64,000 bases of DNA from NCBI RefSeq assembly GCF_005222485.1, contig NZ_CP029078.1:310001-374000 (forward strand). The letters are read 5' to 3'. The first letter of the stretch is position 1. Each line of letters opens with the position of its first letter. This document shows positions 1 to 64,000 of this stretch, in pieces. The notes beneath the pieces are model-generated. The model was not told where the DNA came from, did not search any database, and saw only the letters and a list, made by a program, of their open reading frames with translations. The position numbers were made by a program, and so were the translations under genes. The DNA is from Streptomyces griseoviridis. GTDB taxonomy: Bacteria > Actinomycetota > Actinomycetes > Streptomycetales > Streptomycetaceae.

Positions 1-4323
<4,323 letters not shown>

Positions 4324-4450
4324 TGTGGGCCTCCAAGCCGTGTTTTGCAGCAGACTGCCGTCGGCGGGCCCGGTCGCCATAGGGAAGAAGACGCAGCACC
4401 GCGAGCAGTCCGCGCTGCCGTACCGGCTGGAGCCCTGGTGGGACGCGCGC

Positions 4451-4483
4451 GAGCCCGGACCCGTACGGGACGGGTCCGGGCTC
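4451..4483 (-). terminator. Strong hairpin terminator
   Basis: A perfect 14-bp stem (4451-4464 with 4470-4483) and a 5-base loop lie just downstream of the stop of the secreted protein gene ending at 4507. It separates that gene from the NRPS that follows on the same strand. There is no T-run, as is usual in Streptomyces. Confidence 0.75.
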
Positions 4484-4506
4484 GGTCGGGCCGGTGGGCG
4501 CGCCGC

Positions 4507-5451
4507 TCAGGCGTAGTAGTGGATGGTGCCGCGCAGGGCGGGCTCGGCCCCCTCGCAGTGCTGGACGAAGGTGGCGGCGAAGGCGGTGACGGCGCCGTCG
4601 TCGTCACGGGCGAGCTTGGTGACGGTCAGGGTGCCCGAGGTCTCGTTGCAGCCGCCTGACCCGGACACGTCGAGCCCGGCGACGCCGGGACCGCTGCTCC
4701 GCCGCGCCGGGTAGGTGGTGCCCGCCGTGAAGGTCTCGCCGGTGGGCGGGGTCAGCAGGGCGTTCCAGGTCTCCCGCTTGCCCGACACGTCGTAGGAGAG
4801 TCCGGTGCCCCAGGGGCGCAGCGAGAAGAGGCTGGTGGCGCCGGTGTGGGTGTTGGTGCGGCCCTGTCCCGGGTAGTCGCCGGGATCGCTGACGTAGCCG
4901 AAGGACAGCGGGAGCGCGTGGAACTTGACGACGCCCTTGAGCGCGGGGGCGTCGGCGGCCTCGCAGCGCTGGGTGTAGGTGGCGTCCAGCAGGGTGACGC
5001 GTCCCGCGGTGTCCGCCTCGATCTGGTGGACGGAGAACTGCCCGTAGACCTGGTTGCAGCCGCGGGACTGTCCGTCCACGTCGAGTCCCGGGGAGCGGCC
5101 GGTCCTGAAGGGCGCCCGCTCGGCGTCGCGGTAGACGCCGGGGCGCAGGGTGTCGCCGCGCGGGGCGGCGAGTTCGACGGTCCACAGGTCGTCGCCCGCG
5201 CGGACCTGGAACCGCAGGTCCTCCAGGGTGCCGTCGACGGTGATGGCCGCCGTCGAGGCGGTGAGGGCGACGCTGCCGCCCTGTCCGACCCAGTCGCCCG
5301 CCTCGCTGGTGTGGCGGTAGGCGGTGACGGCTCGCGGTGTGCCGTCGGCGGCCGCGGCGGGCTGGGCCAGTCCCGCGGTGAGGCCGAGTGCGGCGGTCAC
5401 GCAGGTGAGTAAGGCGGCCAGGCCGCGCGGGTGTCTTCCGCGAATACGCAT
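4507..5451 (-). CDS. Secreted protein with two copies of one Cys-containing domain
   Basis: The protein has 314 residues. It begins with a Sec signal peptide (basic MRIRGRHPR, hydrophobic core, AxA cut near residue 34). The rest contains two homologous units, about residues 87-180 and 220-314. Each runs from a W-containing strand (DLWTVELAAPRG; ETWNALLTPPTG) through a GxYP/GVYR-type strand and a Gly-Cys-Asn motif (RGCNQVYG; GGCNETSG) to a closing T-x-x-Q-x-C-E motif (YTQRCEA; FVQHCEG) and an FHA/HYY end. The two Cys per unit probably pair as a disulfide. I do not recognise a catalytic motif, so an extracellular beta-rich binding or structural role is only a guess. A terminator follows at 4451-4483, so it is probably transcribed separately from the NRPS. 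The start is supported by a G-rich SD (GGGGGA) eight bases upstream. Confidence 0.85.
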   Translation of the reverse strand: MRIRGRHPRGLAALLTCVTAALGLTAGLAQPAAAADGTPRAVTAYRHTSEAGDWVGQGGSVALTASTAAITVDGTLEDLRFQVRAGDDLWTVELAAPRGDTLRPGVYRDAERAPFRTGRSPGLDVDGQSRGCNQVYGQFSVHQIEADTAGRVTLLDATYTQRCEAADAPALKGVVKFHALPLSFGYVSDPGDYPGQGRTNTHTGATSLFSLRPWGTGLSYDVSGKRETWNALLTPPTGETFTAGTTYPARRSSGPGVAGLDVSGSGGCNETSGTLTVTKLARDDDGAVTAFAATFVQHCEGAEPALRGTIHYYA

Positions 5452-5566
5452 GAGATCGATCCCCCTTGACCGGACGGGAACCTTCCGGAACCCGAACGAG
5501 TGTTTGACAACGGTTCAGGACTGTCCCTCCCCCGGACGCGTAAACCACAGGAGTCACGCCCGTCCG

Positions 5567-6529
5567 CTACGGCATCAGCACCATCCGGCCGAAGACCTCG
5601 CCGTCGTCCATCGCCCGGTGCGCCCGCGCCGCCTGGTCGAGGGGCAGCACCTGGTGCACCACGGTCGTCAGCGCGCCCCGGGCGGCGGCGGCGAACTGCG
5701 CGGCGCGCAGAGCCCGTCGGTCGGCCGGCGCGACGGTGTCCAGGCTGAACGTGGCGAAGGACAGCGAGGAGCGGAAAGCGGCCATCAGCCGCATGCCGAA
5801 GTCGGCCGGCGGCTGCCCGCCGACGGCGCCGACGGCGACCAGCCGGCCGCCGGGCCGCAGCCGGTCGAGGAACGACGGCAGGCCGTCCCCCGCGACGATG
5901 TCGAGGACGACGTCGTAGCCGGCCGGGGCGCCGGCGTCGCCCTCGCCCGAGCGGTCGAGCACCCGGGTCGCGCCGAGCCCGCGCAGCCGCTCGCCGCGTG
6001 CGGGCGACGACGTCGTGACCGCGACCTCCGACGCGCCGCCGCGGGCCGCGAGCTGCACCGCCAGCACACCGATGCCGCCGGCCGCGCCCCGCACCAGGAC
6101 CGCGTCACCGGGGGCGAAGCGGGCGTGGGCGAGGCCGAAGTGGGCGACGGCGCCCGCGCTTCCGATGCTCACCGCGTCGACGGCCGACAGGTCGGCGGGC
6201 AGCTCCACGATGTCCTCGACGGAGGCCACGGCCCGCTCGACGCAGCCGCCGCCGGTGCCGGTGAACCCCCACACCCGGCGCCCGGTCCACGCCGGGTCGA
6301 CGCCCGCGCCGACCGCGTGGACGGTGCCCGCCACCTCGCTGCCCGGGACATGCCCCTCGGTGAACCCGTAGGCGGCCAGGGCGCCGCTGCGGATCAGGGT
6401 GTCGACACCGCCGACGCCGATCGCCTCGGTGGCGATCACCACCTGTCCGGCGGCGGGTTCGGGGGCCGGCAGTTCGACGACGGCCAGCCCTTCGGGACCG
6501 CCGTACGCCTGGATCACGATCGCCTTCAT
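5567..6529 (-). CDS. Zinc-independent NADP-dependent oxidoreductase (quinone oxidoreductase-like)
   Basis: This 320-residue protein belongs to the medium-chain dehydrogenase/reductase superfamily, quinone oxidoreductase branch. It has the N-terminal GroES-like fold (MKAIVIQAYGGPEGL..., GHVPGSEVAGTV near residue 80). The nucleotide-binding loop is VRGAAGGIGVLAVQLA near residue 145, the AAGGVG-type signature of NADPH-using members. The Cys/His ligands of zinc alcohol dehydrogenases are absent. It probably reduces quinones or reactive enones in the cytoplasm. It is divergent from the TetR gene at 6643 across a 113-bp gap, the usual arrangement of a TetR-controlled detoxification enzyme. The substrate cannot be read from the sequence. 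Confidence 0.88.
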   Translation of the reverse strand: MKAIVIQAYGGPEGLAVVELPAPEPAAGQVVIATEAIGVGGVDTLIRSGALAAYGFTEGHVPGSEVAGTVHAVGAGVDPAWTGRRVWGFTGTGGGCVERAVASVEDIVELPADLSAVDAVSIGSAGAVAHFGLAHARFAPGDAVLVRGAAGGIGVLAVQLAARGGASEVAVTTSSPARGERLRGLGATRVLDRSGEGDAGAPAGYDVVLDIVAGDGLPSFLDRLRPGGRLVAVGAVGGQPPADFGMRLMAAFRSSLSFATFSLDTVAPADRRALRAAQFAAAARGALTTVVHQVLPLDQAARAHRAMDDGEVFGRMVLMP

Positions 6530-6616
6530 GTCTGTCTCCCGCTCTCTCGCTCACACCGTCCGCGTGACCTGCCGCTCCCCCGCCACCCGGCCCCGCGCTC
6601 GCCTCCCGGACGGTAA

Positions 6617-6632
6617 CGGACGCCCCCGTCCG
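6617..6632. promoter_or_regulatory. Inverted repeat between divergent oxidoreductase and TetR genes
   Basis: CGGACG and CGTCCG flank four C residues directly before the TetR start. A further related pair, ACCGTCCG at 6555-6562 and CGGACGGT at 6607-6614, lies in the same gap. These are candidate operator halves for the adjacent TetR protein. The arms are short and GC-rich, so chance is possible. Confidence 0.35.
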
Positions 6633-6642
6633 CTTCGCTAAA

Positions 6643-7269
6643 GTGAGAGCGGTGACCGACCGTTTGCCTCAGGGGCTGCGCTCCGACGCGCTCGACAACC
6701 GCGCCCGCATCCTCGACGCGGCCCGCGCCCTGTTCTCCACCGAGGGCCTTGACGTGCCGATGCGGGAGATCGCCCGGCGCGCGGGCGTCGGCCCCGCCAC
6801 CCTGTACCGCCGCTTCCCCACCAAACAGGCGCTGGTGACGGAGGCGTTCGAGGACCAGTTGCACGCGTGCCGCACGATCGTGGACGAGGGGGCGGCCGAT
6901 CCCGACCCCTGGCGCGGCTTCTGTCTGGTGATCGAGCGGATCTGCGCCCTGCACGCGCGCGACCGCGGCTTCACGGAGGCGTTCGTGTCGGCGTTCCCCG
7001 GTGCGAAGGACATCGCGGCCGAGCGGGCCCGTACCGTGCGGGCCGTCGCCGAACTGGCCCGCCGCGCCCAGGAGACCGGGCGGCTGCGGGCGGACTTCGT
7101 CCTGGACGACCTGATCCTGGTCCTGATGGCCAACCGGGGCATCCACGCCACCTCGCCCGCCCATCAGCTCATGGCGTCACGCCGGTTCGCGACGCTCCTC
7201 ATCCAGGCGTTCGAAGCCGGTCCCGACACCGCGCCCCTGCCCCCGGCGGCGCCGCTGACGAACGGATAG
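6643..7269 (+). CDS. TetR/AcrR family transcriptional regulator
   Basis: The protein has 208 residues. A DNA-binding domain occupies residues 18-65 (ARILDAARALFSTEGL ... MREIARRAGVGPATLYRRF, the TetR helix-turn-helix). A helical ligand-binding domain follows, with the RFATLLIQAF ending typical of the family. The GTG at 6643 is used here; a second in-frame GTG at 6652 is equally possible, and neither has a clear SD. It is transcribed away from the oxidoreductase at 6529 and probably represses it and itself. The downstream dehydrogenase at 7476 points the same way but is 206 bp away with its own leader. Confidence 0.9.
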   Translation: MRAVTDRLPQGLRSDALDNRARILDAARALFSTEGLDVPMREIARRAGVGPATLYRRFPTKQALVTEAFEDQLHACRTIVDEGAADPDPWRGFCLVIERICALHARDRGFTEAFVSAFPGAKDIAAERARTVRAVAELARRAQETGRLRADFVLDDLILVLMANRGIHATSPAHQLMASRRFATLLIQAFEAGPDTAPLPPAAPLTNG

Positions 7270-7475
7270 GGCAGATAAGAGGATATTGACAGGATCAGCC
7301 ATGTCTGTCCGTGGCCGTCAGCCGGAGCGTAGGCTGTCGACCGCGCACCGTCCCGCACCCGGCAGTTCCCGCTTCCCACCGGCTCGCACACCGCCTCCCG
7401 CCCGCACCGTCACCGCCTCCCCGCACGTCGGAACGGATCGCGTCACCTCGGACCGCCTCGGCCACGGAGAGACAG

Positions 7476-8303
7476 ATGCAGCAGGTCAAGACCATCGTCA
7501 TCACGGGTGCGAGTGACGGCATCGGGGCCGCGGCGGCCCGCAGGCTGCACCGGACCGGCCACCGCGTGGTGGTCGTCGGCCGCTCCCCGGAGAAGACCGG
7601 GGCGATCGCGCGGGAGATCGGCGCGGAGTCCCAGGTCGCCGACTTCGCCCGCCTCGACGACGTCCGCGGGCTCGCCGCCGAGCTGCTCGCCGCCTGTCCG
7701 CGCATCGACGTCCTCGCCAACAACGCCGGCGGGATCTTCGGGTCCCGCACCAGGACCGTCGACGGGTTCGAGCGGACGTTCCAGGTCAACCACCTGGCGC
7801 CGTTCCTGCTGACCCGGCTCCTGATGGACCGGCTGGTGGCGAGCGGGGCGTCGGTGATCCAGACGTCGAGCGTGGGCGCCCGGCTGACCGGCAGGGTCGA
7901 CCTGGACGACCTCCAGCACGAACGGGACTTCGGCGCGGTCCGGGCGTACGGCACCACCAAGCTGGAGAACATCCTGTTCACCGCGGAATTGCACCGCCGC
8001 TACCACGCGCGGGGCGTGTCGGCGGCGGCCTTCCATCCGGGCAGCGTCGCGAGCGGATTCGGCAGCGGCTCCGGCAGTTTCGTCCAGCACGTCATGGGGA
8101 GCCCCGTCGTCCGGGCCTTCCTGGCCTCCCCGGAGAAGGGCTGCGAACAGCTCGTCCGGCTCGCCGAGGGGACCCCCGGTGTCGACTGGGAGTCCGGCGC
8201 GTACTACGAGAAGGGCAGACCGGCCCGCCGCACCAACCCGCAGGCCGGGGACGCCGCGTTGGCGCGCGGACTCTGGGAGCGCTCCGAGGACCTGCTCGCC
8301 TGA
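7476..8303 (+). CDS. Short-chain dehydrogenase/reductase (SDR)
   Basis: This 275-residue classical SDR has the N-terminal cofactor motif TGASDGIG (residues 9-16), the NNAGG motif near residue 85, a catalytic Ser in the SSVGA strand and the YGTTK active-site pair near residue 155. R at VVGRS after the second strand suggests NADP(H). In the middle, the substrate lid and LDDLQHERDF segment resemble SDRs annotated as related to retinol dehydrogenases and protochlorophyllide reductases. The ATG at 7476 is chosen because a purine-rich SD (GGAGAGA) precedes it and the SDR fold begins immediately. It lies downstream of the TetR gene, but no operator links them. The substrate is unknown. Confidence 0.88.
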   Translation: MQQVKTIVITGASDGIGAAAARRLHRTGHRVVVVGRSPEKTGAIAREIGAESQVADFARLDDVRGLAAELLAACPRIDVLANNAGGIFGSRTRTVDGFERTFQVNHLAPFLLTRLLMDRLVASGASVIQTSSVGARLTGRVDLDDLQHERDFGAVRAYGTTKLENILFTAELHRRYHARGVSAAAFHPGSVASGFGSGSGSFVQHVMGSPVVRAFLASPEKGCEQLVRLAEGTPGVDWESGAYYEKGRPARRTNPQAGDAALARGLWERSEDLLA

Positions 8304-8434
8304 CAGGGGCGCGACCGGACCGGCCGGGTGGACCGGATCGCCGGCCGACTGCCGCCGAGGACCCACGAGATCGCGCGCGGGGAGACGCCCTCGGGTTCAG
8401 CCACCTCGACACAGGTCCCACCTCTTCCTGCTTA

Positions 8435-8446
8435 GTAAACGATTGC
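8435..8446. promoter_or_regulatory. LacI-type operator-like site upstream of GH43/ABC genes
   Basis: The site GTAAACGATTGC matches 10 of 12 positions of the perfect palindrome GTAAACGTTTAC found before the GH36 gene at 16615. The flanking TA (TAGTAAACG) is also shared. It lies about 105 bp before the GH43 start. A related string, CAACGATT, occurs again near 8514-8521. Binding by the same LacI protein is an inference. Confidence 0.4.
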
Positions 8447-8549
8447 TGGCATTGCCATCATGTGACAGCGCGATGTCTTGACGTCACTGGTGAGCGGCCC
8501 CAAAGTACGTAGACAACGATTTCTATCCGAGCCGTCGCGAGGCAGACGT

Positions 8550-9509
8550 ATGCAGCAGATCATCAACGGGACGCAGTTCACGGACACCGACGGCAACCCC
8601 GTGCACGCCCACGGCGGCGGCCTGGTGGAGGCAGACGGTTTCCACTACTGGTTCGGGGAGGACCGCCACCCGGACAACACCTTCAGGTCGGTCCTCGCCT
8701 ACCGCTCCGTCGATCTGGTGACCTGGGAGTTCCGCGGCCCGGTGCTGACCCAGGAGTCCGACCCCGAGCTGCGGGACGCCAACATCGAGCGCCCCAAGGT
8801 GATCCGCAACCCGGTCACCGGGCAGTTCGTCCTGTGGATGCACAAGGAGGCGGTGGGGCACTACCGGGAGGCGCGCGCGGCGGTCGCCGTCAGCGACACC
8901 CCCGACGGCCCCTACACCTACCGGGGCAGCTTCCGCCCGCTCGGCCACATGTCCCGCGACCTCACCGTCCACCGCGACACCGATGGCACGGGCTATCTGA
9001 TCTCCGCCGCCAACGACAACGAGGACCTGCACGTCTACCGGCTCACGGACGACTACCTCGGCGCCGCCGAGCTGGTGCGCGTCCTGTGGGCGGGCCTCTC
9101 CCGGGAGGCTCCCGCCGTCTTCCGGCGGGGCGGCGTGTACTTCCTGCTCACCTCCGGCTGCTCCGGCTGGCGGCCCAACCAGCAGCGGTACGCGACGGCG
9201 GACGCGATCGACGGCGAGTGGAGCGAGCTGCGCGACTTCGGTGACGCCACCACCTACGCGTCGCAGACCGCGTACGCCCTGGCCGTGCCGCGCGCCGGCG
9301 GCGCGGGGGCCGGGGCGGATTCCGGGGACGGCGCGGGCGTCGACCACCTCTACCTGGGCGACCGTTGGGCCGCCAACTGGGACGAGCCGGTGAACGCGTC
9401 CCGGTACGTGTGGCTGCCGCTGACCTTCCCGACGCCGCGGACCCTGTCGATGGCGTGGTCCGACAAGGTCGCCATCGACGTCACGGACGGCACGGCCCGC
9501 CCCCTCTGA
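8550..9509 (+). CDS. Glycoside hydrolase family 43-like enzyme (beta-1,3-galactanase type)
   Basis: This 319-residue protein has the five-bladed propeller repeats of GH43: HYWFGEDRH, VDLVTWEFRGP, ERPKVIRNPVTGQFVLW, HMSRDLTVHRDTDGTGYLI, SREAPAVFRRGGVYFLLT and YLGDRWAAN. The order and wording fit the subfamily containing exo-beta-1,3-galactanases. The Glu of SREAPA is the likely acid. The base appears to be a Gln (YASQTAYAL) rather than Asp, as I recall for that subfamily. It has no signal peptide, so it probably acts on imported oligosaccharides. The ATG at 8550 is used because the fold starts there, although the frame is open further upstream. The sugar ABC importer follows directly, which fits uptake and hydrolysis of galacto-oligosaccharides. 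Confidence 0.8.
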   Translation: MQQIINGTQFTDTDGNPVHAHGGGLVEADGFHYWFGEDRHPDNTFRSVLAYRSVDLVTWEFRGPVLTQESDPELRDANIERPKVIRNPVTGQFVLWMHKEAVGHYREARAAVAVSDTPDGPYTYRGSFRPLGHMSRDLTVHRDTDGTGYLISAANDNEDLHVYRLTDDYLGAAELVRVLWAGLSREAPAVFRRGGVYFLLTSGCSGWRPNQQRYATADAIDGEWSELRDFGDATTYASQTAYALAVPRAGGAGAGADSGDGAGVDHLYLGDRWAANWDEPVNASRYVWLPLTFPTPRTLSMAWSDKVAIDVTDGTARPL

Positions 9510-9623
9510 CGCATCATCACATCCGGACGGCGACGGGTGCGCGGCCGGGTCCCGGACAACCGTTTCCCCCTCCCTCGTCCCCCCTTTCACCTCCCCTGCT
9601 TTTCCTCACCTAGGAGCGGTTCC

Positions 9624-10958
9624 ATGAACGGCAAGCGAGTCAGAGTGCTGTCGGCCACCTCGGTGGTGCTGTCGGTCGTCGCCCTGGCCGGCTGCGGCGG
9701 CAGCGGCGACGAGGGCACCAAGGCGTCGGGGCCCGTCACCGTCGAGTGGTGGTCCTGGGACGAGTCCAAGACCACCCAGCCGGTGGCCGACAAGTTCAAC
9801 GCCACCCACGACGACGTCAAGATCAAGCTCGTCAAGCAGGCCGACAACGTCGGCACCGCGCAGAACGTGCGCAACGTGGTGGCGTCCGGCAAGAACGTGC
9901 CCTGCCTGGTGAAGAACTTCGGCGAGGTGCCCGGCCTCGCGGGTGAGGGCCTGCTCAGCGACGTCACCGACGCCCTCCAGCCCTACCTCAAGAAGAAGGC
10001 CTTCACCGAGGCGGCCCTTCCGGCCGTGCGGGCCGGCGGCCGCTACTATGCCGTGCCGACCGGCTTCACCCCGCAGTTCATGATCATCAACAAGTCGGTC
10101 TACGACGCGTACGGCATCGCCGCCCCCAAGACCTGGGACGAACTGATAGACGCCGGAAAGAAGTTGAAGAAGCACGGCGTCTACGTGATGAACCTGGCGG
10201 GTGAGGACCCCTCGACGCTGGTGAACCTCGTCCAGCAGGCGAACGGCAGTTGGTACCGGCAGGACGGCGACTCCTGGAAGGTCGACTTCCTGTCCCCCGA
10301 GTCCCTGGAGGCGGCGGACATCGTGCAGCGGCTGGTCGACAACGACCTGGTCGCCAACCAGACGTACCAGGACCGGCCCGCGCTGATCAGCTACTTCGAC
10401 TCCGGGAAGATGGTCTCGCTGCCCACCTCCACCTGGCAGTTGGGCACCTACGAACTCAACTACAAGAAGTCGCTGGGCGACTGGCAGCCCATCGACCTGC
10501 CGCAGTTCGCCGGCGCGTCCGCCTTCACCACGCCCGGTCACAGCGTCAACAGCGGGCTGATCGTGCCGAAGGGCTGCGCCCATGTGAAGGAGGCCGTCGA
10601 GGCCGGGGTGTGGATGAACACCACCAAGGAGGCCGTCGACGCCACCTACCAGAAGGACACCAAGCAGTACAGCTGGCCCGGCGCCATCCCCGACCCGTCG
10701 CCGTGGGTGGCGTCCACCGTGCCCGACAAGCTGTTCGGGAAGGACCGGGACCAGGCCAGGGGCGTGATCCTGAAGGCCGTCGCGGGGGCCAAGGACACCT
10801 GGACCGTCGGCCCGAACTACACCGGCGTCTTCGCGGAGCTCCAGGACGAGTGGGCCAAGATCGTCACCAAGAAGATCACGGTGAAGGCCGCCCTCGCACA
10901 TCTCCAGGAGTTCACGGTCAAGGACCTGAAGTCGAAGAACATCAACGTCGAGGGCTGA
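9624..10958 (+). CDS. Sugar ABC transporter substrate-binding lipoprotein
   Basis: This 444-residue lipoprotein has a signal peptide ending in the lipobox LAGC (Cys near residue 21), then a Gly/Ser linker and the family-1 binding fold (VTVEWWSWDESK, GGRYYAVPTGFTPQFMIINKSVYDAYGI, PKTWDELIDAGKKL). It captures an oligosaccharide outside the membrane for the two permeases that follow, four bases downstream. AGGAG at 9612-9616 supports the ATG. Placed after the GH43 gene, it probably binds galactan-derived or related sugars; the exact ligand cannot be read. Confidence 0.93.
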   Translation: MNGKRVRVLSATSVVLSVVALAGCGGSGDEGTKASGPVTVEWWSWDESKTTQPVADKFNATHDDVKIKLVKQADNVGTAQNVRNVVASGKNVPCLVKNFGEVPGLAGEGLLSDVTDALQPYLKKKAFTEAALPAVRAGGRYYAVPTGFTPQFMIINKSVYDAYGIAAPKTWDELIDAGKKLKKHGVYVMNLAGEDPSTLVNLVQQANGSWYRQDGDSWKVDFLSPESLEAADIVQRLVDNDLVANQTYQDRPALISYFDSGKMVSLPTSTWQLGTYELNYKKSLGDWQPIDLPQFAGASAFTTPGHSVNSGLIVPKGCAHVKEAVEAGVWMNTTKEAVDATYQKDTKQYSWPGAIPDPSPWVASTVPDKLFGKDRDQARGVILKAVAGAKDTWTVGPNYTGVFAELQDEWAKIVTKKITVKAALAHLQEFTVKDLKSKNINVEG

Positions 10959-10962
10959 TCCG

Positions 10963-11895
10963 ATGGCCCTTCCCACCCACCCGCAGGCCCGCATCCCGCG
11001 CCTGGGCTGGCAGCGCGTCATGGCGCTCAAGGGCGCCTCCCTCACCGTCCCCTTCTTTCTCGGGTTCGCCCTGTTCACCGTGGTCCCGATGGCCATGGCG
11101 CTCAAGGAGAGCCTGTACGCCGAGAAGGGGTCGGGCCTCGGATTCGGCGCGAAGACGGTCGAGTTCGTCGGCTTCGACAACGTCGCCGAGGGGTTCGCGG
11201 ACGGACGGTTCTGGGCGTCGATGCTGCGCGTCGCCCTCTTCGCGGTGATCAGCATCCCGCTGATCCAGGTGGTCAGCATCGGTCTCGCGCTGCTGCTCGA
11301 CGCCGCCGCGCAGCGGGTCGCGGACCGCTTCCGCATCCCGCTGCTGCTGCCCTACATGATTCCCGGCATCGTCGCGACGCTCATCTGGATCTACCTGTAC
11401 AGCCCGGCGGTCGGCCCGCTCACGCCGTTCTTCCATCTCTTCGGCGTCGACGCCGACTTCTACAGCGGCGACCTGGTCTGGGTGTCCATCGGCAACCTGA
11501 TGGCCTGGAGCGGCATCGGCTTCAACATGCTGATCGTGTACGCCGCGCTGCGCTCCGTCGACGAGAGCGTCTACGACGCCGCCCGCATCGACGGCGCCTC
11601 GGAGCTGCGGATCGCCTGGTCCATCAAGGTTCCGCTGGTGCGGCGTTCGCTGGTGCTCACCACGGTGCTGAGCATCATCGGCACCCTCCAGATCTTCAGC
11701 GACACCATGCTCTTCAAGTCGATGGCCCCGGAGACGATCACCCGCGACTTCACGCCGATCATGGCGATCTACGACTGGGCGTTCCAGCAGGGTGACTTCG
11801 CGTACGCGTCGGCGCTGTCGATCGTTCTCGCGCTGGTCGTCGGCACCGCCTCGGCGATCTTCTACCGGCTCACGAACAAGGCGCCCACCTCATGA
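10963..11895 (+). CDS. Sugar ABC transporter permease (MalF type)
   Basis: This 310-residue inner-membrane protein has about six membrane segments. Its EAA loop near residue 205 reads YDAARIDGASELRIAWSIKVPLVRRSL, the contact site for the ATPase. It pairs with the permease that follows, with an ATGA overlap, and with the upstream binding protein. No ATPase gene lies in the cluster; in Streptomyces such CUT1 importers normally share the MsiK ATPase encoded elsewhere. Confidence 0.93.
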   Translation: MALPTHPQARIPRLGWQRVMALKGASLTVPFFLGFALFTVVPMAMALKESLYAEKGSGLGFGAKTVEFVGFDNVAEGFADGRFWASMLRVALFAVISIPLIQVVSIGLALLLDAAAQRVADRFRIPLLLPYMIPGIVATLIWIYLYSPAVGPLTPFFHLFGVDADFYSGDLVWVSIGNLMAWSGIGFNMLIVYAALRSVDESVYDAARIDGASELRIAWSIKVPLVRRSLVLTTVLSIIGTLQIFSDTMLFKSMAPETITRDFTPIMAIYDWAFQQGDFAYASALSIVLALVVGTASAIFYRLTNKAPTS

Positions 11896-12824
11896 CCACG
11901 ATCCTGGAGAAGTCCACGCCGCCCGTACCGCCCTCCCCCGCCGTCCGCCGCAGGGCGAGCGGCCGGGGCGGCGACGGCCCCACCCGGCACAGCCGGCGCA
12001 CCAAGGCCCTGGTCCTCGGCGGTCTGGTGTTCTTCACCCTCTACTCGCTGGCCCCGATCTGGTGGCTGGTCGTCTCCGCGACCAAGAACCAGTCGGACCT
12101 GTACACCACCAACGGGCTCTGGTTCTCGGACTTCCATTTCACCGACAACCTGCGGCAGTTGTTCACCTACCAGGACGGCATCTTCCTCAAGTGGCTCTGG
12201 AACACGGTGTTCTACGGCGTCGTCGGCACGGTGGGGATGACCGTGGTCTGCGTCGCCTGCGGGTACGCCCTGGCGATGTACCGGTTCCGGGGGCGCAGTG
12301 TCCTCATGGGCTGCGTCATCGGCTCGTTCCTGGTGCCGCACGCGCTGCTGACCATCCCGTCGTTCCTGCTCTACACGGACCTGCGGATGGTGGACACCCC
12401 GTGGGCGATCATCGTGCCGAGCTTCTTCAACGCCTTCTCGGTCTATCTCGCGAAGGTGTACGCGGAGGGCGCGATCCCGCCCGAACTGCTGGAGGCCGCC
12501 CGGATCGACGGGGCCGGCGAGTACCGCATCTTCCTCACGGTCGGCGCCCGGCTGATGTCCACCGGCGCGGCGACGATCTTCCTGCTGGGCTTCGTCGGCT
12601 CCTGGAACTCGTTCTTCGGGCCGCTGGTGTTCCTGCGCACGCCGGAGAAGTGGACCGTCATGGTCGGCCTGTACTCGTGGCTGAAGGTCAAGGTCGACAA
12701 CTCCGCCGACCTGACCGGGATGGTCGTCGTCGGGTCGCTGATCTCGCTGATCCCGATGGTGGCCCTGATGATCTCCATGCAGCGGTACTGGCGCTCGGGC
12801 GTCACGCTCGGCAGCCTCAAGTGA
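11892..12824 (+). CDS. Sugar ABC transporter permease (MalG type)
   Basis: This 310-residue partner permease has a Pro/Arg-rich cytoplasmic N-terminus followed by six membrane segments. The EAA loop near residue 205 reads LLEAARIDGAGEYRIFLTV. The C-terminus MQRYWRSGVTLGSLK is typical of MalG-like subunits. It overlaps the upstream permease by four bases, which indicates translational coupling. It is the last gene of the importer operon; a weak GC hairpin follows its stop. Confidence 0.93.
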   Translation: MTTILEKSTPPVPPSPAVRRRASGRGGDGPTRHSRRTKALVLGGLVFFTLYSLAPIWWLVVSATKNQSDLYTTNGLWFSDFHFTDNLRQLFTYQDGIFLKWLWNTVFYGVVGTVGMTVVCVACGYALAMYRFRGRSVLMGCVIGSFLVPHALLTIPSFLLYTDLRMVDTPWAIIVPSFFNAFSVYLAKVYAEGAIPPELLEAARIDGAGEYRIFLTVGARLMSTGAATIFLLGFVGSWNSFFGPLVFLRTPEKWTVMVGLYSWLKVKVDNSADLTGMVVVGSLISLIPMVALMISMQRYWRSGVTLGSLK

Positions 12825-13127
12825 GGACCGCCCGGCCCCGGGGCGGGCACCGGCAGCGGCCGTCGCCCCGGTCCCGCGGGCGAGGGCCGAGGGCGTCGCG
12901 CTGAATAGGTTTGCTGTTTGGCGTATCGCCTTCCCAGGTGCCCTCTTCCGAGGCGCCGCCTTCCCCGGCGTCACCGTGCCGGGCGAGGTGCCGCCTTCTC
13001 CGCCGTCACCGTGCCGGGCTTCGCCTCCGCCGGCCGGTGCCTCCGCCCGCGCGGACGCGGCGCACCGTTGGGCCGTGACGGGCGCGTCGCGTCCTCGGCC
13101 CGGCCGGGGGCGTAGTAGGAGATTCCC
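12825..13127. other. Intergenic region, no gene seen
   Basis: No convincing coding sequence. It holds a two-copy 36-bp tandem repeat (12954-13018 or so) and the leader of the aldo/keto reductase, with AGGAG six bases before its ATG. Confidence 0.6.
12954..13018. repeat. Tandem repeat, 36-bp period, about two copies
   Basis: The string GCCGCCTTCYCCGSCGTCAC followed by CGTGCCGGGC occurs at 12954 and again at 12990. The copies are contiguous, with no spacers. Confidence 0.7.
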
Positions 13128-13994
13128 ATGGAATCGAATCAGCGTCCCGCCCAGGCGGCGGGCACCTACACCCTCGGCGGCGATCTGCCGGTCACCCGGC
13201 TCGGCTTCGGCTCGATGCAACTGCCCGGCCCCGGCGTCTGGGGAGCCCCCAAGGACCCGGACGCGGCCGTCCAGGTGCTGCGCCGGGCCGTCGACCTCGG
13301 GGTGAACTTCATCGACACCGCCGACTCCTACGGCCCCGCGGTCGCCGAGCCGCTCATCAAGAAGGCCCTGCACCCCTACCCGGAGGGCGTGGTCGTCGCG
13401 ACCAAGGCCGGTCTCACCCGGCAGGGTCCCGACCAGTGGCTTCCGGTGGGCAGGCCCGAGTATCTGCGCCAGCAGGCGGAGATGAGCCTGCGCATCCTCG
13501 GCCTCGACCGCATCGGCCTGTTCCAGTTGCACCGCATCGACCCCAAGGTGCCCGTCGAGGAGCAGCTCGGGGTGCTCAAGGACCTGCGCGACGAAGGCAA
13601 GATCCGCCACATCGGGCTCTCCGAGGTCTCCGTGGACGACGTCGAGACGGCGCGCGGCATCGTGGAGATCGTCTCGGTGCAGAACCTGTTCAACCTCGCC
13701 GATCGCACGGCCGAGCCGCTCCTCGACTATGCGACCGAGCACGGCATCGGCTTCATCCCCTGGTTCCCGCTGGCCACCGGCAAACTCGCCCGCGAGGACA
13801 GCCCGTTGGCGGAACTGGCGACGCAGCACGGCGCGTCCGCCTCCCAACTCGCCCTGGCCTGGCTCCTCAAGAGGTCACCGGCGATGCTCCCGATCCCGGG
13901 AACGTCGTCCGTGGCGCACCTGGAGGACAATGTGCGGGCCGCCGAGATCACCCTCACCGACGACGAGTTCGACGCTCTCTCGGGGGCGGTGTAG
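13128..13994 (+). CDS. Aldo/keto reductase
   Basis: This 288-residue (alpha/beta)8 NADPH oxidoreductase has the catalytic tetrad visible: Asp and Tyr in DTADSYG (near 64-69), Lys in VVATKAG and His in LFQLHRID. The cofactor end reads LPIPGTSSVAHLEDN. It resembles actinobacterial reductases of sugars or small carbonyl compounds. It follows the sugar importer after 303 bp and has its own AGGAG site, so membership of the same operon is uncertain. A strong hairpin at 14101-14140 follows. Confidence 0.9.
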   Translation: MESNQRPAQAAGTYTLGGDLPVTRLGFGSMQLPGPGVWGAPKDPDAAVQVLRRAVDLGVNFIDTADSYGPAVAEPLIKKALHPYPEGVVVATKAGLTRQGPDQWLPVGRPEYLRQQAEMSLRILGLDRIGLFQLHRIDPKVPVEEQLGVLKDLRDEGKIRHIGLSEVSVDDVETARGIVEIVSVQNLFNLADRTAEPLLDYATEHGIGFIPWFPLATGKLAREDSPLAELATQHGASASQLALAWLLKRSPAMLPIPGTSSVAHLEDNVRAAEITLTDDEFDALSGAV

Positions 13995-14382
13995 CCCCTG
14001 CGGCCCCCGTCCCGGGGGGCGCCGCCGACCGAGAGGACGGCGGCCGGGTGACGGCGCACGTGTGACGGCACACGTGTGACGCCGCCCGAGTGACGGCGGC
14101 CAGGCCGCGCGGGACGGTTTTCGCTCTCCCGCGCGGCCTGTTCGACGCACGGCACGTCCTCCGCGCGCCGCGTCCCGGGGAGTCCCGGCGCGACTCGGGA
14201 AGCCTCGGCGGAACCTGGTGCGTCTCGGCGCGGGCCACATCCACGTGGCCCGCCCCACCCTGCCGGGACCCACCCCGCCCGCGCCCTCCCCGCCCGCGCC
14301 CTCCCCGTCCGCACGCACCCCGTCCGCACCCATCGCGGCTTGGCGCCCTCGGCGCGATCCCTCGCCCCGGCTCTCGCGCCCC
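13995..14382. other. Convergent intergenic region, no gene seen
   Basis: The gap between the convergent aldo/keto reductase and GH36 genes holds short repeats of GTGACGGC and ACGTGTGACG (about 14040-14100), a strong hairpin and a C-rich stretch with repeats of CGCCCGCGCCCTCC (about 14275-14310). No coding sequence is supported. Confidence 0.6.
14101..14140 (+). terminator. Hairpin terminator after aldo/keto reductase
   Basis: A perfect 14-bp stem (14101-14114 with 14127-14140) encloses a 12-base loop containing TTTT. It lies about 105 bp past the reductase stop and 240 bp past the GH36 stop on the other strand, and could serve both. Confidence 0.7.
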
Positions 14383-16587
14383 TCAGCCGACCCCCGCCTC
14401 GAAGGCGATCAGCGCGGCCGAGTGGTCCGCCGGCAGCGTCGCGTGCAGGGTGCGGCCCGTCTCGTCCCAGTCGAGGGCGACGCCTGGGCCCGCCTCGAAC
14501 AGCACGTCGGCGCGGTGCCCCCGGGGCAGCCAGGGCAGCGGGACCGTCATGGATTCCGGGGCTCCGTCGCGGCGCCAGAGGGCCAGCAGGGTGCGCCCGT
14601 CGGCCAGCGTGAGCGCGAGGGCGAGCTGCCCGTCGCGCCAGCCGGGGAAGCCGAGCGGCCAGTGCGGAAGGGCGGTCGGCAGCAGCTCCCGGTACGCCTT
14701 GTAGGTGTCCAACGCCCGCCGTACCACGTTGAGCTGACTTTTCGTCAGCAGATCAGGTCGGCCGCTCAGGTGGACGCGGCCGAGCAGCGCCGACACCATC
14801 ACCGTGCCGAGTTCCGCCTCCGTCTGCTCGGGCAGCGGGTACGCCCAGATCGCCCCCTGCTCCGGGGTGACCGCGGACGGCGCCGCCGCGGCGATGGCGG
14901 GCAGCAGCCTGAAGTCCTGCTGGTCGGTGACGGAGTGGATCGGCAGCCGGGAGAGGATCGCGTGGTCGGTGCGGCTGCCGCCCGCCGCGCAGCTCTCGAC
15001 CACCAGCTCGGGATGCCGGTCGAGGAGGCCGTCGAGCCAGTCGAGGTAGGCCCGGTTGTGGCCGAGGAGACCGGCGCCTGGGCTGTCGGTGCCGTCCGGT
15101 CCGTCGGTGCCCGCACCGATGTCGATGTTGTAGTCGAGCTTGAGGTAGCCGACGCCGTACTCCTCGACGAGCCGGTCGACGACGGCGTCCAGATGGCCGC
15201 GGGCCGCCGGGTGGCGCAGGTCGAGCTGGTGGCGGCCCCACTCCGTCAGCCGCTGTCCGTCCCTGCGGAAGAACGCCTCGTCGGGCAGGGTGGCGGCGAG
15301 CGGGCTGCGGACGCCGACGACCTCGGGTTCCAGCCACAGGCCGGGCACCATGCCCGCGCCGCGCACCCGGTCCATCACCTCGATGAGACCGCCGGGGAAG
15401 CGGGTCGGCGACTCCCGCCACTCCCCCACGGCGTCCCACCAGCCGGGCACACCGCCGGGGTCCACGGTGCCGGGCGGTTCGGCGTCGTACCAGCCCGCGT
15501 CGACGCAGAAGTACTCGGCGCCCGCCTCGGCCGCCGCGTCGACGAGCGGCAGCAGCGCCTCGGTGCTCGGCTCGCCCATCAGGCTGTTCATGAAGTCGTT
15601 GAAGACGACGGGGAGTCGCTGGTGGTCGGGGTGCGGGCGGCGGGTGGACCTGCGGTGGTCGGTCATCGCCCGGAGCGCGGCCTCGCAGCCGCCGCCGGTA
15701 ACGAGCGCGACGGCGGCCGGGACGGTCCGGAAGGAGTCGCCGGGAGCGAGCCGCTCGCGCCACTGGTGTTCGCGGTCGGTCGGCCCTGCCAGCGCGAGGT
15801 AGACGTCGCCGAGGCGGTCGCCCAACTCGGCGTGCCAGGAGCCGTTGTGCTCGATCTGCCAGAGCAGGGCGCGGCCGGTCTCGGTCTCCTCCAGGCATCC
15901 GGTCGGCAGGTACTCGGACGACGACCAGGAACCGGCGCTGGTCACGGCGACCCGGTTCTTCGAGCCGGTCTGCCCGAAGGGCACCATGCCGACGTCGTGG
16001 AGGCCGCGCTCGGCGAGGGTCGCCCGCGCCCAACGGAACTCGCCGCTCCAGGGGTTGGCGGCGAGCCACAGCGCGAGCCCGTCCTCCCAACACTGGTCGT
16101 CGGGCAGTCGCCGGGCGAGGTTCGCCAGGGCGAAGGAGGAAACGTATTCGAGGGTGACGGCGGTGTCGCCGGTGTTCTCCACGACGGCCTCGGAGGCGAC
16201 GACGGGCGTCCCGGGGCGGAGCGTGTAGCGGGCGGTGACGCGCAGGCCGGCGCGCTCGTCGGCCATCGTCACGGCCAGGGTGCGTACGAGCCCGCCGGTC
16301 GGGTCCGTCCCGTCGCGCTCCGTGTGGCCCGTGTAGCGCAGCCCGCGGGCCGCGGCGCCGTCGACATGCCGTTTGCCCGAGGTGCCCAGTCTGCCGCCGC
16401 CCGCGGTCTGGACCTCGACCAGGGGCAAGGCCCGGTGCGCGAGCAGGGCGCACCGTTCGGGCTCGCGCTCCGGATCGGGCAGGGCGGCGTCCTCCCCCAC
16501 CGCGAGCAGCCGGGGCGGACCCGCCGGGTCGAGGGAGATCAGCAGGGCCAGCGCGTCGGTTCCCCAGCGCAGATGGGAGAGGGGCAT
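14383..16587 (-). CDS. Alpha-galactosidase, GH36
   Basis: This 734-residue cytoplasmic enzyme removes terminal alpha-galactose. An N-terminal beta-supersandwich (about 1-300) is followed by a TIM barrel with the GH36 signatures: FNDFMNSLMG, AEYFCVDAGWY, LWLEPEVVG, YLKLDYN (nucleophile Asp), ESCAAGGSRTDHAI and VTDQQDFR (probable acid/base Asp). A C-terminal beta domain closes the protein. The ATG at 16587 is preferred over an earlier in-frame ATG at 16665: GGAG lies eight bases before it, and the operator GTAAACGTTTAC at 16615-16626 would otherwise lie inside the gene. With the GH43 enzyme and importer it suggests use of plant galactosides. It has no signal peptide. Confidence 0.92.
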   Translation of the reverse strand: MPLSHLRWGTDALALLISLDPAGPPRLLAVGEDAALPDPEREPERCALLAHRALPLVEVQTAGGGRLGTSGKRHVDGAAARGLRYTGHTERDGTDPTGGLVRTLAVTMADERAGLRVTARYTLRPGTPVVASEAVVENTGDTAVTLEYVSSFALANLARRLPDDQCWEDGLALWLAANPWSGEFRWARATLAERGLHDVGMVPFGQTGSKNRVAVTSAGSWSSSEYLPTGCLEETETGRALLWQIEHNGSWHAELGDRLGDVYLALAGPTDREHQWRERLAPGDSFRTVPAAVALVTGGGCEAALRAMTDHRRSTRRPHPDHQRLPVVFNDFMNSLMGEPSTEALLPLVDAAAEAGAEYFCVDAGWYDAEPPGTVDPGGVPGWWDAVGEWRESPTRFPGGLIEVMDRVRGAGMVPGLWLEPEVVGVRSPLAATLPDEAFFRRDGQRLTEWGRHQLDLRHPAARGHLDAVVDRLVEEYGVGYLKLDYNIDIGAGTDGPDGTDSPGAGLLGHNRAYLDWLDGLLDRHPELVVESCAAGGSRTDHAILSRLPIHSVTDQQDFRLLPAIAAAAPSAVTPEQGAIWAYPLPEQTEAELGTVMVSALLGRVHLSGRPDLLTKSQLNVVRRALDTYKAYRELLPTALPHWPLGFPGWRDGQLALALTLADGRTLLALWRRDGAPESMTVPLPWLPRGHRADVLFEAGPGVALDWDETGRTLHATLPADHSAALIAFEAGVG

Positions 16588-16614
16588 GGAGGCGGCTCCG
16601 ACCGGGAGAGGATA

Positions 16615-16626
16615 GTAAACGTTTAC
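16615..16626. promoter_or_regulatory. LacI-family operator before GH36
   Basis: GTAAACGTTTAC is a perfect 12-bp palindrome 28 bp upstream of the GH36 start, with the central CG typical of LacI/GalR sites. It is conspicuous in GC-rich DNA. A 10/12 match sits upstream of the GH43/ABC genes at 8435. The cognate regulator is not obvious in this window. Confidence 0.75.
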
Positions 16627-16880
16627 AAGGCCGGTACGGTAGTTCGTGCCCTGGGGGAGCCGCAAGGAGTGGCGGACGCGATCGACGGCCCGCTGCCGGC
16701 CCCGTGAGACCTGTGGGAGGACGCGGTCGTGCCCGGTCGGGGCATCACGTCACGGTGTGGTTGAACTCGGGTGGTGACGCGGCGACTTCGACGGGAACGG
16801 CTCTCCGGTGTCGTGGGGGGGCGGAGGCGGGCCGCCTCCGCCTCGACTCCGACAGCGGCCCAAGCGCCGCGCCGCCTCGC

Positions 16881-16980
16881 CGGCCCGCCGTCTCGCCAGT
16901 CCGCCGAACCGCCGTTCCACCGGCCCGCCGTCTCGCCAGCCCGCCGAACCGCTCTCTCGCCAGCCCGCCGTCTCGGGTCC
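16881..16980. repeat. Tandem repeat, 40-bp period, 2.5 copies
   Basis: Units begin CGGCCCGCCGTCTCGCCAG at 16881 and 16921, with a partial third at 16961. The second half contains CCGCCGAACCGC. The unit resembles that of the array at 22885-22989 (GCCCGCCGTACCGCCAG...CCGAACCGC). Confidence 0.8.
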
Positions 16981-16986
16981 CCCTCT

Positions 16987-17069
16987 GGCAGAGGCCCGTC
17001 TCGGGTCCCCCGGCCGCACGTTCGGCAGAGGCCCGTCTCGGGTCCCCCCGGCTGCACGTCCCGCAGAGG
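16987..17069. repeat. Tandem repeat, 37-38-bp period, about 2.2 copies
   Basis: GGCAGAGGCCCGTCTCGGGT recurs at 16987 and 17024, with a partial copy at 17062. It directly adjoins the previous array. Confidence 0.75.
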
Positions 17070-17137
17070 CACCGGACCGAGGCGTGCGGAGGTGTTTCGC
17101 CGTTTCGCCGTCACGCGCCCCGGTCCGGTGCGTCCGG

Positions 17138-18106
17138 CTACCGGCCGCCGGTTCCGAACAGCGCGCGTGCCAGCGGGTGTTCGCCCAGGAACTCCGCCAG
17201 TGCGCGTCGGTCGGGGGCGGTGGCGGGGCCTCGGCGGGCGACCGCGTAGGCCGCCGCCGCGTTGGCGGCCGACGCCGCCGTCAGCGGGTCGTGGCCCTGG
17301 CCGAGCAGCGCGAGGAACGCGCCGACGTGCGCGTCACCCGCGCCGTTGCTGTCCACCGCCGCCACCGGGAACCCCGGCACATGGACCGGTGGTCTGCCGG
17401 GCGTCGCCAGCCAGCAGCCGTCCTTGTCCGCCCTGACGAGCACACCCGCGCCCGGGGCGAGCCGTTCCCGCAGCGCGGTCGCCGCCGCGCGCGGGTCGTC
17501 GAGCCCTGTCATCAGGCGGGCCTCGCGGGCGTTGGCGCTGAGCCAGTCGGTGCGGGCGAGGACCGGGGCGAGGACCGCCTCGGGGATGTCGGCGACCAGC
17601 GGCGCCGGGTCGAGGCAGACGGTGATGTCGGTCGGCAGTGCCGCCGTGAAGTCGGCCAGGAGGGGGCCGTTGTCGCGCAGCACCAGTCCGTAGCCGGAGA
17701 GTTGGACGAGGTCGCCGGGGCGCAGGGAGGCGGTGACGGCGTCGAGGTCGGCGCGGGTCAGGGTGGCCTCGACGCCGAAGCTGGTGACGAAGGTGCGCTC
17801 CCCCTCGCCGTCGACCAGGGCCACGGTGAATCCGGTGTCGCCGTCCGTGCGGGGCGCGAGCAGCGTCGCGATGTCCTCGGCGGCCAGCGCGGCGCGGACC
17901 AGGTCGCCGTGCGGGCCGGTGCCGTGCAGACCCGCGAAGACCGCCTCGGTGCCGAGCCGTCCTGCGGCGACCAGGGTGTTGAAGCCGCCGCCCGCGGTCG
18001 TCCCGGCGCGGGTCGCGATGACGTCGCCGCCGCGTTCGGGCAGCGCGGGGACCTCGATCACCAGGTCGGCGATGACGTTCCCGGCGAGGATCAGCCGGCC
18101 GCTCAT
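17138..18106 (-). CDS. PfkB-family carbohydrate (ribokinase-like) kinase
   Basis: This 322-residue PfkB kinase has the N-terminal glycine motif TTAGGGFNTLVAAGRLG (near residues 37-53) and the C-terminal signature VDSNGAGDAHVGAF near 260, whose GAGD Asp is the catalytic base. It transfers phosphate from ATP to a sugar or nucleoside hydroxyl. The ATG at 18106 overlaps the stop of the permease (ATGA), so the two are translationally coupled. With an NCS1 permease, an ADP-ribosylglycohydrolase and a GntR regulator, ribose released from a nucleoside or the nucleoside itself is the likely substrate; this is inference. Confidence 0.9.
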   Translation of the reverse strand: MSGRLILAGNVIADLVIEVPALPERGGDVIATRAGTTAGGGFNTLVAAGRLGTEAVFAGLHGTGPHGDLVRAALAAEDIATLLAPRTDGDTGFTVALVDGEGERTFVTSFGVEATLTRADLDAVTASLRPGDLVQLSGYGLVLRDNGPLLADFTAALPTDITVCLDPAPLVADIPEAVLAPVLARTDWLSANAREARLMTGLDDPRAAATALRERLAPGAGVLVRADKDGCWLATPGRPPVHVPGFPVAAVDSNGAGDAHVGAFLALLGQGHDPLTAASAANAAAAYAVARRGPATAPDRRALAEFLGEHPLARALFGTGGR

Positions 18107-19581
18107 CGTCCGGCCCCCTGGAGGCTGGTCGGGGTGGCCGTGCCGCCGTCGCGGGCCGCGGAGCCGGCGCGGGGGCCGAACACCGCGTACACGGCGGCGC
18201 CGACGGCCATCGCGACGGCCCAGCCCAGTCCGTTCACGCCGAACCAGGTGTCCGAGAGCGGGCCGGCGAACCAGACGTCGGTGTCGCTGGTCGCCGCCTT
18301 GGTGAAGAGCAGACCGGCCACGATCGCGGCGGCCCAGCCGGTGACGGCGGGCAGATGGAAGCCGCCCGCGTACCAGTAGCGACTGGTGCGGGTGGTGTCC
18401 ATGAGCGCCTCGGAGTCGTAGTCGCGTCCGCGCAGCGAGTCGACCACGATCACGCCGATCCACGCGGAGATGGGGACGGCGAGCAGGGTCAGGAAGGTGG
18501 AGAAGGGGCCGTAGAAGTCGTCGGCGATCAGCATGAAGTAGATGCCGCCCGCGAACATCAGGACCACGTCGAGGGCGACCGCTAGGGCGCGGGGCACCCG
18601 CAGGCCCAGGGTGATCATCGTCAGCCCGGCCGAGTAGGTGGAGAGGTGGTTGGACATGAGCAGCCCGCCGAAGGCCGCGATGAGGTAGGGGATCGCCATC
18701 CAGGACGGCAGCATCGCGTTGATGGCGGCGACCGGATCGGAGGCGGTGGCGAGGCTCGCGTCGCCCGCGGCGAGCAGCGAGCCGAGGGAGATCAGCAGCA
18801 CGAGGGGGATGCCCGCGCCGAACGCGGAGGCGACGACCAGCCGTCGGCCGGGGATCGCGCGGGGCAGGTAACGGGCGTAATCGGCGCCCGCGTTGGCCCA
18901 GCCGATGCCGGTGCCTGCGGCGATGAACCCGATACCCGCGATCACTCCGGTGGTCGGCCCGGCCGAGGTGTGCAGGACGGTGGACCAGTCGACGGTGGCG
19001 ACGAGGAAGCCCATCACGATCAGGTTGAGGACGCCGAAGACGACGGTGGCCCACTTGTTGATCCACATGATGGTGGCGTGGCCGAGCCCGCTGATCAGCA
19101 GGGTGCAGATGATGAAGACGAGCAGGCAGGCGAGGGTGAGCACGGTGTTCTGGGCGACGCCGAACGCGGTGTCGAGCAGGGCGAGCAGCGCGTAGGCCGC
19201 GGTGGTCGTGGTGATCGTCTCCCAGCCGACCCGGCTGAGCCAGGTGATGAGGGTCGGTCCCGCGTTGCCCCGCTGCCCGAAGACGGAGCGGGAGAGGGTG
19301 AGCGCGGGTGCGCCGCCCTTCTTGCCCGCCATGCTGAGGGCCCCCACCAGCGCGAACGACCCGAAGGAGCCGACGAGCGCGACCAGGCCGGCCTGCCAGA
19401 TGTTCAGTCCGCGGAACGCGACCAGGGTCGCGCCGAGCGGCAGCCCGAGGATGCTGATGTTGGCGGCGAACCAGGTCCAGAACATCTGGCCCGCCTGGCC
19501 GTGCCGTTCGCTGTCGGGGACCGGTTCGATCCCCCGGGTCTCGATGGCGCCGACGCGATCGTTCGTCTTCGAAACGGCCAT
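18103..19581 (-). CDS. NCS1-family permease (nucleobase/nucleoside cation symporter)
   Basis: This 492-residue protein has about 12 membrane segments and the NCS1 hallmarks: a soluble N-terminus (MAVSKTNDRVGAIETRGIEPVP), FWTWFAANISILGLPLGA in the first helix, SRSVFGQRGN after helix 2, and GWANAGADYARYLP near the sixth helix. The family imports purines, pyrimidines, allantoin, hydantoins or related compounds with Na+ or H+. AGGAGG lies seven bases before the ATG. It is the third gene of the GntR-hydrolase-permease-kinase operon. Confidence 0.9.
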   Translation of the reverse strand: MAVSKTNDRVGAIETRGIEPVPDSERHGQAGQMFWTWFAANISILGLPLGATLVAFRGLNIWQAGLVALVGSFGSFALVGALSMAGKKGGAPALTLSRSVFGQRGNAGPTLITWLSRVGWETITTTTAAYALLALLDTAFGVAQNTVLTLACLLVFIICTLLISGLGHATIMWINKWATVVFGVLNLIVMGFLVATVDWSTVLHTSAGPTTGVIAGIGFIAAGTGIGWANAGADYARYLPRAIPGRRLVVASAFGAGIPLVLLISLGSLLAAGDASLATASDPVAAINAMLPSWMAIPYLIAAFGGLLMSNHLSTYSAGLTMITLGLRVPRALAVALDVVLMFAGGIYFMLIADDFYGPFSTFLTLLAVPISAWIGVIVVDSLRGRDYDSEALMDTTRTSRYWYAGGFHLPAVTGWAAAIVAGLLFTKAATSDTDVWFAGPLSDTWFGVNGLGWAVAMAVGAAVYAVFGPRAGSAARDGGTATPTSLQGAGR

Positions 19582-19676
19582 GACGGAACCTCCTTGCAGG
19601 GTGCGGAATGACGGGGATGACAGGGATGACGGAGATGAGGGGCGTGGGGGCGAAGGGTTGCCGGGGGTCGGGTTGT

Positions 19677-20669
19677 TCAGCGCAGGGCCAGCAGCCGGGT
19701 GGTCAGGGGGTGCAGGTCGAGGGAGTTGACGGTGCGCAGGGTCGTGACGGCGTCGGCGGGCAGCGCCGAGAGGCCGGTGACCGAGCCCGCGACGGCGCCG
19801 GCGATGGCGCCGATGGTGTCGCTGTCGCCGCCGAGGTTGGCGGCGAGCAGGGCGGCCCGCCAGGGGTCGCCGTCCGCGACGGCGAGCACCGCGAAGGCCG
19901 CGGGCACCGACTCCTGGCTGGCGACGCTGGTGCCGACGAGGGCGCAGATCCGGTCGAGGGCGTCGGCCTCGGGGAGGTCCCGCACCAGGTCGCCAGCCCA
20001 GACGATGCGGGAGGCGATGTCGGCCCCGGCGATCCAGTGCCCGCGCCTGGCCCCGGCCCGCGCCGCGGTGACGGCCGCGGCGACGGCCTCGGCGAGCGAG
20101 CCGCCGTCGACCCCGGTGGAGACGGCCGCGGCGACGGCGGCGGCGCCCGCGATGCCGATCGTCGTGTCATGGGTGACCTGGCAGGACTCCACGACCCGGT
20201 CGAGGAATTCGTCGGGCGAGGTGGCGGCCGAGGCGATCCCGACCGGGGTGACGCGCATGGCGGCGCCGTTCGTCGTGCCGTGCCGGCCCGCCTCCCGTGG
20301 CGGCACACCGCGCGCGACGGCGTCCAGCGCGGCCTTGGTGGAGGGGCCGAGGAGGTCGAAGGAGCCCTTGGCCTTCATCTCCTTCTCCCAGTCGAGCAGT
20401 TCGTGCGCGAGGCGCAACGGGTCGATCCGGCCGCCTCCCTCGTCGAGCAGCCGGCCCACGATGACGGCCTGTTCGGTGTCGTCGGTGACGGAACCGGCGG
20501 GCATGCCCGCGCTGACCGGGTTGTCGGGGCGGGCGGGTTCGAAGCCGGTGACGGTGCCGTAGACGCGGACGACGTCCTCGCGGGACATCACCTGGGTGGG
20601 CATGCCGAGGGCGTCGCCGAGGGCGAGTCCGTAGAAGGCGCCGAGGGCGCGGTCGAGTCGGTCGTTCAC
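19677..20669 (-). CDS. ADP-ribosylglycohydrolase-family protein (DraG/ARH fold)
   Basis: This 330-residue all-helical enzyme has the dinuclear metal motifs of the family: N-terminal AFYGLALGDALGMPTQ, GSVTDDTEQAV near residue 60 and C-terminal NLGGDSDTIGAIAGAVAG near 290. Members cleave N- or O-glycosidic bonds of ADP-ribosyl groups, and some act on small ribosides. The GTG start overlaps the GntR stop (GTGA). Its position between a GntR regulator and an NCS1 permease plus PfkB kinase argues that it splits an imported nucleoside-like compound rather than reversing protein ADP-ribosylation. That is a hypothesis. Confidence 0.88.
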   Translation of the reverse strand: MNDRLDRALGAFYGLALGDALGMPTQVMSREDVVRVYGTVTGFEPARPDNPVSAGMPAGSVTDDTEQAVIVGRLLDEGGGRIDPLRLAHELLDWEKEMKAKGSFDLLGPSTKAALDAVARGVPPREAGRHGTTNGAAMRVTPVGIASAATSPDEFLDRVVESCQVTHDTTIGIAGAAAVAAAVSTGVDGGSLAEAVAAAVTAARAGARRGHWIAGADIASRIVWAGDLVRDLPEADALDRICALVGTSVASQESVPAAFAVLAVADGDPWRAALLAANLGGDSDTIGAIAGAVAGSVTGLSALPADAVTTLRTVNSLDLHPLTTRLLALR

Positions 20670-21385
20670 AGTCGGCCTCCTCGGCCCGAGCGGACGTGCA
20701 GTTCGAATCTGGTGGGGTCGAGCAGGCTGCTGACGTGCTCGACGACCGAGTTGTCGGCGGCCCGGTAGACCTGAGTGAGGCGCAGGAAGGACTCGCCCCG
20801 GGAGCGGTGCAGGACGGCGGCCTCCGTCTCGTCGAGGCCGCGCACCGACACGACGCCCTCTCCCGAGTCGGTGATCCGGCCGGCGGCGACCAGTGCCTGG
20901 TTGAGCGAGCCGCCGTCGAGGCCGCGTCGCGGCAGTCCCGCGAGGCTCTCGGTGACCGGGACCCTGCTGTGTTCGAGGGAGACGCCCCGTCCGTCCGGGA
21001 GCCGTCTGACCCGGTCGAGGGCGAGGAACGCGGTGGGGCCGAGGCCCAGGGCGGCGGCCAGCTCCGGGTCGGTGACCTCCTCGAAGCGGAGGGTCTCGGT
21101 GGTCAGCTCGGTGCCCTGTTCGGCCAGTGCCCGGGTCCAGCCGAGGCGGTTGTCGAGCGGCGTACCGTCGAAGGTGACGAAGGAGCCGATCCCGGCGTGC
21201 GTGGCGATCAGCCCTTCCTCGCCGAGGACCTGGAGCGCCTGCCGCAGGGTGGTGCGACTGACGCCGAACCGCTGGGTGAGCGCGTGCTCCCCGGGGAGCC
21301 TGCTGCCGTCGGAATGGACCCCGGCGCGAATCTCGTCGGCGAGCACGCGGGCGATGCGATGATGCTTGTGTACCTGTCCAGGCAT
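20666..21385 (-). CDS. GntR-family regulator, HutC subfamily
   Basis: This 239-residue protein has a winged helix at residues 5-70 (HRIARVLADEIRAG, LPGEHALTQRFGVSRTTLRQALQVL, GIGSFVTF). A UTRA effector domain follows, containing FLALDRVRRLPDGRGVSLEHSRVP and the ending FELHVRSG. The ATG at 21385 gives the usual length; an ATG at 21421 would add 12 residues, and neither has a clear SD. The palindrome TGTCTAGACA (21385-21394) overlaps the chosen start, suggesting autoregulation and possibly a leaderless message. It is the first gene of the operon with the hydrolase, permease and kinase. Confidence 0.88.
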   Translation of the reverse strand: MPGQVHKHHRIARVLADEIRAGVHSDGSRLPGEHALTQRFGVSRTTLRQALQVLGEEGLIATHAGIGSFVTFDGTPLDNRLGWTRALAEQGTELTTETLRFEEVTDPELAAALGLGPTAFLALDRVRRLPDGRGVSLEHSRVPVTESLAGLPRRGLDGGSLNQALVAAGRITDSGEGVVSVRGLDETEAAVLHRSRGESFLRLTQVYRAADNSVVEHVSSLLDPTRFELHVRSGRGGRL

Positions 21386-21394
21386 GTCTAGACA
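21385..21394. promoter_or_regulatory. Candidate GntR operator
   Basis: TGTCTAGACA is a perfect 10-bp palindrome at the start of the GntR gene, the first gene of the nucleoside-type operon. It resembles the inner part of HutC/DasR-type sites (GTCTAGAC) but lacks the outer GG/CC of DasR boxes. Confidence 0.55.
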
Positions 21395-21723
21395 GTAGGT
21401 GAACAGCTCCTTCCGGTCCATAGCTGACGGGAAATTCCTGCGCGGAGGGCGACGTCAGCACCACTGTGGGCGGGCGCCGTCGGTGTCAGCCCGCGGGCGC
21501 GGTGCCCATACGTCCGGCGGAACGGGCAGGCGGACGCACGCCATCAACGCCTCCGGCGGGACGGGCGGCCGGGGCCGATGCCAGGGCCTCCGACGGGACG
21601 GGCCGCCGGGACGATGACGACGCTTCCGCCGGGCCGTGCGGCTTGGGCGAGGCCGACGCTTCCGCCGAGACGGGCGGGCGAGCCGATGCCAACCCTTCCG
21701 ACGGCCCGCTGTCAGCCCGTCCG
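21386..21723. other. Intergenic region, mainly a tandem-repeat array
   Basis: It contains the GntR leader and a degenerate 36-37-bp repeat array (21511-21708). No gene is supported. Confidence 0.6.
21511..21708. repeat. Degenerate tandem repeat, 36-37-bp period, about five copies
   Basis: Units begin with a variant of GCYTCCGNCGGGACGGGC at about 21512, 21549, 21586, 21622 and 21658, with a partial copy at 21694. The downstream half of most units reads like GGCCGATGCCA or GGCCGACGC. Confidence 0.7.
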
Positions 21724-22671
21724 TCAGTCCCGATCCGGCAGCATGACCCACAGGTCGGGTGGTCCGACGACCGCGCGGGCGTCCACCGGGCGCAGGCCCG
21801 CGTAGGCGCAGGCGTAGGCGATGGCGTTGCCCTGGTACAGGTAGGAGAACAGCGCCTGCTCGGAGGTGTCGCCCTCGTCGATCCCACCCCCGGGGTGGAG
21901 GTCCGAGCCGATGATGGAGCCGTCGCGCGCGACGCGGCCCTGATTGCCGCTCTTGGGGTTGGCGTACAGGCCGTAGCAGAGGGTCCCGGCGGACAGCGGG
22001 CGCAGCACGCCTGTCCTCTGCGGCGCGTACCCCCAGGGCTGGGTCACCACGCAGCCGCCCGGCACGGACGTCACGCCGACGAGCGGCAGCGTCTCGTCCA
22101 GCTCGTGATCCCACGGGTCCTCGACCACGCCGTCCGCGAACTCCCGCGGCGCCGGCGTCGCCTTGAGTCTGCGCACCGCTTCCGCCGCGTCGATCCCGGC
22201 GACGCAGGCCAGTCCCGTGCCGTCGTGATGGAAGCTGCCGAGAGCGTCGATGAGGCGCGCGGCCTCCACCGCCGTCGCGCGCTCGGCGTCCGTCAGACGC
22301 TCACCGGCCGGCACCGCGAACAGGTCGGGTGTCGGGCCGGCCAGACCGAGCCGGCCCGGCGACCAGCCGCCGATCGACCTGCGCCACGGGTCGGCTCCTG
22401 CGGCGGCGAGGGCCAGCGCGTTCTCGGGTCTGCGGTCGACGACGGCCTGCCACAGCGCGGTGACGCCGTCCTCCGTCGCGTCGACGTCCACGACGCGGCG
22501 GGCCAGCTCCGCGACGACCTCGGCGGAGCCCCATTGGGCCGCCAGGTGCAGCGGGCGTCCGTGGCCGTACGCCTCCGGATCGGCGCCGGCGTCGAGCCGT
22601 CGTCGGATCGCGTCGTGGTCGCGCCAGGTCTCCCAGGTCGTTCCCGCCCAGCCCGTCTCCCCCGCGGTCAT
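21724..22671 (-). CDS. Ankyrin-repeat protein
   Basis: The protein has 315 residues. The N-terminal third has ankyrin-like repeats: HDAIRRRLDAGADPEAYGHG, RPLHLAAQWGSAEVVAELARRV and GVTALWQAVVDRRPENALALAAAGADPWR. The C-terminal two thirds (about 135-315) contain DPWDHELDETLPLVGVTSVPGG, a stretch found in several actinobacterial ankyrin proteins I cannot name. No signal peptide or membrane segment is visible. It is monocistronic on the minus strand. Ankyrin repeats usually mediate protein binding; the partner is unknown. Confidence 0.75.
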   Translation of the reverse strand: MTAGETGWAGTTWETWRDHDAIRRRLDAGADPEAYGHGRPLHLAAQWGSAEVVAELARRVVDVDATEDGVTALWQAVVDRRPENALALAAAGADPWRRSIGGWSPGRLGLAGPTPDLFAVPAGERLTDAERATAVEAARLIDALGSFHHDGTGLACVAGIDAAEAVRRLKATPAPREFADGVVEDPWDHELDETLPLVGVTSVPGGCVVTQPWGYAPQRTGVLRPLSAGTLCYGLYANPKSGNQGRVARDGSIIGSDLHPGGGIDEGDTSEQALFSYLYQGNAIAYACAYAGLRPVDARAVVGPPDLWVMLPDRD

Positions 22672-22843
22672 CCCGCCCCCTCCGACGACGATACGGCCGA
22701 CTCCTCGTCAGCCTCAGTCCCCACGCTCGCACACGGGTCTGACAACGCCCCTTCCCCCAGGCGCCCGGTCGGCCGGGGGGCGTAGGGTCCGGCCGGAAGA
22801 CGGGTCCGCAGCGGGGCTGTTCGGCGCTCACCCAGGAGGCGCC

Positions 22844-23026
22844 ATGCCCGCCGCCGAGACTGTGACGGTCCGTCACGCCGCCGCGCCCGCCGTACCGCCA
22901 GAGCCCCGAACCGCACCCCGCCCGCCGTACCGCCAGAGCCCCGAACCGCACCCCGCCCGCCGTACCGCCAGAGCCCCGATCCGCACCCCGCCCTGCCGCA
23001 TCACCCCCCACCACCAGGGCCGTTGA
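22844..23026 (+). CDS. Small ORF with strong SD, doubtful or remnant
   Basis: AGGAGG at 22834-22839 sits four bases before an ATG that opens a 60-residue frame beginning MPAAETVTVRHAA and then becoming Pro/Arg-rich. Most of the frame is the 35-bp repeat array; since 35 is not a multiple of three, each copy is read in a different frame. Conservation as a protein is therefore unlikely. The first residues resemble the start of a GNAT acetyltransferase, so this could be a gene broken by repeat expansion. I cannot confirm that. Confidence 0.25.
   Translation: MPAAETVTVRHAAAPAVPPEPRTAPRPPYRQSPEPHPARRTARAPIRTPPCRITPHHQGR
22885..22989. repeat. Tandem repeat, 35-bp period, three copies
   Basis: Three nearly identical units start GCCCGCCGTACCGCCAGAGC at 22885, 22920 and 22955 and end near CCGAACCGCACCCC. 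The third differs at one base (GATCC for GAACC). The unit resembles that of the array at 16881. Confidence 0.9.
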
Positions 23027-23140
23027 AGCCCTCGCCGCCACCCCGCGCTCCCCCGCCCGTCCCCCCACGCGCCCGAGATATCTGCGGCACGCATCTTGAC
23101 CCCCTTCGTCCGGCGGCCTTAGCGTTCCCGCGTCGCCCTC

Positions 23141-23158
23141 GATTGAATCGATTCAATC
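23141..23158. promoter_or_regulatory. 18-bp perfect palindrome before GH106 gene
   Basis: GATTGAATCGATTCAATC is perfectly symmetric and strikingly AT-rich for this genome. The central TGAATCGATTCA form is typical of LacI-family operators. It ends 106 bp before the rhamnosidase start and is the likely control site for that gene. Confidence 0.75.
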
Positions 23159-23264
23159 CCGCTCGCCTCTTTCTCCTCCTCTTCACCCCGTCCCTCCTCC
23201 CTGCTTCTTCTCGCTCCTCCTCATCGCCTCTCCCACCCGTCCCACCTCCACCCGGGGATGCCTC

Positions 23265-26200
23265 ATGCACGAATCCGTCCCGCAGCGAAGCGGTACGACC
23301 CGCCGTACCGTCCTCACCGCCGGTGTGGCCGCCGGACTCACCGGCGCCGCCGCGGTGAGCTTCGGCGCCGGTCCCGCGTCCGCCGCCGCGTCCGCGCGGC
23401 CCGCCTCGACGTCCCACGCTCCCGGAGCCGCCTGGTTCGCCCGGCCGCCGGCCTCAGTGCGGCCCAAGTTCCGCTGGTGGTGGCCCGACGGGCTGGTGGA
23501 CCCGGCCGAGATCGCCCGGGAGATCGACCAGATCGCCGACGCGGGGTTCGGCGGCATGGAGATCGCCGCGGTGCACCACAGCATCAAGGACAAGTCGGTG
23601 CTCGACCCTGACCACCACGGCTGGGGCAGCAAGCCGTGGCGGGACGGCGTGGAGGCCGCCCTGCGGCGCGCGGCGCGACGCGGGGTCACCATCGACCTGA
23701 CGGTGGGCCCCAGTTGGCCCGCAGCCGTGCCGGGTCTGAGCCCCGACGACGACGCTGCCGCCCAGGAACTCGTCCTCGGCCGCGTCCAGTTGACCGGCGG
23801 CGCCCCCTACCGCGGCCCGGTGCCCGCGCCGTCCCAGGCTCCCGCCGCCGGGGTGACCCGGCAGCGTCTGCTCGCGGTCCAGGCCGCCCGTGTCGACACC
23901 GCCAACTCCACCCGCAAGGAGACCGGTCTCGACGCCGCCAGTGTCCGCGACCTCACCAGGACGGTCTCCGACGGCGCGCTGGCCTGGACCCCGCCGGACG
24001 ACGGCGACTGGGTGCTGCTGGCCTACTGGCAGCGCGGCTCGGCCCAACAGCCCGAGTCGGGGCCGCACTCGACGCCCGCGTCCTACGTCGTCGACCACTT
24101 CGCCCCGGCCGGCACGGCCGCCGTCACCGGCCACTGGGACCGGAACATCCTGACGCCCGCCCTGCGGCAGTTGCTGCGGGCCGCGGGCGGCGCCTTCTTC
24201 GAGGACTCCGTGGAGTTGGAGACGGTCGGCCTGAACTGGACGTCCAGGCTGCCCGAGGAGTTCGAGAAGCACACCGGGCGCCCGCTGCTGCCGTACCTGC
24301 CCGCGATCGTCCTCGACCGGAGCAACCAGGTCTTCGCGTTCGAGGCGCAGCTCACCCGGCAGATCCGGCACGACTTCTGGGAGACCGTCTCCGGTCTGTT
24401 CAACCGGCATCACCTCGGCGCCCTGCGGGACTGGGCGCACGCGCTGCGCATGGAGCTGCGTTCCCAGCCGTACGGCCTCCAGACAGACGCCATCGCGTCC
24501 GCCGCGGTGCTGGACATCGCCGAGGGGGAGTCGCTCGGTTTCAAGAACCTGGACGACTACCGGTGTCTGGCCGGCGGCCGTGACATGGCCGGGCACACCG
24601 TGCTGTCCTGCGAGGCGGGCGCCTACAACGGCTCGGCGTACAGCACGACATGGGACCGTTTCCTGCGGACCATGGGCGGCGCGTACGCGGCCGGTGTCAA
24701 CCAGACGGTGCTGCACGGCTTCTCCTACGCGACCGCGCCGAAGGTGAGTTGGCCGGGTTTCGCGGCGTTCAGCCCGTACAACGGCGCCGCCGGGTACGGC
24801 GAGTCGTGGGGTCCGCGTCAGCCGACCTGGCGACACGTCCCCGATGTGGCCGGTCATCTGGCCCGCGTCCACCAGGTGTTGCAGGCCGGCACGGCCCGCG
24901 CGGACGTCGCGGTGTTCCGGCAGACCGGCTACACGGCGACCGGGATCGGCGCGTCCTGGTTCACGTCGACGGGCGTACCGCTGGGCTGGTCGCACCAGTT
25001 CCTCAGCGGTCCGCTGCTCTCGCTGCCGTCGGCGACCGTGCGCGGCGGCCGGCTCGCTCCCGAAGGACCGGCCTACAAGGCCCTGTTCATCGAGGGCGAC
25101 TTCTTCTCCTCGTCCGCTCCCACGCTCTCGGTGGACGACGCCCGCACCGTTCTCGCGCTGGCCCGCCAGGGGCTTCCCGTGGTCCTGCTCGGGGAGTTCG
25201 ACCAGCCGGTCACGCCAGGGGTGCCCGCGGACGGCGAGACCGCGCGGCTGACCGATGTGCTCGGCCGGCTGCTGGCGCTCCCCCATGTGGTGCGGATCAC
25301 CGACAAGACCGCCGTGGGTGACGCCCTCGCCCGGCTGGGGGTCACCGCCGATGTCCGGCACGCCGTCTCCTCGACCCTCGTCAACGCCCACCGGGTCACC
25401 GACGACGCCGACTTCTACTACTTCTGCAACGGCAAGCACGCCGAGACCGTGAAGCCTCCGGTGGCGCTGATCGACCACGAGGTCACGGTGCGCCGCACGG
25501 CCCGCGGCTCCTCGCGCTCCGCTGCCGTGCCGTATCTCCTCGACCCGTGGTCGGGCACGGTCACCCGGCTCGGCCGGTACACCAGGGAGGGCGACGACTT
25601 CACGCTGCGGCTCCGGTTGCAGCCGGGGCAGAACGCGATCGTCGCCCTCGGCGGGCCCGGTCTCTTCGGCGACCGGAACGGGGGCCGCCCGTACGCCACG
25701 GGCACGGACGCCGACGAGGTCCGCTTCGCCCCGGGCGGGCTCGCGGTGCGGGCGTCCTCGGCGGGACGGTACGCCACCCGGCTCTCCACGGGGCGGACGG
25801 TGACGACGTCCTTCGCCACCGTCCCGGAGCCGGTCGTACCGGGCCGCTGGCGGCTCGAGGTCGAGGACTGGCGTCCCGGCGCGTCCGCGACCAGCACCGA
25901 GCGGGTCCGCCGGGACCTGGTCCTCGACACCCTGCTGCCGTGGTCCCGGATTCCCGAACTGGCCGACTCGGCGGGCATCGGCCGCTATCGCACGACGGTG
26001 GTGCTGCCCGCCCGCTGGGACGCCTCGCACGGCGCGACCCTGGAACTCGGGCAGGTCAGCGACACCTTCAGGGTCACCGTCAACGGCAGACCGCTGCCGC
26101 CCGCCGACCGGCTCGATCCGGTGGTGGACCTCGGGTCGGCGCTGCGGCGCGGGGCGAACGAGATCGTCGTCGAGGTGGCGGTCCCGCTCATCAACCGGCT

Positions 26201-26303
26201 GCGGGTCGCGCAGCCGGAGGTGTTCGGGGGTGTCGCGCGTCAGGACCACGGTCTCGTGGGGCCGGTGCGGGTGGTGCCCTACCGGCAGACGGTCATCGCC
26301 TGA
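23265..26303 (+). CDS. Secreted alpha-L-rhamnosidase, GH106
   Basis: The protein has 1012 residues. The N-terminus has a twin-arginine signal (TRRTVLTAGVAAGLTGAAA, cut near AAA-S at about 45). The GH106 catalytic region follows: RPKFRWWWPDGLVDPAEIAREID, GFGGMEIAAVHH, FFEDSVELE (the acidic motif expected at the active site) and a barrel up to about residue 560. C-terminal beta domains end with a sandwich (YRTTVVLPARWD, LELGQVSDTFRVTVNG, GANEIVVEVAVPLINRL). It should release rhamnose from rhamnogalacturonan or plant glycosides outside the cell. The palindrome at 23141 suggests sugar-responsive repression. Its end overlaps the convergent methyltransferase gene by 11 bp. Confidence 0.9.
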   Translation: MHESVPQRSGTTRRTVLTAGVAAGLTGAAAVSFGAGPASAAASARPASTSHAPGAAWFARPPASVRPKFRWWWPDGLVDPAEIAREIDQIADAGFGGMEIAAVHHSIKDKSVLDPDHHGWGSKPWRDGVEAALRRAARRGVTIDLTVGPSWPAAVPGLSPDDDAAAQELVLGRVQLTGGAPYRGPVPAPSQAPAAGVTRQRLLAVQAARVDTANSTRKETGLDAASVRDLTRTVSDGALAWTPPDDGDWVLLAYWQRGSAQQPESGPHSTPASYVVDHFAPAGTAAVTGHWDRNILTPALRQLLRAAGGAFFEDSVELETVGLNWTSRLPEEFEKHTGRPLLPYLPAIVLDRSNQVFAFEAQLTRQIRHDFWETVSGLFNRHHLGALRDWAHALRMELRSQPYGLQTDAIASAAVLDIAEGESLGFKNLDDYRCLAGGRDMAGHTVLSCEAGAYNGSAYSTTWDRFLRTMGGAYAAGVNQTVLHGFSYATAPKVSWPGFAAFSPYNGAAGYGESWGPRQPTWRHVPDVAGHLARVHQVLQAGTARADVAVFRQTGYTATGIGASWFTSTGVPLGWSHQFLSGPLLSLPSATVRGGRLAPEGPAYKALFIEGDFFSSSAPTLSVDDARTVLALARQGLPVVLLGEFDQPVTPGVPADGETARLTDVLGRLLALPHVVRITDKTAVGDALARLGVTADVRHAVSSTLVNAHRVTDDADFYYFCNGKHAETVKPPVALIDHEVTVRRTARGSSRSAAVPYLLDPWSGTVTRLGRYTREGDDFTLRLRLQPGQNAIVALGGPGLFGDRNGGRPYATGTDADEVRFAPGGLAVRASSAGRYATRLSTGRTVTTSFATVPEPVVPGRWRLEVEDWRPGASATSTERVRRDLVLDTLLPWSRIPELADSAGIGRYRTTVVLPARWDASHGATLELGQVSDTFRVTVNGRPLPPADRLDPVVDLGSALRRGANEIVVEVAVPLINRLRVAQPEVFGGVARQDHGLVGPVRVVPYRQTVIA

Positions 26304-27267
26304 CGCCCTGGCCCGGCAGCAGCTTCTCGTCCCCGAGGGCGGCGAACGTCCAGCGGTTCGCGTTGAGGGCGTCGGTCGGCAACGGCAGGGGCCCTCGACC
26401 GAGGCGGCGGGAGTGGTCGAAGGGGATGTGGGTCTCCGTGTGCCAGCCCCGCTCGGCGAGGTCGGCCACGGAGTCGGGCCTCGGGTCCGGGTCGAACAGG
26501 GCGATCATGTCGATGCCGATGCGTTCGCTCGCCGCCTCGTAGATGGGCGAGGTGCGCACGGCCTCCGTCTCGATGCTCAGCTTCACCTCGTAGGCGAGGG
26601 TGCTGCCCGAGGCGCTGTAGGCGTCGATGATGTCGACGAGCCGGTTCTCCACGGTGGAGGGCAGGTACAGGAGCAGGCCCTCCGCCATCCAGGCGGTCGG
26701 CAGGTCGGGGTCGAAGCCCGTCGCGGAGAGCGAGTCGATCCAGTCGAGCCGCAGGTCGGCGGCGATCGGCACCCGCCGGGCGCGCGGGGTGGCGGCGGCC
26801 GGGTCGAGGGCGTCCAGCGCGCGCTGTTTGAAGGCGAGCACGGATGCCCGGTCCAGTTCGTAGACGGTGCAGTCGCGCGGCCAGGGCAGCCGGTGGGCGC
26901 GGGCGTCGAGTCCCGCGCCCAGCAGGACGAACTGGCGGACGCCCGCCTCGGCCTGCCGCAGCAGATGGTCGTCGAAGACCCGGGTGCGCAGGCCGAAGTA
27001 GCGGCCGAGGCGGCCCCAGAGCGGGTCGGCTTCTCCTCCGGGCACCTCGTCCGGGTGCAGCGGCCACTCCCCGCCCGCGGCTGCCGCGCGCACGAAGTGC
27101 GCCGCGTAGGGGTCCTGGGCCAGCGCGTCCGGGCGGCCGGACTCGATCGCCCGCGCGGCGGCCACCATCAGCGCGGTCCGCCCGACCCCGGCGACCACCC
27201 CGGGGGCGGGCCTCGGTTCGGGTTCGCCGCCTCGGTCCCCTGGGCGTGCACTGGTCGTTGTCGTCAT
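26293..27267 (-). CDS. Class I SAM-dependent methyltransferase (leucine carboxyl methyltransferase-like)
   Basis: This 324-residue protein belongs to the LCMT/PPM1-like group abundant in actinobacteria. Visible motifs are DPYAAHFV near residue 50, LRTRVFDDHLL, the SAM loop QFVLLGAGLDARAHRL near 115, VYELDR and WMAEGLLLYLP near 190. It transfers a methyl group, probably to a carboxyl or hydroxyl of a small molecule; the substrate is unknown. It lies downstream of the EF-hand gene on the same strand (117-bp gap). Confidence 0.9.
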   Translation of the reverse strand: MTTTTSARPGDRGGEPEPRPAPGVVAGVGRTALMVAAARAIESGRPDALAQDPYAAHFVRAAAAGGEWPLHPDEVPGGEADPLWGRLGRYFGLRTRVFDDHLLRQAEAGVRQFVLLGAGLDARAHRLPWPRDCTVYELDRASVLAFKQRALDALDPAAATPRARRVPIAADLRLDWIDSLSATGFDPDLPTAWMAEGLLLYLPSTVENRLVDIIDAYSASGSTLAYEVKLSIETEAVRTSPIYEAASERIGIDMIALFDPDPRPDSVADLAERGWHTETHIPFDHSRRLGRGPLPLPTDALNANRWTFAALGDEKLLPGQGVRR

Positions 27268-27384
27268 CGAGCCTTCTCCTCGCAGGGTCTTCCCGCCGTG
27301 GCCGTTCCGTCGGCGGCGCGGCCGGCCGGGGGCGCCGACGGCGCGGTGTTCTGTCGGTGGTCGGTGGCCCGCCGGGCCGCGGGG

Positions 27385-27918
27385 TCAGGCCACGGCGGCG
27401 GCGACGAGATGGTCGCCCGGGATGCCCGCCTTGTTCGGGTCGTAGTAGTCCTTGATGCCCTCGACCCAGGTCCGCACCTGGATCCGGTCGTCGGCGTCGG
27501 GTTCGAAGGCGTCGAAGAGGTGGTCGATGTTGGGGCGCCGGAAGCCGATCGCGATCATCAGGTCGGCGAAGAGGGGCCGTTCGATGAGCCCGTCGCCGTC
27601 CGGGTCGCCGAGGGCGGCGAGCGCCTCGGCGAACTCGGCGATCGTCGCCTCGAAGAGTTCGGGTGTCAGCACGCAGGCGGTGTACTCCTCCAGGCTGATC
27701 ACCCCGTCGCCGTTGGCGTCGAGTTCGGTCACAAGCGTCGTCCAGTACCGGTCGAAGGACGCCCGCAGCCGACCTTGCGCCTCGGGGGTCGACGCCCCTG
27801 CCTGGGCGACGACCCGGTCGCCCATCAGCGCGAAGTCCTCGGCCTCCAGAACGCCGTTGCCGTTCGCGTCCAGCAGTGTGAAGACCAGTGCGACCCGCTG
27901 GGTGGCCTCTGCGCGCAT
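27385..27918 (-). CDS. EF-hand calcium-binding protein (calerythrin-like)
   Basis: This 177-residue acidic cytoplasmic protein has four EF-hand positions: DANGNGVLEAEDF (near 18), DANGDGVISLEEY (near 67), DPDGDGLIERPLF (near 108) and a degenerate EPDADDRIQVRTW (near 142). The first three keep the ligand spacing D-x-D/N-x-D/N-G. Length and layout match the bacterial calerythrin/sarcoplasmic calcium-binding type. The start at 27918 has AAGGTGA upstream. It probably buffers or senses Ca2+. It sits upstream of the methyltransferase, but no functional link is evident. Confidence 0.88.
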   Translation of the reverse strand: MRAEATQRVALVFTLLDANGNGVLEAEDFALMGDRVVAQAGASTPEAQGRLRASFDRYWTTLVTELDANGDGVISLEEYTACVLTPELFEATIAEFAEALAALGDPDGDGLIERPLFADLMIAIGFRRPNIDHLFDAFEPDADDRIQVRTWVEGIKDYYDPNKAGIPGDHLVAAAVA

Positions 27919-28281
27919 GAGTCCGTCACCTTTCCTGATTTTCTCTCCCGGCCGGATGCGGCCCACGGGTGATTGCCCAGGCGGGGCGCGGCTACACGGG
28001 CGGCCCGTCCGATTCACCGGATAGGTAGAAACAGGGCGATACGGCTGCGGGTCCGGGGCCGGACGTGCAGCACCGGCCGACGATCCCGGCGGGCCCGGAC
28101 CGGCCCGGCGCGGACGGCGGCGGGCCGGTACGAGCGGGCGGGCGCGGGCGCGGCACGAGCGAGCGCACGGGCGCGGTACGAGTTGGCGGGCCCGGGTGGG
28201 TGTGGGAGCCGGGCCCCGGTGGATGGGGAAGCGAGGGCCAGGTGGAGGGGAAGGCGGGGGGGGCCGGGCCGCGGTCTCGTC
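27919..28281. other. Intergenic region, no gene seen
   Basis: It holds the EF-hand gene leader (near 27920-28030) and a G-rich stretch with loose repeats of GCGGTACGAG (near 28120-28190). No coding sequence or operator stands out. Confidence 0.5.
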
Positions 28282-29538
28282 TCAGGCGGCCTGCGGGTGG
28301 CCGGCGGGCCCCGACAGGTCGATGGCGCGGTCGAGTTCGGCCGGGCGCAGGACGCGCAGGATGCCTTCGAGGAGGTAGTAGTCGGCGTAGGGGAGGGAGA
28401 TCTCGACCCCGTCCTCGGCCGGTCGGTTGCGGGTGCAGCGCGCCACGACCGCCTGGGCGCGGCTCGACGCCCGCGTCAGACAGGTCTCGGCGAGCGCGGT
28501 CAGCAGCCGCAGGGCGACCTCCCGGTAGGCGCCGCGCCCTGAGGCGGCGGCCAGGTCGAGCAGGCCGCACGCGAGGATCGCGCCGGCCGAGGCGTCCTTG
28601 ACGTCGTGGGGCTGCTGCGGGGCGCGGAAGTCCCAGACCGGGACGTGGTCGGGGCCGAGGGCGCCCACCGCGTAGTCGGCGAGCCGCCGCGCGGTGGCGA
28701 GGAACGCGGGGTCCCCGGTGCGCCGGTACAGGGTGGTGAACCCGTAGACGCCCCAGGCCTGTCCGCGCGACCAGGACGAGGCGGGGCTGTACCCCTGGAC
28801 CGTGCCGGGGCCGAGGGGCGCGCCGGTGTCCGGGTCGAAGTCGTACACGTGCGGGATCGAGCCGTCCGGGCGGGGGAAGACCCGCTGGGCCGTCCTGCCG
28901 TGCGCGACGGCGATGTCCAGGTACCTGGGGTCGCCGGTCCTGGCGCTCGCGAAGGCCAGCAGGTCGAGGTTCATCATCGTGTCGATGATGACCCGGCCCG
29001 CGTTGTCCGGGGTGTCGAGCGCGCCCCAGGCGCGCAGGAAGCGGCCGCGCGGGTTGTAGCGCGTGATCAGCGAGTCGGCGGCCCGCAGGGCGCCGGTCCG
29101 CCAGGTGTCGTCGCCGGTCAGCCGCCAGGCGGTGACCCAGGAGGGCGTGAAGAGGAAGCCGAGGTCGTGGGTGGTGGTGTCGGACTGGCGGGGTGCGAGC
29201 CGGGCCGCCGAGGCGAGTGCCTGGGCGCGGAAGGTGTCGTCGCCGCTGTGCAGCCAGGCCATCCACAGGGTGCCCGGCCAGAAGCCGCCGACCCAGTCGC
29301 CGTTCTGCGAGTAGACCCATTTCTCGAAGCGGGTGCCCACCGGGAACCCGGTGACGGCGGGTGCGGTGGCCCGTATCTTCGCGACGGCGTAGTCGGCCGC
29401 GTCGCGCAGGACGCGCAGCGTGCGTTCCGGTGGCGCCGCGCCGGTCGCGGCCGGCCCGGCTGCCGCCGCCGGGGAGACGCTCAGGGCCGCGGCCCCCGCT
29501 GTCGTCGAGACGAGGATCTCGCGCCGGGACATGCTCAT
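28282..29538 (-). CDS. Exported GH88-family unsaturated glucuronyl/rhamnogalacturonyl hydrolase
   Basis: The protein has 418 residues. The N-terminus MSMSRREILVSTTAGAAALSV carries a Tat motif (SRREIL) and a signal core. The (alpha/alpha)6 barrel has FEKWVYSQNGDWVGGFWPGTLW near 70 and RVIIDTMMNLDLLAFA near 165, where GH88 enzymes place their catalytic Asp residues, then SSWSRGQAWGVYGF and ISLPYADYYLLEGILRV. It hydrates and cleaves unsaturated uronic disaccharides made by polysaccharide lyases. GGAGGAG five bases before the ATG at 29538 fixes the start. Together with GH106 it suggests pectin side-chain use. An imperfect repeat TGAAGCATGTTCA near 29619-29631 could be its operator. Confidence 0.88.
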   Translation of the reverse strand: MSMSRREILVSTTAGAAALSVSPAAAAGPAATGAAPPERTLRVLRDAADYAVAKIRATAPAVTGFPVGTRFEKWVYSQNGDWVGGFWPGTLWMAWLHSGDDTFRAQALASAARLAPRQSDTTTHDLGFLFTPSWVTAWRLTGDDTWRTGALRAADSLITRYNPRGRFLRAWGALDTPDNAGRVIIDTMMNLDLLAFASARTGDPRYLDIAVAHGRTAQRVFPRPDGSIPHVYDFDPDTGAPLGPGTVQGYSPASSWSRGQAWGVYGFTTLYRRTGDPAFLATARRLADYAVGALGPDHVPVWDFRAPQQPHDVKDASAGAILACGLLDLAAASGRGAYREVALRLLTALAETCLTRASSRAQAVVARCTRNRPAEDGVEISLPYADYYLLEGILRVLRPAELDRAIDLSGPAGHPQAA

Positions 29539-29683
29539 GGACTCTCCTCCAACGGGCTTGCGGTGGAAAGAAGTTGACCGAGCTTCGCACGGCGACCCCG
29601 GCCATGCACACCCACGTGAAGCATGTTCATGGTGGTGAACGCGAGGAAGGGAGGCGGGCCTTCGGCCGAGTAAAGCGCGGGCA

Positions 29684-29695
29684 TGGTCCGGACCA
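29684..29695. promoter_or_regulatory. DasR-type operator (dre) 1 before chitinase
   Basis: TGGTCCGGACCA is a perfect 12-bp palindrome matching the DasR box core TGGTCTAGACCA at 10 of 12 positions. It lies 86 bp before the chitinase GTG. DasR represses chitin and N-acetylglucosamine genes in Streptomyces. Confidence 0.75.
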
Positions 29696-29705
29696 AACTC
29701 CGCCC

Positions 29706-29719
29706 TTGGACTAGACCAA
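29706..29719. promoter_or_regulatory. DasR-type operator (dre) 2 before chitinase
   Basis: TTGGACTAGACCAA matches the DasR box core at 11 of 12 positions. It starts 22 bp after the first box, about two helical turns, so the two would lie on the same face. Paired boxes of this kind are known in Streptomyces chitinase promoters. Confidence 0.78.
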
Positions 29720-29781
29720 TCCATTGACGTGATCATCTCAGTCTCGCCACCCTGGGACGCCTCCCCCACTGGAGGTACAGA

Positions 29782-30996
29782 GTGAGACGACTCCGCGCAT
29801 GCCTCGCCGCGCTCACCGCGGTCACCGCCGCGGCCGCCGCGACGACCGCCCTGGTGGCGACCGACGCGTCCGGCGCGACCACCGCGTTGAGCGACCGGTG
29901 GTACGCCGCCGCCCCCTATCTGATGCCGCTCGACAACAACCCGCCCGACCCGGCCGCCATCATGGACGCCACCGGACTCAAGGCGTTCCAGCTCGCGTTC
30001 GTCCTCGCCCCCAACGGCGGCGGCTGCACCCCGACCTGGGACGGCACCGCCGCCGTCTCCTCGGACACCGCCGTCCAGTCGGCCGTCGCCGCGATCCGGG
30101 CGAAGGGCGGGGACGTGTCCGTCTCCATCGGCGGCTACGGCGGCACCAAGCTCGGCCAGGCCTGCGCGGACCCCGCCGCGACGGCCGCCGCCTACCAGCA
30201 GGTCGTCACCAAGTACGGCCTGCACGCCATCGACTTCGACCTGGAGGAGCCGGAGTACGAGAACACCGCGGCGATCAGGAACGAGATCGGCGCCGCGAAG
30301 ATCCTCCAGCAGAACAACCCCGGGCTCTACGTCTCCGTCACCACCGCGGGCACGGCGGACGGCACCGGCTGGTTCGGCAAGCAGATGCTGCTGGAGGCCA
30401 AGTCCCAGGGCTTCACGCCGAACAACTTCTCCATCATGCCGTTCGACGGCGGGTTCGGCGGGGCCGCGGCCCAGACCGGCGCGCTGACCGCCTTCAACCA
30501 GATCCTCCAGTCGACCTTCGGCTGGGACCAGGCCACCGCCTACGCCCACGAGGGCTTCTCCGGCATGAACGGGCGCAGCGACACCGGGGAGTTCTTCACC
30601 CAGGCCGACTTCGGGACCGTCCTCGCCTACGCCACGAGTCACCACATGGACCGCTTCACCTTCTGGTCCCTGAACCGGGACCGCCCGTGCACCCCGGTCG
30701 ACAACAACGGCAAGACGTCGGGCACGTGTTCGAGCGTGGCGCAGAACGCGTGGGACTTCGCGAAGTACTCGGTCACCTTCGCGGGCGCCACCCCGCCGGA
30801 GTCCACCCCGACCCCGACCCCGACGCCGACGGACCCGCCCACCGGGTGCGGGACGGCGTGGAGCGCGACCGCGGTCTACACCGCGGGCGCCGAGGTCTCC
30901 TACGCCCACCACACCTGGAAGGCCAAGTGGTGGACGCAGAACGAGACGCCGGGCGCGGCCGAGTGGGGCCCCTGGCAGGACGAGGGCGCCTGCTGA
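29782..30996 (+). CDS. Secreted GH18 chitinase with C-terminal chitin-binding domain
   Basis: The protein has 404 residues. A Sec signal peptide (to about residue 33) leads into a compact GH18 barrel: VSVSIGGYGG near 115 and HAIDFDLEEPEYEN near 152, the DxxDxDxE-type catalytic motif with Glu as acid, then the FTFWSLNRDRPC strand. A Pro/Thr linker (about 342-355) joins a 45-residue CBM5/12-type domain (AWSATAVYTAGAEVSYAHHTWKAKWW...). It cleaves chitin outside the cell. The GTG start follows GGAGGTAC. Two DasR boxes upstream indicate control by GlcNAc-phosphate. A long hairpin at 31025-31067 ends the transcript. Confidence 0.94.
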   Translation: MRRLRACLAALTAVTAAAAATTALVATDASGATTALSDRWYAAAPYLMPLDNNPPDPAAIMDATGLKAFQLAFVLAPNGGGCTPTWDGTAAVSSDTAVQSAVAAIRAKGGDVSVSIGGYGGTKLGQACADPAATAAAYQQVVTKYGLHAIDFDLEEPEYENTAAIRNEIGAAKILQQNNPGLYVSVTTAGTADGTGWFGKQMLLEAKSQGFTPNNFSIMPFDGGFGGAAAQTGALTAFNQILQSTFGWDQATAYAHEGFSGMNGRSDTGEFFTQADFGTVLAYATSHHMDRFTFWSLNRDRPCTPVDNNGKTSGTCSSVAQNAWDFAKYSVTFAGATPPESTPTPTPTPTDPPTGCGTAWSATAVYTAGAEVSYAHHTWKAKWWTQNETPGAAEWGPWQDEGAC

Positions 30997-31024
30997 CCGG
31001 ATGACGGGCCCGGCCGTCGCGGCA

Positions 31025-31067
31025 CCGCGCTCCGGGCCGGCCTCCGGGAGGCCGGCCCGGAGCGCGG
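31025..31067. terminator. Bidirectional hairpin terminator
   Basis: A perfect 19-bp stem (31025-31043 with 31049-31067) and a 5-base loop lie between the convergent chitinase and lectin-like genes, within 30 bp of one stop and 9 bp of the other. Confidence 0.85.
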
Positions 31068-31075
31068 AAGGCGGC

Positions 31076-31378
31076 TCAGACCGTGCTCGCGATCCAGCCG
31101 ATCGTCTCGGTCGTGTGCGATCCGTCGCTGAGTGCTCTGCCGCTGCCGACCAGTTCGTTGATGCGGATCTTGAAGCCGGTCCGGGTGACGTCGGCGATGC
31201 GCAGGCCCGGGGTGTCGGGTCCGTTGAACGTCTGGACGAACGGAACGACGATCACGTCCGCTCCGGACGGGAACGGCGTGGGGAAGGTGACCTGAGTGAA
31301 CGTCGTGGTGACGCCACCGTTCACCTCGGTGGCGCTGCCGGAGTTCAACTGGAGCTTGCCGGTCAGGGTCATACTCAT
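31076..31378 (-). CDS. Small H-type-lectin-like domain protein
   Basis: This 100-residue single beta domain starts MSMTLTGKLQLNSGSATEV. Its core reads FTQVTFPTPFPSGADVIVVP, then RIADVTRTGFKIRINE and the ending TTETIGWIAS. The spaced phenylalanines, the gF-x-v strand and the final WIA are the marks of the H-type lectin fold, which forms hexamers and binds sugars, especially GalNAc/GlcNAc, in other organisms. It has no signal peptide. AGGAGG upstream supports the ATG at 31378. It is convergent with the chitinase, sharing only a terminator. Sugar binding is inferred from the fold. Confidence 0.7.
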   Translation of the reverse strand: MSMTLTGKLQLNSGSATEVNGGVTTTFTQVTFPTPFPSGADVIVVPFVQTFNGPDTPGLRIADVTRTGFKIRINELVGSGRALSDGSHTTETIGWIASTV

Positions 31379-31974
31379 GGCTTCTGCCTCCTGCTCGACG
31401 GCCGTCGGCCCGCGCCGTGGTGACGCCACCGTGCCGACGGCGGTTGCGCCGCTCCCGTTCGAGGCGGCTGGTGGGGAACTGCCCTGCCCGGAAGGTGTTT
31501 AGAGGGCAAGTCGCCCATTCGGGGCAGATGCCGACCGACCCCTTGCCAGAAGGGCCCTCCGACTCACGTCCGCGCCGGGCCCCCTACGGCTCGGGGCGGC
31601 GCCCTCAACGCCCTCACCGCCCTCACCCGCGATGACCCCGATCCGCCGGGCCGCGTCGACGAGGCGGCCGACCAACACGACTCGTCGCGGGCGGCGCCCG
31701 CCGACAACTCGGCGCCCTCGGACCGATCACCGCGCCCCGGCCACCTCAACTCGACCGCCATTGGCCGGAATTACCCCCTCCGCCTCGCCACCGCACGCTT
31801 CCCACCGGCGCGTTCCGATTGCCGGACACCCTCTGGTCCGCGCGGCGAATGGCGATAAACTGCGCCCGCGCGGTGTCCGCCGCGCCCCGTTCGTCCAACC
31901 GCGGGAACCCGTCACGTCGGTACGGCGTCCCTGTGGCTGCACAATGCACGGATCTCTCTTGGGGGGCGGTCGCC
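31379..31974. other. Divergent intergenic region, no gene seen
   Basis: It lies between the lectin-like and zinc-ribbon genes and must hold both promoters. The part from 31740 to 31960 is less GC-rich (for example GCGATAAACTGCGC near 31849). Open frames here lack start signals. Confidence 0.5.
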
Positions 31975-32634
31975 GTGAGCACCGAGATCTACTTCAGCAG
32001 CAACTACCGTGACCTGTGCGTCGAGCACGGCACGGGCGCCGGCTTCCAGTTCGAGTTCTCCTGCTCGCGCTGCCAGGACACCTGGCGCTCGCCGTTCGAG
32101 GCCTTCAGGGCCGGGCAGATGGCGGGCTGGCTGTCGCGCGGGGTGAACGCGGCCTGGTCGATCGTCGGCGGCGCGGGGCAGGGCGTCACCAACGCGGCCG
32201 ACGGACTGGCGGGCGCCAGCTACGGCAACCAGCGCGACGCCGCCTTCACCCGGGCGATAGAGAACGCGGAGGGCCACTTCCACCGGTGCCCCCGCTGCAC
32301 CGACTACGTCTGCGCCCGCTGCTGGAACGGCGCCCAGGGGCTGTGCCTGCACTGCTCACCCGACACCGCGGCCGAGGCCCAGGCCGCACAGCAACGGGGT
32401 CTCAACGACCGGGTGAGTCAGCGCTCCTACGACCTCGGACAGCAGCGCGGCCAGAGCTACGACGTGTCCACCCCGCGCCAGCTCGTCTGCCCCAACTGCT
32501 CGGCCGAGACCCGCGGCGGCGCCTTCTGCCAGGACTGCGGACACCGTCTCGCGCAGAGCGCGAGCTGCTCGGGATGCCGGCAGGACGTCCCGGAGGGCGC
32601 CGCCTTCTGCCCGTCCTGCGGCACCCGCAGGTGA
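31975..32634 (+). CDS. Multi-zinc-ribbon protein
   Basis: This 219-residue protein has four Cys clusters: CSRCQDTW near 30; CPRCTDYVCARCWNGAQGLC near 105; CPNCSAETRGGAFCQDCG near 168; CSGCRQDVPEGAAFCPSCG near 200. Each looks like a CxxC...CxxC zinc ribbon, the last two being a tandem double ribbon. A Gly/Ala-rich segment (AGQMAGWLSRGVNAAWSIVGG) lies between the first two and is weakly amphipathic. The GTG at 31975 follows GGGGGGCGG. The architecture suggests a protein- or nucleic-acid-binding adaptor; no enzymatic motif is seen. Confidence 0.82.
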   Translation: MSTEIYFSSNYRDLCVEHGTGAGFQFEFSCSRCQDTWRSPFEAFRAGQMAGWLSRGVNAAWSIVGGAGQGVTNAADGLAGASYGNQRDAAFTRAIENAEGHFHRCPRCTDYVCARCWNGAQGLCLHCSPDTAAEAQAAQQRGLNDRVSQRSYDLGQQRGQSYDVSTPRQLVCPNCSAETRGGAFCQDCGHRLAQSASCSGCRQDVPEGAAFCPSCGTRR

Positions 32635-32668
32635 CCCGGGTCTCCGGGCCACCTGCCGGAACCCCCGG

Positions 32669-34003
32669 CTAGCCGACGGTCCTGATCAGCTTCTTGTTGA
32701 CGAACTCCTCGATGCCGGGGCGGCCCAGCTCGCGCCCGAACCCGGAGCGCTTGACGCCTCCGAACGGCAGCTCGGCCCCCTCGGCGCCCACGCCGTTGAC
32801 GAAGACCATCCCGGCCTCGATGCGGTGCGCGACCCGCTCCGCCTGGGCCGGGTCGGTGGTGAAGACGTAGGAACCGAGGCCGTACGGGGTGTCGTTGGCG
32901 ATGCGGATCGCGTCGTCCTCGTCGGCGGCCGGGAAGACCATGGCGACCGGGCCGAACAGCTCCTGGCGGGCCGCGCTGTGCTCGGTGGTCAGTCCGGTGA
33001 GGACACCGGCCGGGAAGTGGGCGCCCTCGCGGCGGCCGGTGCTGTGCAGGGTGGCGCCCTCGGCGACGGCCGCGTCGACCTGCCGTCCCAGGTTCTCGGC
33101 GGCGGCCACCGACGACAGCGGCGCCCCGGTCGCCTCCTCGATGAGCCGCGCGGTGAACCGCTCCACGAACGGCGCGTACAGCTCCTCGACGACGACGAAC
33201 CGCTTGGCCGCGTTGCAGGCCTGGCCGGTGTTGTCGAGCCGGGCGGAGACCGCGGCGCCGACGACCGAGTCCAGGTCGTCGGTGGAGAGCACCACGAACG
33301 GGTCGGAGCCGCCGAGTTCCAGGACGGCCTTCTTCAGGTGCCGGCCCGCGATCTCCGCGACGGCGGCCCCCGCGCGCTCCGAGCCGGTGAGCGAGACGCC
33401 CTGCACCCGCGGGTCGGCGATCACGTCGGCGATCTGCTCGTTGGTGGCGTACACGTTGACGTACGCGCCGGCCGGGAAGCCGGCCTCGGCGAACAGCTTC
33501 TCCAGCAGCGCGGCGGTGGCCGGGCACTGCGGGGCGTGCTTGAGGACGATGGTGTTGCCGATCGCGAGGTTGGGCGCGGCGAACCGGGCGACCTGGTAGG
33601 CCGGGAAGTTCCACGGCATGATGCCGAGCAGCACGCCGACCGGGCTGCGGCGGATGACGGCGGTGCCCGGTCCCGAGGTGACGTCGAGCGGCTCGTCGGC
33701 GAGGAACTCCTCGGCGTGGTCGGCGTAGTAGTGGTAGATGTCGGTACAGAACCCGACCTCGCCCTCCGCCTCGGCGAGCGGCTTGCCCATCTCCCGGACG
33801 ATGCTCGCGGCGAGCGCGTCCCGGTGCTCGGCGTGCAGGTCGCCGAGCCTGCGCAGCAGCGCGGCGCGTTCGGCGACGGTGCTCGAACGGCCCCAGGCGG
33901 TGGCCCGGTGGGCGGCGTCGACGGCCTCCGTGACCTGGGCGTCGGTCGCGGTCGGGTAGGTCTCGACGACCTCGCCGGTGCGGGGGTCGGTGACGGCGTA
34001 CAT
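32669..34003 (-). CDS. Aldehyde dehydrogenase (succinate-semialdehyde dehydrogenase-like)
   Basis: This 444-residue NAD(P)+-dependent enzyme oxidises an aldehyde to the acid. Motifs are IMPWNFPAYQVARF near 123, SLTGSERAG, the catalytic Glu in VLELGGSDPFVV near 220, the catalytic Cys in NTGQACNAAKRF near 255 and QELFGPVAMVF. The length and PWNFP/QACNAA wording fit the short SSADH-like group. GGAGG four bases upstream fixes the start at 34003. It is the last gene of the permease-alcohol dehydrogenase-aldehyde dehydrogenase operon and would finish oxidation of the imported compound. Confidence 0.92.
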   Translation of the reverse strand: MYAVTDPRTGEVVETYPTATDAQVTEAVDAAHRATAWGRSSTVAERAALLRRLGDLHAEHRDALAASIVREMGKPLAEAEGEVGFCTDIYHYYADHAEEFLADEPLDVTSGPGTAVIRRSPVGVLLGIMPWNFPAYQVARFAAPNLAIGNTIVLKHAPQCPATAALLEKLFAEAGFPAGAYVNVYATNEQIADVIADPRVQGVSLTGSERAGAAVAEIAGRHLKKAVLELGGSDPFVVLSTDDLDSVVGAAVSARLDNTGQACNAAKRFVVVEELYAPFVERFTARLIEEATGAPLSSVAAAENLGRQVDAAVAEGATLHSTGRREGAHFPAGVLTGLTTEHSAARQELFGPVAMVFPAADEDDAIRIANDTPYGLGSYVFTTDPAQAERVAHRIEAGMVFVNGVGAEGAELPFGGVKRSGFGRELGRPGIEEFVNKKLIRTVG

Positions 34004-34038
34004 GGTGCCTCCAGGTGTGGGGGTGACGGTCGGCGGGT

Positions 34039-35139
34039 TCACGGTTCGAGGATGGTCCGCACGCCGGTGCGGGAGCGGAGGTCGTCGAAGGCCTCCGCCG
34101 CCTCCGCCAGCGGGCGTACCGTCCCGATCAGATCGTCCAACGGGAGGCGTCCCGCGAGGTGGAGGCGGGCCAGCTTCGGGATGTCGAGTTCCCCGACGCT
34201 CGAACCGTAGTTGCAGCCCAGGATACGTTTGCCCTGGTCGGCGAGGTCGAAGAGGTCGAAGGCCGCGGTCGCGCCGGTCGCCGCCATGCCGACGAGGACG
34301 GCGGCCCCGCCCGAGGTGAGCATGGCGGGAAGGGTCTCGACGACCTTCGGGCTGCCGATCGCCTCGAAGGCGTAGTCGACGCCTCCCAGGTGCTCCTGGC
34401 ACCAGGCGGCGACGTCGTCGCGGGAGCCGTCGAGGGTGTGGGTGGCTCCGAACTTCCGTGCCACGGCGAGCCGTTCGGGCGAGAGGTCGACGGCGATGAT
34501 CGGGTCGGCGCCGACCAGGGCGAGGCCCATCACCACGGAGAGGCCGACCCCGCCGGTGCCGATGACGACCGCGGACTCCCCCGGCCTGACGCCCGCGGTG
34601 TTGACGACGGCGCCGACGCCGGTGGTGATGGAGCAGCCGAGCAGCGCGCCGACGCTGAAGGGGAGTTCGTCGGGGACCTGCACGGCGGCCGTCTCGGGGA
34701 CGACCAGGCGGTCGGTGAAGGCGCCGAGCCCGAGGTAGGGCCAGATCTCCTCGCCGGCGGCGCCGGTGAAGGGGGTGGTGCCGTCGGGCAGGGTGTTGGC
34801 GACGGCCCGGGTGCCGGTGCACAGCCAGCCCTGGCCCGCGACGCACTTGCGGCAGCGCCGGCAGGGCGCGAACCAGGACAGCACCACATGGTCGCCCGGC
34901 CGCAGGGAGGTGACGCCCGCTCCGGTGCCCGTGACCACGCCCGCGGCCTCGTGGCCGAGGACGAGGGGGCGGTCGGTGGGCCAGTCGCCGGTGACGATGT
35001 GCAGGTCCGAGTGGCAGACGCCGGCGGCGCGGACCTCGATCTCGACCTCGCCGGGACCCGCGGGCCGCAGGGCCACCTCACGGGTGCCGAGACCGGTCTC
35101 GGGGTCGAACACGACGGCCGGGGAGAGCTTCGACGGCAT
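34039..35139 (-). CDS. Zinc-dependent alcohol dehydrogenase
   Basis: This 366-residue medium-chain alcohol dehydrogenase has catalytic zinc ligands in GVCHSDLH near 42, GHEAAG near 64 and LLGCS near 170. The structural zinc site is CRRCRKCVAGQGWLC near 93-107, and the cofactor loop is VIGTGGVGLSVVMG. The ADHIII-like organisation resembles aryl- or NDMA-type alcohol dehydrogenases. Its start shares one base with the permease stop (TGATG). The preceding permease and following aldehyde dehydrogenase suggest stepwise oxidation of an alcohol or amino alcohol to an acid. Confidence 0.92.
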   Translation of the reverse strand: MPSKLSPAVVFDPETGLGTREVALRPAGPGEVEIEVRAAGVCHSDLHIVTGDWPTDRPLVLGHEAAGVVTGTGAGVTSLRPGDHVVLSWFAPCRRCRKCVAGQGWLCTGTRAVANTLPDGTTPFTGAAGEEIWPYLGLGAFTDRLVVPETAAVQVPDELPFSVGALLGCSITTGVGAVVNTAGVRPGESAVVIGTGGVGLSVVMGLALVGADPIIAVDLSPERLAVARKFGATHTLDGSRDDVAAWCQEHLGGVDYAFEAIGSPKVVETLPAMLTSGGAAVLVGMAATGATAAFDLFDLADQGKRILGCNYGSSVGELDIPKLARLHLAGRLPLDDLIGTVRPLAEAAEAFDDLRSRTGVRTILEP

Positions 35140-36620
35140 CAGGACGCCTTCACTTCTTCGCTGGTGGGGGTGGGGGTGAGCTTGGTGTGGGGCTTGGCGG
35201 TGAACACGTAGAGGAGGCCGACGGCGAACAGCGCGGAGAAGACCAGGATCACGGCCCAGATCTGCACCCAGCTGCCGCCGACGGGCGCGAGTTCCGCGCG
35301 CGGCCAGGCGATGTTGACGGCCTCGAACAGCAGCCACAGCACGGCGACGACGTTGACGACGAGTCCGGCGCGGCCGAGCCGCAGCTGTCCGGCCGCCGGG
35401 TTCCAGCGCCCGCTGAGCCGGGCGACGAGCGCCACCACGGCGACGGCGAGGAAGACGAAGTAGAACCCGCCCGACCCGAACGCGATGAGGGTGGCCGCCG
35501 CGTTGCCGTTGAGGCCGAGGAGCAGGCCGAGCGCGGCGAGGACGGCCGTCACGATGAGGGAGACGTAGGGGATCTGGCGGGGTCCGACGGTGGCGAGCGT
35601 GCGGGAGAAGGGGAGCTGGCGGTCGCGGGCGAAGGCGTAGACGGCGCGGCCGATGTACGTCTGGATGGAGATCGCGCAGGCGAAGAACGCGATCAGGACG
35701 ACGACGATGAACGGCTTCTCGCTCCAGCCGCCGAGGCCGTCGGTCACGGCGTGGAAGACGGGGTCGGTGATGGCGCCGGAGACGGCGTCGGCGGGCTTGC
35801 GCAGCGCGAGCGTCACGGCGAGCCCGGTGAGCAGGACGGTGAAGGCGACGAAGAGGTAGGCGCGCAGCAGGGCGCGCGGCACGCTGCGGCGGGGCTGCTC
35901 GGTCTCCTCGGCGACCTGGGTGGTCGCGTCGAAGCCGAGGAAGGCCCAGCCGGCGACGGCGAGGCAGGTCAGCAGGCCCGCGGTGACGGAGCCGCCGGAG
36001 ATGTCCTGGGCGCCGAGGGTCTCGAAGAGGAGGGAGAAGCCGTGGTGGCGGACGAAGACCAGCAGGATCAGGCTGACCGCGATGGAGGCGACGCCCTCGG
36101 CGATGATGCCCGCGTTGAGGAAGTGCTTCACGGGGTTGACGCCGAGCAGGTTGATGCCGAGCGCGACGACGACGAAGACCACGCCGAGCAGCAGGTGGAC
36201 GCCGGTCGAGGGGGTGTCGTCGCCGCCCAGCATGGCGAGCCAGGTCGCGCCCAGGTAGGCCACGGTCGTCAGGGAGGCGACGGCCGAGGCGAGGTAGATC
36301 CAGCCGACCAGCCAGCCCAGGCGCGGTCCGGCGAGGCGGCGCACCCACTGGTAGACGCCGCCGGTGATCGGGAACTGTGAGGACAGTTCGGCGTAGACCA
36401 CGGCGACCAGCAGCTGGCCGAGGAAGGCGACGACGACGGCCCAGATCCAGCTGGGTCCCGCGAAGGCGAAGCCGAGCTGGACGACGGCGTAGATGCCGAC
36501 CACCGGGGAGATCGTCGCGAAGCCGATCGCGAACACCGCCCAGGCGGAGAGGCTGCGTCTCAGCTCCTGCTGGTAGCCGTACTCGGCGAGGTCACCGGCG
36601 TCGGTGCGGGTGTCGTCCAC
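35139..36620 (-). CDS. APC-superfamily amino acid/amine permease
   Basis: This 493-residue protein has about 12 membrane segments. The N-terminal family signature reads ELRRSLSAWAVFAIGFATISPVVGIYAV, and FLGFDATTQVAEETEQPRRSVPRA near 230 is typical of amine and GABA-type permeases. The GTG at 36620 follows AGGAG at seven bases. It is the first gene of the operon with the alcohol and aldehyde dehydrogenases, so it probably imports an amine, amino alcohol or amino acid they degrade. Confidence 0.9.
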   Translation of the reverse strand: MDDTRTDAGDLAEYGYQQELRRSLSAWAVFAIGFATISPVVGIYAVVQLGFAFAGPSWIWAVVVAFLGQLLVAVVYAELSSQFPITGGVYQWVRRLAGPRLGWLVGWIYLASAVASLTTVAYLGATWLAMLGGDDTPSTGVHLLLGVVFVVVALGINLLGVNPVKHFLNAGIIAEGVASIAVSLILLVFVRHHGFSLLFETLGAQDISGGSVTAGLLTCLAVAGWAFLGFDATTQVAEETEQPRRSVPRALLRAYLFVAFTVLLTGLAVTLALRKPADAVSGAITDPVFHAVTDGLGGWSEKPFIVVVLIAFFACAISIQTYIGRAVYAFARDRQLPFSRTLATVGPRQIPYVSLIVTAVLAALGLLLGLNGNAAATLIAFGSGGFYFVFLAVAVVALVARLSGRWNPAAGQLRLGRAGLVVNVVAVLWLLFEAVNIAWPRAELAPVGGSWVQIWAVILVFSALFAVGLLYVFTAKPHTKLTPTPTSEEVKAS

Positions 36621-36794
36621 GTTGGTTCTCCTGAGAGTGATGCGCGCGCGGTGCCTGGTGCCGTCGGCCGGGTGCGGGTCCCCGGCAGGGGTCCTGGGCA
36701 CCGGCGGTCCGGACGCGGCCCGCTCCCGCCCTGGCGGCGGGGTGCGGGGTGGGGGTCCCGGACGGCGGGTGGTGGTGCCCGGAGGTCCACGCTT

Positions 36795-36812
36795 ATTGGT
36801 CGCACGACCAAT
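36795..36812. promoter_or_regulatory. TetR-type operator 1
   Basis: ATTGGTCGCACGACCAAT is an inverted repeat with 8-bp arms and a 2-bp centre. It lies between the divergent permease operon and the TetR gene at 36840. Confidence 0.75.
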
Positions 36813-36818
36813 TGCTTT

Positions 36819-36836
36819 ATTGGTCGCATACTCAAT
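36819..36836. promoter_or_regulatory. TetR-type operator 2 (degenerate half)
   Basis: ATTGGTCGCATACTCAAT repeats operator 1 exactly 24 bp downstream. Its left arm is identical and the outer CAAT of its right arm is kept. It ends three bases before the TetR ATG, so binding would block translation or transcription of that gene. Confidence 0.65.
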
Positions 36837-36839
36837 AGC

Positions 36840-37496
36840 ATGCTCGTCATGACGTCAAGGGGTCCTGGGAAGCGGGTTCGCAAGGCACCGGCCGAACGGC
36901 GCGGCGAGATCGTCGCGGCCGCCGCGCGGGTCGGGCTCACCGAAGGGCTGGAGTGCGTCACCCTGCGCCGGGTCGCCGACGAGCTCGAAGTGCGCCCCGG
37001 GCTCGTCGGCCACTACTTCCCGGCCGCCGACACCCTGGTGGCCGAGGCGTTCACCGCCGCCACCACGAACGACCTGGACGCGCTGCTGCCGCCCGGCGCA
37101 CCCGGTCCCGGCGGCGACGCGACGGCGGTCCTGCGGCGCTTCTTCGCCCTCACCGGCAGCGCCGACTTCGACAACGTGAGCCGGCTCTGGCTCAACGCCC
37201 GGCACCTCTCGCGCTACCGGCCGGGGCTGCGCGAGCACGTCGTGGCGCTCGAGCTGCTCTGGTGCGGCCGGATCGAGGAGATCATCACCGCCGGGACCGG
37301 GACCGGCGCGTTCACCTGCGGCGACCCGTGGGCGGCGGCCGTGCGGATCCTGGTGGCGATCGACGGCGCGAGCGCCTACATCAACACCAGCGCCGACCGG
37401 CGCGGCCCGGCCGCGGGAGAGCTGGCCAGGACCCTCGCGGAGACGGAACTCGGCCTGGCCCCCGGCACCCTCGGGCCGTCCGGGGCGCCGGTCTAG
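36840..37496 (+). CDS. TetR-family regulator of the permease-dehydrogenase operon
   Basis: This 218-residue protein has its DNA-binding domain at about 20-65 (RRGEIVAAAARVGLTEGLECVTLRRVADELEVRPGLVGHYF). The helix-turn-helix and the VGHYF variant of the usual LYRYF motif recall BetI-like regulators. The C-terminal domain resembles the TetR_C group with LWLNARHLSRYRP. Two in-frame ATGs (36840, 36849) are possible. Its end overlaps the convergent lacI gene by four bases. The paired operators directly upstream indicate control of itself and the divergent operon. Confidence 0.88.
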   Translation: MLVMTSRGPGKRVRKAPAERRGEIVAAAARVGLTEGLECVTLRRVADELEVRPGLVGHYFPAADTLVAEAFTAATTNDLDALLPPGAPGPGGDATAVLRRFFALTGSADFDNVSRLWLNARHLSRYRPGLREHVVALELLWCGRIEEIITAGTGTGAFTCGDPWAAAVRILVAIDGASAYINTSADRRGPAAGELARTLAETELGLAPGTLGPSGAPV

Positions 37497-38533
37497 GCCG
37501 ACGCCCGCACGACCAGTTCCGGGTCGAAGACCAGTGAGGTCGGTTCGGTGCGGGCGCCGCGGATGTGTTCGTCGAGCAGTCCGGCCATCGCCGACGCCAT
37601 GTCCTCGACCGGCTGGCGGACGGTGGTCAGCGGCGGACGGCAGCCGACGGCCGCGCTGGAGTCGTCGAAGCCGACCACCGCCACGTCCTGCGGGACCCGT
37701 CTGCCCTGCTCGGCGAGGACCTGGCAGACGCCCTGGGCCATCAGGTCGTTCCCGGCGAACACCCCGTCCAGGTCGGGGTGTGCGGCCAGCAGCCGGGTCA
37801 TCGCGGCGCGGCCGCTCTCCAGGGTGAAGCCGCCCTCGGCGGACGGCACCCAGGGGCAGCCGTGGCGGGCCATCGCGTCGCGGAAGCCGTCCAGGCGCTC
37901 CTGGCTCGCGGGGACCGCGAGGGGGCCCGAGACGGTGGCGGTCCTGCGGCAGCCGCGCGCCAGCAGCCGGTCGGCGGCGAGCCGTCCGCCGTCCCGGTGG
38001 GCGAGGTCGACGTAGCTGAGCGCCACCGGCCGCGCGGGGCGGGCGAACAGCACGGCGGGCAGGCCGTTGTCGGCGAGCCGCGCGGGCAGCGGGTCGTCGC
38101 CGTGCGTGGAGACCACCAGCGCGCCGTCCGCGCTGCCCTGCCGCAGATACCGCACGACCTGCTCGCGGCTCTCCTCGGTCTCGGCGAACATCAGCACCGG
38201 GTGCATGGAGCGTGGCCGCAGATAGCCGACCACGCCGCTCACCACCCGGCCGAAGAACGGGTCGGCGAAGACCCGCGCGGTGAAGACGTCCTGGGTCTCC
38301 TCCGAGGCGTCACCGGCTCCCGAGACGACCAGCGCGACCGTCTCGGTGCGCCGGGTCACCAGGGAGCGGGCGGCCCGGTTGGGGGCGTAGCCGGTCCGGG
38401 CGATGGCCTGCCTGACCAGGTCCTGGATGGCGGGGTCGACGTTGCGGACGCCGTTGACGACCCGGGACACGGTGGCCCTGGAGACCCCCGCCTCCCGGGC
38501 GACGTCCTCCAGGGTCGGCGCCTGTCTGCTCAT
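37493..38533 (-). CDS. LacI-family regulator of the proposed beta-glucan regulon
   Basis: This 346-residue protein has an N-terminal helix-turn-helix and hinge (PTLEDVAREAGVSRATVSRVVNGVRNVDP, residues 6-34; YAPNRAARSLVTRRTETVALVV). A periplasmic-binding-like effector domain follows, with GVFAGNDLMAQGV and VAVVGFDDSSAAVGCRPPLTTVRQP. It is the fourth minus-strand gene after the DUF1996, clan-A glycosidase and GH3 genes. A palindrome with core AGAGCGCTCT lies 36 bp upstream of its start. The same core occurs at 44107 and 52534, making it the natural candidate for the regulator of all three sites; the sugar effector is unknown. Confidence 0.9.
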   Translation of the reverse strand: MSRQAPTLEDVAREAGVSRATVSRVVNGVRNVDPAIQDLVRQAIARTGYAPNRAARSLVTRRTETVALVVSGAGDASEETQDVFTARVFADPFFGRVVSGVVGYLRPRSMHPVLMFAETEESREQVVRYLRQGSADGALVVSTHGDDPLPARLADNGLPAVLFARPARPVALSYVDLAHRDGGRLAADRLLARGCRRTATVSGPLAVPASQERLDGFRDAMARHGCPWVPSAEGGFTLESGRAAMTRLLAAHPDLDGVFAGNDLMAQGVCQVLAEQGRRVPQDVAVVGFDDSSAAVGCRPPLTTVRQPVEDMASAMAGLLDEHIRGARTEPTSLVFDPELVVRASA

Positions 38534-38568
38534 GACGGCACCCTAACCGGCCGTCCCACCAGCGGTAT

Positions 38569-38578
38569 AGAGCGCTCT
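38569..38578. promoter_or_regulatory. LacI operator upstream of lacI (AGAGCGCTCT)
   Basis: AGAGCGCTCT is a 10-bp palindrome in the 118-bp gap between the GH3 stop and the lacI start. It is shorter than the two other copies, as is often so for autoregulation. Confidence 0.65.
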
Positions 38579-38651
38579 CCCGGTGCGGGGCCCGCTCGGG
38601 TCGGCCGACACGGCACCGCGCCTCGGCGCCGCCCGATCCGGACGACAGGCC

Positions 38652-41087
38652 CTAACCGGGCGGGCGGACGCACACCTCGCGGCGGAGCGGGAGGTCTCCC
38701 GCCGAGCGGCCCGCGAGCACCGTGCAGCCGCCCGGCTCGACGCGCCAGCCGTGGCCCTCGGACCAGTGGCGCAGCGCCCCGGCCGGGACGTCGACGGTGA
38801 CGGTGGTCAGCTGCCCGGGGTCGGCGCGGGCGGTGGCGTACCCGGCGAGCCAGCGCACCGGGTACTCGATCGCCGAGTCGGGGCGGGCGAGGTAGATCTG
38901 CACGACCTCCCGTCCGGGGCGCGGTCCCGTGTTGCGCAGCCGGACGCGGACGGTGAGGGGTTCGCCCGCCCGGATCTCGTCGGAGCCGGTCACCTCCTCG
39001 TACTCCCAGGTGGTGTAGCCGAGGCCGTGGCCGAACCAGTAGGCGGGGGTGCGGTGGTGGAGCAGCCAGCCGCGGTGGCCGAGGTGCAGCCCCTCGTCGT
39101 AGGGGAGGCGGCCGGAGGTTGGGGTGGTGTCGGTGACGGGGGCGTTGGCGAGGGCGGCCGGCCAGGTGGTGGGCAGCCGGCCGCCGGGTTCGCGGCGGCC
39201 GACGAGGACGTCCGCGACGCCCGCTCCGCCCTGCTGTCCGGGGAACCACGCCAGCAGGACCGCGCCGACCCGCTCGCGCCAGGGCAGTTCGACCGGTCCG
39301 CCGCTGTTGACGACGGCGACCGTCCGCGGGTTGGCGGCGGCCACCGCGTCGACCAGGGCGTCCTGGTGGGAGCCGAGGGCGAGGCCGGTGCGGTCGGCGC
39401 CCTCGGACTCGTCGTCCAAGGTGGTGCCGACGACGACCACGGCCACGTCCGCCGAGGCCGCCGCGCGGGCCGCGTCGGCGAGCGCGGCGGCGGGTTCGGG
39501 CGGTGGCGGGGCCGCGGTGACGACGAGGGCGCGGCCGGTGTCGGGCGCCAGGGTCCTGGTGGCGACCAGGTGGACGGGCTGGCCCGCGCGGAGGTGGGCG
39601 GTGACGGTGTGGGCCGGCGGGTTGACGTGGACGACGGCCGGGTCGTCGGTGCGGCGGGCGACGTCCTCGTCGAAGAGGGTGCGTCCGTCGAGGGTGAGGA
39701 CCATGCGGCCGAAGCCGCCGAGGCCGAGCGTCCACGCTCCGGTGGTGTCGGGGCGCAGCCGGGCGCTGATCTCCACGGTGTGCGCGTCCGGTCCGCAGGG
39801 CGGCTCCAACTGCCTTCCTGACCAGCGGTGTTCGGCGTGCAGTTCGCGGCCCGAGGCGTCCAGGACGCGCAGCAGCAGGCCCCCCTCACCGGTGCGCGGG
39901 TCGGTGCACAGGTCGGGGCCGAGGGGTGGCGGGGGTTCGGTGAGGGCGGGTCCCGGCACGTGGACGACGCGGGCCCGGCCGGTGAGCGCCGCCCGCAGGC
40001 CGTCGAGGACGGAGACCTCCTCGTGCGGGAAGACACCGGCGCTGCCGCCGCCCGCGGTGCGGGTGCGGGCCGCGTGGGCGCCGATCACCGCGACGGTGGC
40101 GAGCCGGTCGGGGTCGAGGGGCAGCAGTCCGCGGTTGCTGAGCAGGACCGCACCTGCGGCGGCCGAACGACGCAGCAACTCCCGCTCCTCCGAAGGATCT
40201 TGAGGGTCGACGGGGGTGGGGCCTGGCCCGAGCGCGCCGGTCCGTTCGGCGAGCCTGAGCAGTCGGCGCACCTTGTCGTCGACGGCCTCCCTCGGCACCT
40301 CCCCCGCCGCCACGGCCCGCGCCAGGGCCGCGCCCCAGACGTCGGAGGGGCCCGGCATGACGAGGTCGAGTCCGGCCCGCGCGGTGTCCGCGGTGCTGGT
40401 GACGGCGCCCCAGTCGGAGACCACCAGGCCGTCGAAGCCCCACTCGCTCTTGAGCGGGTCGGTGAGCAGCCGACTGGCCGTCATCGGGGCGCCGTTGACG
40501 CCGTTGTACCCGGCCATGACCACCCGTACCCCGGCAGCGACGGCCGCCTCGAACGGGGCGAGATAGACCTCCCGCAGCGCCCGGGGGCCGACCCGCACGT
40601 CCACGGTGAGCCGCTCGGTCTCGGAGTCGTTGGCCACGTAGTGCTTGGCGGTCGCCGCGACCCCCCGCGCCTGGACACCGCGGATCAGCGCGGCGCCGAT
40701 CCGGCCGGTGAGCAGGGGGTCCTCCGAGAAGCACTCGAAGTGGCGGCCGGCCAGCGGGCTGCGGTGCAGGTTGAGGGTGGGGGCGAGGACGACGTCGACG
40801 CCCTTGCGGCGGGCCTCGGCGGCGAGGAGCGCGCCGAGCTGTCCGACCAGCTCCTCGTCCCAGGTGGCGGCGAGCGCGGAGGGCGACGGCAGCAGCGCCG
40901 AGGTGTCCCGCTCGTCCCAGGACTCGCCGCGGACCCCCGCCGGACCGTCCGACATCACCAACTCCCGCAGCCCGATGGCTGGTTCGGCCCGGGTGCGCCA
41001 GGTGGTCGCGCCGGTGAGCAGCGCCGCCCTGGTCTCGGGCGTGAGCTTCTCCAGCAGCCGCTCGCGTTCGTCCTCGGTGCTCCCCAC
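38652..41087 (-). CDS. GH3 beta-glucosidase with PA14 domain
   Basis: This 811-residue enzyme has no signal peptide and so is probably cytoplasmic. The GH3 N-terminal barrel contains LVMSDGPAGVRG near 46, FECFSEDPLLTG, TAKHYVANDSE and the nucleophile motif GFDGLVVSDWGA near 218. A PA14-type beta domain is inserted at about 375-510 (LLLRVLDASGRELHAEHRWSG ... GRTLFDEDV). The sandwich domain and a fibronectin-III-like end (RVRLRNTGPRPGREVVQIYL) complete it. The GTG at 41087 has GAGAGGAC upstream. It would hydrolyse short beta-glucosides; its operon-mates and shared operators suggest beta-1,3-gluco-oligosaccharides. Confidence 0.92.
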   Translation of the reverse strand: MGSTEDERERLLEKLTPETRAALLTGATTWRTRAEPAIGLRELVMSDGPAGVRGESWDERDTSALLPSPSALAATWDEELVGQLGALLAAEARRKGVDVVLAPTLNLHRSPLAGRHFECFSEDPLLTGRIGAALIRGVQARGVAATAKHYVANDSETERLTVDVRVGPRALREVYLAPFEAAVAAGVRVVMAGYNGVNGAPMTASRLLTDPLKSEWGFDGLVVSDWGAVTSTADTARAGLDLVMPGPSDVWGAALARAVAAGEVPREAVDDKVRRLLRLAERTGALGPGPTPVDPQDPSEERELLRRSAAAGAVLLSNRGLLPLDPDRLATVAVIGAHAARTRTAGGGSAGVFPHEEVSVLDGLRAALTGRARVVHVPGPALTEPPPPLGPDLCTDPRTGEGGLLLRVLDASGRELHAEHRWSGRQLEPPCGPDAHTVEISARLRPDTTGAWTLGLGGFGRMVLTLDGRTLFDEDVARRTDDPAVVHVNPPAHTVTAHLRAGQPVHLVATRTLAPDTGRALVVTAAPPPPEPAAALADAARAAASADVAVVVVGTTLDDESEGADRTGLALGSHQDALVDAVAAANPRTVAVVNSGGPVELPWRERVGAVLLAWFPGQQGGAGVADVLVGRREPGGRLPTTWPAALANAPVTDTTPTSGRLPYDEGLHLGHRGWLLHHRTPAYWFGHGLGYTTWEYEEVTGSDEIRAGEPLTVRVRLRNTGPRPGREVVQIYLARPDSAIEYPVRWLAGYATARADPGQLTTVTVDVPAGALRHWSEGHGWRVEPGGCTVLAGRSAGDLPLRREVCVRPPG

Positions 41088-41112
41088 GCCCGCCGTCCTC
41101 TCCTGGTGGTGG

Positions 41113-42861
41113 TCAGTTGTAGACGCCGAACTCGTAGAGGGAGTAGCCCCATCCGGTGCCGCGGGCGGTGCCGAGGAGCCGTACGTAGCGGCCGGTTCCG
41201 GTGAGGTCGAGGTCGTCGACACCGCCGTTGCCGTCGGTCACCGCGCGGACGGTCCGCCAGTTCTGTCCGTCGTCGGAGGTCTGGATGCTGTACGCCTTCG
41301 CGTAGGAGGTCTCCCAGACCAACTGGACGTGGGTGAAGGAGGTGCGGGTGCCGAGGTCGACCTGGAGCCACTGCGGGTCGCTCCAGTCGCTGGCCCAGCG
41401 GGTGGCCGGGTCGCCGTCGACGGCGGCCGCCGGGGTGCACGGGCAGTCGCCGCCGCCGGTCTGGTACGAGGAGGCGGTGGCGGGCTTGCGGAGGGCGACG
41501 TCGGTGCCGCCGACGACCGGGGGCACGACCCGGATCGAGCGGGTCTCGACGCCGACGTTGCCCTTGCCGTCACTGGCCTTGACGTAGATCTTCCAGACGC
41601 CGGGGCGGTCGGGGGCGGTGACCCGCAGCCGTCCGCCGCCGAGGACGGTGACGGGCAGCGGGACGAGCTGCTTGCTCTGGTCGAGGTAGTTGCTGTTGTC
41701 GAGGACCTCGTAGGAGATCGGGTCGCCGTCCGGGTCGGACGCGCGCACGGCGAGGGTGAGGTCACGGCCCGCCTGGACCTTGCCCGCGTCGCCCTCGACG
41801 CTCAGGTCGGTGATGACGGGCGGGGTGTTGTCGCGGGAGGTGTCGGCGCCGTACGCCTTCTTCACCGCGTAGTAGGAGAGGCGTTTCTGGCCCGCGGGCA
41901 GCAGGTTGAACCAGATGCCGCCGAAGTCGTACTCGGTGCCGTAGTGGAACATCGTCGCGCCGAGGGCGACCCCGCGGTGCCCGGTGACGCAGTTCCACGC
42001 CTTGGTGTAGCCGGCCGCCTTGTCCTGGTCGCGGGGTTCGGCGGGGACGCCGTTGGCGTCGTCCGGTACCTCCCACTCCCCCGCGGGACCGGTCTCCGTG
42101 ACGATGTACGGCTTGGTGTAACCGCCCTGCTCCCAGGTGGACTTGATGTCGCAGACCGCGTTGTAGGAGTTGACGGCGTACAGGTCGAGGTCGGGGGCGT
42201 TGCGCTTGTAGTAGGGCCAGGCGCCGGTCCACGCGTCGGTCGAGGTGACCGGGTGGTTGGGGTCGATGCCGTGGATCTTCTTCGCGACGTCGTTGACGAA
42301 GGTGGTGTAGGCGTTGCGCTGGCGCTCCAACTCGTCGCCGCTGAAACAGTTCTGGAGTCCGAGGACGGACTCGTTGCCGACGTTCCACATGAGGACGCCC
42401 GGGTTGTCCTTGTAGGTCTGCACCCACTTGGGGAACTCGTCGAGCATCTGGTTCTTGTAGGCGGTGTCCGTCAGGTAGTTGACGCAGCCGCCGCTGCCGG
42501 GGCCGCCGCCCGGCTGGAGCCAGAACCCGGCGATGACCTTGATGCCGTGCGCGGCGGCCGAGTCGAACAGCGGCTTGCTGCTCGCGTCGGTGCCCCAGGT
42601 GCGGATGGTGTTGACTCCCATGGAGCGCACGTCGGGCAGGTACTTGTCGGCGTCGGCGACGGACGGTCCCCAGGTGAGGCCCTTGATCTGGTAGGGGCTG
42701 CCGTCCACGGTGAGCTGCCAGTTCCCCTGGGAACCGGTCACCTTGACGACGCTGCCCGCGGCGTGCGCCTGCTGGGCGGGGAGGGCGAGGGCACCGGCCG
42801 CGAGCAGCCCCGCGGTGAGGGGTGCCGCGAGACGGCGGACGGGCGTGCGGGGTCGGATCAT
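41113..42861 (-). CDS. Secreted clan-A glycoside hydrolase with C-terminal discoidin (CBM32-like) domain
   Basis: The protein has 582 residues. A Sec signal (MIRPRTPVRRLAAPL...AHA, to about 34) is followed by a GH2/GH72-like TIM barrel at about 40-345: QIKGLTWGPS, SMGVNTIRTWG, MWNVGNES (acid/base Glu near 167) and YIVTETGPAGEW (nucleophile Glu near 258). The DGSPYQIKG and GVNTIRTW motifs resemble beta-1,3-glucanosyltransferase-like enzymes. An Ig-like segment (about 350-440) leads to an F5/8-type C domain (ALRKPATASSYQ ... WLQVDLG ... GYSLYEFGVYN). It lies 25 bp before the GH3 start and 67 bp after DUF1996. Exact specificity is inferred. Confidence 0.85.
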   Translation of the reverse strand: MIRPRTPVRRLAAPLTAGLLAAGALALPAQQAHAAGSVVKVTGSQGNWQLTVDGSPYQIKGLTWGPSVADADKYLPDVRSMGVNTIRTWGTDASSKPLFDSAAAHGIKVIAGFWLQPGGGPGSGGCVNYLTDTAYKNQMLDEFPKWVQTYKDNPGVLMWNVGNESVLGLQNCFSGDELERQRNAYTTFVNDVAKKIHGIDPNHPVTSTDAWTGAWPYYKRNAPDLDLYAVNSYNAVCDIKSTWEQGGYTKPYIVTETGPAGEWEVPDDANGVPAEPRDQDKAAGYTKAWNCVTGHRGVALGATMFHYGTEYDFGGIWFNLLPAGQKRLSYYAVKKAYGADTSRDNTPPVITDLSVEGDAGKVQAGRDLTLAVRASDPDGDPISYEVLDNSNYLDQSKQLVPLPVTVLGGGRLRVTAPDRPGVWKIYVKASDGKGNVGVETRSIRVVPPVVGGTDVALRKPATASSYQTGGGDCPCTPAAAVDGDPATRWASDWSDPQWLQVDLGTRTSFTHVQLVWETSYAKAYSIQTSDDGQNWRTVRAVTDGNGGVDDLDLTGTGRYVRLLGTARGTGWGYSLYEFGVYN

Positions 42862-42928
42862 GGTTCTCTCCGGTGGGGGGAGGGGGCCCGGCCGGGGCGG
42901 GGACACGGCCGGCCGGGCCCGGTTCGGG

Positions 42929-44020
42929 TCAGGGCAGTTCGTACTTCTCGTTGAGGGCCGCGCCCGCCTCGGGGTGGGTCTGGTCGTAGCCGCGCGCGTC
43001 GCACTGGAGGCCGCCGACGATGCAGTGGTCGACGAGGGCCTTGAGGGTCGCGTCGTCCCACGCGTTGAAGAAGTCGTAGTGGAACGACCAGCTCGGCCCG
43101 CTGGCCAGCTTCACCTGGGAGAGGTCGCCGTTGACCGGGAAGGCCATCTTGAACTCGATCATCGGCAGCGCGACCGGGTGGTCGGCCGGGCACATGTTGT
43201 CGTTGGTGCCCGGCTTGACGACGGTGTAGGACATGTGACTCTTGTGGTCGGGCGAGTCGAGGTTCACGCCGTCCCAGCAACTGGGCGCCTGCATGCGGAT
43301 GTTGAGCTGCACATCGGCGCGGCTCGGGCAGTTGGCGGGGAACTCGACGTTGAAGAAGCTGTCGCCGCACTCCCAGCCCTCGACGAAGCCCGGGTGGTTG
43401 CGGAACTCCTGGGCGGTCTGGGTCGGGCTGCCCACCACGTACCTGAGCCCCTTGGGGAAGGGGCGCACGCTGGTGTAGTCGGTGACGCCCGCCTTGTAGT
43501 AGATGGTCTGCGGTCCGATGGGCCGCACCGGCTGGTCGCCCTTGAGGAGGGTCGGCATCCAGTAGCCGGACTTGTCGCCCGGCGCTTTGCAGGTGGTGGT
43601 GCCCGCCGACAGCGACGCGGTGGTGCTGGCCGCGTTGGTGGTGGTGTTGCCCATGAAGGTGTGGTCGTGGGACTTGCCCGGCTGCTGCGGGTAGACGATC
43701 GGGTCGTCGGGACGGGTGTGGCTGACCGAGCAGTTGGCCTGGAACTCGTGGAAGTAGCGGTGCGGCGGGTCCGCGGCGCGCGCGCCGACGCCGTCGACCC
43801 GGGTGGCGGCGGTGATGTAGCCGTCGCCGTCCGCGTCCTCGGACGACGTCGCGGTGGACGGGGCCATGCGGTGGCCGAGGTGGACGGCGGCGGGGGCGGC
43901 CTGGGCCGTGTCCGCGCGCTCCTCGGCGGCGCTCATCGCGACCCCGCTCAGTCCGAGCGAGGTCAGCAGCAGCGCCCCGGTGATCAGCGTTCCTGAGAGG
44001 ATCTTCGATCTCCCTGGCAT
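42929..44020 (-). CDS. Secreted DUF1996 protein
   Basis: This 363-residue exported protein has a signal sequence (to about residue 40) and the DUF1996 pattern: HEFQANCSVSHTRPDDPIVYPQQPGKSHDHTFMGN near 95-130, KSGYWMPTLL, FPKGLRYVVG, GWECGD, NCPSRADVQLNIRMQAPSCWDGVNLDSPDHKSHM and ending DQTHPEAGAALNEKYELP. Histidine-rich motifs and paired cysteines are conserved. The domain is common in fungi and actinobacteria and has no function I know of. GGAGG five bases upstream fixes the start. It is the first gene of the operon under the 22-bp palindrome at 44107, so a role in binding or opening beta-glucan is plausible. Confidence 0.88.
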   Translation of the reverse strand: MPGRSKILSGTLITGALLLTSLGLSGVAMSAAEERADTAQAAPAAVHLGHRMAPSTATSSEDADGDGYITAATRVDGVGARAADPPHRYFHEFQANCSVSHTRPDDPIVYPQQPGKSHDHTFMGNTTTNAASTTASLSAGTTTCKAPGDKSGYWMPTLLKGDQPVRPIGPQTIYYKAGVTDYTSVRPFPKGLRYVVGSPTQTAQEFRNHPGFVEGWECGDSFFNVEFPANCPSRADVQLNIRMQAPSCWDGVNLDSPDHKSHMSYTVVKPGTNDNMCPADHPVALPMIEFKMAFPVNGDLSQVKLASGPSWSFHYDFFNAWDDATLKALVDHCIVGGLQCDARGYDQTHPEAGAALNEKYELP

Positions 44021-44106
44021 GGAGACCTCCTGAACACGTCGATGGGAGACGGTGGGGGGCGGGACGGCGAACTGGCCGGAGAGGTCCGCAAGTTGCCCGG
44101 GAACAC

Positions 44107-44128
44107 TCCGGGAGAGCGCTCTCCCGGA
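44107..44128. promoter_or_regulatory. LacI operator, 22-bp perfect palindrome
   Basis: The core GAGAGCGCTCTC extends to a 22-bp perfect palindrome (outer TCCGG/CCGGA) 87 bp before the DUF1996 start. An outer 9-bp inverted repeat, AACACTCCG (44102-44110) and CGGAGTGTT (44130-44138), overlaps it. It shares its core with 38569 and 52534. Confidence 0.85.
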
Positions 44129-44243
44129 TCGGAGTGTTGAGGCAGTGACCAACGGTGTCAAGGGATCGCGCAGAAGGATCAGCGGCCACCGCGGCCCCGG
44201 CCGCCCTGCCGGGGCAGGGGTCAGGGCCGGTTAGCCTGAGCGG

Positions 44244-45059
44244 ATGCGCGTGACTCAGCCCACGGCGCGGCGTGCGCGCAAGGGCGCGGCCACCGCCGTC
44301 CGCAATCTGCCGGCGCTCGCCGCGGGCGAGGTCGAGGTGCCGTTCGTCATCCACGGCTACGAGGAGGTCGTCGCCCGCGACACCACCTGGAACGAGCACT
44401 CGCACCCGTGGCACGAGCTGCTCTGGAACGAACAGGGCGCCTCCACCGCCGTGGTGGGCTCCGCCGTCTGGTGTGTCACGCCGGCGCTCGGCCTCTGGAT
44501 GCCCGCGGGGCAGCTGCACTCGGGCTCAGCGGTGACCGGCACCAGTTCCCGCGCCCACTTCTTCCGCTACGGCACCACGTCCGCGCTGCCCTCGGCCCCG
44601 GTGGCCGTGGAGATCACGCCGCTGCTGCGGCTGCTCCTCGACCGGCTCGGCGAACCCGAACTGACCGCCGCGTCGCGGGCGGTGACCGAGGCGATGGTCC
44701 TCGATGTGCTGCGGCCCTCGCCGCGCGCGCTGCTGGTGCATCTGCCCACGTCCGAGCTGCTGCGCCCGATCGTCGACGCGGTGCGGGCCGACCCGGGCGA
44801 CCAGCGGACGCTGACCGGCTGGGCGGCGGCTCTCGGCCGCAGTCCGCGCACGGTGACCCGGGCGTTCCGGGCGGAGACCGGCACCAGTTTCGCCCGCTGG
44901 GTGGCGACGGTGCGCGCGCAGCACGCGGTGCGGCTGCTCGCCCAGGGTTTCGAGGTCGACGTGGTCGCCGACGTGGTCGGCTACCGCTCGGCGAGCGCGT
45001 TCGGGGCGGCCTTCCGGCGGACGACCGGCATGACGCCCGGGATGTTCCGGGCGCGCTGA
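44244..45059 (+). CDS. AraC-family regulator with cupin-like sensor
   Basis: This 271-residue protein has an N-terminal cupin-type domain (TTWNEHSHPWHELLWNEQG, PALGLWMPAGQLHSG). Two C-terminal helix-turn-helices follow (TLTGWAAALGRSPRTVTRAFRAETG; EVDVVADVVGYRSASAFGAAFRRTTGMTPGMFR). It is divergent from the DUF1996 operon and upstream of the siderophore importer, 471 bp away. AraC regulators of this type next to Fe-siderophore transporters often act as siderophore-responsive activators. Which neighbour it controls cannot be decided from the sequence. Confidence 0.88.
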   Translation: MRVTQPTARRARKGAATAVRNLPALAAGEVEVPFVIHGYEEVVARDTTWNEHSHPWHELLWNEQGASTAVVGSAVWCVTPALGLWMPAGQLHSGSAVTGTSSRAHFFRYGTTSALPSAPVAVEITPLLRLLLDRLGEPELTAASRAVTEAMVLDVLRPSPRALLVHLPTSELLRPIVDAVRADPGDQRTLTGWAAALGRSPRTVTRAFRAETGTSFARWVATVRAQHAVRLLAQGFEVDVVADVVGYRSASAFGAAFRRTTGMTPGMFRAR

Positions 45060-45080
45060 CCGGCGTCACGCCGGGGGCGT

Positions 45081-45173
45081 GCCGGGGCGGTCGAACGTCG
45101 TGACGTCAGGCGCGTGCCGGGGCCGTCGAACGTCATGAGGCCGGACGCGGGCCGGGGCCGTCGAACGTCGTGA
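45081..45173. repeat. Tandem repeat, 35-bp period, three copies
   Basis: Units begin GCCGGGGCSGTCGAACGTCR at 45081, 45116 and 45151, with TGA following. The intervening third of each unit varies. Confidence 0.85.
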
Positions 45174-45413
45174 CACCGAGAACCGGGAAGCCACGGGCCC
45201 CCGCCCGCCGCGCGGTCTGGTGTGTTCCGTGGCCGCCGGACGTCGTGCCGTGCGGGCCGCCGCATCTGCCCGCCCGTCCCCCGACTCCCCTCCGTCGCCC
45301 GCCGGTTCGCCTGTCGGTTCGCCCGTCGGCGGATCGTCGTCCCCTTGTCCCGATCGCTACATCGGCTGTCGTCAATGCTCGATTGATACGGGCCACCCCG
45401 CTCCCTAAGCTGC

Positions 45414-45432
45414 ACAGGCAAGCCTTACCTAA
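45414..45432. promoter_or_regulatory. Iron box (IdeR/DmdR-type)
   Basis: Read on the minus strand, TTAGGTAAGGCTTGCCTGT matches the actinobacterial iron-box consensus (TTAGGTTAGGCTNACCTAA) at about 14 of 19 positions. It lies 99 bp before the binding-protein gene, so the importer should be repressed by Fe2+-loaded DmdR/IdeR. Confidence 0.72.
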
Positions 45433-45530
45433 CTTGCTCTCGCCTGTGCGGTGTCCCGCTCCACGTCCCGTAGTCCGCGGTCCGGACGCGCGAGCCCGGC
45501 ACCCCTGAACCGAAAGTGGAACACGGGTCC

Positions 45531-46583
45531 ATGAGAACCCCCCGCCTGCGCGCGCTCGCCACGGCCGCCGCGCTCCTGCTCGCACTCACGGCCTGCGGCG
45601 GCCGGTCCGACGACTCCGGCAGCCAGGACGGCGCGGCTGCCGGCGCGTCCGCCGGCGCCGGCCAGTTCCCGATGACGGTGAAGCACGCCCTCGGCAGCAC
45701 CGTCATCCCCGCCAAGCCGACCCGTGTGGCCACCGTGAACTGGGCCAACGACGAGGTGCCGCTCGCCCTCGGGGTAGTCCCGGTCGGCATGGCCAAGGCC
45801 AACTTCGGCGACGACGACGGCGACGGCGTCCTGCCCTGGGTCGAGGCCCGCATCGAGGAACTCGGCGCGAAGACGCCGGTCCTCTTCGACGAGACCGACG
45901 GCATCGACTTCGAGGCCGTGGCCGACACCCGGCCCGACGTCATCCTCGCCGCCTACTCCGGGCTGACCAAGCAGGACTACACGACGCTCAGCGAGATCGC
46001 GCCCGTGGTGGCCTACCCGGACGCGGCCTGGGCGACGCCCTGGCGCGACATCATCCGCATGAACAGCAAGGCCATCGGCCTCGCCGCCGAGGGCGACCGG
46101 CTGATCACCGATCTCGAGGGCGAGATCGCCACGACCGTCGCCAAGTACCCCCAGCTCAAGGGGAAGACGGCGATGTTCATGACGCACGTCTCCTCCAAGG
46201 ACGTCAGCCAGGTCGGCTACTACACGACCCACGACACCCGCACCCAGTTCTTCACCGACCTCGGCATGAAGATCCCGGCCAGCGTCTCCGGGCCGTCGAG
46301 GTCGACGGAGAAGTTCGTCCTCACCAAGAGCGCCGAACGCATCGACGACTTCAACGACGTCGACCTCATCACCGGCTACGGCGACGACAAGGGCGAGCTG
46401 CTCAAGGCCCTCAAGAAGGACCCGCTCACCTCGAAGCTCGCCGCCGTGCGGCAGGGCTCGATCTATCTGCTGCCCGGCAGCACCCCGCTGGCCACCGCCG
46501 CCAACCCGACCCCGCTGGCCATCCCGTACGTGCTCGACGACTACGTGGCAGCGCTCGCCAAGGCCGCGGACAAGGTCACGTGA
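45531..46583 (+). CDS. Iron-siderophore ABC transporter substrate-binding lipoprotein
   Basis: This 350-residue lipoprotein has a signal peptide ending in the lipobox LTAC (Cys near 22), a Ser/Gly/Ala linker and a class III (FepB/FecB-like) binding fold: VKHALGSTVIPAKPTRVATVNWANDEVPLALGV, DTRPDVILAAYSGLTKQDYTTLSEIAPVV and the C-terminal VLDDYVAAL. The WANDEV segment is typical of actinobacterial iron-siderophore binders. The ATG at 45531 is used rather than a GTG 15 bases earlier. It is the first gene of a four-gene importer operon below an iron box. Confidence 0.92.
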   Translation: MRTPRLRALATAAALLLALTACGGRSDDSGSQDGAAAGASAGAGQFPMTVKHALGSTVIPAKPTRVATVNWANDEVPLALGVVPVGMAKANFGDDDGDGVLPWVEARIEELGAKTPVLFDETDGIDFEAVADTRPDVILAAYSGLTKQDYTTLSEIAPVVAYPDAAWATPWRDIIRMNSKAIGLAAEGDRLITDLEGEIATTVAKYPQLKGKTAMFMTHVSSKDVSQVGYYTTHDTRTQFFTDLGMKIPASVSGPSRSTEKFVLTKSAERIDDFNDVDLITGYGDDKGELLKALKKDPLTSKLAAVRQGSIYLLPGSTPLATAANPTPLAIPYVLDDYVAALAKAADKVT

Positions 46584-47623
46584 CGCTCACCGGGACCCCG
46601 CGCACGCCGGACGCCGTGATCGTGCGGCGCCCGGCGCGCGTGCGCGTCGGCCTGCTTTTTGTGGTGCTGGCCGTGCTGCTGCTGGTGGCGACCGCGTCCC
46701 TCGTGTTCGGCTCCCGCGACGTCGCCTGGTCCGACGTCTGGTCGGCGCTCGGCGGCGCGGACGGCTCCCTGGAGGAGGCCGCCGTCACCAAGCGGGTGCC
46801 GCGCACCCTGCTCGCGGTGGCCGTGGGCGCCGCGCTCGGCCTGGCCGGCGCCGTCATGCAGGGCGTGACCCGCAATCCGCTGGCCGACCCCGGCATCCTC
46901 GGTGTCAACATGGGCGCCTCGCTCGCCGTCGTCACCGCGGTCGCCCACTTCGGCCTCGCGTCGGCGGCCGGCTACATCTGGGTGGCGATGCTGGGCGCCG
47001 CCCTGACCGCCGGGTTCGTGTACTGCGTCGGCTCGCTGGGGCGCGGCGGCGCGACGCCGCTGAAGCTGGCGCTGTCCGGCGCCGCCACGTCGGCCGCGAT
47101 CGCCTCCCTGGTGAGCGCCGTCGTGCTGCCCCGCAACGACATCTCCGACACCTTCCGCCTCTGGCAGATCGGCGGGGTCGGCGGCGCCTCCTACCCGCAG
47201 CTCGGCACGGTCGTGCCGTTCCTCGCCGCCGGGTCCGTGATCTGTCTGGCCTGCGCCCGCGCCCTCAACTCGCTGGCGCTGGGCGACGAACTCGCCGCCG
47301 GGCTCGGTGAGCGGGTGGCGCTGGTCAGGGCCGCCGCGGCGCTCGGCGCGGTCGTGCTGTGCGGCGCGTCCACCGCCGTCGCCGGTCCGATCGGCTTCGT
47401 CGGGCTGGTCGTCCCGCACGCGTGCCGGCTGCTGGTCGGCGTGGACCACCGCTGGCTGCTGCCGTTCTCCGCGCTGACCGGGGCCACGCTGCTGACCGCC
47501 GCCGATGTGGTCGGCCGGGTGGTGGCCCGCCCCGCGGAGATCTCCGTGGGCATCGTGACGGCGCTGATCGGCGCCCCCTTCTTCATCCACATCGTCCGCC
47601 GGCAGAAGGTCAGATCCCTGTGA
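46580..47623 (+). CDS. FecCD-family iron-siderophore permease 1
   Basis: This 347-residue protein has about 8-10 membrane segments and FecCD motifs: RVPRTLLAVAVGAALGLAGAVMQGVTRNPLADPGILGVNMGA near 70-112 and GPIGFVGLVVPHACRLLVG near 275. The GTG overlaps the binding-protein stop (GTGA). It forms a heterodimeric channel with the next gene product. Confidence 0.93.
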   Translation: MTLTGTPRTPDAVIVRRPARVRVGLLFVVLAVLLLVATASLVFGSRDVAWSDVWSALGGADGSLEEAAVTKRVPRTLLAVAVGAALGLAGAVMQGVTRNPLADPGILGVNMGASLAVVTAVAHFGLASAAGYIWVAMLGAALTAGFVYCVGSLGRGGATPLKLALSGAATSAAIASLVSAVVLPRNDISDTFRLWQIGGVGGASYPQLGTVVPFLAAGSVICLACARALNSLALGDELAAGLGERVALVRAAAALGAVVLCGASTAVAGPIGFVGLVVPHACRLLVGVDHRWLLPFSALTGATLLTAADVVGRVVARPAEISVGIVTALIGAPFFIHIVRRQKVRSL

Positions 47624-48672
47624 GCGCCCCCGTCGTCACCGGCCCTTCCGTGCAGCGGGCGGTCACCCGCGGGAGGGTGCGCCGCGGCCACCGGCGGCGT
47701 CTGATCGTGCTGACGCTGCTGGTCCTCGTCGTCGCCGTGTTCGCCACCACGCTGATGGCCGGGCACACCTTCTACCCGGCCCGTGACGTGCTGCGCGTGA
47801 TCATGGGTGAGCGGGTGCCGGGCGCGTCGTTCACCGTGGGCACGCTGCGGCTGCCGCGCGCGGTGCTCGCGCTGACCGCCGGGTTCAGCTTCGGCATCGC
47901 GGGCGTCACCTTCCAGACGATGCTGCGCAACCCGCTGGCCAGCCCGGACGTCATCGGCATCAGCTCGGGCGCGAGCGCGGCGGCGGCCCTCGCCATCGTG
48001 ACGCTCTCGCTCGGTGAGAGCGAGGTGGCGGTGCTGGCCATCGCCGCCGCGCTCGGGGTGGCGCTGCTGGTGTACACGCTGGCGTTCCGGGACGGGGTGG
48101 CGGGCACCCGGCTGATCCTGATCGGCATCGGCATCTCCGCGCTGCTGGACAGCGTCACCTCCTACGTCCTGTCGCAGGCGGGCGAGTGGGACCTCCAGGA
48201 GGCGATGCGCTGGCTCACCGGCAGCCTCAACGGCACCTCCTGGCGGGAGACGGTGCCCGCCGTCTGCGCGGTGGTGGTGCTCAGCCCGGTGCTGCTGGCG
48301 CGGGCCCGCGACCTGACCGCGCTCCAGCTCGGCGACGACACGGCGTCCGCGCTCGGGGTGCGCGTCGAACGCACCCGGATCACGGTGATCGTCGCCGCCG
48401 TCGGGCTGATCGCGTTCGCCACGGCCGCCGCGGGTCCGATCGCGTTCGTCGCCTTCCTGTCCGGGCCGATCGCCGCCCGCCTGGTGGGCACCGGGGTGTC
48501 CCTGCTGGTACCGGCCGGCCTGGTCGGCGCCCTGCTGGTGCTGGTCGCCGACTTCACCGGCCAGTACGCCTTCGACACCCGCTACCCGGTGGGTGTCGTC
48601 ACCGGGGTGCTCGGCGCCCCCTACCTCGTCCATCTGATCGTCCGCAGCAACCGGGCCGGAGGCTCACTGTGA
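47620..48672 (+). CDS. FecCD-family iron-siderophore permease 2
   Basis: This 350-residue paralogue of the previous gene has a basic N-terminus (RGRVRRGHRRR), then LRLPRAVLALTAGFSFGIAGVTFQTMLRNPLASPDVIGISSGAS near 80 and GPIAFVAFLSGPIAARLVG. The GTG at 47620 overlaps the preceding stop, which fixes the start although the frame is open further upstream. Confidence 0.93.
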   Translation: MSAPVVTGPSVQRAVTRGRVRRGHRRRLIVLTLLVLVVAVFATTLMAGHTFYPARDVLRVIMGERVPGASFTVGTLRLPRAVLALTAGFSFGIAGVTFQTMLRNPLASPDVIGISSGASAAAALAIVTLSLGESEVAVLAIAAALGVALLVYTLAFRDGVAGTRLILIGIGISALLDSVTSYVLSQAGEWDLQEAMRWLTGSLNGTSWRETVPAVCAVVVLSPVLLARARDLTALQLGDDTASALGVRVERTRITVIVAAVGLIAFATAAAGPIAFVAFLSGPIAARLVGTGVSLLVPAGLVGALLVLVADFTGQYAFDTRYPVGVVTGVLGAPYLVHLIVRSNRAGGSL

Positions 48673-49487
48673 CCGCGTCCCACACCCTCGCCACCGAGGA
48701 CCTCACCCTCGGCTACGGCGACCGAGCCGTCATCGAGGGCCTGGACCTGGCGCTCGCGCCGGGCGAGATCACCGTCATCGTGGGCGCCAACGCCTGCGGC
48801 AAGTCCACCCTGCTGCGCTCCATGTCCCGGCTGCTCGCGCCCCGTTCGGGCCGGGTGGTGCTGGACGGCAAGGAGGTGCACCGGCTGCCCGCGAAGGAAC
48901 TCGCCCGCACCCTGGGCCTGTTGCCGCAGTCGCCGGTCACCCCCGAGGGCATCACGGTCCTCGACCTGGTGGGCCGGGGCCGCCATCCGCACCAGCGCGC
49001 CTTCTCCCGCTGGACGAGCCGGGACGACGCGGCGGTTGCGGCGGCCCTCGAGGCCACCCGGACGACGGACCTGATGGACCGCTCGGTCGACGAACTCTCC
49101 GGGGGCCAGCGCCAACGGGTGTGGATCGCGATGGCGTTGGCCCAGCAGACCGATCTGCTGCTGCTCGACGAGCCGACGACGTTCCTCGACATCAGCCACC
49201 AGATCGAGGTCCTCGACCTGCTGACCGACCTGAACAGGACCCGTGGCACGACGATCGTGATGGTCCTGCACGATCTGAACCTGGCCGCCCGCTACGCCGA
49301 CCGCCTGGTGGCCCTCGCGGCGGGGCGGCTGCACGCGTCGGGCACCCCGGCCGAGGTGCTGACACAGGACACCGTGCGGGCGGTGTACGGGATGGCGAGC
49401 CGGATCATCGAGGACCCGCTGTCGGGCAGACCGCTGGTCCTGCCGATCGGCCGGCACCACTCGGCGGCGCGTCCCACGCCGGCCTGA
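48669..49487 (+). CDS. Iron-siderophore ABC transporter ATPase
   Basis: This 272-residue FepC-like ATPase has Walker A GANACGKST near 40, Q-loop LPQSP, signature LSGGQRQR near 143, Walker B LLLLDEPT and the switch His in VLHDLNLA. It powers the two FecCD permeases. The GTG overlaps the preceding stop, so the whole importer is translationally coupled. It is the last gene of the operon. Confidence 0.94.
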   Translation: MTASHTLATEDLTLGYGDRAVIEGLDLALAPGEITVIVGANACGKSTLLRSMSRLLAPRSGRVVLDGKEVHRLPAKELARTLGLLPQSPVTPEGITVLDLVGRGRHPHQRAFSRWTSRDDAAVAAALEATRTTDLMDRSVDELSGGQRQRVWIAMALAQQTDLLLLDEPTTFLDISHQIEVLDLLTDLNRTRGTTIVMVLHDLNLAARYADRLVALAAGRLHASGTPAEVLTQDTVRAVYGMASRIIEDPLSGRPLVLPIGRHHSAARPTPA

Positions 49488-49525
49488 CGGGCCGCCCGCT
49501 CCGGGCGCCGCCGCCCCGGCGCCGG

Positions 49526-50380
49526 TCAGGCGTCCAGCGCCAGCATCGCGGCAATCACCACCGCGAGCAGGGTCGCGTAGGCCCAGGCGTGGGTGCGGTC
49601 GCCGATGCGCGGCGGCCGGCGGCGCAGCACGGCGATCACGGGCAGCGCGCCGAGCAGCAGCGCCCCGGCGGCGCGCGGGTCCACCGTCCCGACCAGCGGC
49701 ACGCCCGCGCGGGCGGCGACGGGGGCGGTGTGGCCGAGCAGCGAGACGGCGGCGGCGGGCAGCGCGAGGGCGAGGGTGAGGGGGTTGGCGAGGGTGGTCG
49801 CGGTCCGCATGGTGTGTCCGGCCCGCCGCATCGCCGGGACGGTCAGGACGCTGCCGCCGACCCCGAGGAAGGCCGCGACGGCGCCGATCGGCGCTCCGAG
49901 CACGGCGGGCAGTCCCGCGCCGCCGGGGCTGCCGAGGGTGCTGTCGCTGCCGGGGCTGCCGGCACCGTCGGCGCTGTCGGCACCGTCGGCCGGGGCCTGC
50001 GGCTTCAGGAACCCGGGGCGCAGCAGCAGGTCGGCGAGGGTGAGGGCGACATAGGCGGTGAACGCCCAGCGGACCGGTCCCGACGGCGCGAGCCGGGCGG
50101 CGAGCGCGCCCAGCGCCCCGCCGACGGCCAGCAGCGCGAGCAGCGGGCGCCCGCCGCGCAGCGCGGCGAGGGTGGGGCGCGGGGTGACGGCGGTGGCGAA
50201 ACCGGCGTTCACCACCATGACCACCGCCGAGGTGGCCGTCGCCACCCTCATCGCGTCCGTGCCGAGCGCGCCGTCCGCCCACACCACCACCGGGACGGCG
50301 ACGAATCCGCCGCCGAACCCGAACAACACCGTCGTGAGCCCGGTGAGGACCCCGATTCCGAGCAGCGCGAGAACATCCAT
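49526..50380 (-). CDS. TauE/SafE-family membrane transporter
   Basis: This 284-residue protein has about seven or eight membrane segments in two homologous halves: LTGLTTVLFGFGGGFVAVPVVVW near 13 and APIGAVAAFLGVGGSVLTVPAM near 160, the repeated GxGGGxxxxP motif of the family. A Ser/Gly/Asp-rich loop (about 128-155) joins the halves. Members export sulfite, sulfoacetate or other organic anions. It is divergent from the AraC gene at 50466 over 85 bp, which probably controls it. Confidence 0.88.
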   Translation of the reverse strand: MDVLALLGIGVLTGLTTVLFGFGGGFVAVPVVVWADGALGTDAMRVATATSAVVMVVNAGFATAVTPRPTLAALRGGRPLLALLAVGGALGALAARLAPSGPVRWAFTAYVALTLADLLLRPGFLKPQAPADGADSADGAGSPGSDSTLGSPGGAGLPAVLGAPIGAVAAFLGVGGSVLTVPAMRRAGHTMRTATTLANPLTLALALPAAAVSLLGHTAPVAARAGVPLVGTVDPRAAGALLLGALPVIAVLRRRPPRIGDRTHAWAYATLLAVVIAAMLALDA

Positions 50381-50465
50381 GGGGCTCAGTCCACCAGCCG
50401 CCGACCAGGGCCCGCATGCGATGATCGGCGCCGTTCTTTCGCGTCTCGGCCGGTAGGGTCGAGGG

Positions 50466-51227
50466 GTGAAGAACGTTCCGCTGTCCGAGGTGGACGCCGC
50501 GCCGCGGGCGGTGCTGCCGATCGGCACCGACTACCCGCCGGGCCTGCTGCTCGACTGGCACGAGCACCGGCGGGCCCAGTTCCTGTACGGCGCGACCGGG
50601 GTGATGGTCGCCGACACCGCCGACGGGTCGTGGACGGTCCCGCCCGAGCGCGCCCTGCTCATCCCGGCCACCACCCGGCACCGGGTGCGGATGCTCGGGG
50701 TGAGCACCAGGAGCCTGTACGTCGAACCGGCCGCGGTGCCGTGGTGGCCCGCCCGGTGCACGGTCGTGGACGTGCCGCCGCTGCTGCGTGAACTGCTGCT
50801 GGCCGCGGTCGAGTTCGAGGCCGACTACGACCTGTCGGGGCGGGCCGGGCAGGTGGTGGCGCTGATGCTGCACGAGATCGCGGCGCTCACCCCGCTGCCC
50901 TTCCACATCGCGGTGCCCGCTGCCCCCGAGCTGGCCGCGCTCTGCCGGGCGTATCTGGCGGCGCCCGACGTGGCGGTCACCAACGCGCTCTGGGCGCGGC
51001 GGGCGGCGATGAGCGAGCGGGCCTTCACCCGCAGGTTCAGGGAGCAGACGGGGGAGAGCCCGGCGGGCTGGCGGGCCCGCGCCCGGCTGCTGGCGGCGCT
51101 GCCGCTGCTGCGGTCGGGCACGGTGACCGAGGTGGCCGGGCGCCTCGGCTACGCCTCGCCCGCCGCGTTCACCGCCGCCTTCACCCGGCTGTTCGGGGCG
51201 CCGCCGTCCCGGTTCCACGGGCGGTGA
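50466..51227 (+). CDS. AraC-family regulator
   Basis: This 253-residue protein has an N-terminal cupin (DWHEHRRAQFLYGATGVMVADTADGSWTVPPERALLIPATTRHRVRM) and C-terminal AraC helices (RAFTRRFREQTGESPAGWRARARLL, GTVTEVAGRLGYASPAAFTAAFTRLFGAPPSRF). It is of the type often paired divergently with a small transporter gene, here TauE. It begins with a GTG. Confidence 0.9.
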   Translation: MKNVPLSEVDAAPRAVLPIGTDYPPGLLLDWHEHRRAQFLYGATGVMVADTADGSWTVPPERALLIPATTRHRVRMLGVSTRSLYVEPAAVPWWPARCTVVDVPPLLRELLLAAVEFEADYDLSGRAGQVVALMLHEIAALTPLPFHIAVPAAPELAALCRAYLAAPDVAVTNALWARRAAMSERAFTRRFREQTGESPAGWRARARLLAALPLLRSGTVTEVAGRLGYASPAAFTAAFTRLFGAPPSRFHGR

Positions 51228-51252
51228 GGGGCGCGCGGTGCGCCGGCTCCGC

Positions 51253-52452
51253 TCAGAACGCGGAGAGGGTGAGGGTGAAGCCGGTCGGGGCGGTGTCCTG
51301 GATGTAGGAGGCGAAGTCGGCGACGTCGTCGAAGGCGAAGCCGTACGCCTTGCCGTCCTCGGTCGCCGCGTGGATCGCCTTGGCGTAGTGGTTGGTCAGC
51401 GCGCCCTGGTAGAAGGCGGCCGGGTCGGTGCCGGGCTGGGCGGTGGTGCTGAGCAGCGTGGAGCGGTTGAACCCGGCGCCGAGGACGGCGGCGACGGGTC
51501 CCGTGGTGCCGTCGTTGGGGGCGGCGAGGTTGCCGTCGCAGAACAGGACGTCCCGGGTGGACGGCTTGGCGAAGGAGACCGAGGCGGGCCCGTCGAAGGT
51601 GAACTGCTCGCCGCGGACCCGGCCGGTGAACGCGCCGGCGTTGGTGGTGACCGTGAGGTCCTTGCCGGTGTAGGTGGACCAGACCTCGTCGATGTAGGGC
51701 GCGAAGTAGTCCTTGGCGAAGAGGCCGGCGTCGAGGCCGTGGCCGGGCGCGATGATGCGGGTGTCGTCGACGACGAGCGGGGCGAACTCCTCGATCGCGC
51801 GGACGGCGTCGAAGGCCGCGGCGCGTCCGCCGGAGCGCAGGGTGCCGGTGGTCTGGTCCTTGTCGCCGGTGAGCCGGATGGCCATCGGCACGCTGAACAT
51901 GTCGACCATCGTGGTGTTGCAGAACATGCCGGCCGCGTTGTGGGTGAACTCGGCGCAGTCGTGCAGCACTCCGTAGTTGGGGTCGGACTCGACCCAGCCC
52001 GCCGGGTACTGGAGGGCGGCGGCGCCGTTGCCGTCGGTGACGGCCTTGAACTTGAGCTTCTCGCCGAGCGCGACGTAGATGCGGCCCGACATGTAGGGCA
52101 GGGACAGCTTGGTCTCGCCGTTGCCGGCGAGCGGGATGGCGTAGTCGGTGAAGCCGTCGGCGCCGTTGTCGGAGACGGCGATGGGGGCGACGGCGCCCTC
52201 GGGGGTGAGGCGGACCTGCTTGCCGTCCACGTTGCCGACGACGTAGAGGTGCACGGAGGCGTTGTCGAACGAGCCGCTGTTGTTGACGATGGTCACGGGG
52301 AGCGCGCCGGCCGCCGCGAGGGTCTTGCCGTCGCTCTGGTCGGCGAGCGCGTAGGGGGCGACGGCGGCGACGGCCGGGGCCGCCACGACCGCGCCACCGA
52401 GGGCGAACATCATCTTGCGGCGGGTCAGGTTGCGCTGGTGACGGGGCGTCAT
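51253..52452 (-). CDS. Secreted GH64 beta-1,3-glucanase
   Basis: This 399-residue protein carries a Tat signal (NLTRRKMMFALGGAVVAAPAVAAV, cut near ALA-D at about 37). A complete GH64/thaumatin-like catalytic region follows: PVTIVNNSGSFDNASVHLYVVG near 52, SGRIYVALGEKLKF near 120, WVESDPNYGVLHDCAEFTHN near 152 (acidic active-site strand), MFCNTTMVDMFSVPM and TRDVLFCDGNLAAP. Enzymes of this family release laminaripentaose from beta-1,3-glucan. No carbohydrate-binding module is attached. The palindrome TGAGAGCGCTCTCA lies 82 bp upstream, tying it to the GH3/DUF1996 operon. It is convergent with the AraC gene. Confidence 0.92.
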   Translation of the reverse strand: MTPRHQRNLTRRKMMFALGGAVVAAPAVAAVAPYALADQSDGKTLAAAGALPVTIVNNSGSFDNASVHLYVVGNVDGKQVRLTPEGAVAPIAVSDNGADGFTDYAIPLAGNGETKLSLPYMSGRIYVALGEKLKFKAVTDGNGAAALQYPAGWVESDPNYGVLHDCAEFTHNAAGMFCNTTMVDMFSVPMAIRLTGDKDQTTGTLRSGGRAAAFDAVRAIEEFAPLVVDDTRIIAPGHGLDAGLFAKDYFAPYIDEVWSTYTGKDLTVTTNAGAFTGRVRGEQFTFDGPASVSFAKPSTRDVLFCDGNLAAPNDGTTGPVAAVLGAGFNRSTLLSTTAQPGTDPAAFYQGALTNHYAKAIHAATEDGKAYGFAFDDVADFASYIQDTAPTGFTLTLSAF

Positions 52453-52897
52453 GGCGAGAACACACCTTGTCTGTGGGGGACGTTCAGGTCCTGCTCCGGA
52501 GGCACGTTCCGCGCACGCGGGCGCCCTGCTGCCTGAGAGCGCTCTCACGGATGCGGTGCGGTCCGCCGCCGGGCCCTCGACGATACGCACGAACGTTGCT
52601 GGCGCCAACCGGAACGCACATCGCCACATCCCGCTGATCTGCGGTTACTTGAGAGGCGGGGTGGAGGCGAAGAACGCTTAAGGCGCGTTTAACCCTCGCT
52701 TAAGAAGGACCGCCGCGGCCACTCCCCCGCCGCGACGGGGCCTTGGGGTGCCCTGGCGGAGACCGCGCCGGCCTCGGTCACGCGGCCGGTCGGGCGCCCT
52801 TCCCGTGGGGCGGCGCGGGACGCCTGTCCGCCGCCGTCGCACCGGCTCGAGCGACCCGCCGCCGACCGTCGGGGCCAGGCGGCGCCCGGCCCGGCGG
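52453..52897. other. Intergenic region with GH64 promoter
   Basis: It contains the LacI-type operator (52534-52547) and, nearer the flavoprotein stop, two copies of CGCTTAAG around a TTTAA (52675-52704). No gene is supported. Confidence 0.55.
52534..52547. promoter_or_regulatory. LacI operator before GH64 (TGAGAGCGCTCTCA)
   Basis: This 14-bp perfect palindrome lies 82 bp before the GH64 start. It shares the core GAGAGCGCTCTC with the site at 44107 and AGAGCGCTCT with the site at 38569. Confidence 0.82.
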
Positions 52898-53587
52898 TCA
52901 CGACAGGCCGCGCCTGCCCGGCGTCCAGAACGGCTTGGTGAGCACGGACCTGCGGTCCCAGCCCGCCTCACGGACCAGCACCTGCCGTACCCGCTGCACG
53001 GTCTTCGCCTCCCCGGCGACATACGCGATCCCGCCCGGTTCGGGCGCGAGAGCGCGGACCGCGTCGGGCAGCGACGCGCCGCCCCTGGTCAGCCAGTCGA
53101 GGCGGTCGGCGTGCCGGACCGGCAGCCGGTCCTCGGGCGTGCCGGTCTCCACGCAACCGGAGATCCGGGCGCCGTCGGGCAGCGCGGCCAGCATCGCGCC
53201 GAAGGCGACGGACGCCGTCTCCTCCCCCACGAAGACATGGTGGGCCGCGTCAGGACGCAGGGTGAACGTGCCCTCCGGCTTCCCGAGGCGGACCTGTTCC
53301 CCGACCTCGGCCCGCGCGCCCCAACGGGCCCCCGGTCCCGCGCCGTCGTGGTCGAGGACCCCCAACTCGACCGCGCCGGTGGGCTCGTAGCGCCACACCG
53401 AGTACGTCCGGAGGGTGATGCCCGTACCGACCAGGACCCTGACCTGCTGCCCCGGCCGCACATCGAGCCCGGCGAGCGCGTCGGACTCGATCCGCAGACG
53501 GCGCATGCGGGCGGCGAGGGGTTCGACTGCGGTGACCGTGCCCCGGACCATCAGCAGGTCGAGGACGGGGTTCAACAGAGCGGGCAC
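52898..53587 (-). CDS. Siderophore-interacting protein (FAD/NADPH ferric-siderophore reductase)
   Basis: This 229-residue protein has an N-terminal FAD-binding barrel with LRTYSVWRYEPTGAVELGVLDHDGAGPGARW near 70-105, the RxYS-type flavin motif. The C-terminal half has HHVFVGEETASVAFGAML near 135 and GGIAYVAGEAKTVQRVRQVLVREAGW. It releases iron by reducing ferric siderophores in the cytoplasm. The GTG at 53587 follows AGGAG at six bases. It stands alone about 3.4 kb beyond the siderophore importer. Direct repeats upstream (53681-53724) may be its operator. Confidence 0.9.
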   Translation of the reverse strand: MPALLNPVLDLLMVRGTVTAVEPLAARMRRLRIESDALAGLDVRPGQQVRVLVGTGITLRTYSVWRYEPTGAVELGVLDHDGAGPGARWGARAEVGEQVRLGKPEGTFTLRPDAAHHVFVGEETASVAFGAMLAALPDGARISGCVETGTPEDRLPVRHADRLDWLTRGGASLPDAVRALAPEPGGIAYVAGEAKTVQRVRQVLVREAGWDRRSVLTKPFWTPGRRGLS

Positions 53588-53680
53588 GGACGGCTCCTGG
53601 GCAGGGGGCAGGGCAAGGGGGCGGTGGGGCACGGCAGTTGGGCGCCTGGACGATCGCACGCCTGGGCGATCGGGCAACCG

Positions 53681-53724
53681 GAACGCGATAGTACGCGACT
53701 TCACGCGAACGCGATACTGCGTGA
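53681..53724. promoter_or_regulatory. Direct repeats upstream of siderophore-interacting protein
   Basis: GAACGCGATA followed by a variant of GTACGCGA/CTGCGTGA occurs at 53681 and 53707, 26 bp apart. It lies 94-137 bp before the flavoprotein start. It does not match an iron box, so another regulator is likely. Confidence 0.45.
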
Positions 53725-53799
53725 CCGGGGCGCCACGGGAGGTGACGCAGGGGCACCCGCGCGACACCGCGCGACCGATGACCAGTGGGCGAGGCCAGC

Positions 53800-53900
53800 G
53801 ACTGACGGCTGACGATCAGCGGGGGGCGGCTGGCGACTGGCGACTGGCGGCTGACGGCTGACGATCAGCCAGTGGCGGGTGGCGGGTGGCGGCCCCGCCC
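53800..53900. repeat. Low-complexity short repeats
   Basis: Overlapping repeats of CTGACGGCTGACGATCAG, GGCGACT and GGCGGGT, probably made by slippage. They fill the upstream region of the epoxide-hydrolase-like gene. Confidence 0.6.
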
Positions 53901-53987
53901 CGCCCGCGGGCCCCACGCGGCCCGCGAGTTTCCTCCGCCCGATCGCGTCCCGCCCGCCCCTCGCGTCCGACGCGTAGGCTCGGCCGC

Positions 53988-54959
53988 ATGGTTGCGCATC
54001 GGATGATCGACGTGAACGGGATTCGACTGCACATCGCCGAGGAGGGCGAAGGGCCGCTGGTGGTGCTCCTGCACGGCTTCCCCGAGTCGTGGCACTCCTG
54101 GCACCGGCAGTTCGGCCCGCTGGTGGCCGCCGGCTTCCGGGTGGTCGCCCCCGACCAGCGCGGCTACGGCAGCAGCGACCACCCCGAGGACGTCGACGCG
54201 TACAGCATCCTCCACCTCGTCGGCGATGTCGTCGGGCTGATCGGGGCGTTGGGCGAGGAGAAGGCGTATGTCGTCGGACACGACTGGGGGGCGCCGGTCG
54301 CCTGGCACACCGCGCTGTTCAGGCCCGACCTGGTGCTCGGGGTGGCCGGGCTGAGCGTGCCGCCGCCGTTCCGGGGGTCGCGGCCCCCGCTGGCCGCGAT
54401 GGAGGAGCGGTTCGGTGGCCGCTTCTACTGGAACCACTTCGCCGAGCCGGGTGTCGCCGACGCCGAGTTCGGCCGCGACCCGCGCACCGCCCTGCGGAAG
54501 TTCTTCTACGCCGCCTCCGGTGACGCGCCCGGCGCGGGCTCCGGCAGGCAGCCGCTGGTGGAGCCGGGACGGGGGTGGCTCGACGCCATGCGCGACCCGG
54601 AGGTGCTGCCCTCCTGGTTCACCGAGGACGATCTCGACGCGCTCACCGAGAGCTTCTCCGGCGGCTTCACCGGAGCGCTCAACTGGTACCGCAACCTCGA
54701 CCGCAACTGGGAGCTGACCGCGCCCTGGCACGGCGCCGTCGTCAGCCGGCCCGCCCTGTACGTCTACGGCGACCGCGACATCGTCCCGGCGTTCCCCGGC
54801 ACGCCCGAACTCATCGCCAGGCTGCCCGAGTTGATGCCCGAGCTGCGCAGGCCGCCGCTGAAGCTGGCGGGTTGCGGCCACTGGACCCAGCAGGAGCGGC
54901 CCGACGAGGTCAACGCGGCGCTCGTCGACTTCCTCAAGGAGCTGGCGCGCGGCGTCTGA
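53988..54959 (+). CDS. Alpha/beta hydrolase, epoxide-hydrolase-like
   Basis: This 323-residue protein has the order of soluble epoxide hydrolases: oxyanion motif LLHGFPESW near 28, nucleophile Asp in VVGHDWGAPVAW near 102, a cap with GALNWYRN (Tyr polarising the epoxide), then YVYGDRDIVPAF and the catalytic His in GCGHWTQQERP. It should open epoxides to diols; the substrate is unknown. It is convergent with the flavoenzyme at 54973, with 13 bp between stops. Confidence 0.9.
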   Translation: MVAHRMIDVNGIRLHIAEEGEGPLVVLLHGFPESWHSWHRQFGPLVAAGFRVVAPDQRGYGSSDHPEDVDAYSILHLVGDVVGLIGALGEEKAYVVGHDWGAPVAWHTALFRPDLVLGVAGLSVPPPFRGSRPPLAAMEERFGGRFYWNHFAEPGVADAEFGRDPRTALRKFFYAASGDAPGAGSGRQPLVEPGRGWLDAMRDPEVLPSWFTEDDLDALTESFSGGFTGALNWYRNLDRNWELTAPWHGAVVSRPALYVYGDRDIVPAFPGTPELIARLPELMPELRRPPLKLAGCGHWTQQERPDEVNAALVDFLKELARGV

Positions 54960-54972
54960 TCGCGCGGCGCCC

Positions 54973-56445
54973 TCAGAAGATGCCGCGCCCCGGCACCAGC
55001 AGCCCCCGCGGGTCGTACCTGCGCTTCGCGGCGGCCAGCCGAGGCCAGGCGTCGCCGTAGTGGCGCCGCCAGTCGGCCCGGGTGAACGGGACCGACCCGA
55101 CCGGGTACTGGGTGCCGCCCGCCGCCACGACGACGTCGTACGCCCTGCGGTTCGCGGCCAGCAGCCGCCGTACGGCGTCCGTGTCGTCGGCCGGGACCGC
55201 GCGCAGGAGGGCCAGCAGGTACGGCACCGGGCCCGCGGGCCCGCGCAGCAGCGGGGTGGTCAGGCGCTCGCCCGCCAGCGGGTAGAGCAGGACGAGTCCC
55301 GCGCCGAGGTCGGCCTCGGTGAGGTCGTCGAGGAGGGTCCCGGCGACGGCGGCGACCGCGTCGCCGGGGATCAGCAGGTTGAGCCAGGGGTGGGCGTACC
55401 CCCAGACCCCGGACTCCTTGAGGGCGGCCACGGCCGGTGCGAGCCGGTCGAGGAAGTCGTAGTAGCCGAGGTCGGAGACCGTGGCGCCGCCCGCGCGGTG
55501 GCTGAGTCCGGCGAGGAGCGCGGTGTCGTCGGGCGCGGGTCCCGCGGGCGGGCCGTAGGCGACGGCCTCCAGGACGCAGCCGCGGAACGCCCCGGACGCG
55601 TCGGTGGTCACCTGCCCTTCGAGGTAGGCGAACCGGCGCTCCTCGGCGAGCCGGCGCTGGTCGTCGAGGAACGTCTCCAGGTCGTCGTAGGGCAGCAGAT
55701 AGGAGCGGACGGTGTCGGGCGCGCGGACCAGCGCGAGGGTGGCGCCGACGATGACGGAGCACTGGCCGAGCCCCGCGAGGGTCGCCTCGAAGAGGTCGCG
55801 GCGGCGGGTGCGCGAGCAGTGCAGCCGTTCGCCCGCGCCGGTGACGACGTCGAGGGCGGTGACGGTGTCGACCTGGGCGCCGTGCCGGTGGGACTGGCCG
55901 CCGAGCCCGCCGACGGCGAGGGTGCCGCCGACGGAGAGTTCGAGGTAGTCGGTGAGGACGGGCGGGGTGCGGCCGTGGGCGAGGGTGGCCCGGGTCAGGT
56001 CGCTCCACTTCACGCCCGCGCCGACGGTGACGGAGGTGCCGTCGGCGCTGAGCGGGCCGATCCGGTCGAGCGTCGCCGTCTCGATGACGAGGCCGCCCGC
56101 CACCTGGGCCTGCCCGAAGGTGCCGTGGCCCTGGCCGCGCGGGGCGACGGGCAGCCGGTGGGCGTGGCAGAAGCGGACCATCGCGACGACGTCGTCGACC
56201 GAGCCGGGGCGCAGCACCGCGAGCGGGCGGTGGCTGACGTGGTGGCCGTAGTCGTCGGCGGCGGCGTCCAGCGCGGCGGGGTCGGTGGTGAGGGTGCCGT
56301 CGAGCGGCGGTACGGCGGTCCTGCCCGTGCCGGGGGTGCCGGTCGCGGCCCAGCCGCGGGTGCGGGGGTCGAACGCGACGACGGTGGCGGCGCCGGTCGC
56401 CGTCAGCGCGCGCAGGACGGTGCGTCGCGCGGGTGCCTCAGCCAT
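54973..56445 (-). CDS. FAD-linked oxidase, cytokinin-dehydrogenase-like
   Basis: The protein has 490 residues. The N-terminus ARRTVLRALTATGAATVV looks like a Tat signal. A vanillyl-alcohol-oxidase-type FAD domain contains PVAPRGQGHGTFGQAQ near 105, where the His is the expected covalent FAD site, and GGLGGQSHRHGAQVDTV near 178. The C-terminal substrate domain includes GVWGYAHPWLNLLIPGDAV near 347, and the end reads AAKRRYDPRGLLVPGRGIF. GHGTFGQAQ and HPWLNLLIP are close to the cytokinin dehydrogenase signatures (GHSxxGQA, HPWLNLFVP). It may oxidise an adenine cytokinin or similar amine or alcohol; this needs testing. Confidence 0.82.
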   Translation of the reverse strand: MAEAPARRTVLRALTATGAATVVAFDPRTRGWAATGTPGTGRTAVPPLDGTLTTDPAALDAAADDYGHHVSHRPLAVLRPGSVDDVVAMVRFCHAHRLPVAPRGQGHGTFGQAQVAGGLVIETATLDRIGPLSADGTSVTVGAGVKWSDLTRATLAHGRTPPVLTDYLELSVGGTLAVGGLGGQSHRHGAQVDTVTALDVVTGAGERLHCSRTRRRDLFEATLAGLGQCSVIVGATLALVRAPDTVRSYLLPYDDLETFLDDQRRLAEERRFAYLEGQVTTDASGAFRGCVLEAVAYGPPAGPAPDDTALLAGLSHRAGGATVSDLGYYDFLDRLAPAVAALKESGVWGYAHPWLNLLIPGDAVAAVAGTLLDDLTEADLGAGLVLLYPLAGERLTTPLLRGPAGPVPYLLALLRAVPADDTDAVRRLLAANRRAYDVVVAAGGTQYPVGSVPFTRADWRRHYGDAWPRLAAAKRRYDPRGLLVPGRGIF

Positions 56446-56601
56446 GGTCTCCCCCTCCGCGCGGCCGCTTCCCCGGCCGGCCCGCCGCCACCGTAGCGCA
56501 CGGCACCGCGTGGGCAACGGCGTTCGGACAACCGGTGCGGCGCGCACTACGAAGTGGTAACGCCTGGCAACTCGCCGGGAGTTGGCGCTGTCTAGGGCAC
56601 C

Positions 56602-57867
56602 ATGAAGATCTCTTTCCTGCTGCACAACGCCTACGGGATCGGGGGCACGATCACCACCACGTTCAATCTGGCCCAGGCGCTGGCCGCGCGGCACGAGGTG
56701 GAGGTCGTGTCGGTCCTGCGGCACCGCGAGGACCCCCACTTCACCCTCGACCCGCGTGTCTCGCTGCGGCCCCTGGTGGATCTGCGGCGGGAGGGGAACG
56801 ATCCGCGCCACCGCAGACCGTCGCGGGTGTTCCCGGCCGCCGAGTACCGCTACCACCAGTACAGCGAGTTGACCGATCTGCGGATCGGCGAGCACCTCGC
56901 CGCGGTGGACGCGGACGCGGTGATCGGCACCCGCCCCGGGCTGAACGTGCACCTCGCGCTCGAGGCGCCCGGCCGGGTGGCGCGCGTCGGGCAGGAGCAT
57001 CTCACCCTGGACAACCACGGGCCGCGGCTGCGGCACGCGCTGCGCCGGGCCTACGGCAGGCTCGACGCGCTGACCACGGTGACGGAGGCGGACGCGGCGG
57101 TCTACCGGCGCAAGATGCGGCTGCCGGGGGTGCGGATCGAGGCGCTGCCCAACAGCGTGCCCGATCCGGTGCTGCCGACCGCCGACGGCAGCGCGAAGGT
57201 CGTCGTGGCGGCGGGCCGGCTGGTCCCGGTCAAGCGCTACGACCTGCTCATCGAGGCGTTCGCGGTGGTCGCGGCCGCCCACCCCGACTGGCAGTTGCGG
57301 ATCTACGGCAGGGGCGAGGAGCACGACCGGCTGCGGCGGCTCATCACCGGACTCGGGCTGTGGAACCACGTGTTCCTGATGGGCGCGGCGGCTCCGATGG
57401 AGGCCGAGTGGGTCAAGGGCTCGATCGGGGTCGCGGCCTCCGACTTCGAGCCGTTCGGCATGACGATCGTGGAGGCGATGCGCTGTGGTCTGCCGGTCGT
57501 GAGCACCGACTGCCCCTACGGGCCTGGGGAGATCATCACGGACGGTGTCGACGGGCGGCTGGTGCCGGTCGGGGACCGGGAGGCGCTGGGCGCGGCCCTG
57601 CTCGAACTGGTCGGGGACGACGAGCGGCGCGGCAGGAGCGGGCGGGCGGCGCTGCGCAACGCGCGCAGGTTCGCGCCGGGGCCGGTGGTCGAGCAGGCCG
57701 AGCGGCTGCTCGCCGACGCGGTCGCGGCCCGCCGGGCCGGCCGCAGGACCGTCGTCGAACGGGCTTCCGCGCGGCGGGCGTTGACCGGTCACGGCTTCGC
57801 CGCGCGGGACGCCGCCATCGCCGCGGCGGGGTCCGTGCGGCGCCGGGTGCGCGGGGCGTCGTCGTGA
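56602..57867 (+). CDS. Glycosyltransferase, GT4 family
   Basis: This 421-residue GT-B enzyme has an N-terminal acceptor domain beginning MKISFLLHNAYGIGGTITTTFNLAQAL with the glycine-rich loop. The C-terminal donor domain has VVAAGRLVPVKRYDLLIEAF near 207, RIYGRGEEHDRL, GVAASDFEPFGMTIVEAMRCGLPVV near 278 (the E-x7-E motif) and GPGEIITDG. A basic tail (about 380-421) may bind membrane. It transfers a sugar from a nucleotide donor to an unknown acceptor. It overlaps the next gene by four bases. Confidence 0.92.
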   Translation: MKISFLLHNAYGIGGTITTTFNLAQALAARHEVEVVSVLRHREDPHFTLDPRVSLRPLVDLRREGNDPRHRRPSRVFPAAEYRYHQYSELTDLRIGEHLAAVDADAVIGTRPGLNVHLALEAPGRVARVGQEHLTLDNHGPRLRHALRRAYGRLDALTTVTEADAAVYRRKMRLPGVRIEALPNSVPDPVLPTADGSAKVVVAAGRLVPVKRYDLLIEAFAVVAAAHPDWQLRIYGRGEEHDRLRRLITGLGLWNHVFLMGAAAPMEAEWVKGSIGVAASDFEPFGMTIVEAMRCGLPVVSTDCPYGPGEIITDGVDGRLVPVGDREALGAALLELVGDDERRGRSGRAALRNARRFAPGPVVEQAERLLADAVAARRAGRRTVVERASARRALTGHGFAARDAAIAAAGSVRRRVRGASS

Positions 57868-58694
57868 GCGCGCGGGACGGGGCGCGGACCCGGGTGGGCT
57901 GCTCGGTCGACGCCGACGGCCGGATCACGTTCGACATCAGGCCGGGTGCCGGGCGGCTGCTGGTGCGGCTGCGGCCGAGGAAGGGCGAGCCGGAGCGGGT
58001 GCGGCACGTCCTCGACACGGAGCCGGGGGACGACGGCGGGGCGCGGGCCGTCCTCGGTCTCGATCCGGTGCTGGCGGAGGGCCGGTGGGACGTGTACGTG
58101 CTGCGCGGCCCGGACGCCGGGCGGGAGCGGGTGTATCCGGCGGCGCGGGATCTGCGGGCGCTGGTCGACGGGCGGCTGCGGGACCGGGAGGTTCCGCTGG
58201 CGGTGCGCGTCCCGTACGTCACCAAGGACGGCAGGCTCGCGGTGCGGGCCTGGCTGCGGCCGGGGCACGCGGAGGCCGCCGACCTCGGCGTCACGGAGTC
58301 GGCGACGACGTTCGCCGCCCGTCTGCACGGCGCCGAAGTGGGGCCCGGGGCGACGGCGTTGCTGCGGCGGCGGGGCGGTGGCCCGACCCGGACGGCGGAG
58401 GTCCGCGCGGCCGACGATCACCGGTCGTTCTCGTTCACGGTCGCCCACCGGGAGCTGACGGCCGACGGGGCGGGCGTCTGGGACGTGTTCGTGCGGCCCG
58501 CGCGGGAGGCGCCCCTGATCCGGCTCGCCCGCCTCCTCGACGACGTGGCGGACCGCAAGTCGGTGTTCGTCTACCCGGCGACACCCGTCGGCGGCCTGAT
58601 GGTGCGGCCCTACTACACGGTCGACAACGACCTGTCGGTGTCGGTGACGCCGCGTCCGGCGGGCGAGGACGCGCCGGCGGTCACACCGTCCTGA
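57864..58694 (+). CDS. Unknown partner of the glycosyltransferase, two beta domains
   Basis: This 276-residue protein has no signal peptide or membrane segment. Two similar halves each carry a strand pattern ending in a W-D-V-(Y/F)-V motif: AEGRWDVYVLRGP near 75 and GAGVWDVFVRPAR near 207. Each is followed by an R-V/F-V-Y-P segment (RERVYPAARD; KSVFVYPATP). It ends with YYTVDNDLSVSV. I do not recognise the family. The GTGA overlap with the glycosyltransferase says they act together, perhaps as acceptor-binding partner. Its end overlaps the convergent DeoR gene by 14 bp. Confidence 0.75.
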   Translation: MSARDGARTRVGCSVDADGRITFDIRPGAGRLLVRLRPRKGEPERVRHVLDTEPGDDGGARAVLGLDPVLAEGRWDVYVLRGPDAGRERVYPAARDLRALVDGRLRDREVPLAVRVPYVTKDGRLAVRAWLRPGHAEAADLGVTESATTFAARLHGAEVGPGATALLRRRGGGPTRTAEVRAADDHRSFSFTVAHRELTADGAGVWDVFVRPAREAPLIRLARLLDDVADRKSVFVYPATPVGGLMVRPYYTVDNDLSVSVTPRPAGEDAPAVTPS

Positions 58695-59442
58695 CCGTCA
58701 CGCCCGCCGCCCCGATCGCGTCGATCGCCTCCCGGGGCGCCGACCGGTCGGTGACGAGGGTGTGCAGGGCGGTGACCGGGGCGACGAACGCGTGAGCCGT
58801 GTGGGTGAGTTTGGCGCTGTCGGTCGCGGCGAGGACGCGTCGCGACGATCGGAGCGCGGCCTGTTTGACGGCCGCGTCGTCCAGGTCGTAGGCGGTCAGG
58901 CCCTGTGCGGCGTCGAGGCCGCAGCAGCCGATGACGGCGGTGTCGAACCGTACGGCGGCGAGCGAGGACAGCGTCAGCGGGCCGGTGAGGGCTCCCTCGC
59001 CCGGCCGGGGCCGTCCGCCGGGCACCAGCAGCGCGGTCTGTCCCGCGCCCTCGGCGAGGACGGCGACGGCCTGTAGCGACAGCGGCATCACGGTGACCCG
59101 CCGGCCGCGCAGCAGCCGGGCCACCTCCAGGCAGGTGGTGCCGCTGTCGAGGACGACGGTCTCGCCGTCGCCGATCAGTTCGACGACGGCGGCGGCGACC
59201 CGCCGTTTCGCCTCGGCACCGTCCTGGACGCGCAGGGCGAACGGCGGCTCCTCGCCGCGCAGGACGAGACTGCGGGCCCCGCCCCTGACCCGTTCGAGGA
59301 CCCCCTGCGCGGCGAGCGCGTCCAGGTCGCGCCGTACGGTCATCTCGGAAGCCCCGGTGAGCGCGGCCAGCTCCGCCACGGTGAGGCTCCCCGCCGCGCG
59401 CACGGCCTCCCCGGTCTGCCGGAGGCGGTCTGCGTTACTCAT
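58681..59442 (-). CDS. DeoR-family transcriptional regulator
   Basis: This 253-residue protein has the N-terminal DeoR helix-turn-helix (AGSLTVAELAALTGASEMTVRRDLDALAAQGVLERVRGGA). The sugar-phosphate sensor domain reads GETVVLDSGTTCLEVARLL near 92, AVIGCCGLDAAQGLTAYDLDDAAVKQAAL near 170 and VLAATDSAKL. It is divergent from the MFS gene at 59534 across 91 bp and probably represses it in response to a phosphorylated sugar or related metabolite. Confidence 0.92.
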   Translation of the reverse strand: MSNADRLRQTGEAVRAAGSLTVAELAALTGASEMTVRRDLDALAAQGVLERVRGGARSLVLRGEEPPFALRVQDGAEAKRRVAAAVVELIGDGETVVLDSGTTCLEVARLLRGRRVTVMPLSLQAVAVLAEGAGQTALLVPGGRPRPGEGALTGPLTLSSLAAVRFDTAVIGCCGLDAAQGLTAYDLDDAAVKQAALRSSRRVLAATDSAKLTHTAHAFVAPVTALHTLVTDRSAPREAIDAIGAAGVTVRTV

Positions 59443-59512
59443 GGCCCCGATTCAACCCCACCCGGCGAACGAACAGCAAGGCTGTGAGAAGCAGGGCTTT
59501 TGAAACACAATT

Positions 59513-59528
59513 CATGTTCGATATGTTC
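59513..59528. promoter_or_regulatory. Direct repeats in DeoR/MFS intergenic region
   Basis: CATGTTC and TATGTTC occur 9 bp apart just before the MFS start, and GAACGAAC (the complement of GTTC) lies at 59467-59474. DeoR proteins often bind repeated GTTC-like half-sites. This is a candidate operator. Confidence 0.45.
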
Positions 59529-59533
59529 ACTCC

Positions 59534-60718
59534 ATGGAACGTTCCCTGCGTGCCGCGCGAGCGGCGACCTTCACCTACTTCATCCTCAACGGGACCCTGC
59601 TGGGAATGTGGGTCGTCCAGATCCCGCCCATCGAGGAGCGCGTCGGCATCAGCCACGCCGTCCTCGGCGGCTTCCTCGTGCTGCTCGGCCTCGGCGCCTT
59701 CCTCGGCATGCAGGTGACCGGGCCGCTGGCCGACCGGCTCTCCACCCGGGTCGTCGTGCCCGCCTCCGCGCTGCTGTGCGGCGCCACCCTCGTCCTGCCG
59801 GGCCTGGCCTCGGGGCCGTGGGCGCTCGGCCTCGCCCTGCTGGTCTTCGGCTTCGCCAACGGCTGCCTGGACGTGAGCATGAACGCCCACGCGGTCCAGG
59901 TCGAGAAGGCGTACGGCCGGCCCGTCATGTCCGCCTTCCACGCCACCTTCTCCGTCGGCGGGGTGCTGGCCGCCCTGGCCGGGGCCGCCGCCGCGGGCTG
60001 GTCGCTGAGCCCCGCGACGACGCTCGGCGCGGCCGGCCTTATCGCCGCGGTGGTCGCCGTCGTAACGGCCCGCGCCCTGCTGCCCACCGAGGCCCCCGCA
60101 CCCGCGGACCCCGCCGCGGAGGACGCGGACGGCGCGGGCGGGAGCCACCGCGCGCCCACCCGGATCTGGCTGCTCGCCGTCCTGGCGCTGCTGATCATGC
60201 TGTGCGAGGGCGTCGCCAACGACTGGAGCGTCCTGCACCTCAAGACCATGCTGGACGCCTCCGAGTCCACCGCCGCCTTCGCCTACGGCAGCTTCGCCGC
60301 CGCCATGACGGTCGGCCGGCTGCTGGCTGACCGGGTCGCCGCCCGCTTCGGCCCGGCCGCCGTCCTGCGCTACGGCGCGGGCGCGGCGGCCGTGGGCATC
60401 GCGGCGGTCGCCGTCTCCCCGTGGGTGCCGCTCGCCCTGGCGGGCTGGGCGGTGTTCGGGGCCGGTCTCTCCGGATGCGTGCCGCAGCTGTTCAGCGCCG
60501 CCGGGCACGCCGAGGACGGCGCGGCCGGCGCCAACGTCTCCCGGGTCGCGGGCCTCGGCTACCTGGGCATGCTGGCCGGGCCCGCCGTCATCGGCTGGCT
60601 CACCCACCTCGTCCCGCTCAACCTCACCTTCTTCCTCCCCGTGCTCTGCTGCCTCGTCGCCGCCGCGACCGCGGGCGTCCTGCGCACGCCCCGGACGCGC
60701 GTTCCGGTCCAGCCGTAG
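59534..60718 (+). CDS. MFS transporter (YbjJ-like)
   Basis: This 394-residue protein has 12 predicted membrane segments. Features include VQIPPIEERVGISHAVLGGFLVLLGLGAFLGMQVTGPLADRL (the motif A loop) and NGCLDVSMNAHAVQVEKAYGRPVMSAFHATFSVGGV near 112-150, a stretch shared with the E. coli YbjJ group of the sugar and drug transporter branches. The substrate is unknown, but the DeoR partner favours a sugar or polyol. A hairpin at 60808-60830 follows. Confidence 0.9.
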   Translation: MERSLRAARAATFTYFILNGTLLGMWVVQIPPIEERVGISHAVLGGFLVLLGLGAFLGMQVTGPLADRLSTRVVVPASALLCGATLVLPGLASGPWALGLALLVFGFANGCLDVSMNAHAVQVEKAYGRPVMSAFHATFSVGGVLAALAGAAAAGWSLSPATTLGAAGLIAAVVAVVTARALLPTEAPAPADPAAEDADGAGGSHRAPTRIWLLAVLALLIMLCEGVANDWSVLHLKTMLDASESTAAFAYGSFAAAMTVGRLLADRVAARFGPAAVLRYGAGAAAVGIAAVAVSPWVPLALAGWAVFGAGLSGCVPQLFSAAGHAEDGAAGANVSRVAGLGYLGMLAGPAVIGWLTHLVPLNLTFFLPVLCCLVAAATAGVLRTPRTRVPVQP

Positions 60719-60807
60719 CAGAGGGAAACAAACGGCCGAAATCCTCCGTGATACTCAGATTTTGCCCACCCGCCGAACCCCGCCGAACCGGCCCCCACCT
60801 GCGCCGT

Positions 60808-60830
60808 CCCGCTCCTGCCCGAGGAGCGGG
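60808..60830 (+). terminator. Hairpin terminator after MFS gene
   Basis: A 9-bp perfect stem (CCCGCTCCT with AGGAGCGGG) and a 5-base loop lie 90 bp past the MFS stop and 110 bp before the next start. Confidence 0.6.
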
Positions 60831-60942
60831 GCGGAGAGCGCGGGGCTGGTTCGCGCGGATTCTCCCTCGCGGCGCTCCGCACGCGTGGTGTGATCCCTCC
60901 GCTCGCCCCCATGGCGGGCAGGAACTCGACCAGGAGCCACCC

Positions 60943-62037
60943 ATGTCGTGGAAGATCGCCCGCCGCGCCTGCACCGTACTGACCGTCGGCGCCGCCGTGT
61001 TCGCCACCGCCACCCCCGCCACCCCGGCGGCGACACCCGCCCCTCCCGTCTCCCCCGTCTCCTTCACCTCCCCCGCCTCTCCTGCCCCTCCCGGCTCTCC
61101 GGCCGAGGCCCCCGCCCCCGTGCGGTCCGGCTCCTACTCCGCGTTCGCCTTCGCGCGGACCGGCGGCCAGCCGGCCATCTACGACTTCATCAACTCGGCC
61201 ACCAGGACACTCGACATGACCATGTACGAGCTGGAGGACACCACCGCCGTCGACGACCTCGTCGCCCTGGAGAAGAAGGGCGTCGCGGTGCGGGTGATCC
61301 TCGACCGGCAGCACCAGAGCGCCGACAACCCGGCGTACAGAGCACTCACCGCGGCGGGCGCCGGCGTGGTCTGGTCGTCGGCCGCCTTCGTCTACACCCA
61401 CCAGAAGACCATCACGGTGGACGGCGCCAAGTCCCTGATCATGACCGGGAATCTGACCTCCCGGTACTACCGGACCAGCCGCGACTACGGGGTGTTCGAC
61501 GACGACCCCCGCGATGTCGCCGCCATCGAGAAGGTCTTCGCCGCCGACTACGCGGGCACCTCCGTCACCCCGGGCGACGGCGACCACCTGCTCTGGTCGC
61601 CCACCGACTCCCGCGACCGCCTGGTGTCGCTGATCGAGGGCGCGACCAAGACCCTCGACGTCGAGGAACTGGAGCTGAGCGACAGCGCGGTGGTCGCCGC
61701 CGTCGAGGCGCGCGCCAAGGCCGGGGTCACCGTGCGGGTGGTCCTGGAGACGCCGGGCGACTACGCGAGCGCGGTCTCCAGGATCAAGGCGGCGGGCGGC
61801 ACCGTCGTCGGGTACTCCGACCCCGGCGGCTTCTACATCCACGCCAAGGCGATGGTCGCCGACTACGGCCTCGCCACCCAGGCGGTGGAGGCGGGCTCGA
61901 TGAACATCAGCAGCAACTCCCTCAGCCGCAACCGGGAGTTGGGCATCATCCTGACCGGCACCGGCGCGGCGGCCCAGGTGGCGAGGACCGTGGAGACGAC
62001 GTTCGCCGCCGACTACGCGGGCGGCACCGCCGCCTGA
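60943..62037 (+). CDS. Secreted phospholipase D-like protein
   Basis: The protein has 364 residues. A Sec signal (to about 30) is followed by a Pro/Ser/Ala-rich linker (about 30-63). The two HKD half-sites of the PLD superfamily follow: THQKTITVDGAKSLIMTGN near 146 and IHAKAMVADYGLATQ near 298, each HxKx4D. Each is preceded by a matching alpha/beta repeat (LDMTMYELEDTTAVDDL; LDVEELELSDSAVVAAV). It cleaves or exchanges phosphodiesters, either lipid or nucleic acid. CAGGAG at 60931-60936 supports the ATG. It is monocistronic. Confidence 0.9.
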   Translation: MSWKIARRACTVLTVGAAVFATATPATPAATPAPPVSPVSFTSPASPAPPGSPAEAPAPVRSGSYSAFAFARTGGQPAIYDFINSATRTLDMTMYELEDTTAVDDLVALEKKGVAVRVILDRQHQSADNPAYRALTAAGAGVVWSSAAFVYTHQKTITVDGAKSLIMTGNLTSRYYRTSRDYGVFDDDPRDVAAIEKVFAADYAGTSVTPGDGDHLLWSPTDSRDRLVSLIEGATKTLDVEELELSDSAVVAAVEARAKAGVTVRVVLETPGDYASAVSRIKAAGGTVVGYSDPGGFYIHAKAMVADYGLATQAVEAGSMNISSNSLSRNRELGIILTGTGAAAQVARTVETTFAADYAGGTAA

Positions 62038-62132
62038 CGGACGGGACCGGCCGCCGGCCGTCGGACGGGCGGCGCGGGGCCGGCTTCCCTACCGTGGGGG
62101 TACCAGCGTGTACCCCCACCCGGGAGGCAGCA

Positions 62133-63080
62133 GTGAGCGAGGCTCCGCCCTTCGTCGACGTGCACACCCACTTCGTCACCGAGCGGTACGTCCGGGCGGC
62201 GCGGGAGGCGGGGATCGGGCGACCCGACGGGATGCCGGACTGGCCGTCCTGGAGCGCGCGGGGCGCCCTCGCGCTGATGGACGAGGCGCGGATCGGCCTC
62301 TCGGTCCTGTCGGTCTCCTCCCCCGGCACCCACTTCGGCGACGACGCGGCGGCCCGCGCGCTGAGCCGCGAGGTGAACGAGTTCGGCGCGGGGCTGCGCC
62401 GGGAACGGCCCGACCGGTTCGGTCACTTCGCGGCGCTCCCGCTGCCCGACGTCGAGGGCGCGCTGGCCGAGGCGGCGTACGCGCTCGATGTGCTGGGCGC
62501 CGACGGGCTCGCGGTGGAGACCAACGCGCGGGGCGTCTATCTCGGCGACGCGCGGTGCGCGCCGCTCTGGGCGGAGCTCGACCGGCGCGGCGCGATCGTC
62601 TTCGTGCATCCGACGTCACCGCCCGGCTGGGAGGCCCTCACCTCGGGGCGGCCCCGCCCGATGATGGAGTTCCTGTTCGACACGGCGCGCGCGGCGGCGG
62701 ACCTGGTCCTCGGCGGCGTCACCGTCCGCCACCCGGGCATCCGCTGGATCCTCACCCACGGAGGCGGCGCGCTGCCGCTGCTCGCGGCCCGCCTGGAGCT
62801 GTTCCGGACGCTGTTTCCCGGCGACGGCGACCTCGACGTCCGCGCGGAACTCGGCGGCCTCTGGTACGACCTGGCGGGCACCCCGTTCCCCGACCAGGTC
62901 CCGGCCGTCGAGCGGGCCTTCGGCCTCGACCGCGTCCTCTACGGGAGCGACTCCTGCTGGACCCCGGCCCCTGGCGTCCTGGCCCAGGTCGCCTCGATCG
63001 ACGCGGCCGAGGCCCCGGAGGGCTCCACCTGGCGCGCCCTGACCACCCGCAACGCCCGCCGCCTGTTCAGCGGGGGGTGA
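62133..63080 (+). CDS. Amidohydrolase (ACMSD-like decarboxylase family)
   Basis: This 315-residue TIM-barrel metal enzyme has FVDVHTHFV near 7 (H-x-H metal ligands), VFVHPTSPPGW near 167, WILTHGGGALPLLAARL near 205 and VLYGSDSCWTP near 270 (Asp ligand). The layout matches the amidohydrolase-2/ACMSD group, whose members decarboxylate or hydrolyse aromatic and dicarboxylic acids. The GTG at 62133 follows GGGAGGCAG. Its end overlaps the convergent kinase gene by 14 bp. The substrate is unknown. Confidence 0.88.
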   Translation: MSEAPPFVDVHTHFVTERYVRAAREAGIGRPDGMPDWPSWSARGALALMDEARIGLSVLSVSSPGTHFGDDAAARALSREVNEFGAGLRRERPDRFGHFAALPLPDVEGALAEAAYALDVLGADGLAVETNARGVYLGDARCAPLWAELDRRGAIVFVHPTSPPGWEALTSGRPRPMMEFLFDTARAAADLVLGGVTVRHPGIRWILTHGGGALPLLAARLELFRTLFPGDGDLDVRAELGGLWYDLAGTPFPDQVPAVERAFGLDRVLYGSDSCWTPAPGVLAQVASIDAAEAPEGSTWRALTTRNARRLFSGG

Positions 63081-63603
63081 GGGAGGGTCCGACGAGATCG
63101 GCGTCGCGCAGGACCCGCTCCACGGTCCGCTCCAGGGGGCTGTCGGCGCCGATGACGGTCTCGATGCCACCGGGCAGCAGATCGAGCGTCCTGTACCACT
63201 CGCGCAGGAGCCGCTCGTCCACCTCGTCGGCGATCGGCTTGGTGGCGTGCCGGGTGAGGGTCTCGGCGAGGGGGACGTCAAGGTAGTAGCAGTGGGTGCG
63301 CCCGGCGTGGTCGGCGCGGAGCCGGGTGAGCATCCCGGTGTAGTGGTCGGCGCGGAGGATGCCCTCGACGACGACGTGGTAGCCGGCGTCCAGGGCGTGG
63401 CGGGCGGTCAGGTCGATCAGGCCGATGTTCGGGGCGCCGGGGCGGTCGCGTTCCTTGAGGACCGTGCGGCGGAGGTTGTCCTGGCCGACGAGGGCGAGTC
63501 CGCGTCCGGTCCGGTCCCGCAGGGCTGCGGCGACGCTCGACTTCCCGGAGGCGCTGTTGCCGCGCAGGACGATCAGGCGGGTCTGGGGGGTGCCGGTCTT
63601 CAC
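63067..63603 (-). CDS. P-loop kinase-like ATP-binding protein
   Basis: This 178-residue protein opens with LIVLRGNSASGKSSVAAAL (Walker A near 15-22) and continues with GLALVGQDNLRRTVL, GYHVVVEGILRADHY and HCYYLDVPLAETLTRH. It belongs to the small P-loop kinase group that includes zeta-toxin-like and antibiotic-kinase-like proteins. No antitoxin gene precedes it. The substrate is not readable. It is convergent with the amidohydrolase. Confidence 0.85.
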   Translation of the reverse strand: MKTGTPQTRLIVLRGNSASGKSSVAAALRDRTGRGLALVGQDNLRRTVLKERDRPGAPNIGLIDLTARHALDAGYHVVVEGILRADHYTGMLTRLRADHAGRTHCYYLDVPLAETLTRHATKPIADEVDERLLREWYRTLDLLPGGIETVIGADSPLERTVERVLRDADLVGPSLTPR

Positions 63604-63665
63604 GGTGGGGACCTTACCGACGGGCGTGGGCCGGGCCCCCGGCGTTTTACCCCGGCTTGATTGAA

Positions 63666-63677
63666 CAGTCCAGACTG
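63666..63677. promoter_or_regulatory. Inverted repeat before MarR gene
   Basis: CAGTCCAGACTG has 5-bp arms around CA in the AT-rich 40-bp promoter region immediately upstream of the MarR start. It is a plausible self-operator. Confidence 0.5.
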
Positions 63678-63698
63678 ATAAATCTACTGTTATTACTT

Positions 63699-64000
63699 AT
63701 GGAGGTCGATACGGAAGCAGTGCGGGACAGCGGTCACGCACCCGGTCCCGGTGCGGAGAGCGGTCTCGCGGCCGGGCTGCGGGTCGCCGTGGGGCGGGTG
63801 ACCCGGCGGCTGCGGCAGGCGCACGCGGTGGGCGACCTGTCGCTCTCGGAGGTGTCGGTGCTGGCGCGGCTGGCCGGTGAGGGGCCCGGGTCGCCGTCGG
63901 CGCTCGCCGAGTCGGAGCGGGTGCGCCCGCAGGCGATGGCGACCACCCTGGCCGGCCTCACCCGGCGCGGACTCGTGCGGCGCACCCCCGACGCGGCGGA
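63699..64000 (+). CDS. MarR-family regulator, partial
   Basis: The first 100 codons are present and the gene continues past the right edge. After an acidic N-terminus (MEVDTEAVRDSGHAPGPGAESG) it reads VAVGRVTRRLRQAHAVGDLSLSEVSVLARLAGEGPGSPSALAESERVRPQAMATTLAGLTRRGLVRR, the MarR winged helix with recognition helix and start of the wing. The ATG at 63699 lacks an SD, so the message may be leaderless or begin at the in-frame GTG at 63720, which has GGAGG 14 bases upstream. Confidence 0.82.
   Translation, partial: MEVDTEAVRDSGHAPGPGAESGLAAGLRVAVGRVTRRLRQAHAVGDLSLSEVSVLARLAGEGPGSPSALAESERVRPQAMATTLAGLTRRGLVRRTPDAA

Follow-up and report, generated by a model that had tools for sequence, protein, structure and literature searches.

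Parts of two predicted beta-1,3-glucan regulons, under sister LacI-family repressors, in a region of the Streptomyces griseoviridis genome

The 64,000-nucleotide stretch of Streptomyces griseoviridis DNA analysed here (the window) probably carries parts of two regulons, under the sister CebR/CelR-kind repressors LacI-A and LacI-B. LacI-A would bind box A, GGAGAGCGCTCTCC, and repress its own gene and a DUF1996-GH158-GH3 operon. LacI-B would bind box B, TGAGAGCGCTCTCA, and repress its own gene, the window's GH64 gene and a scattered set that comprises a second GH64, a GH16-CBM6 enzyme, a serine protease, a GH76 operon and an ABC importer of the ribose type; relatives also have the predicted LacI-B box ahead of GH81 and CUT1 importer genes. 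When beta-1,3-glucan fragments, probably laminari-oligosaccharides, enter the cell, both repressors would release and the secreted mixture would open fungal walls. We infer binding, repression, the inducer and the lytic role from what the sequence shows directly: which boxes there are and where, which regulators they occur with, and to which families their targets belong. The features concerned are as follows.

37493..38533, minus strand: lacI-A, LacI-family regulator of 346 aa, CebR/CelR-like (Pfam LacI 1e-15, Peripla_BP_3 5e-34)
38566..38581, minus strand: box A ahead of lacI-A, reading GGGAGAGCGCTCTATA on that strand, with one weak half
38652..41087, minus strand: GH3 beta-glucosidase-type enzyme (Pfam GH3 N 3e-47, C 3e-54), no signal peptide as judged by eye
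41113..42861, minus strand: GH158-like enzyme with a C-terminal CBM32 (F5/8 C) domain (Pfam F5_F8_type_C; signal peptide by eye)
42929..44020, minus strand: DUF1996 protein (Pfam DUF1996 3e-46; signal peptide by eye)
44107..44128, minus strand: box A ahead of the DUF1996-GH158-GH3 operon, 22-bp perfect palindrome
51253..52452, minus strand: GH64 endo-beta-1,3-glucanase (Pfam Glyco_hydro_64 7e-100; Tat-like signal by eye)
52534..52547, minus strand: box B, TGAGAGCGCTCTCA, ahead of GH64, attributed to LacI-B

A sequence-only reading of the window had described three palindromes with a common core, each ahead of a minus-strand gene. The window contains exactly three copies of the core AGAGCGCTCT, at 38569, 44113 and 52536, against a mean of 0.06 in 100 dinucleotide shuffles, none of which reached three, so that the shared core is real. 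On re-reading the sequence, the palindromes have the lengths that had been claimed (10 bp at 38569-38578, a perfect 22 bp at 44107-44128 and 14 bp at 52534-52547) and lie 36-93 bp upstream of the starts of lacI (38533), DUF1996 (44020) and GH64 (52452). Their treatment as a single class, however, did not hold, as the outermost base separates the first two sites, where G adjoins GAGAGC, from the third, which is TGAGAGCGCTCTCA. Box A (with the variant GGAGAGCGCTCTAT at lacI) thus precedes lacI-A and the DUF1996-GH158-GH3 operon, and a perfect box B precedes GH64.

The genome-wide core search that the same reading had proposed gave 11 AGAGCGCTCT sites in 8.96 Mb, against 1 for the reversed control, and revealed further target genes outside the window. 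The form GAGAGCGCTCTC was found eight times, in every case upstream of a called gene, and its reversed control was absent. Two AGAGCGCTCT sites were taken as chance occurrences, one at genome position 5428707 inside a purN-like gene and one at 5486993 between two small genes without a Pfam match; five sites with one mismatch that lie close to cellular genes (L043, L044, L045, L047 and L048) were likewise dropped. A further site, L046 (GAAAGCGCTCTC), lies ahead of a secreted cluster and may belong to another regulator. The lacI-B gene is located at genome positions 7661400-7662566, 7.3 Mb from the window, and box B or CGAGAGCGCTCTCA was found elsewhere in the genome ahead of lacI-B itself, a second GH64, GH16-CBM6, a secreted serine protease, the GH76 operon and the ABC importer, the links to GH76 and to the ribose-type importer being seen in this genome only. 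A regulon confined to two loci, as earlier described, is therefore too small a picture, since box-B genes are scattered through the genome, and the window's GH64 most likely belongs to this scattered, predicted LacI-B regulon.

Both regulators match PF00356 and PF13377, the LacI helix-turn-helix and the periplasmic-binding-like sensor domain, and neither matched an NCBIfam equivalog above cut-off. LacI-A, whose closest solved structure is 5ysz (8e-77), forms a separate clade in the tree with support of 100/100; LacI-A and LacI-B make up two supported clades apart from the CebR-like protein of this genome (CebR being represented by one row, which has a long branch), and both fall outside the CebR/CelR orthologue group. 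Their recognition helices are identical except for a V/A change in some LacI-B proteins, so overlap in binding is possible. The proposed beta-1,3-glucan theme linked to a LacI protein was borne out by the GH64 and GH3 enzymes and by the enzyme formerly described as a clan-A glycosidase, which matches the GH158 chain 9oro (phmmer, 4.9e-35) and, in its C-terminal part, 4zy9 (1.7e-28). The box described ahead of lacI itself was likewise confirmed. Beta-1,3-glucan families among the targets comprise GH64, GH16-CBM6, GH81, GH55 and GH158, with activity predicted from family. For the DUF1996 protein, sequence searches of the PDB found no relative up to E=1, and the fold search with its AlphaFold model (mean pLDDT 58.7) was empty at E<=0.001; with such a model and result, we claim no function for it.

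Across the orthologous regulator loci examined, a site was found within 250 bp upstream of lacI-A at 28 of 30 loci, at distances of 33-64 bp (one extra site at 230), and the outer base was G in 27 of 29 sites. For lacI-B, 22 of 30 loci had a site at the regulator's own gene, with a far outer A in 20 of 22 sites; no upstream site was found at the remaining 2 lacI-A and 8 lacI-B loci. A palindromic putative operator with a central CG near the promoter, usually including that of the regulator's own gene, would fit the habit of the LacI family. The 80 named lacI-B loci held 87 core sites (about 0.7 expected by our estimate), of which 1 was intragenic, 1 had a box-A flank and 85 stood directly ahead of a CUT1 substrate-binding protein, GH81, lacI-B, GH64 or GH16; the fetched flanks of 27 of these loci showed no core site. 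Box B in relatives precedes GH81, GH64, GH16, S1 proteases and a CUT1 importer. Upstream of GH64, the GAGAGCGCTCTC core was present at 22 of 30 loci of the genus (reversed control 0/30), and of the eight loci without it, two are in genomes lacking LacI-B (G053 and G057) and six in genomes that have it. Among the targets of box A, 3 of 29 proteins seem unrelated (a DNA ligase, a MoCo-binding protein and TetR).

Across 121 Streptomyces genomes, each box followed its own regulator. Box A was present in 45 of 51 genomes with LacI-A and 3 of 70 without (Fisher 7e-23), and box B, present in most genomes examined, in 100 of 104 with LacI-B and 1 of 17 without (2e-15), p-values that are overstated because the genomes are kin. 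Pairing a box with the other regulator gave no significant association (p=0.06 for box A with LacI-B and p=0.62 for box B with LacI-A). The mismatches comprise 3 genomes with box A lacking LacI-A, 6 the reverse, 4 with LacI-B lacking a perfect box B, and 1 with box B lacking LacI-B.

These distributions bear on the model in which the window's LacI alone governs the three sites as a single regulon; in its favour one could cite the common 10-bp core, the spacing of the sites within 14 kb and the common substrate theme. We reject it as the leading model on the flank and co-occurrence tests and regard it as improbable: box B is kept in 56 of the 59 genomes that have LacI-B without LacI-A (box A in 3) and is found in none of the six LacI-A-only genomes, and the GH64 site is a perfect member of the class that tracks LacI-B, so a single LacI probably does not serve all three. 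A shared network, in which both repressors bind both boxes with modest preference and the window sites answer to both, strikes us as rather unlikely, despite the nearly identical recognition helices and boxes only one base per half apart. GH55 sites do have mixed flanks belonging to neither class (TT 3, GC 3, AT 2, CT 1, AC 1), and three clusters of relatives (L228, L230 and L231) mix box-A and box-B promoters; against this stand the clean class-wise co-occurrence and the agreement of flank with target: among 75 core sites sampled regardless of flank, the 49 that fit the table split 9:1 against 0:39 (p=5e-9). Only 3 of these 75 were intragenic, and the 121 genomes hold 604 core sites against 18 for the reversed pattern (our own row sum), which, with the excess in the window, leaves a negligible chance that the palindromes are functionless accidents, a view that has the shortness of the core and nothing else in its favour.

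Control by CebR or another LacI protein, such as LacI-C beside the ABC operon, appears highly improbable. A single base in each half separates the CebR box from box B, LacI-C adjoins one site, and a GH64 locus without the core, from a genome without LacI-B (L202), carries GGGAGCGCTCCC upstream instead. In this genome, however, the eight GGGAGCGCTCCC sites lie at other loci, among them one that is presumably cebR-cebEFG-like by sequence; CebR control was set aside for this reason, and the sequence-only reading was right that the core differs from the CebR box. LacI-C is distant in the tree, and its recognition helix, IKTVSN, is unlike those of LacI-A and LacI-B. The preferred two-repressor arrangement resembles the CebR/CelR regulon in the kind of LacI-family repressor, the 14-bp palindrome with an AGCGCT centre, and the combination of scattered secreted glycosidases with a candidate importer and the gene of the repressor itself. 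Relative to the CebR operator TGGGAGCGCTCCCA, each half has one changed base in box B and two in box A, and the two boxes stand at genes other than the CebR targets, which are cellulase and cebEFG genes rather than beta-1,3-glucan families. The box TGGGAGCGCTCCCA and a cellulase list are given in PMC5332605 and PMC4898821.

Actinobacterial yeast-lytic mixtures combine beta-1,3-glucanase with protease. The predicted set is similar in joining beta-1,3-glucanases with an alpha-lytic-type serine protease, but here the link is a common predicted operator. Both boxes have appeared for other actinobacteria, namely Catenulispora acidiphila, Streptosporangium roseum and Thermobispora bispora. In the available text of a 2012 cellulose survey (Anderson 2012, PMC3377646), sequences identical to boxes A and B were printed as side notes for these three genera: TGAGAGCGCTCTCA ahead of ABC operons in C. 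acidiphila and T. bispora, and in C. acidiphila also ahead of a LacI gene with GH5 and two GH16 genes, possibly endo-1,3-beta-glucanases; and GGAGAGCGCTCTCC in S. roseum ahead of an ABC operon, as well as LacI, two CBM32 proteins and GH3. That text pairs neither box with a regulator, describes no Streptomyces regulon, and does not name the protease, GH64, GH81, GH55 or DUF1996 members. Our literature search, which included the accessible part of a LacI-regulon survey (PMC4052901), found no Streptomyces regulon with these boxes, and the box letters occurred in the operator sense only in PMC3377646, other matches being judged by title. According to PMC12772271, Streptomyces SirexAA-E secretes a GH64 when grown on xylan and xylose, and on glucose a GH55 laminarinase appears, a pattern that fits poorly with a strict laminari-oligosaccharide switch.

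The earlier suggestion that the regulon has no dedicated importer was roughly right. The CUT1 importer that has box B in relatives lacks a close orthologue in this genome (best 47%, at the CebE-like position), and a ribose-type ABC operon alone is preceded by box B here, in its CGAGAGCGCTCTCA form. The importer inside the LacI-A clusters of relatives has a 70% orthologue here, without a box.

To our knowledge, how Streptomyces switch on their antifungal enzymes is little resolved, though many of these bacteria are used or proposed for biocontrol. We give about even chances to the broader reading that these genes belong to a genus-wide regulon for fungal-wall lysis, hitherto without a name, whose GH64/GH81/GH16/GH55/GH158 glucanases, serine proteases and DUF1996 are divided between two sister repressors, the repressors and CebR being distinguished by single-base differences in each half-site (TGGGAGC, TGAGAGC, GGAGAGC). 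If so, DUF1996, for which the regulon offers a functional context, would represent a new family acting on fungal walls. With two candidate regulators, a putative 14-bp operator and a list of targets, the question of antifungal enzymes becomes directly testable, and three related repressors with boxes one base per half-site apart form a natural series for the splitting of LacI-type specificity after duplication.

All three palindromes proposed in the sequence-only reading proved real: their lengths and a minus-strand start downstream of each were confirmed by reading the sequence, and the window contains three copies of the shared core, AGAGCGCTCT (38569, 44113 and 52536), where shuffles predict 0.06. 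Across the genome (one contig of 8,962,736 bases, with the window at 310001-374000), the core has 11 copies and its reversed control 1, and GAGAGCGCTCTC has 8 copies and its reversed control 0. Genes around the 11 core sites were called with our own script, and chosen neighbours were scanned with Pfam.

Genes downstream of the eight exact GAGAGCGCTCTC sites, in genome order
Site 1: upstream of DUF1996-GH158-GH3
Site 2: upstream of GH64
Site 3: upstream of an alpha-lytic-type serine protease
Site 4: upstream of an operon of GH76, GH2 with an AbfB domain, and GH76
Site 5: upstream of GH16-CBM6
Site 6: upstream of a second LacI (LacI-B), genome 7661400-7662566
Site 7: upstream of a ribose-type ABC operon adjoining a third LacI
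Site 8: upstream of a second GH64

A ninth core site, one base from GAGAGCGCTCTC, precedes the window lacI, which encodes LacI-A; of the remaining two, one falls within a purN-like gene and the other between a pair of small genes that have no Pfam match. The window enzyme read earlier as a clan-A glycosidase with a sugar-binding domain gave a GH158 match (chain 9oro, 4.9e-35); the C-terminal domain matched sugar-binding modules of glucanases and chitosanases. Named DUF1996 homologues are from Streptomyces (120 among 1998 listed). Judged by sequence, an iron-siderophore-type ABC uptake operon (45531-49487; binding protein, two permeases, ATPase) lies between the two window loci, and the minus strand of 1-4323 resembles part of a non-ribosomal peptide synthetase; AraC-type regulators (Pfam; 44244-45059 and 50466-51227) stand beside the siderophore-type operon.

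When flanks were added, the core sites of this genome divided into two predicted operator classes, box A and box B, differing in the outermost base. The sites at lacI-A and DUF1996 have a G adjoining GAGAGC, perfect TGAGAGCGCTCTCA is found at the window GH64 (GH64a), the protease, the GH76 operon, GH16 and the second GH64 (GH64b), and CGAGAGCGCTCTCA at lacI-B and the ABC operon. In other genomes, sites in front of the genes encoding the two regulators showed the same split (at most one mismatch, within 250 bp upstream). Such a site was present at 28 of 30 lacI-A loci, with outer base G in 27 of 29 sites, and at 22 of 30 lacI-B loci, where the far outer base was A in 20 of 22 and the near one C in 14, G in 4, T in 3 and A in 1. 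One half-site is often weak at lacI-A, reading GAGAGCGCTCTA in 17 of the 29 sites. Core sites preceding GH55 genes had mixed outer bases (TT, AT, CT, AC, GC; loci L053, L065, L068, L074, L361, L365, L370, L378, L383, L390) and as a group matched neither box; they are perhaps a third operator class or under dual control. At another fetched locus, L046, GAAAGCGCTCTC (around position 5720) precedes a secreted cluster, GH43-like by eye, and possibly marks a further LacI regulon whose operator is a close neighbour of these.

In a tree of 60 rows (30 LacI-A; 28 LacI-B, made up of alternate members of the 30 close ones and 13 from the 70-80% group), LacI-A formed one clade with support 100/100 and LacI-B one with 99/96. 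Their recognition helices are alike, whereas the following loop differs (GVRNVDP in LacI-A, GGdGVRe in LacI-B); from these residues we propose that the loop would be the seat of outer-base choice. LacI-B of this genome (L032:9401-10570) seems to carry an insertion of ~35-40 residues, at about residues 165-203, because alignments to the listed orthologues break into two segments on either side of it.

Boxes and regulators were then compared in 121 genus genomes, this one included, with presence cut-offs set at gaps in best-hit E-values (LacI-A <1e-100, LacI-B <1e-60). Core sites number 604, spread over 114 genomes, against 18 for the reversed pattern (summed over rows); box B has 295 sites in 101 genomes and box A 108 in 48, and LacI-A is present in 51 and LacI-B in 104. 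Because genomes share ancestry, the p-values, which ignore kinship, are guides only: box A occurred in 45/51 genomes with LacI-A versus 3/70 without (p=7e-23), box B in 100/104 with LacI-B versus 1/17 without (p=2e-15), and the crossed pairs gave p=0.06 for box A with LacI-B (0.02 at a stricter LacI-B cut of 1e-66) and p=0.62 for box B with LacI-A. The exceptions were box A without LacI-A (G024, G027, G040), LacI-A without box A (G009, G028, G031, G039, G085, G100), box B without LacI-B (G099) and LacI-B without box B (G007, G044, G082, G091); in G009, G031, G039 and G085, lacI-A is nonetheless preceded by a core site whose flank differs or by the weak form.

Target sets comprised the gene nearest each site, plus some additions and two swaps. 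For box B (one locus per genome, this one included), 32 proteins from 29 loci included GH64 (10), GH16 (8), alpha-lytic prodomain (4), GH81 (3) and LacI (2). The 29 box-A proteins, taken from 28 loci, included DUF1996 (12), F5/8 C of CBM32 type (8), GH3 (3) and one LacI-type sensor domain; three look unrelated, and a CBM32 enzyme that follows box A in G054 is a GH55 (1e-302 to 4pew). In a flank-blind sample of 75 core sites at 69 loci (29 first-listed places and 40 more in list order), 3 sites lay inside genes and 62 upstream of a recognised target, a set fixed from earlier loci, so that the sample is not blind as to targets. Across 49 of these sites, the box-A flank preceded 9 A and 0 B targets, and the B flank (TA, CA or TG) 1 A and 39 B targets (p=5e-9). 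The table leaves out 9 sites without an A or B target and 17 with other flanks; GH55 follows 7 of these 17, a B target 4 and an A target 1, with no target behind the other 5. In a forward test that began from GH64 genes (30 loci, one per genome, from 51 genomes with GH64), GAGAGCGCTCTC occurred within 450 bp upstream in 22 loci, versus 0 for the reversed control. Among the eight loci without a site, four (L198-L201) score highest among the GH64 hits and may form a subgroup of their own, two (L202, with GGGAGCGCTCCC in place of GAGAGCGCTCTC, and L224) are in genomes without LacI-B, and L208 and L225 remain.

The protease link to the box recurs in other genomes; the GH76 (alpha-mannan) and ribose-type importer links were seen in this genome only. 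In some relatives (L228, L230, L231), box-A promoters, for example those of GH3, DUF1996, GH158 and lacI-A, share a cluster with a serine protease behind box B and a CUT1-GH1 importer set without a box. At L057 and L366, core sites precede small signal-peptide proteins, the former with a DPBB (expansin-like) domain and the latter similar by eye, which are possible wall-loosening members.

The best 80 of 360 LacI-B relatives in the alignment are 80 named records, titled Streptomyces in 79 cases and 'Actinobacteria bacterium' in one. The 1.27 Mb around these best 80 hold 87 core sites, where the genus average predicts ~0.7 (an estimate); the sites are not independent because related species share loci. 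A single site is intragenic, and 85 stand directly upstream of targets, some serving two genes: CUT1 binding protein (49), GH81 (42), lacI-B (21), GH64 (6) and GH16 (6). At least one core site occurs in 53 of these 80 loci, a CUT1 binding protein in 28, GH1 in 23 and GH81 in 23, a layout that, from its gene content, is as expected for a putative beta-1,3-glucan utilisation locus.

The remark in the sequence-only reading that a dedicated importer appears to be lacking holds approximately: the ribose-type ABC operon has a site, but no close orthologue of the relatives' box-B CUT1 protein was found in this genome (best 47%, at a CebE-like position). A 70% orthologue of the importer from relatives' LacI-A clusters lies at genome 7537640, accompanied by permeases and a GH1-like gene; no box was found there, the nearest sequence being 3 mismatches off. 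Box B is scarcer outside the genus (37/349 genomes versus 35/44 within, counted from rows), and in 14 of 27 fetched non-genus loci it lies, by eye, upstream of CUT1-binding-protein-like N-termini. Several families among other actinobacterial genera (L253-L279) have TGAGAGCGCTCTCA in front of CebE-like binding proteins, so the box may originally have been an importer operator to which glucanases were added later.

Both palindromes are printed for other genera in an excerpt of Anderson 2012 (PMC3377646), with ABC, GH16, LacI, CBM32 and GH3 as neighbours. No Streptomyces regulon with these palindromes was found in the open-licence literature searched, and we therefore take the Streptomyces regulon as new, though of a known kind. 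An observation given in an excerpt of PMC12772271 speaks against a simple inducer: Streptomyces SirexAA-E secretes a GH64 when grown on xylan or xylose and, on glucose, a GH55 laminarinase. We infer binding, repression, inducer and lytic effect for the LacI-A/LacI-B system: by analogy with CebR, both proteins would be repressors released by beta-1,3-glucan fragments, LacI-A holding the local operon and LacI-B the scattered gene set.
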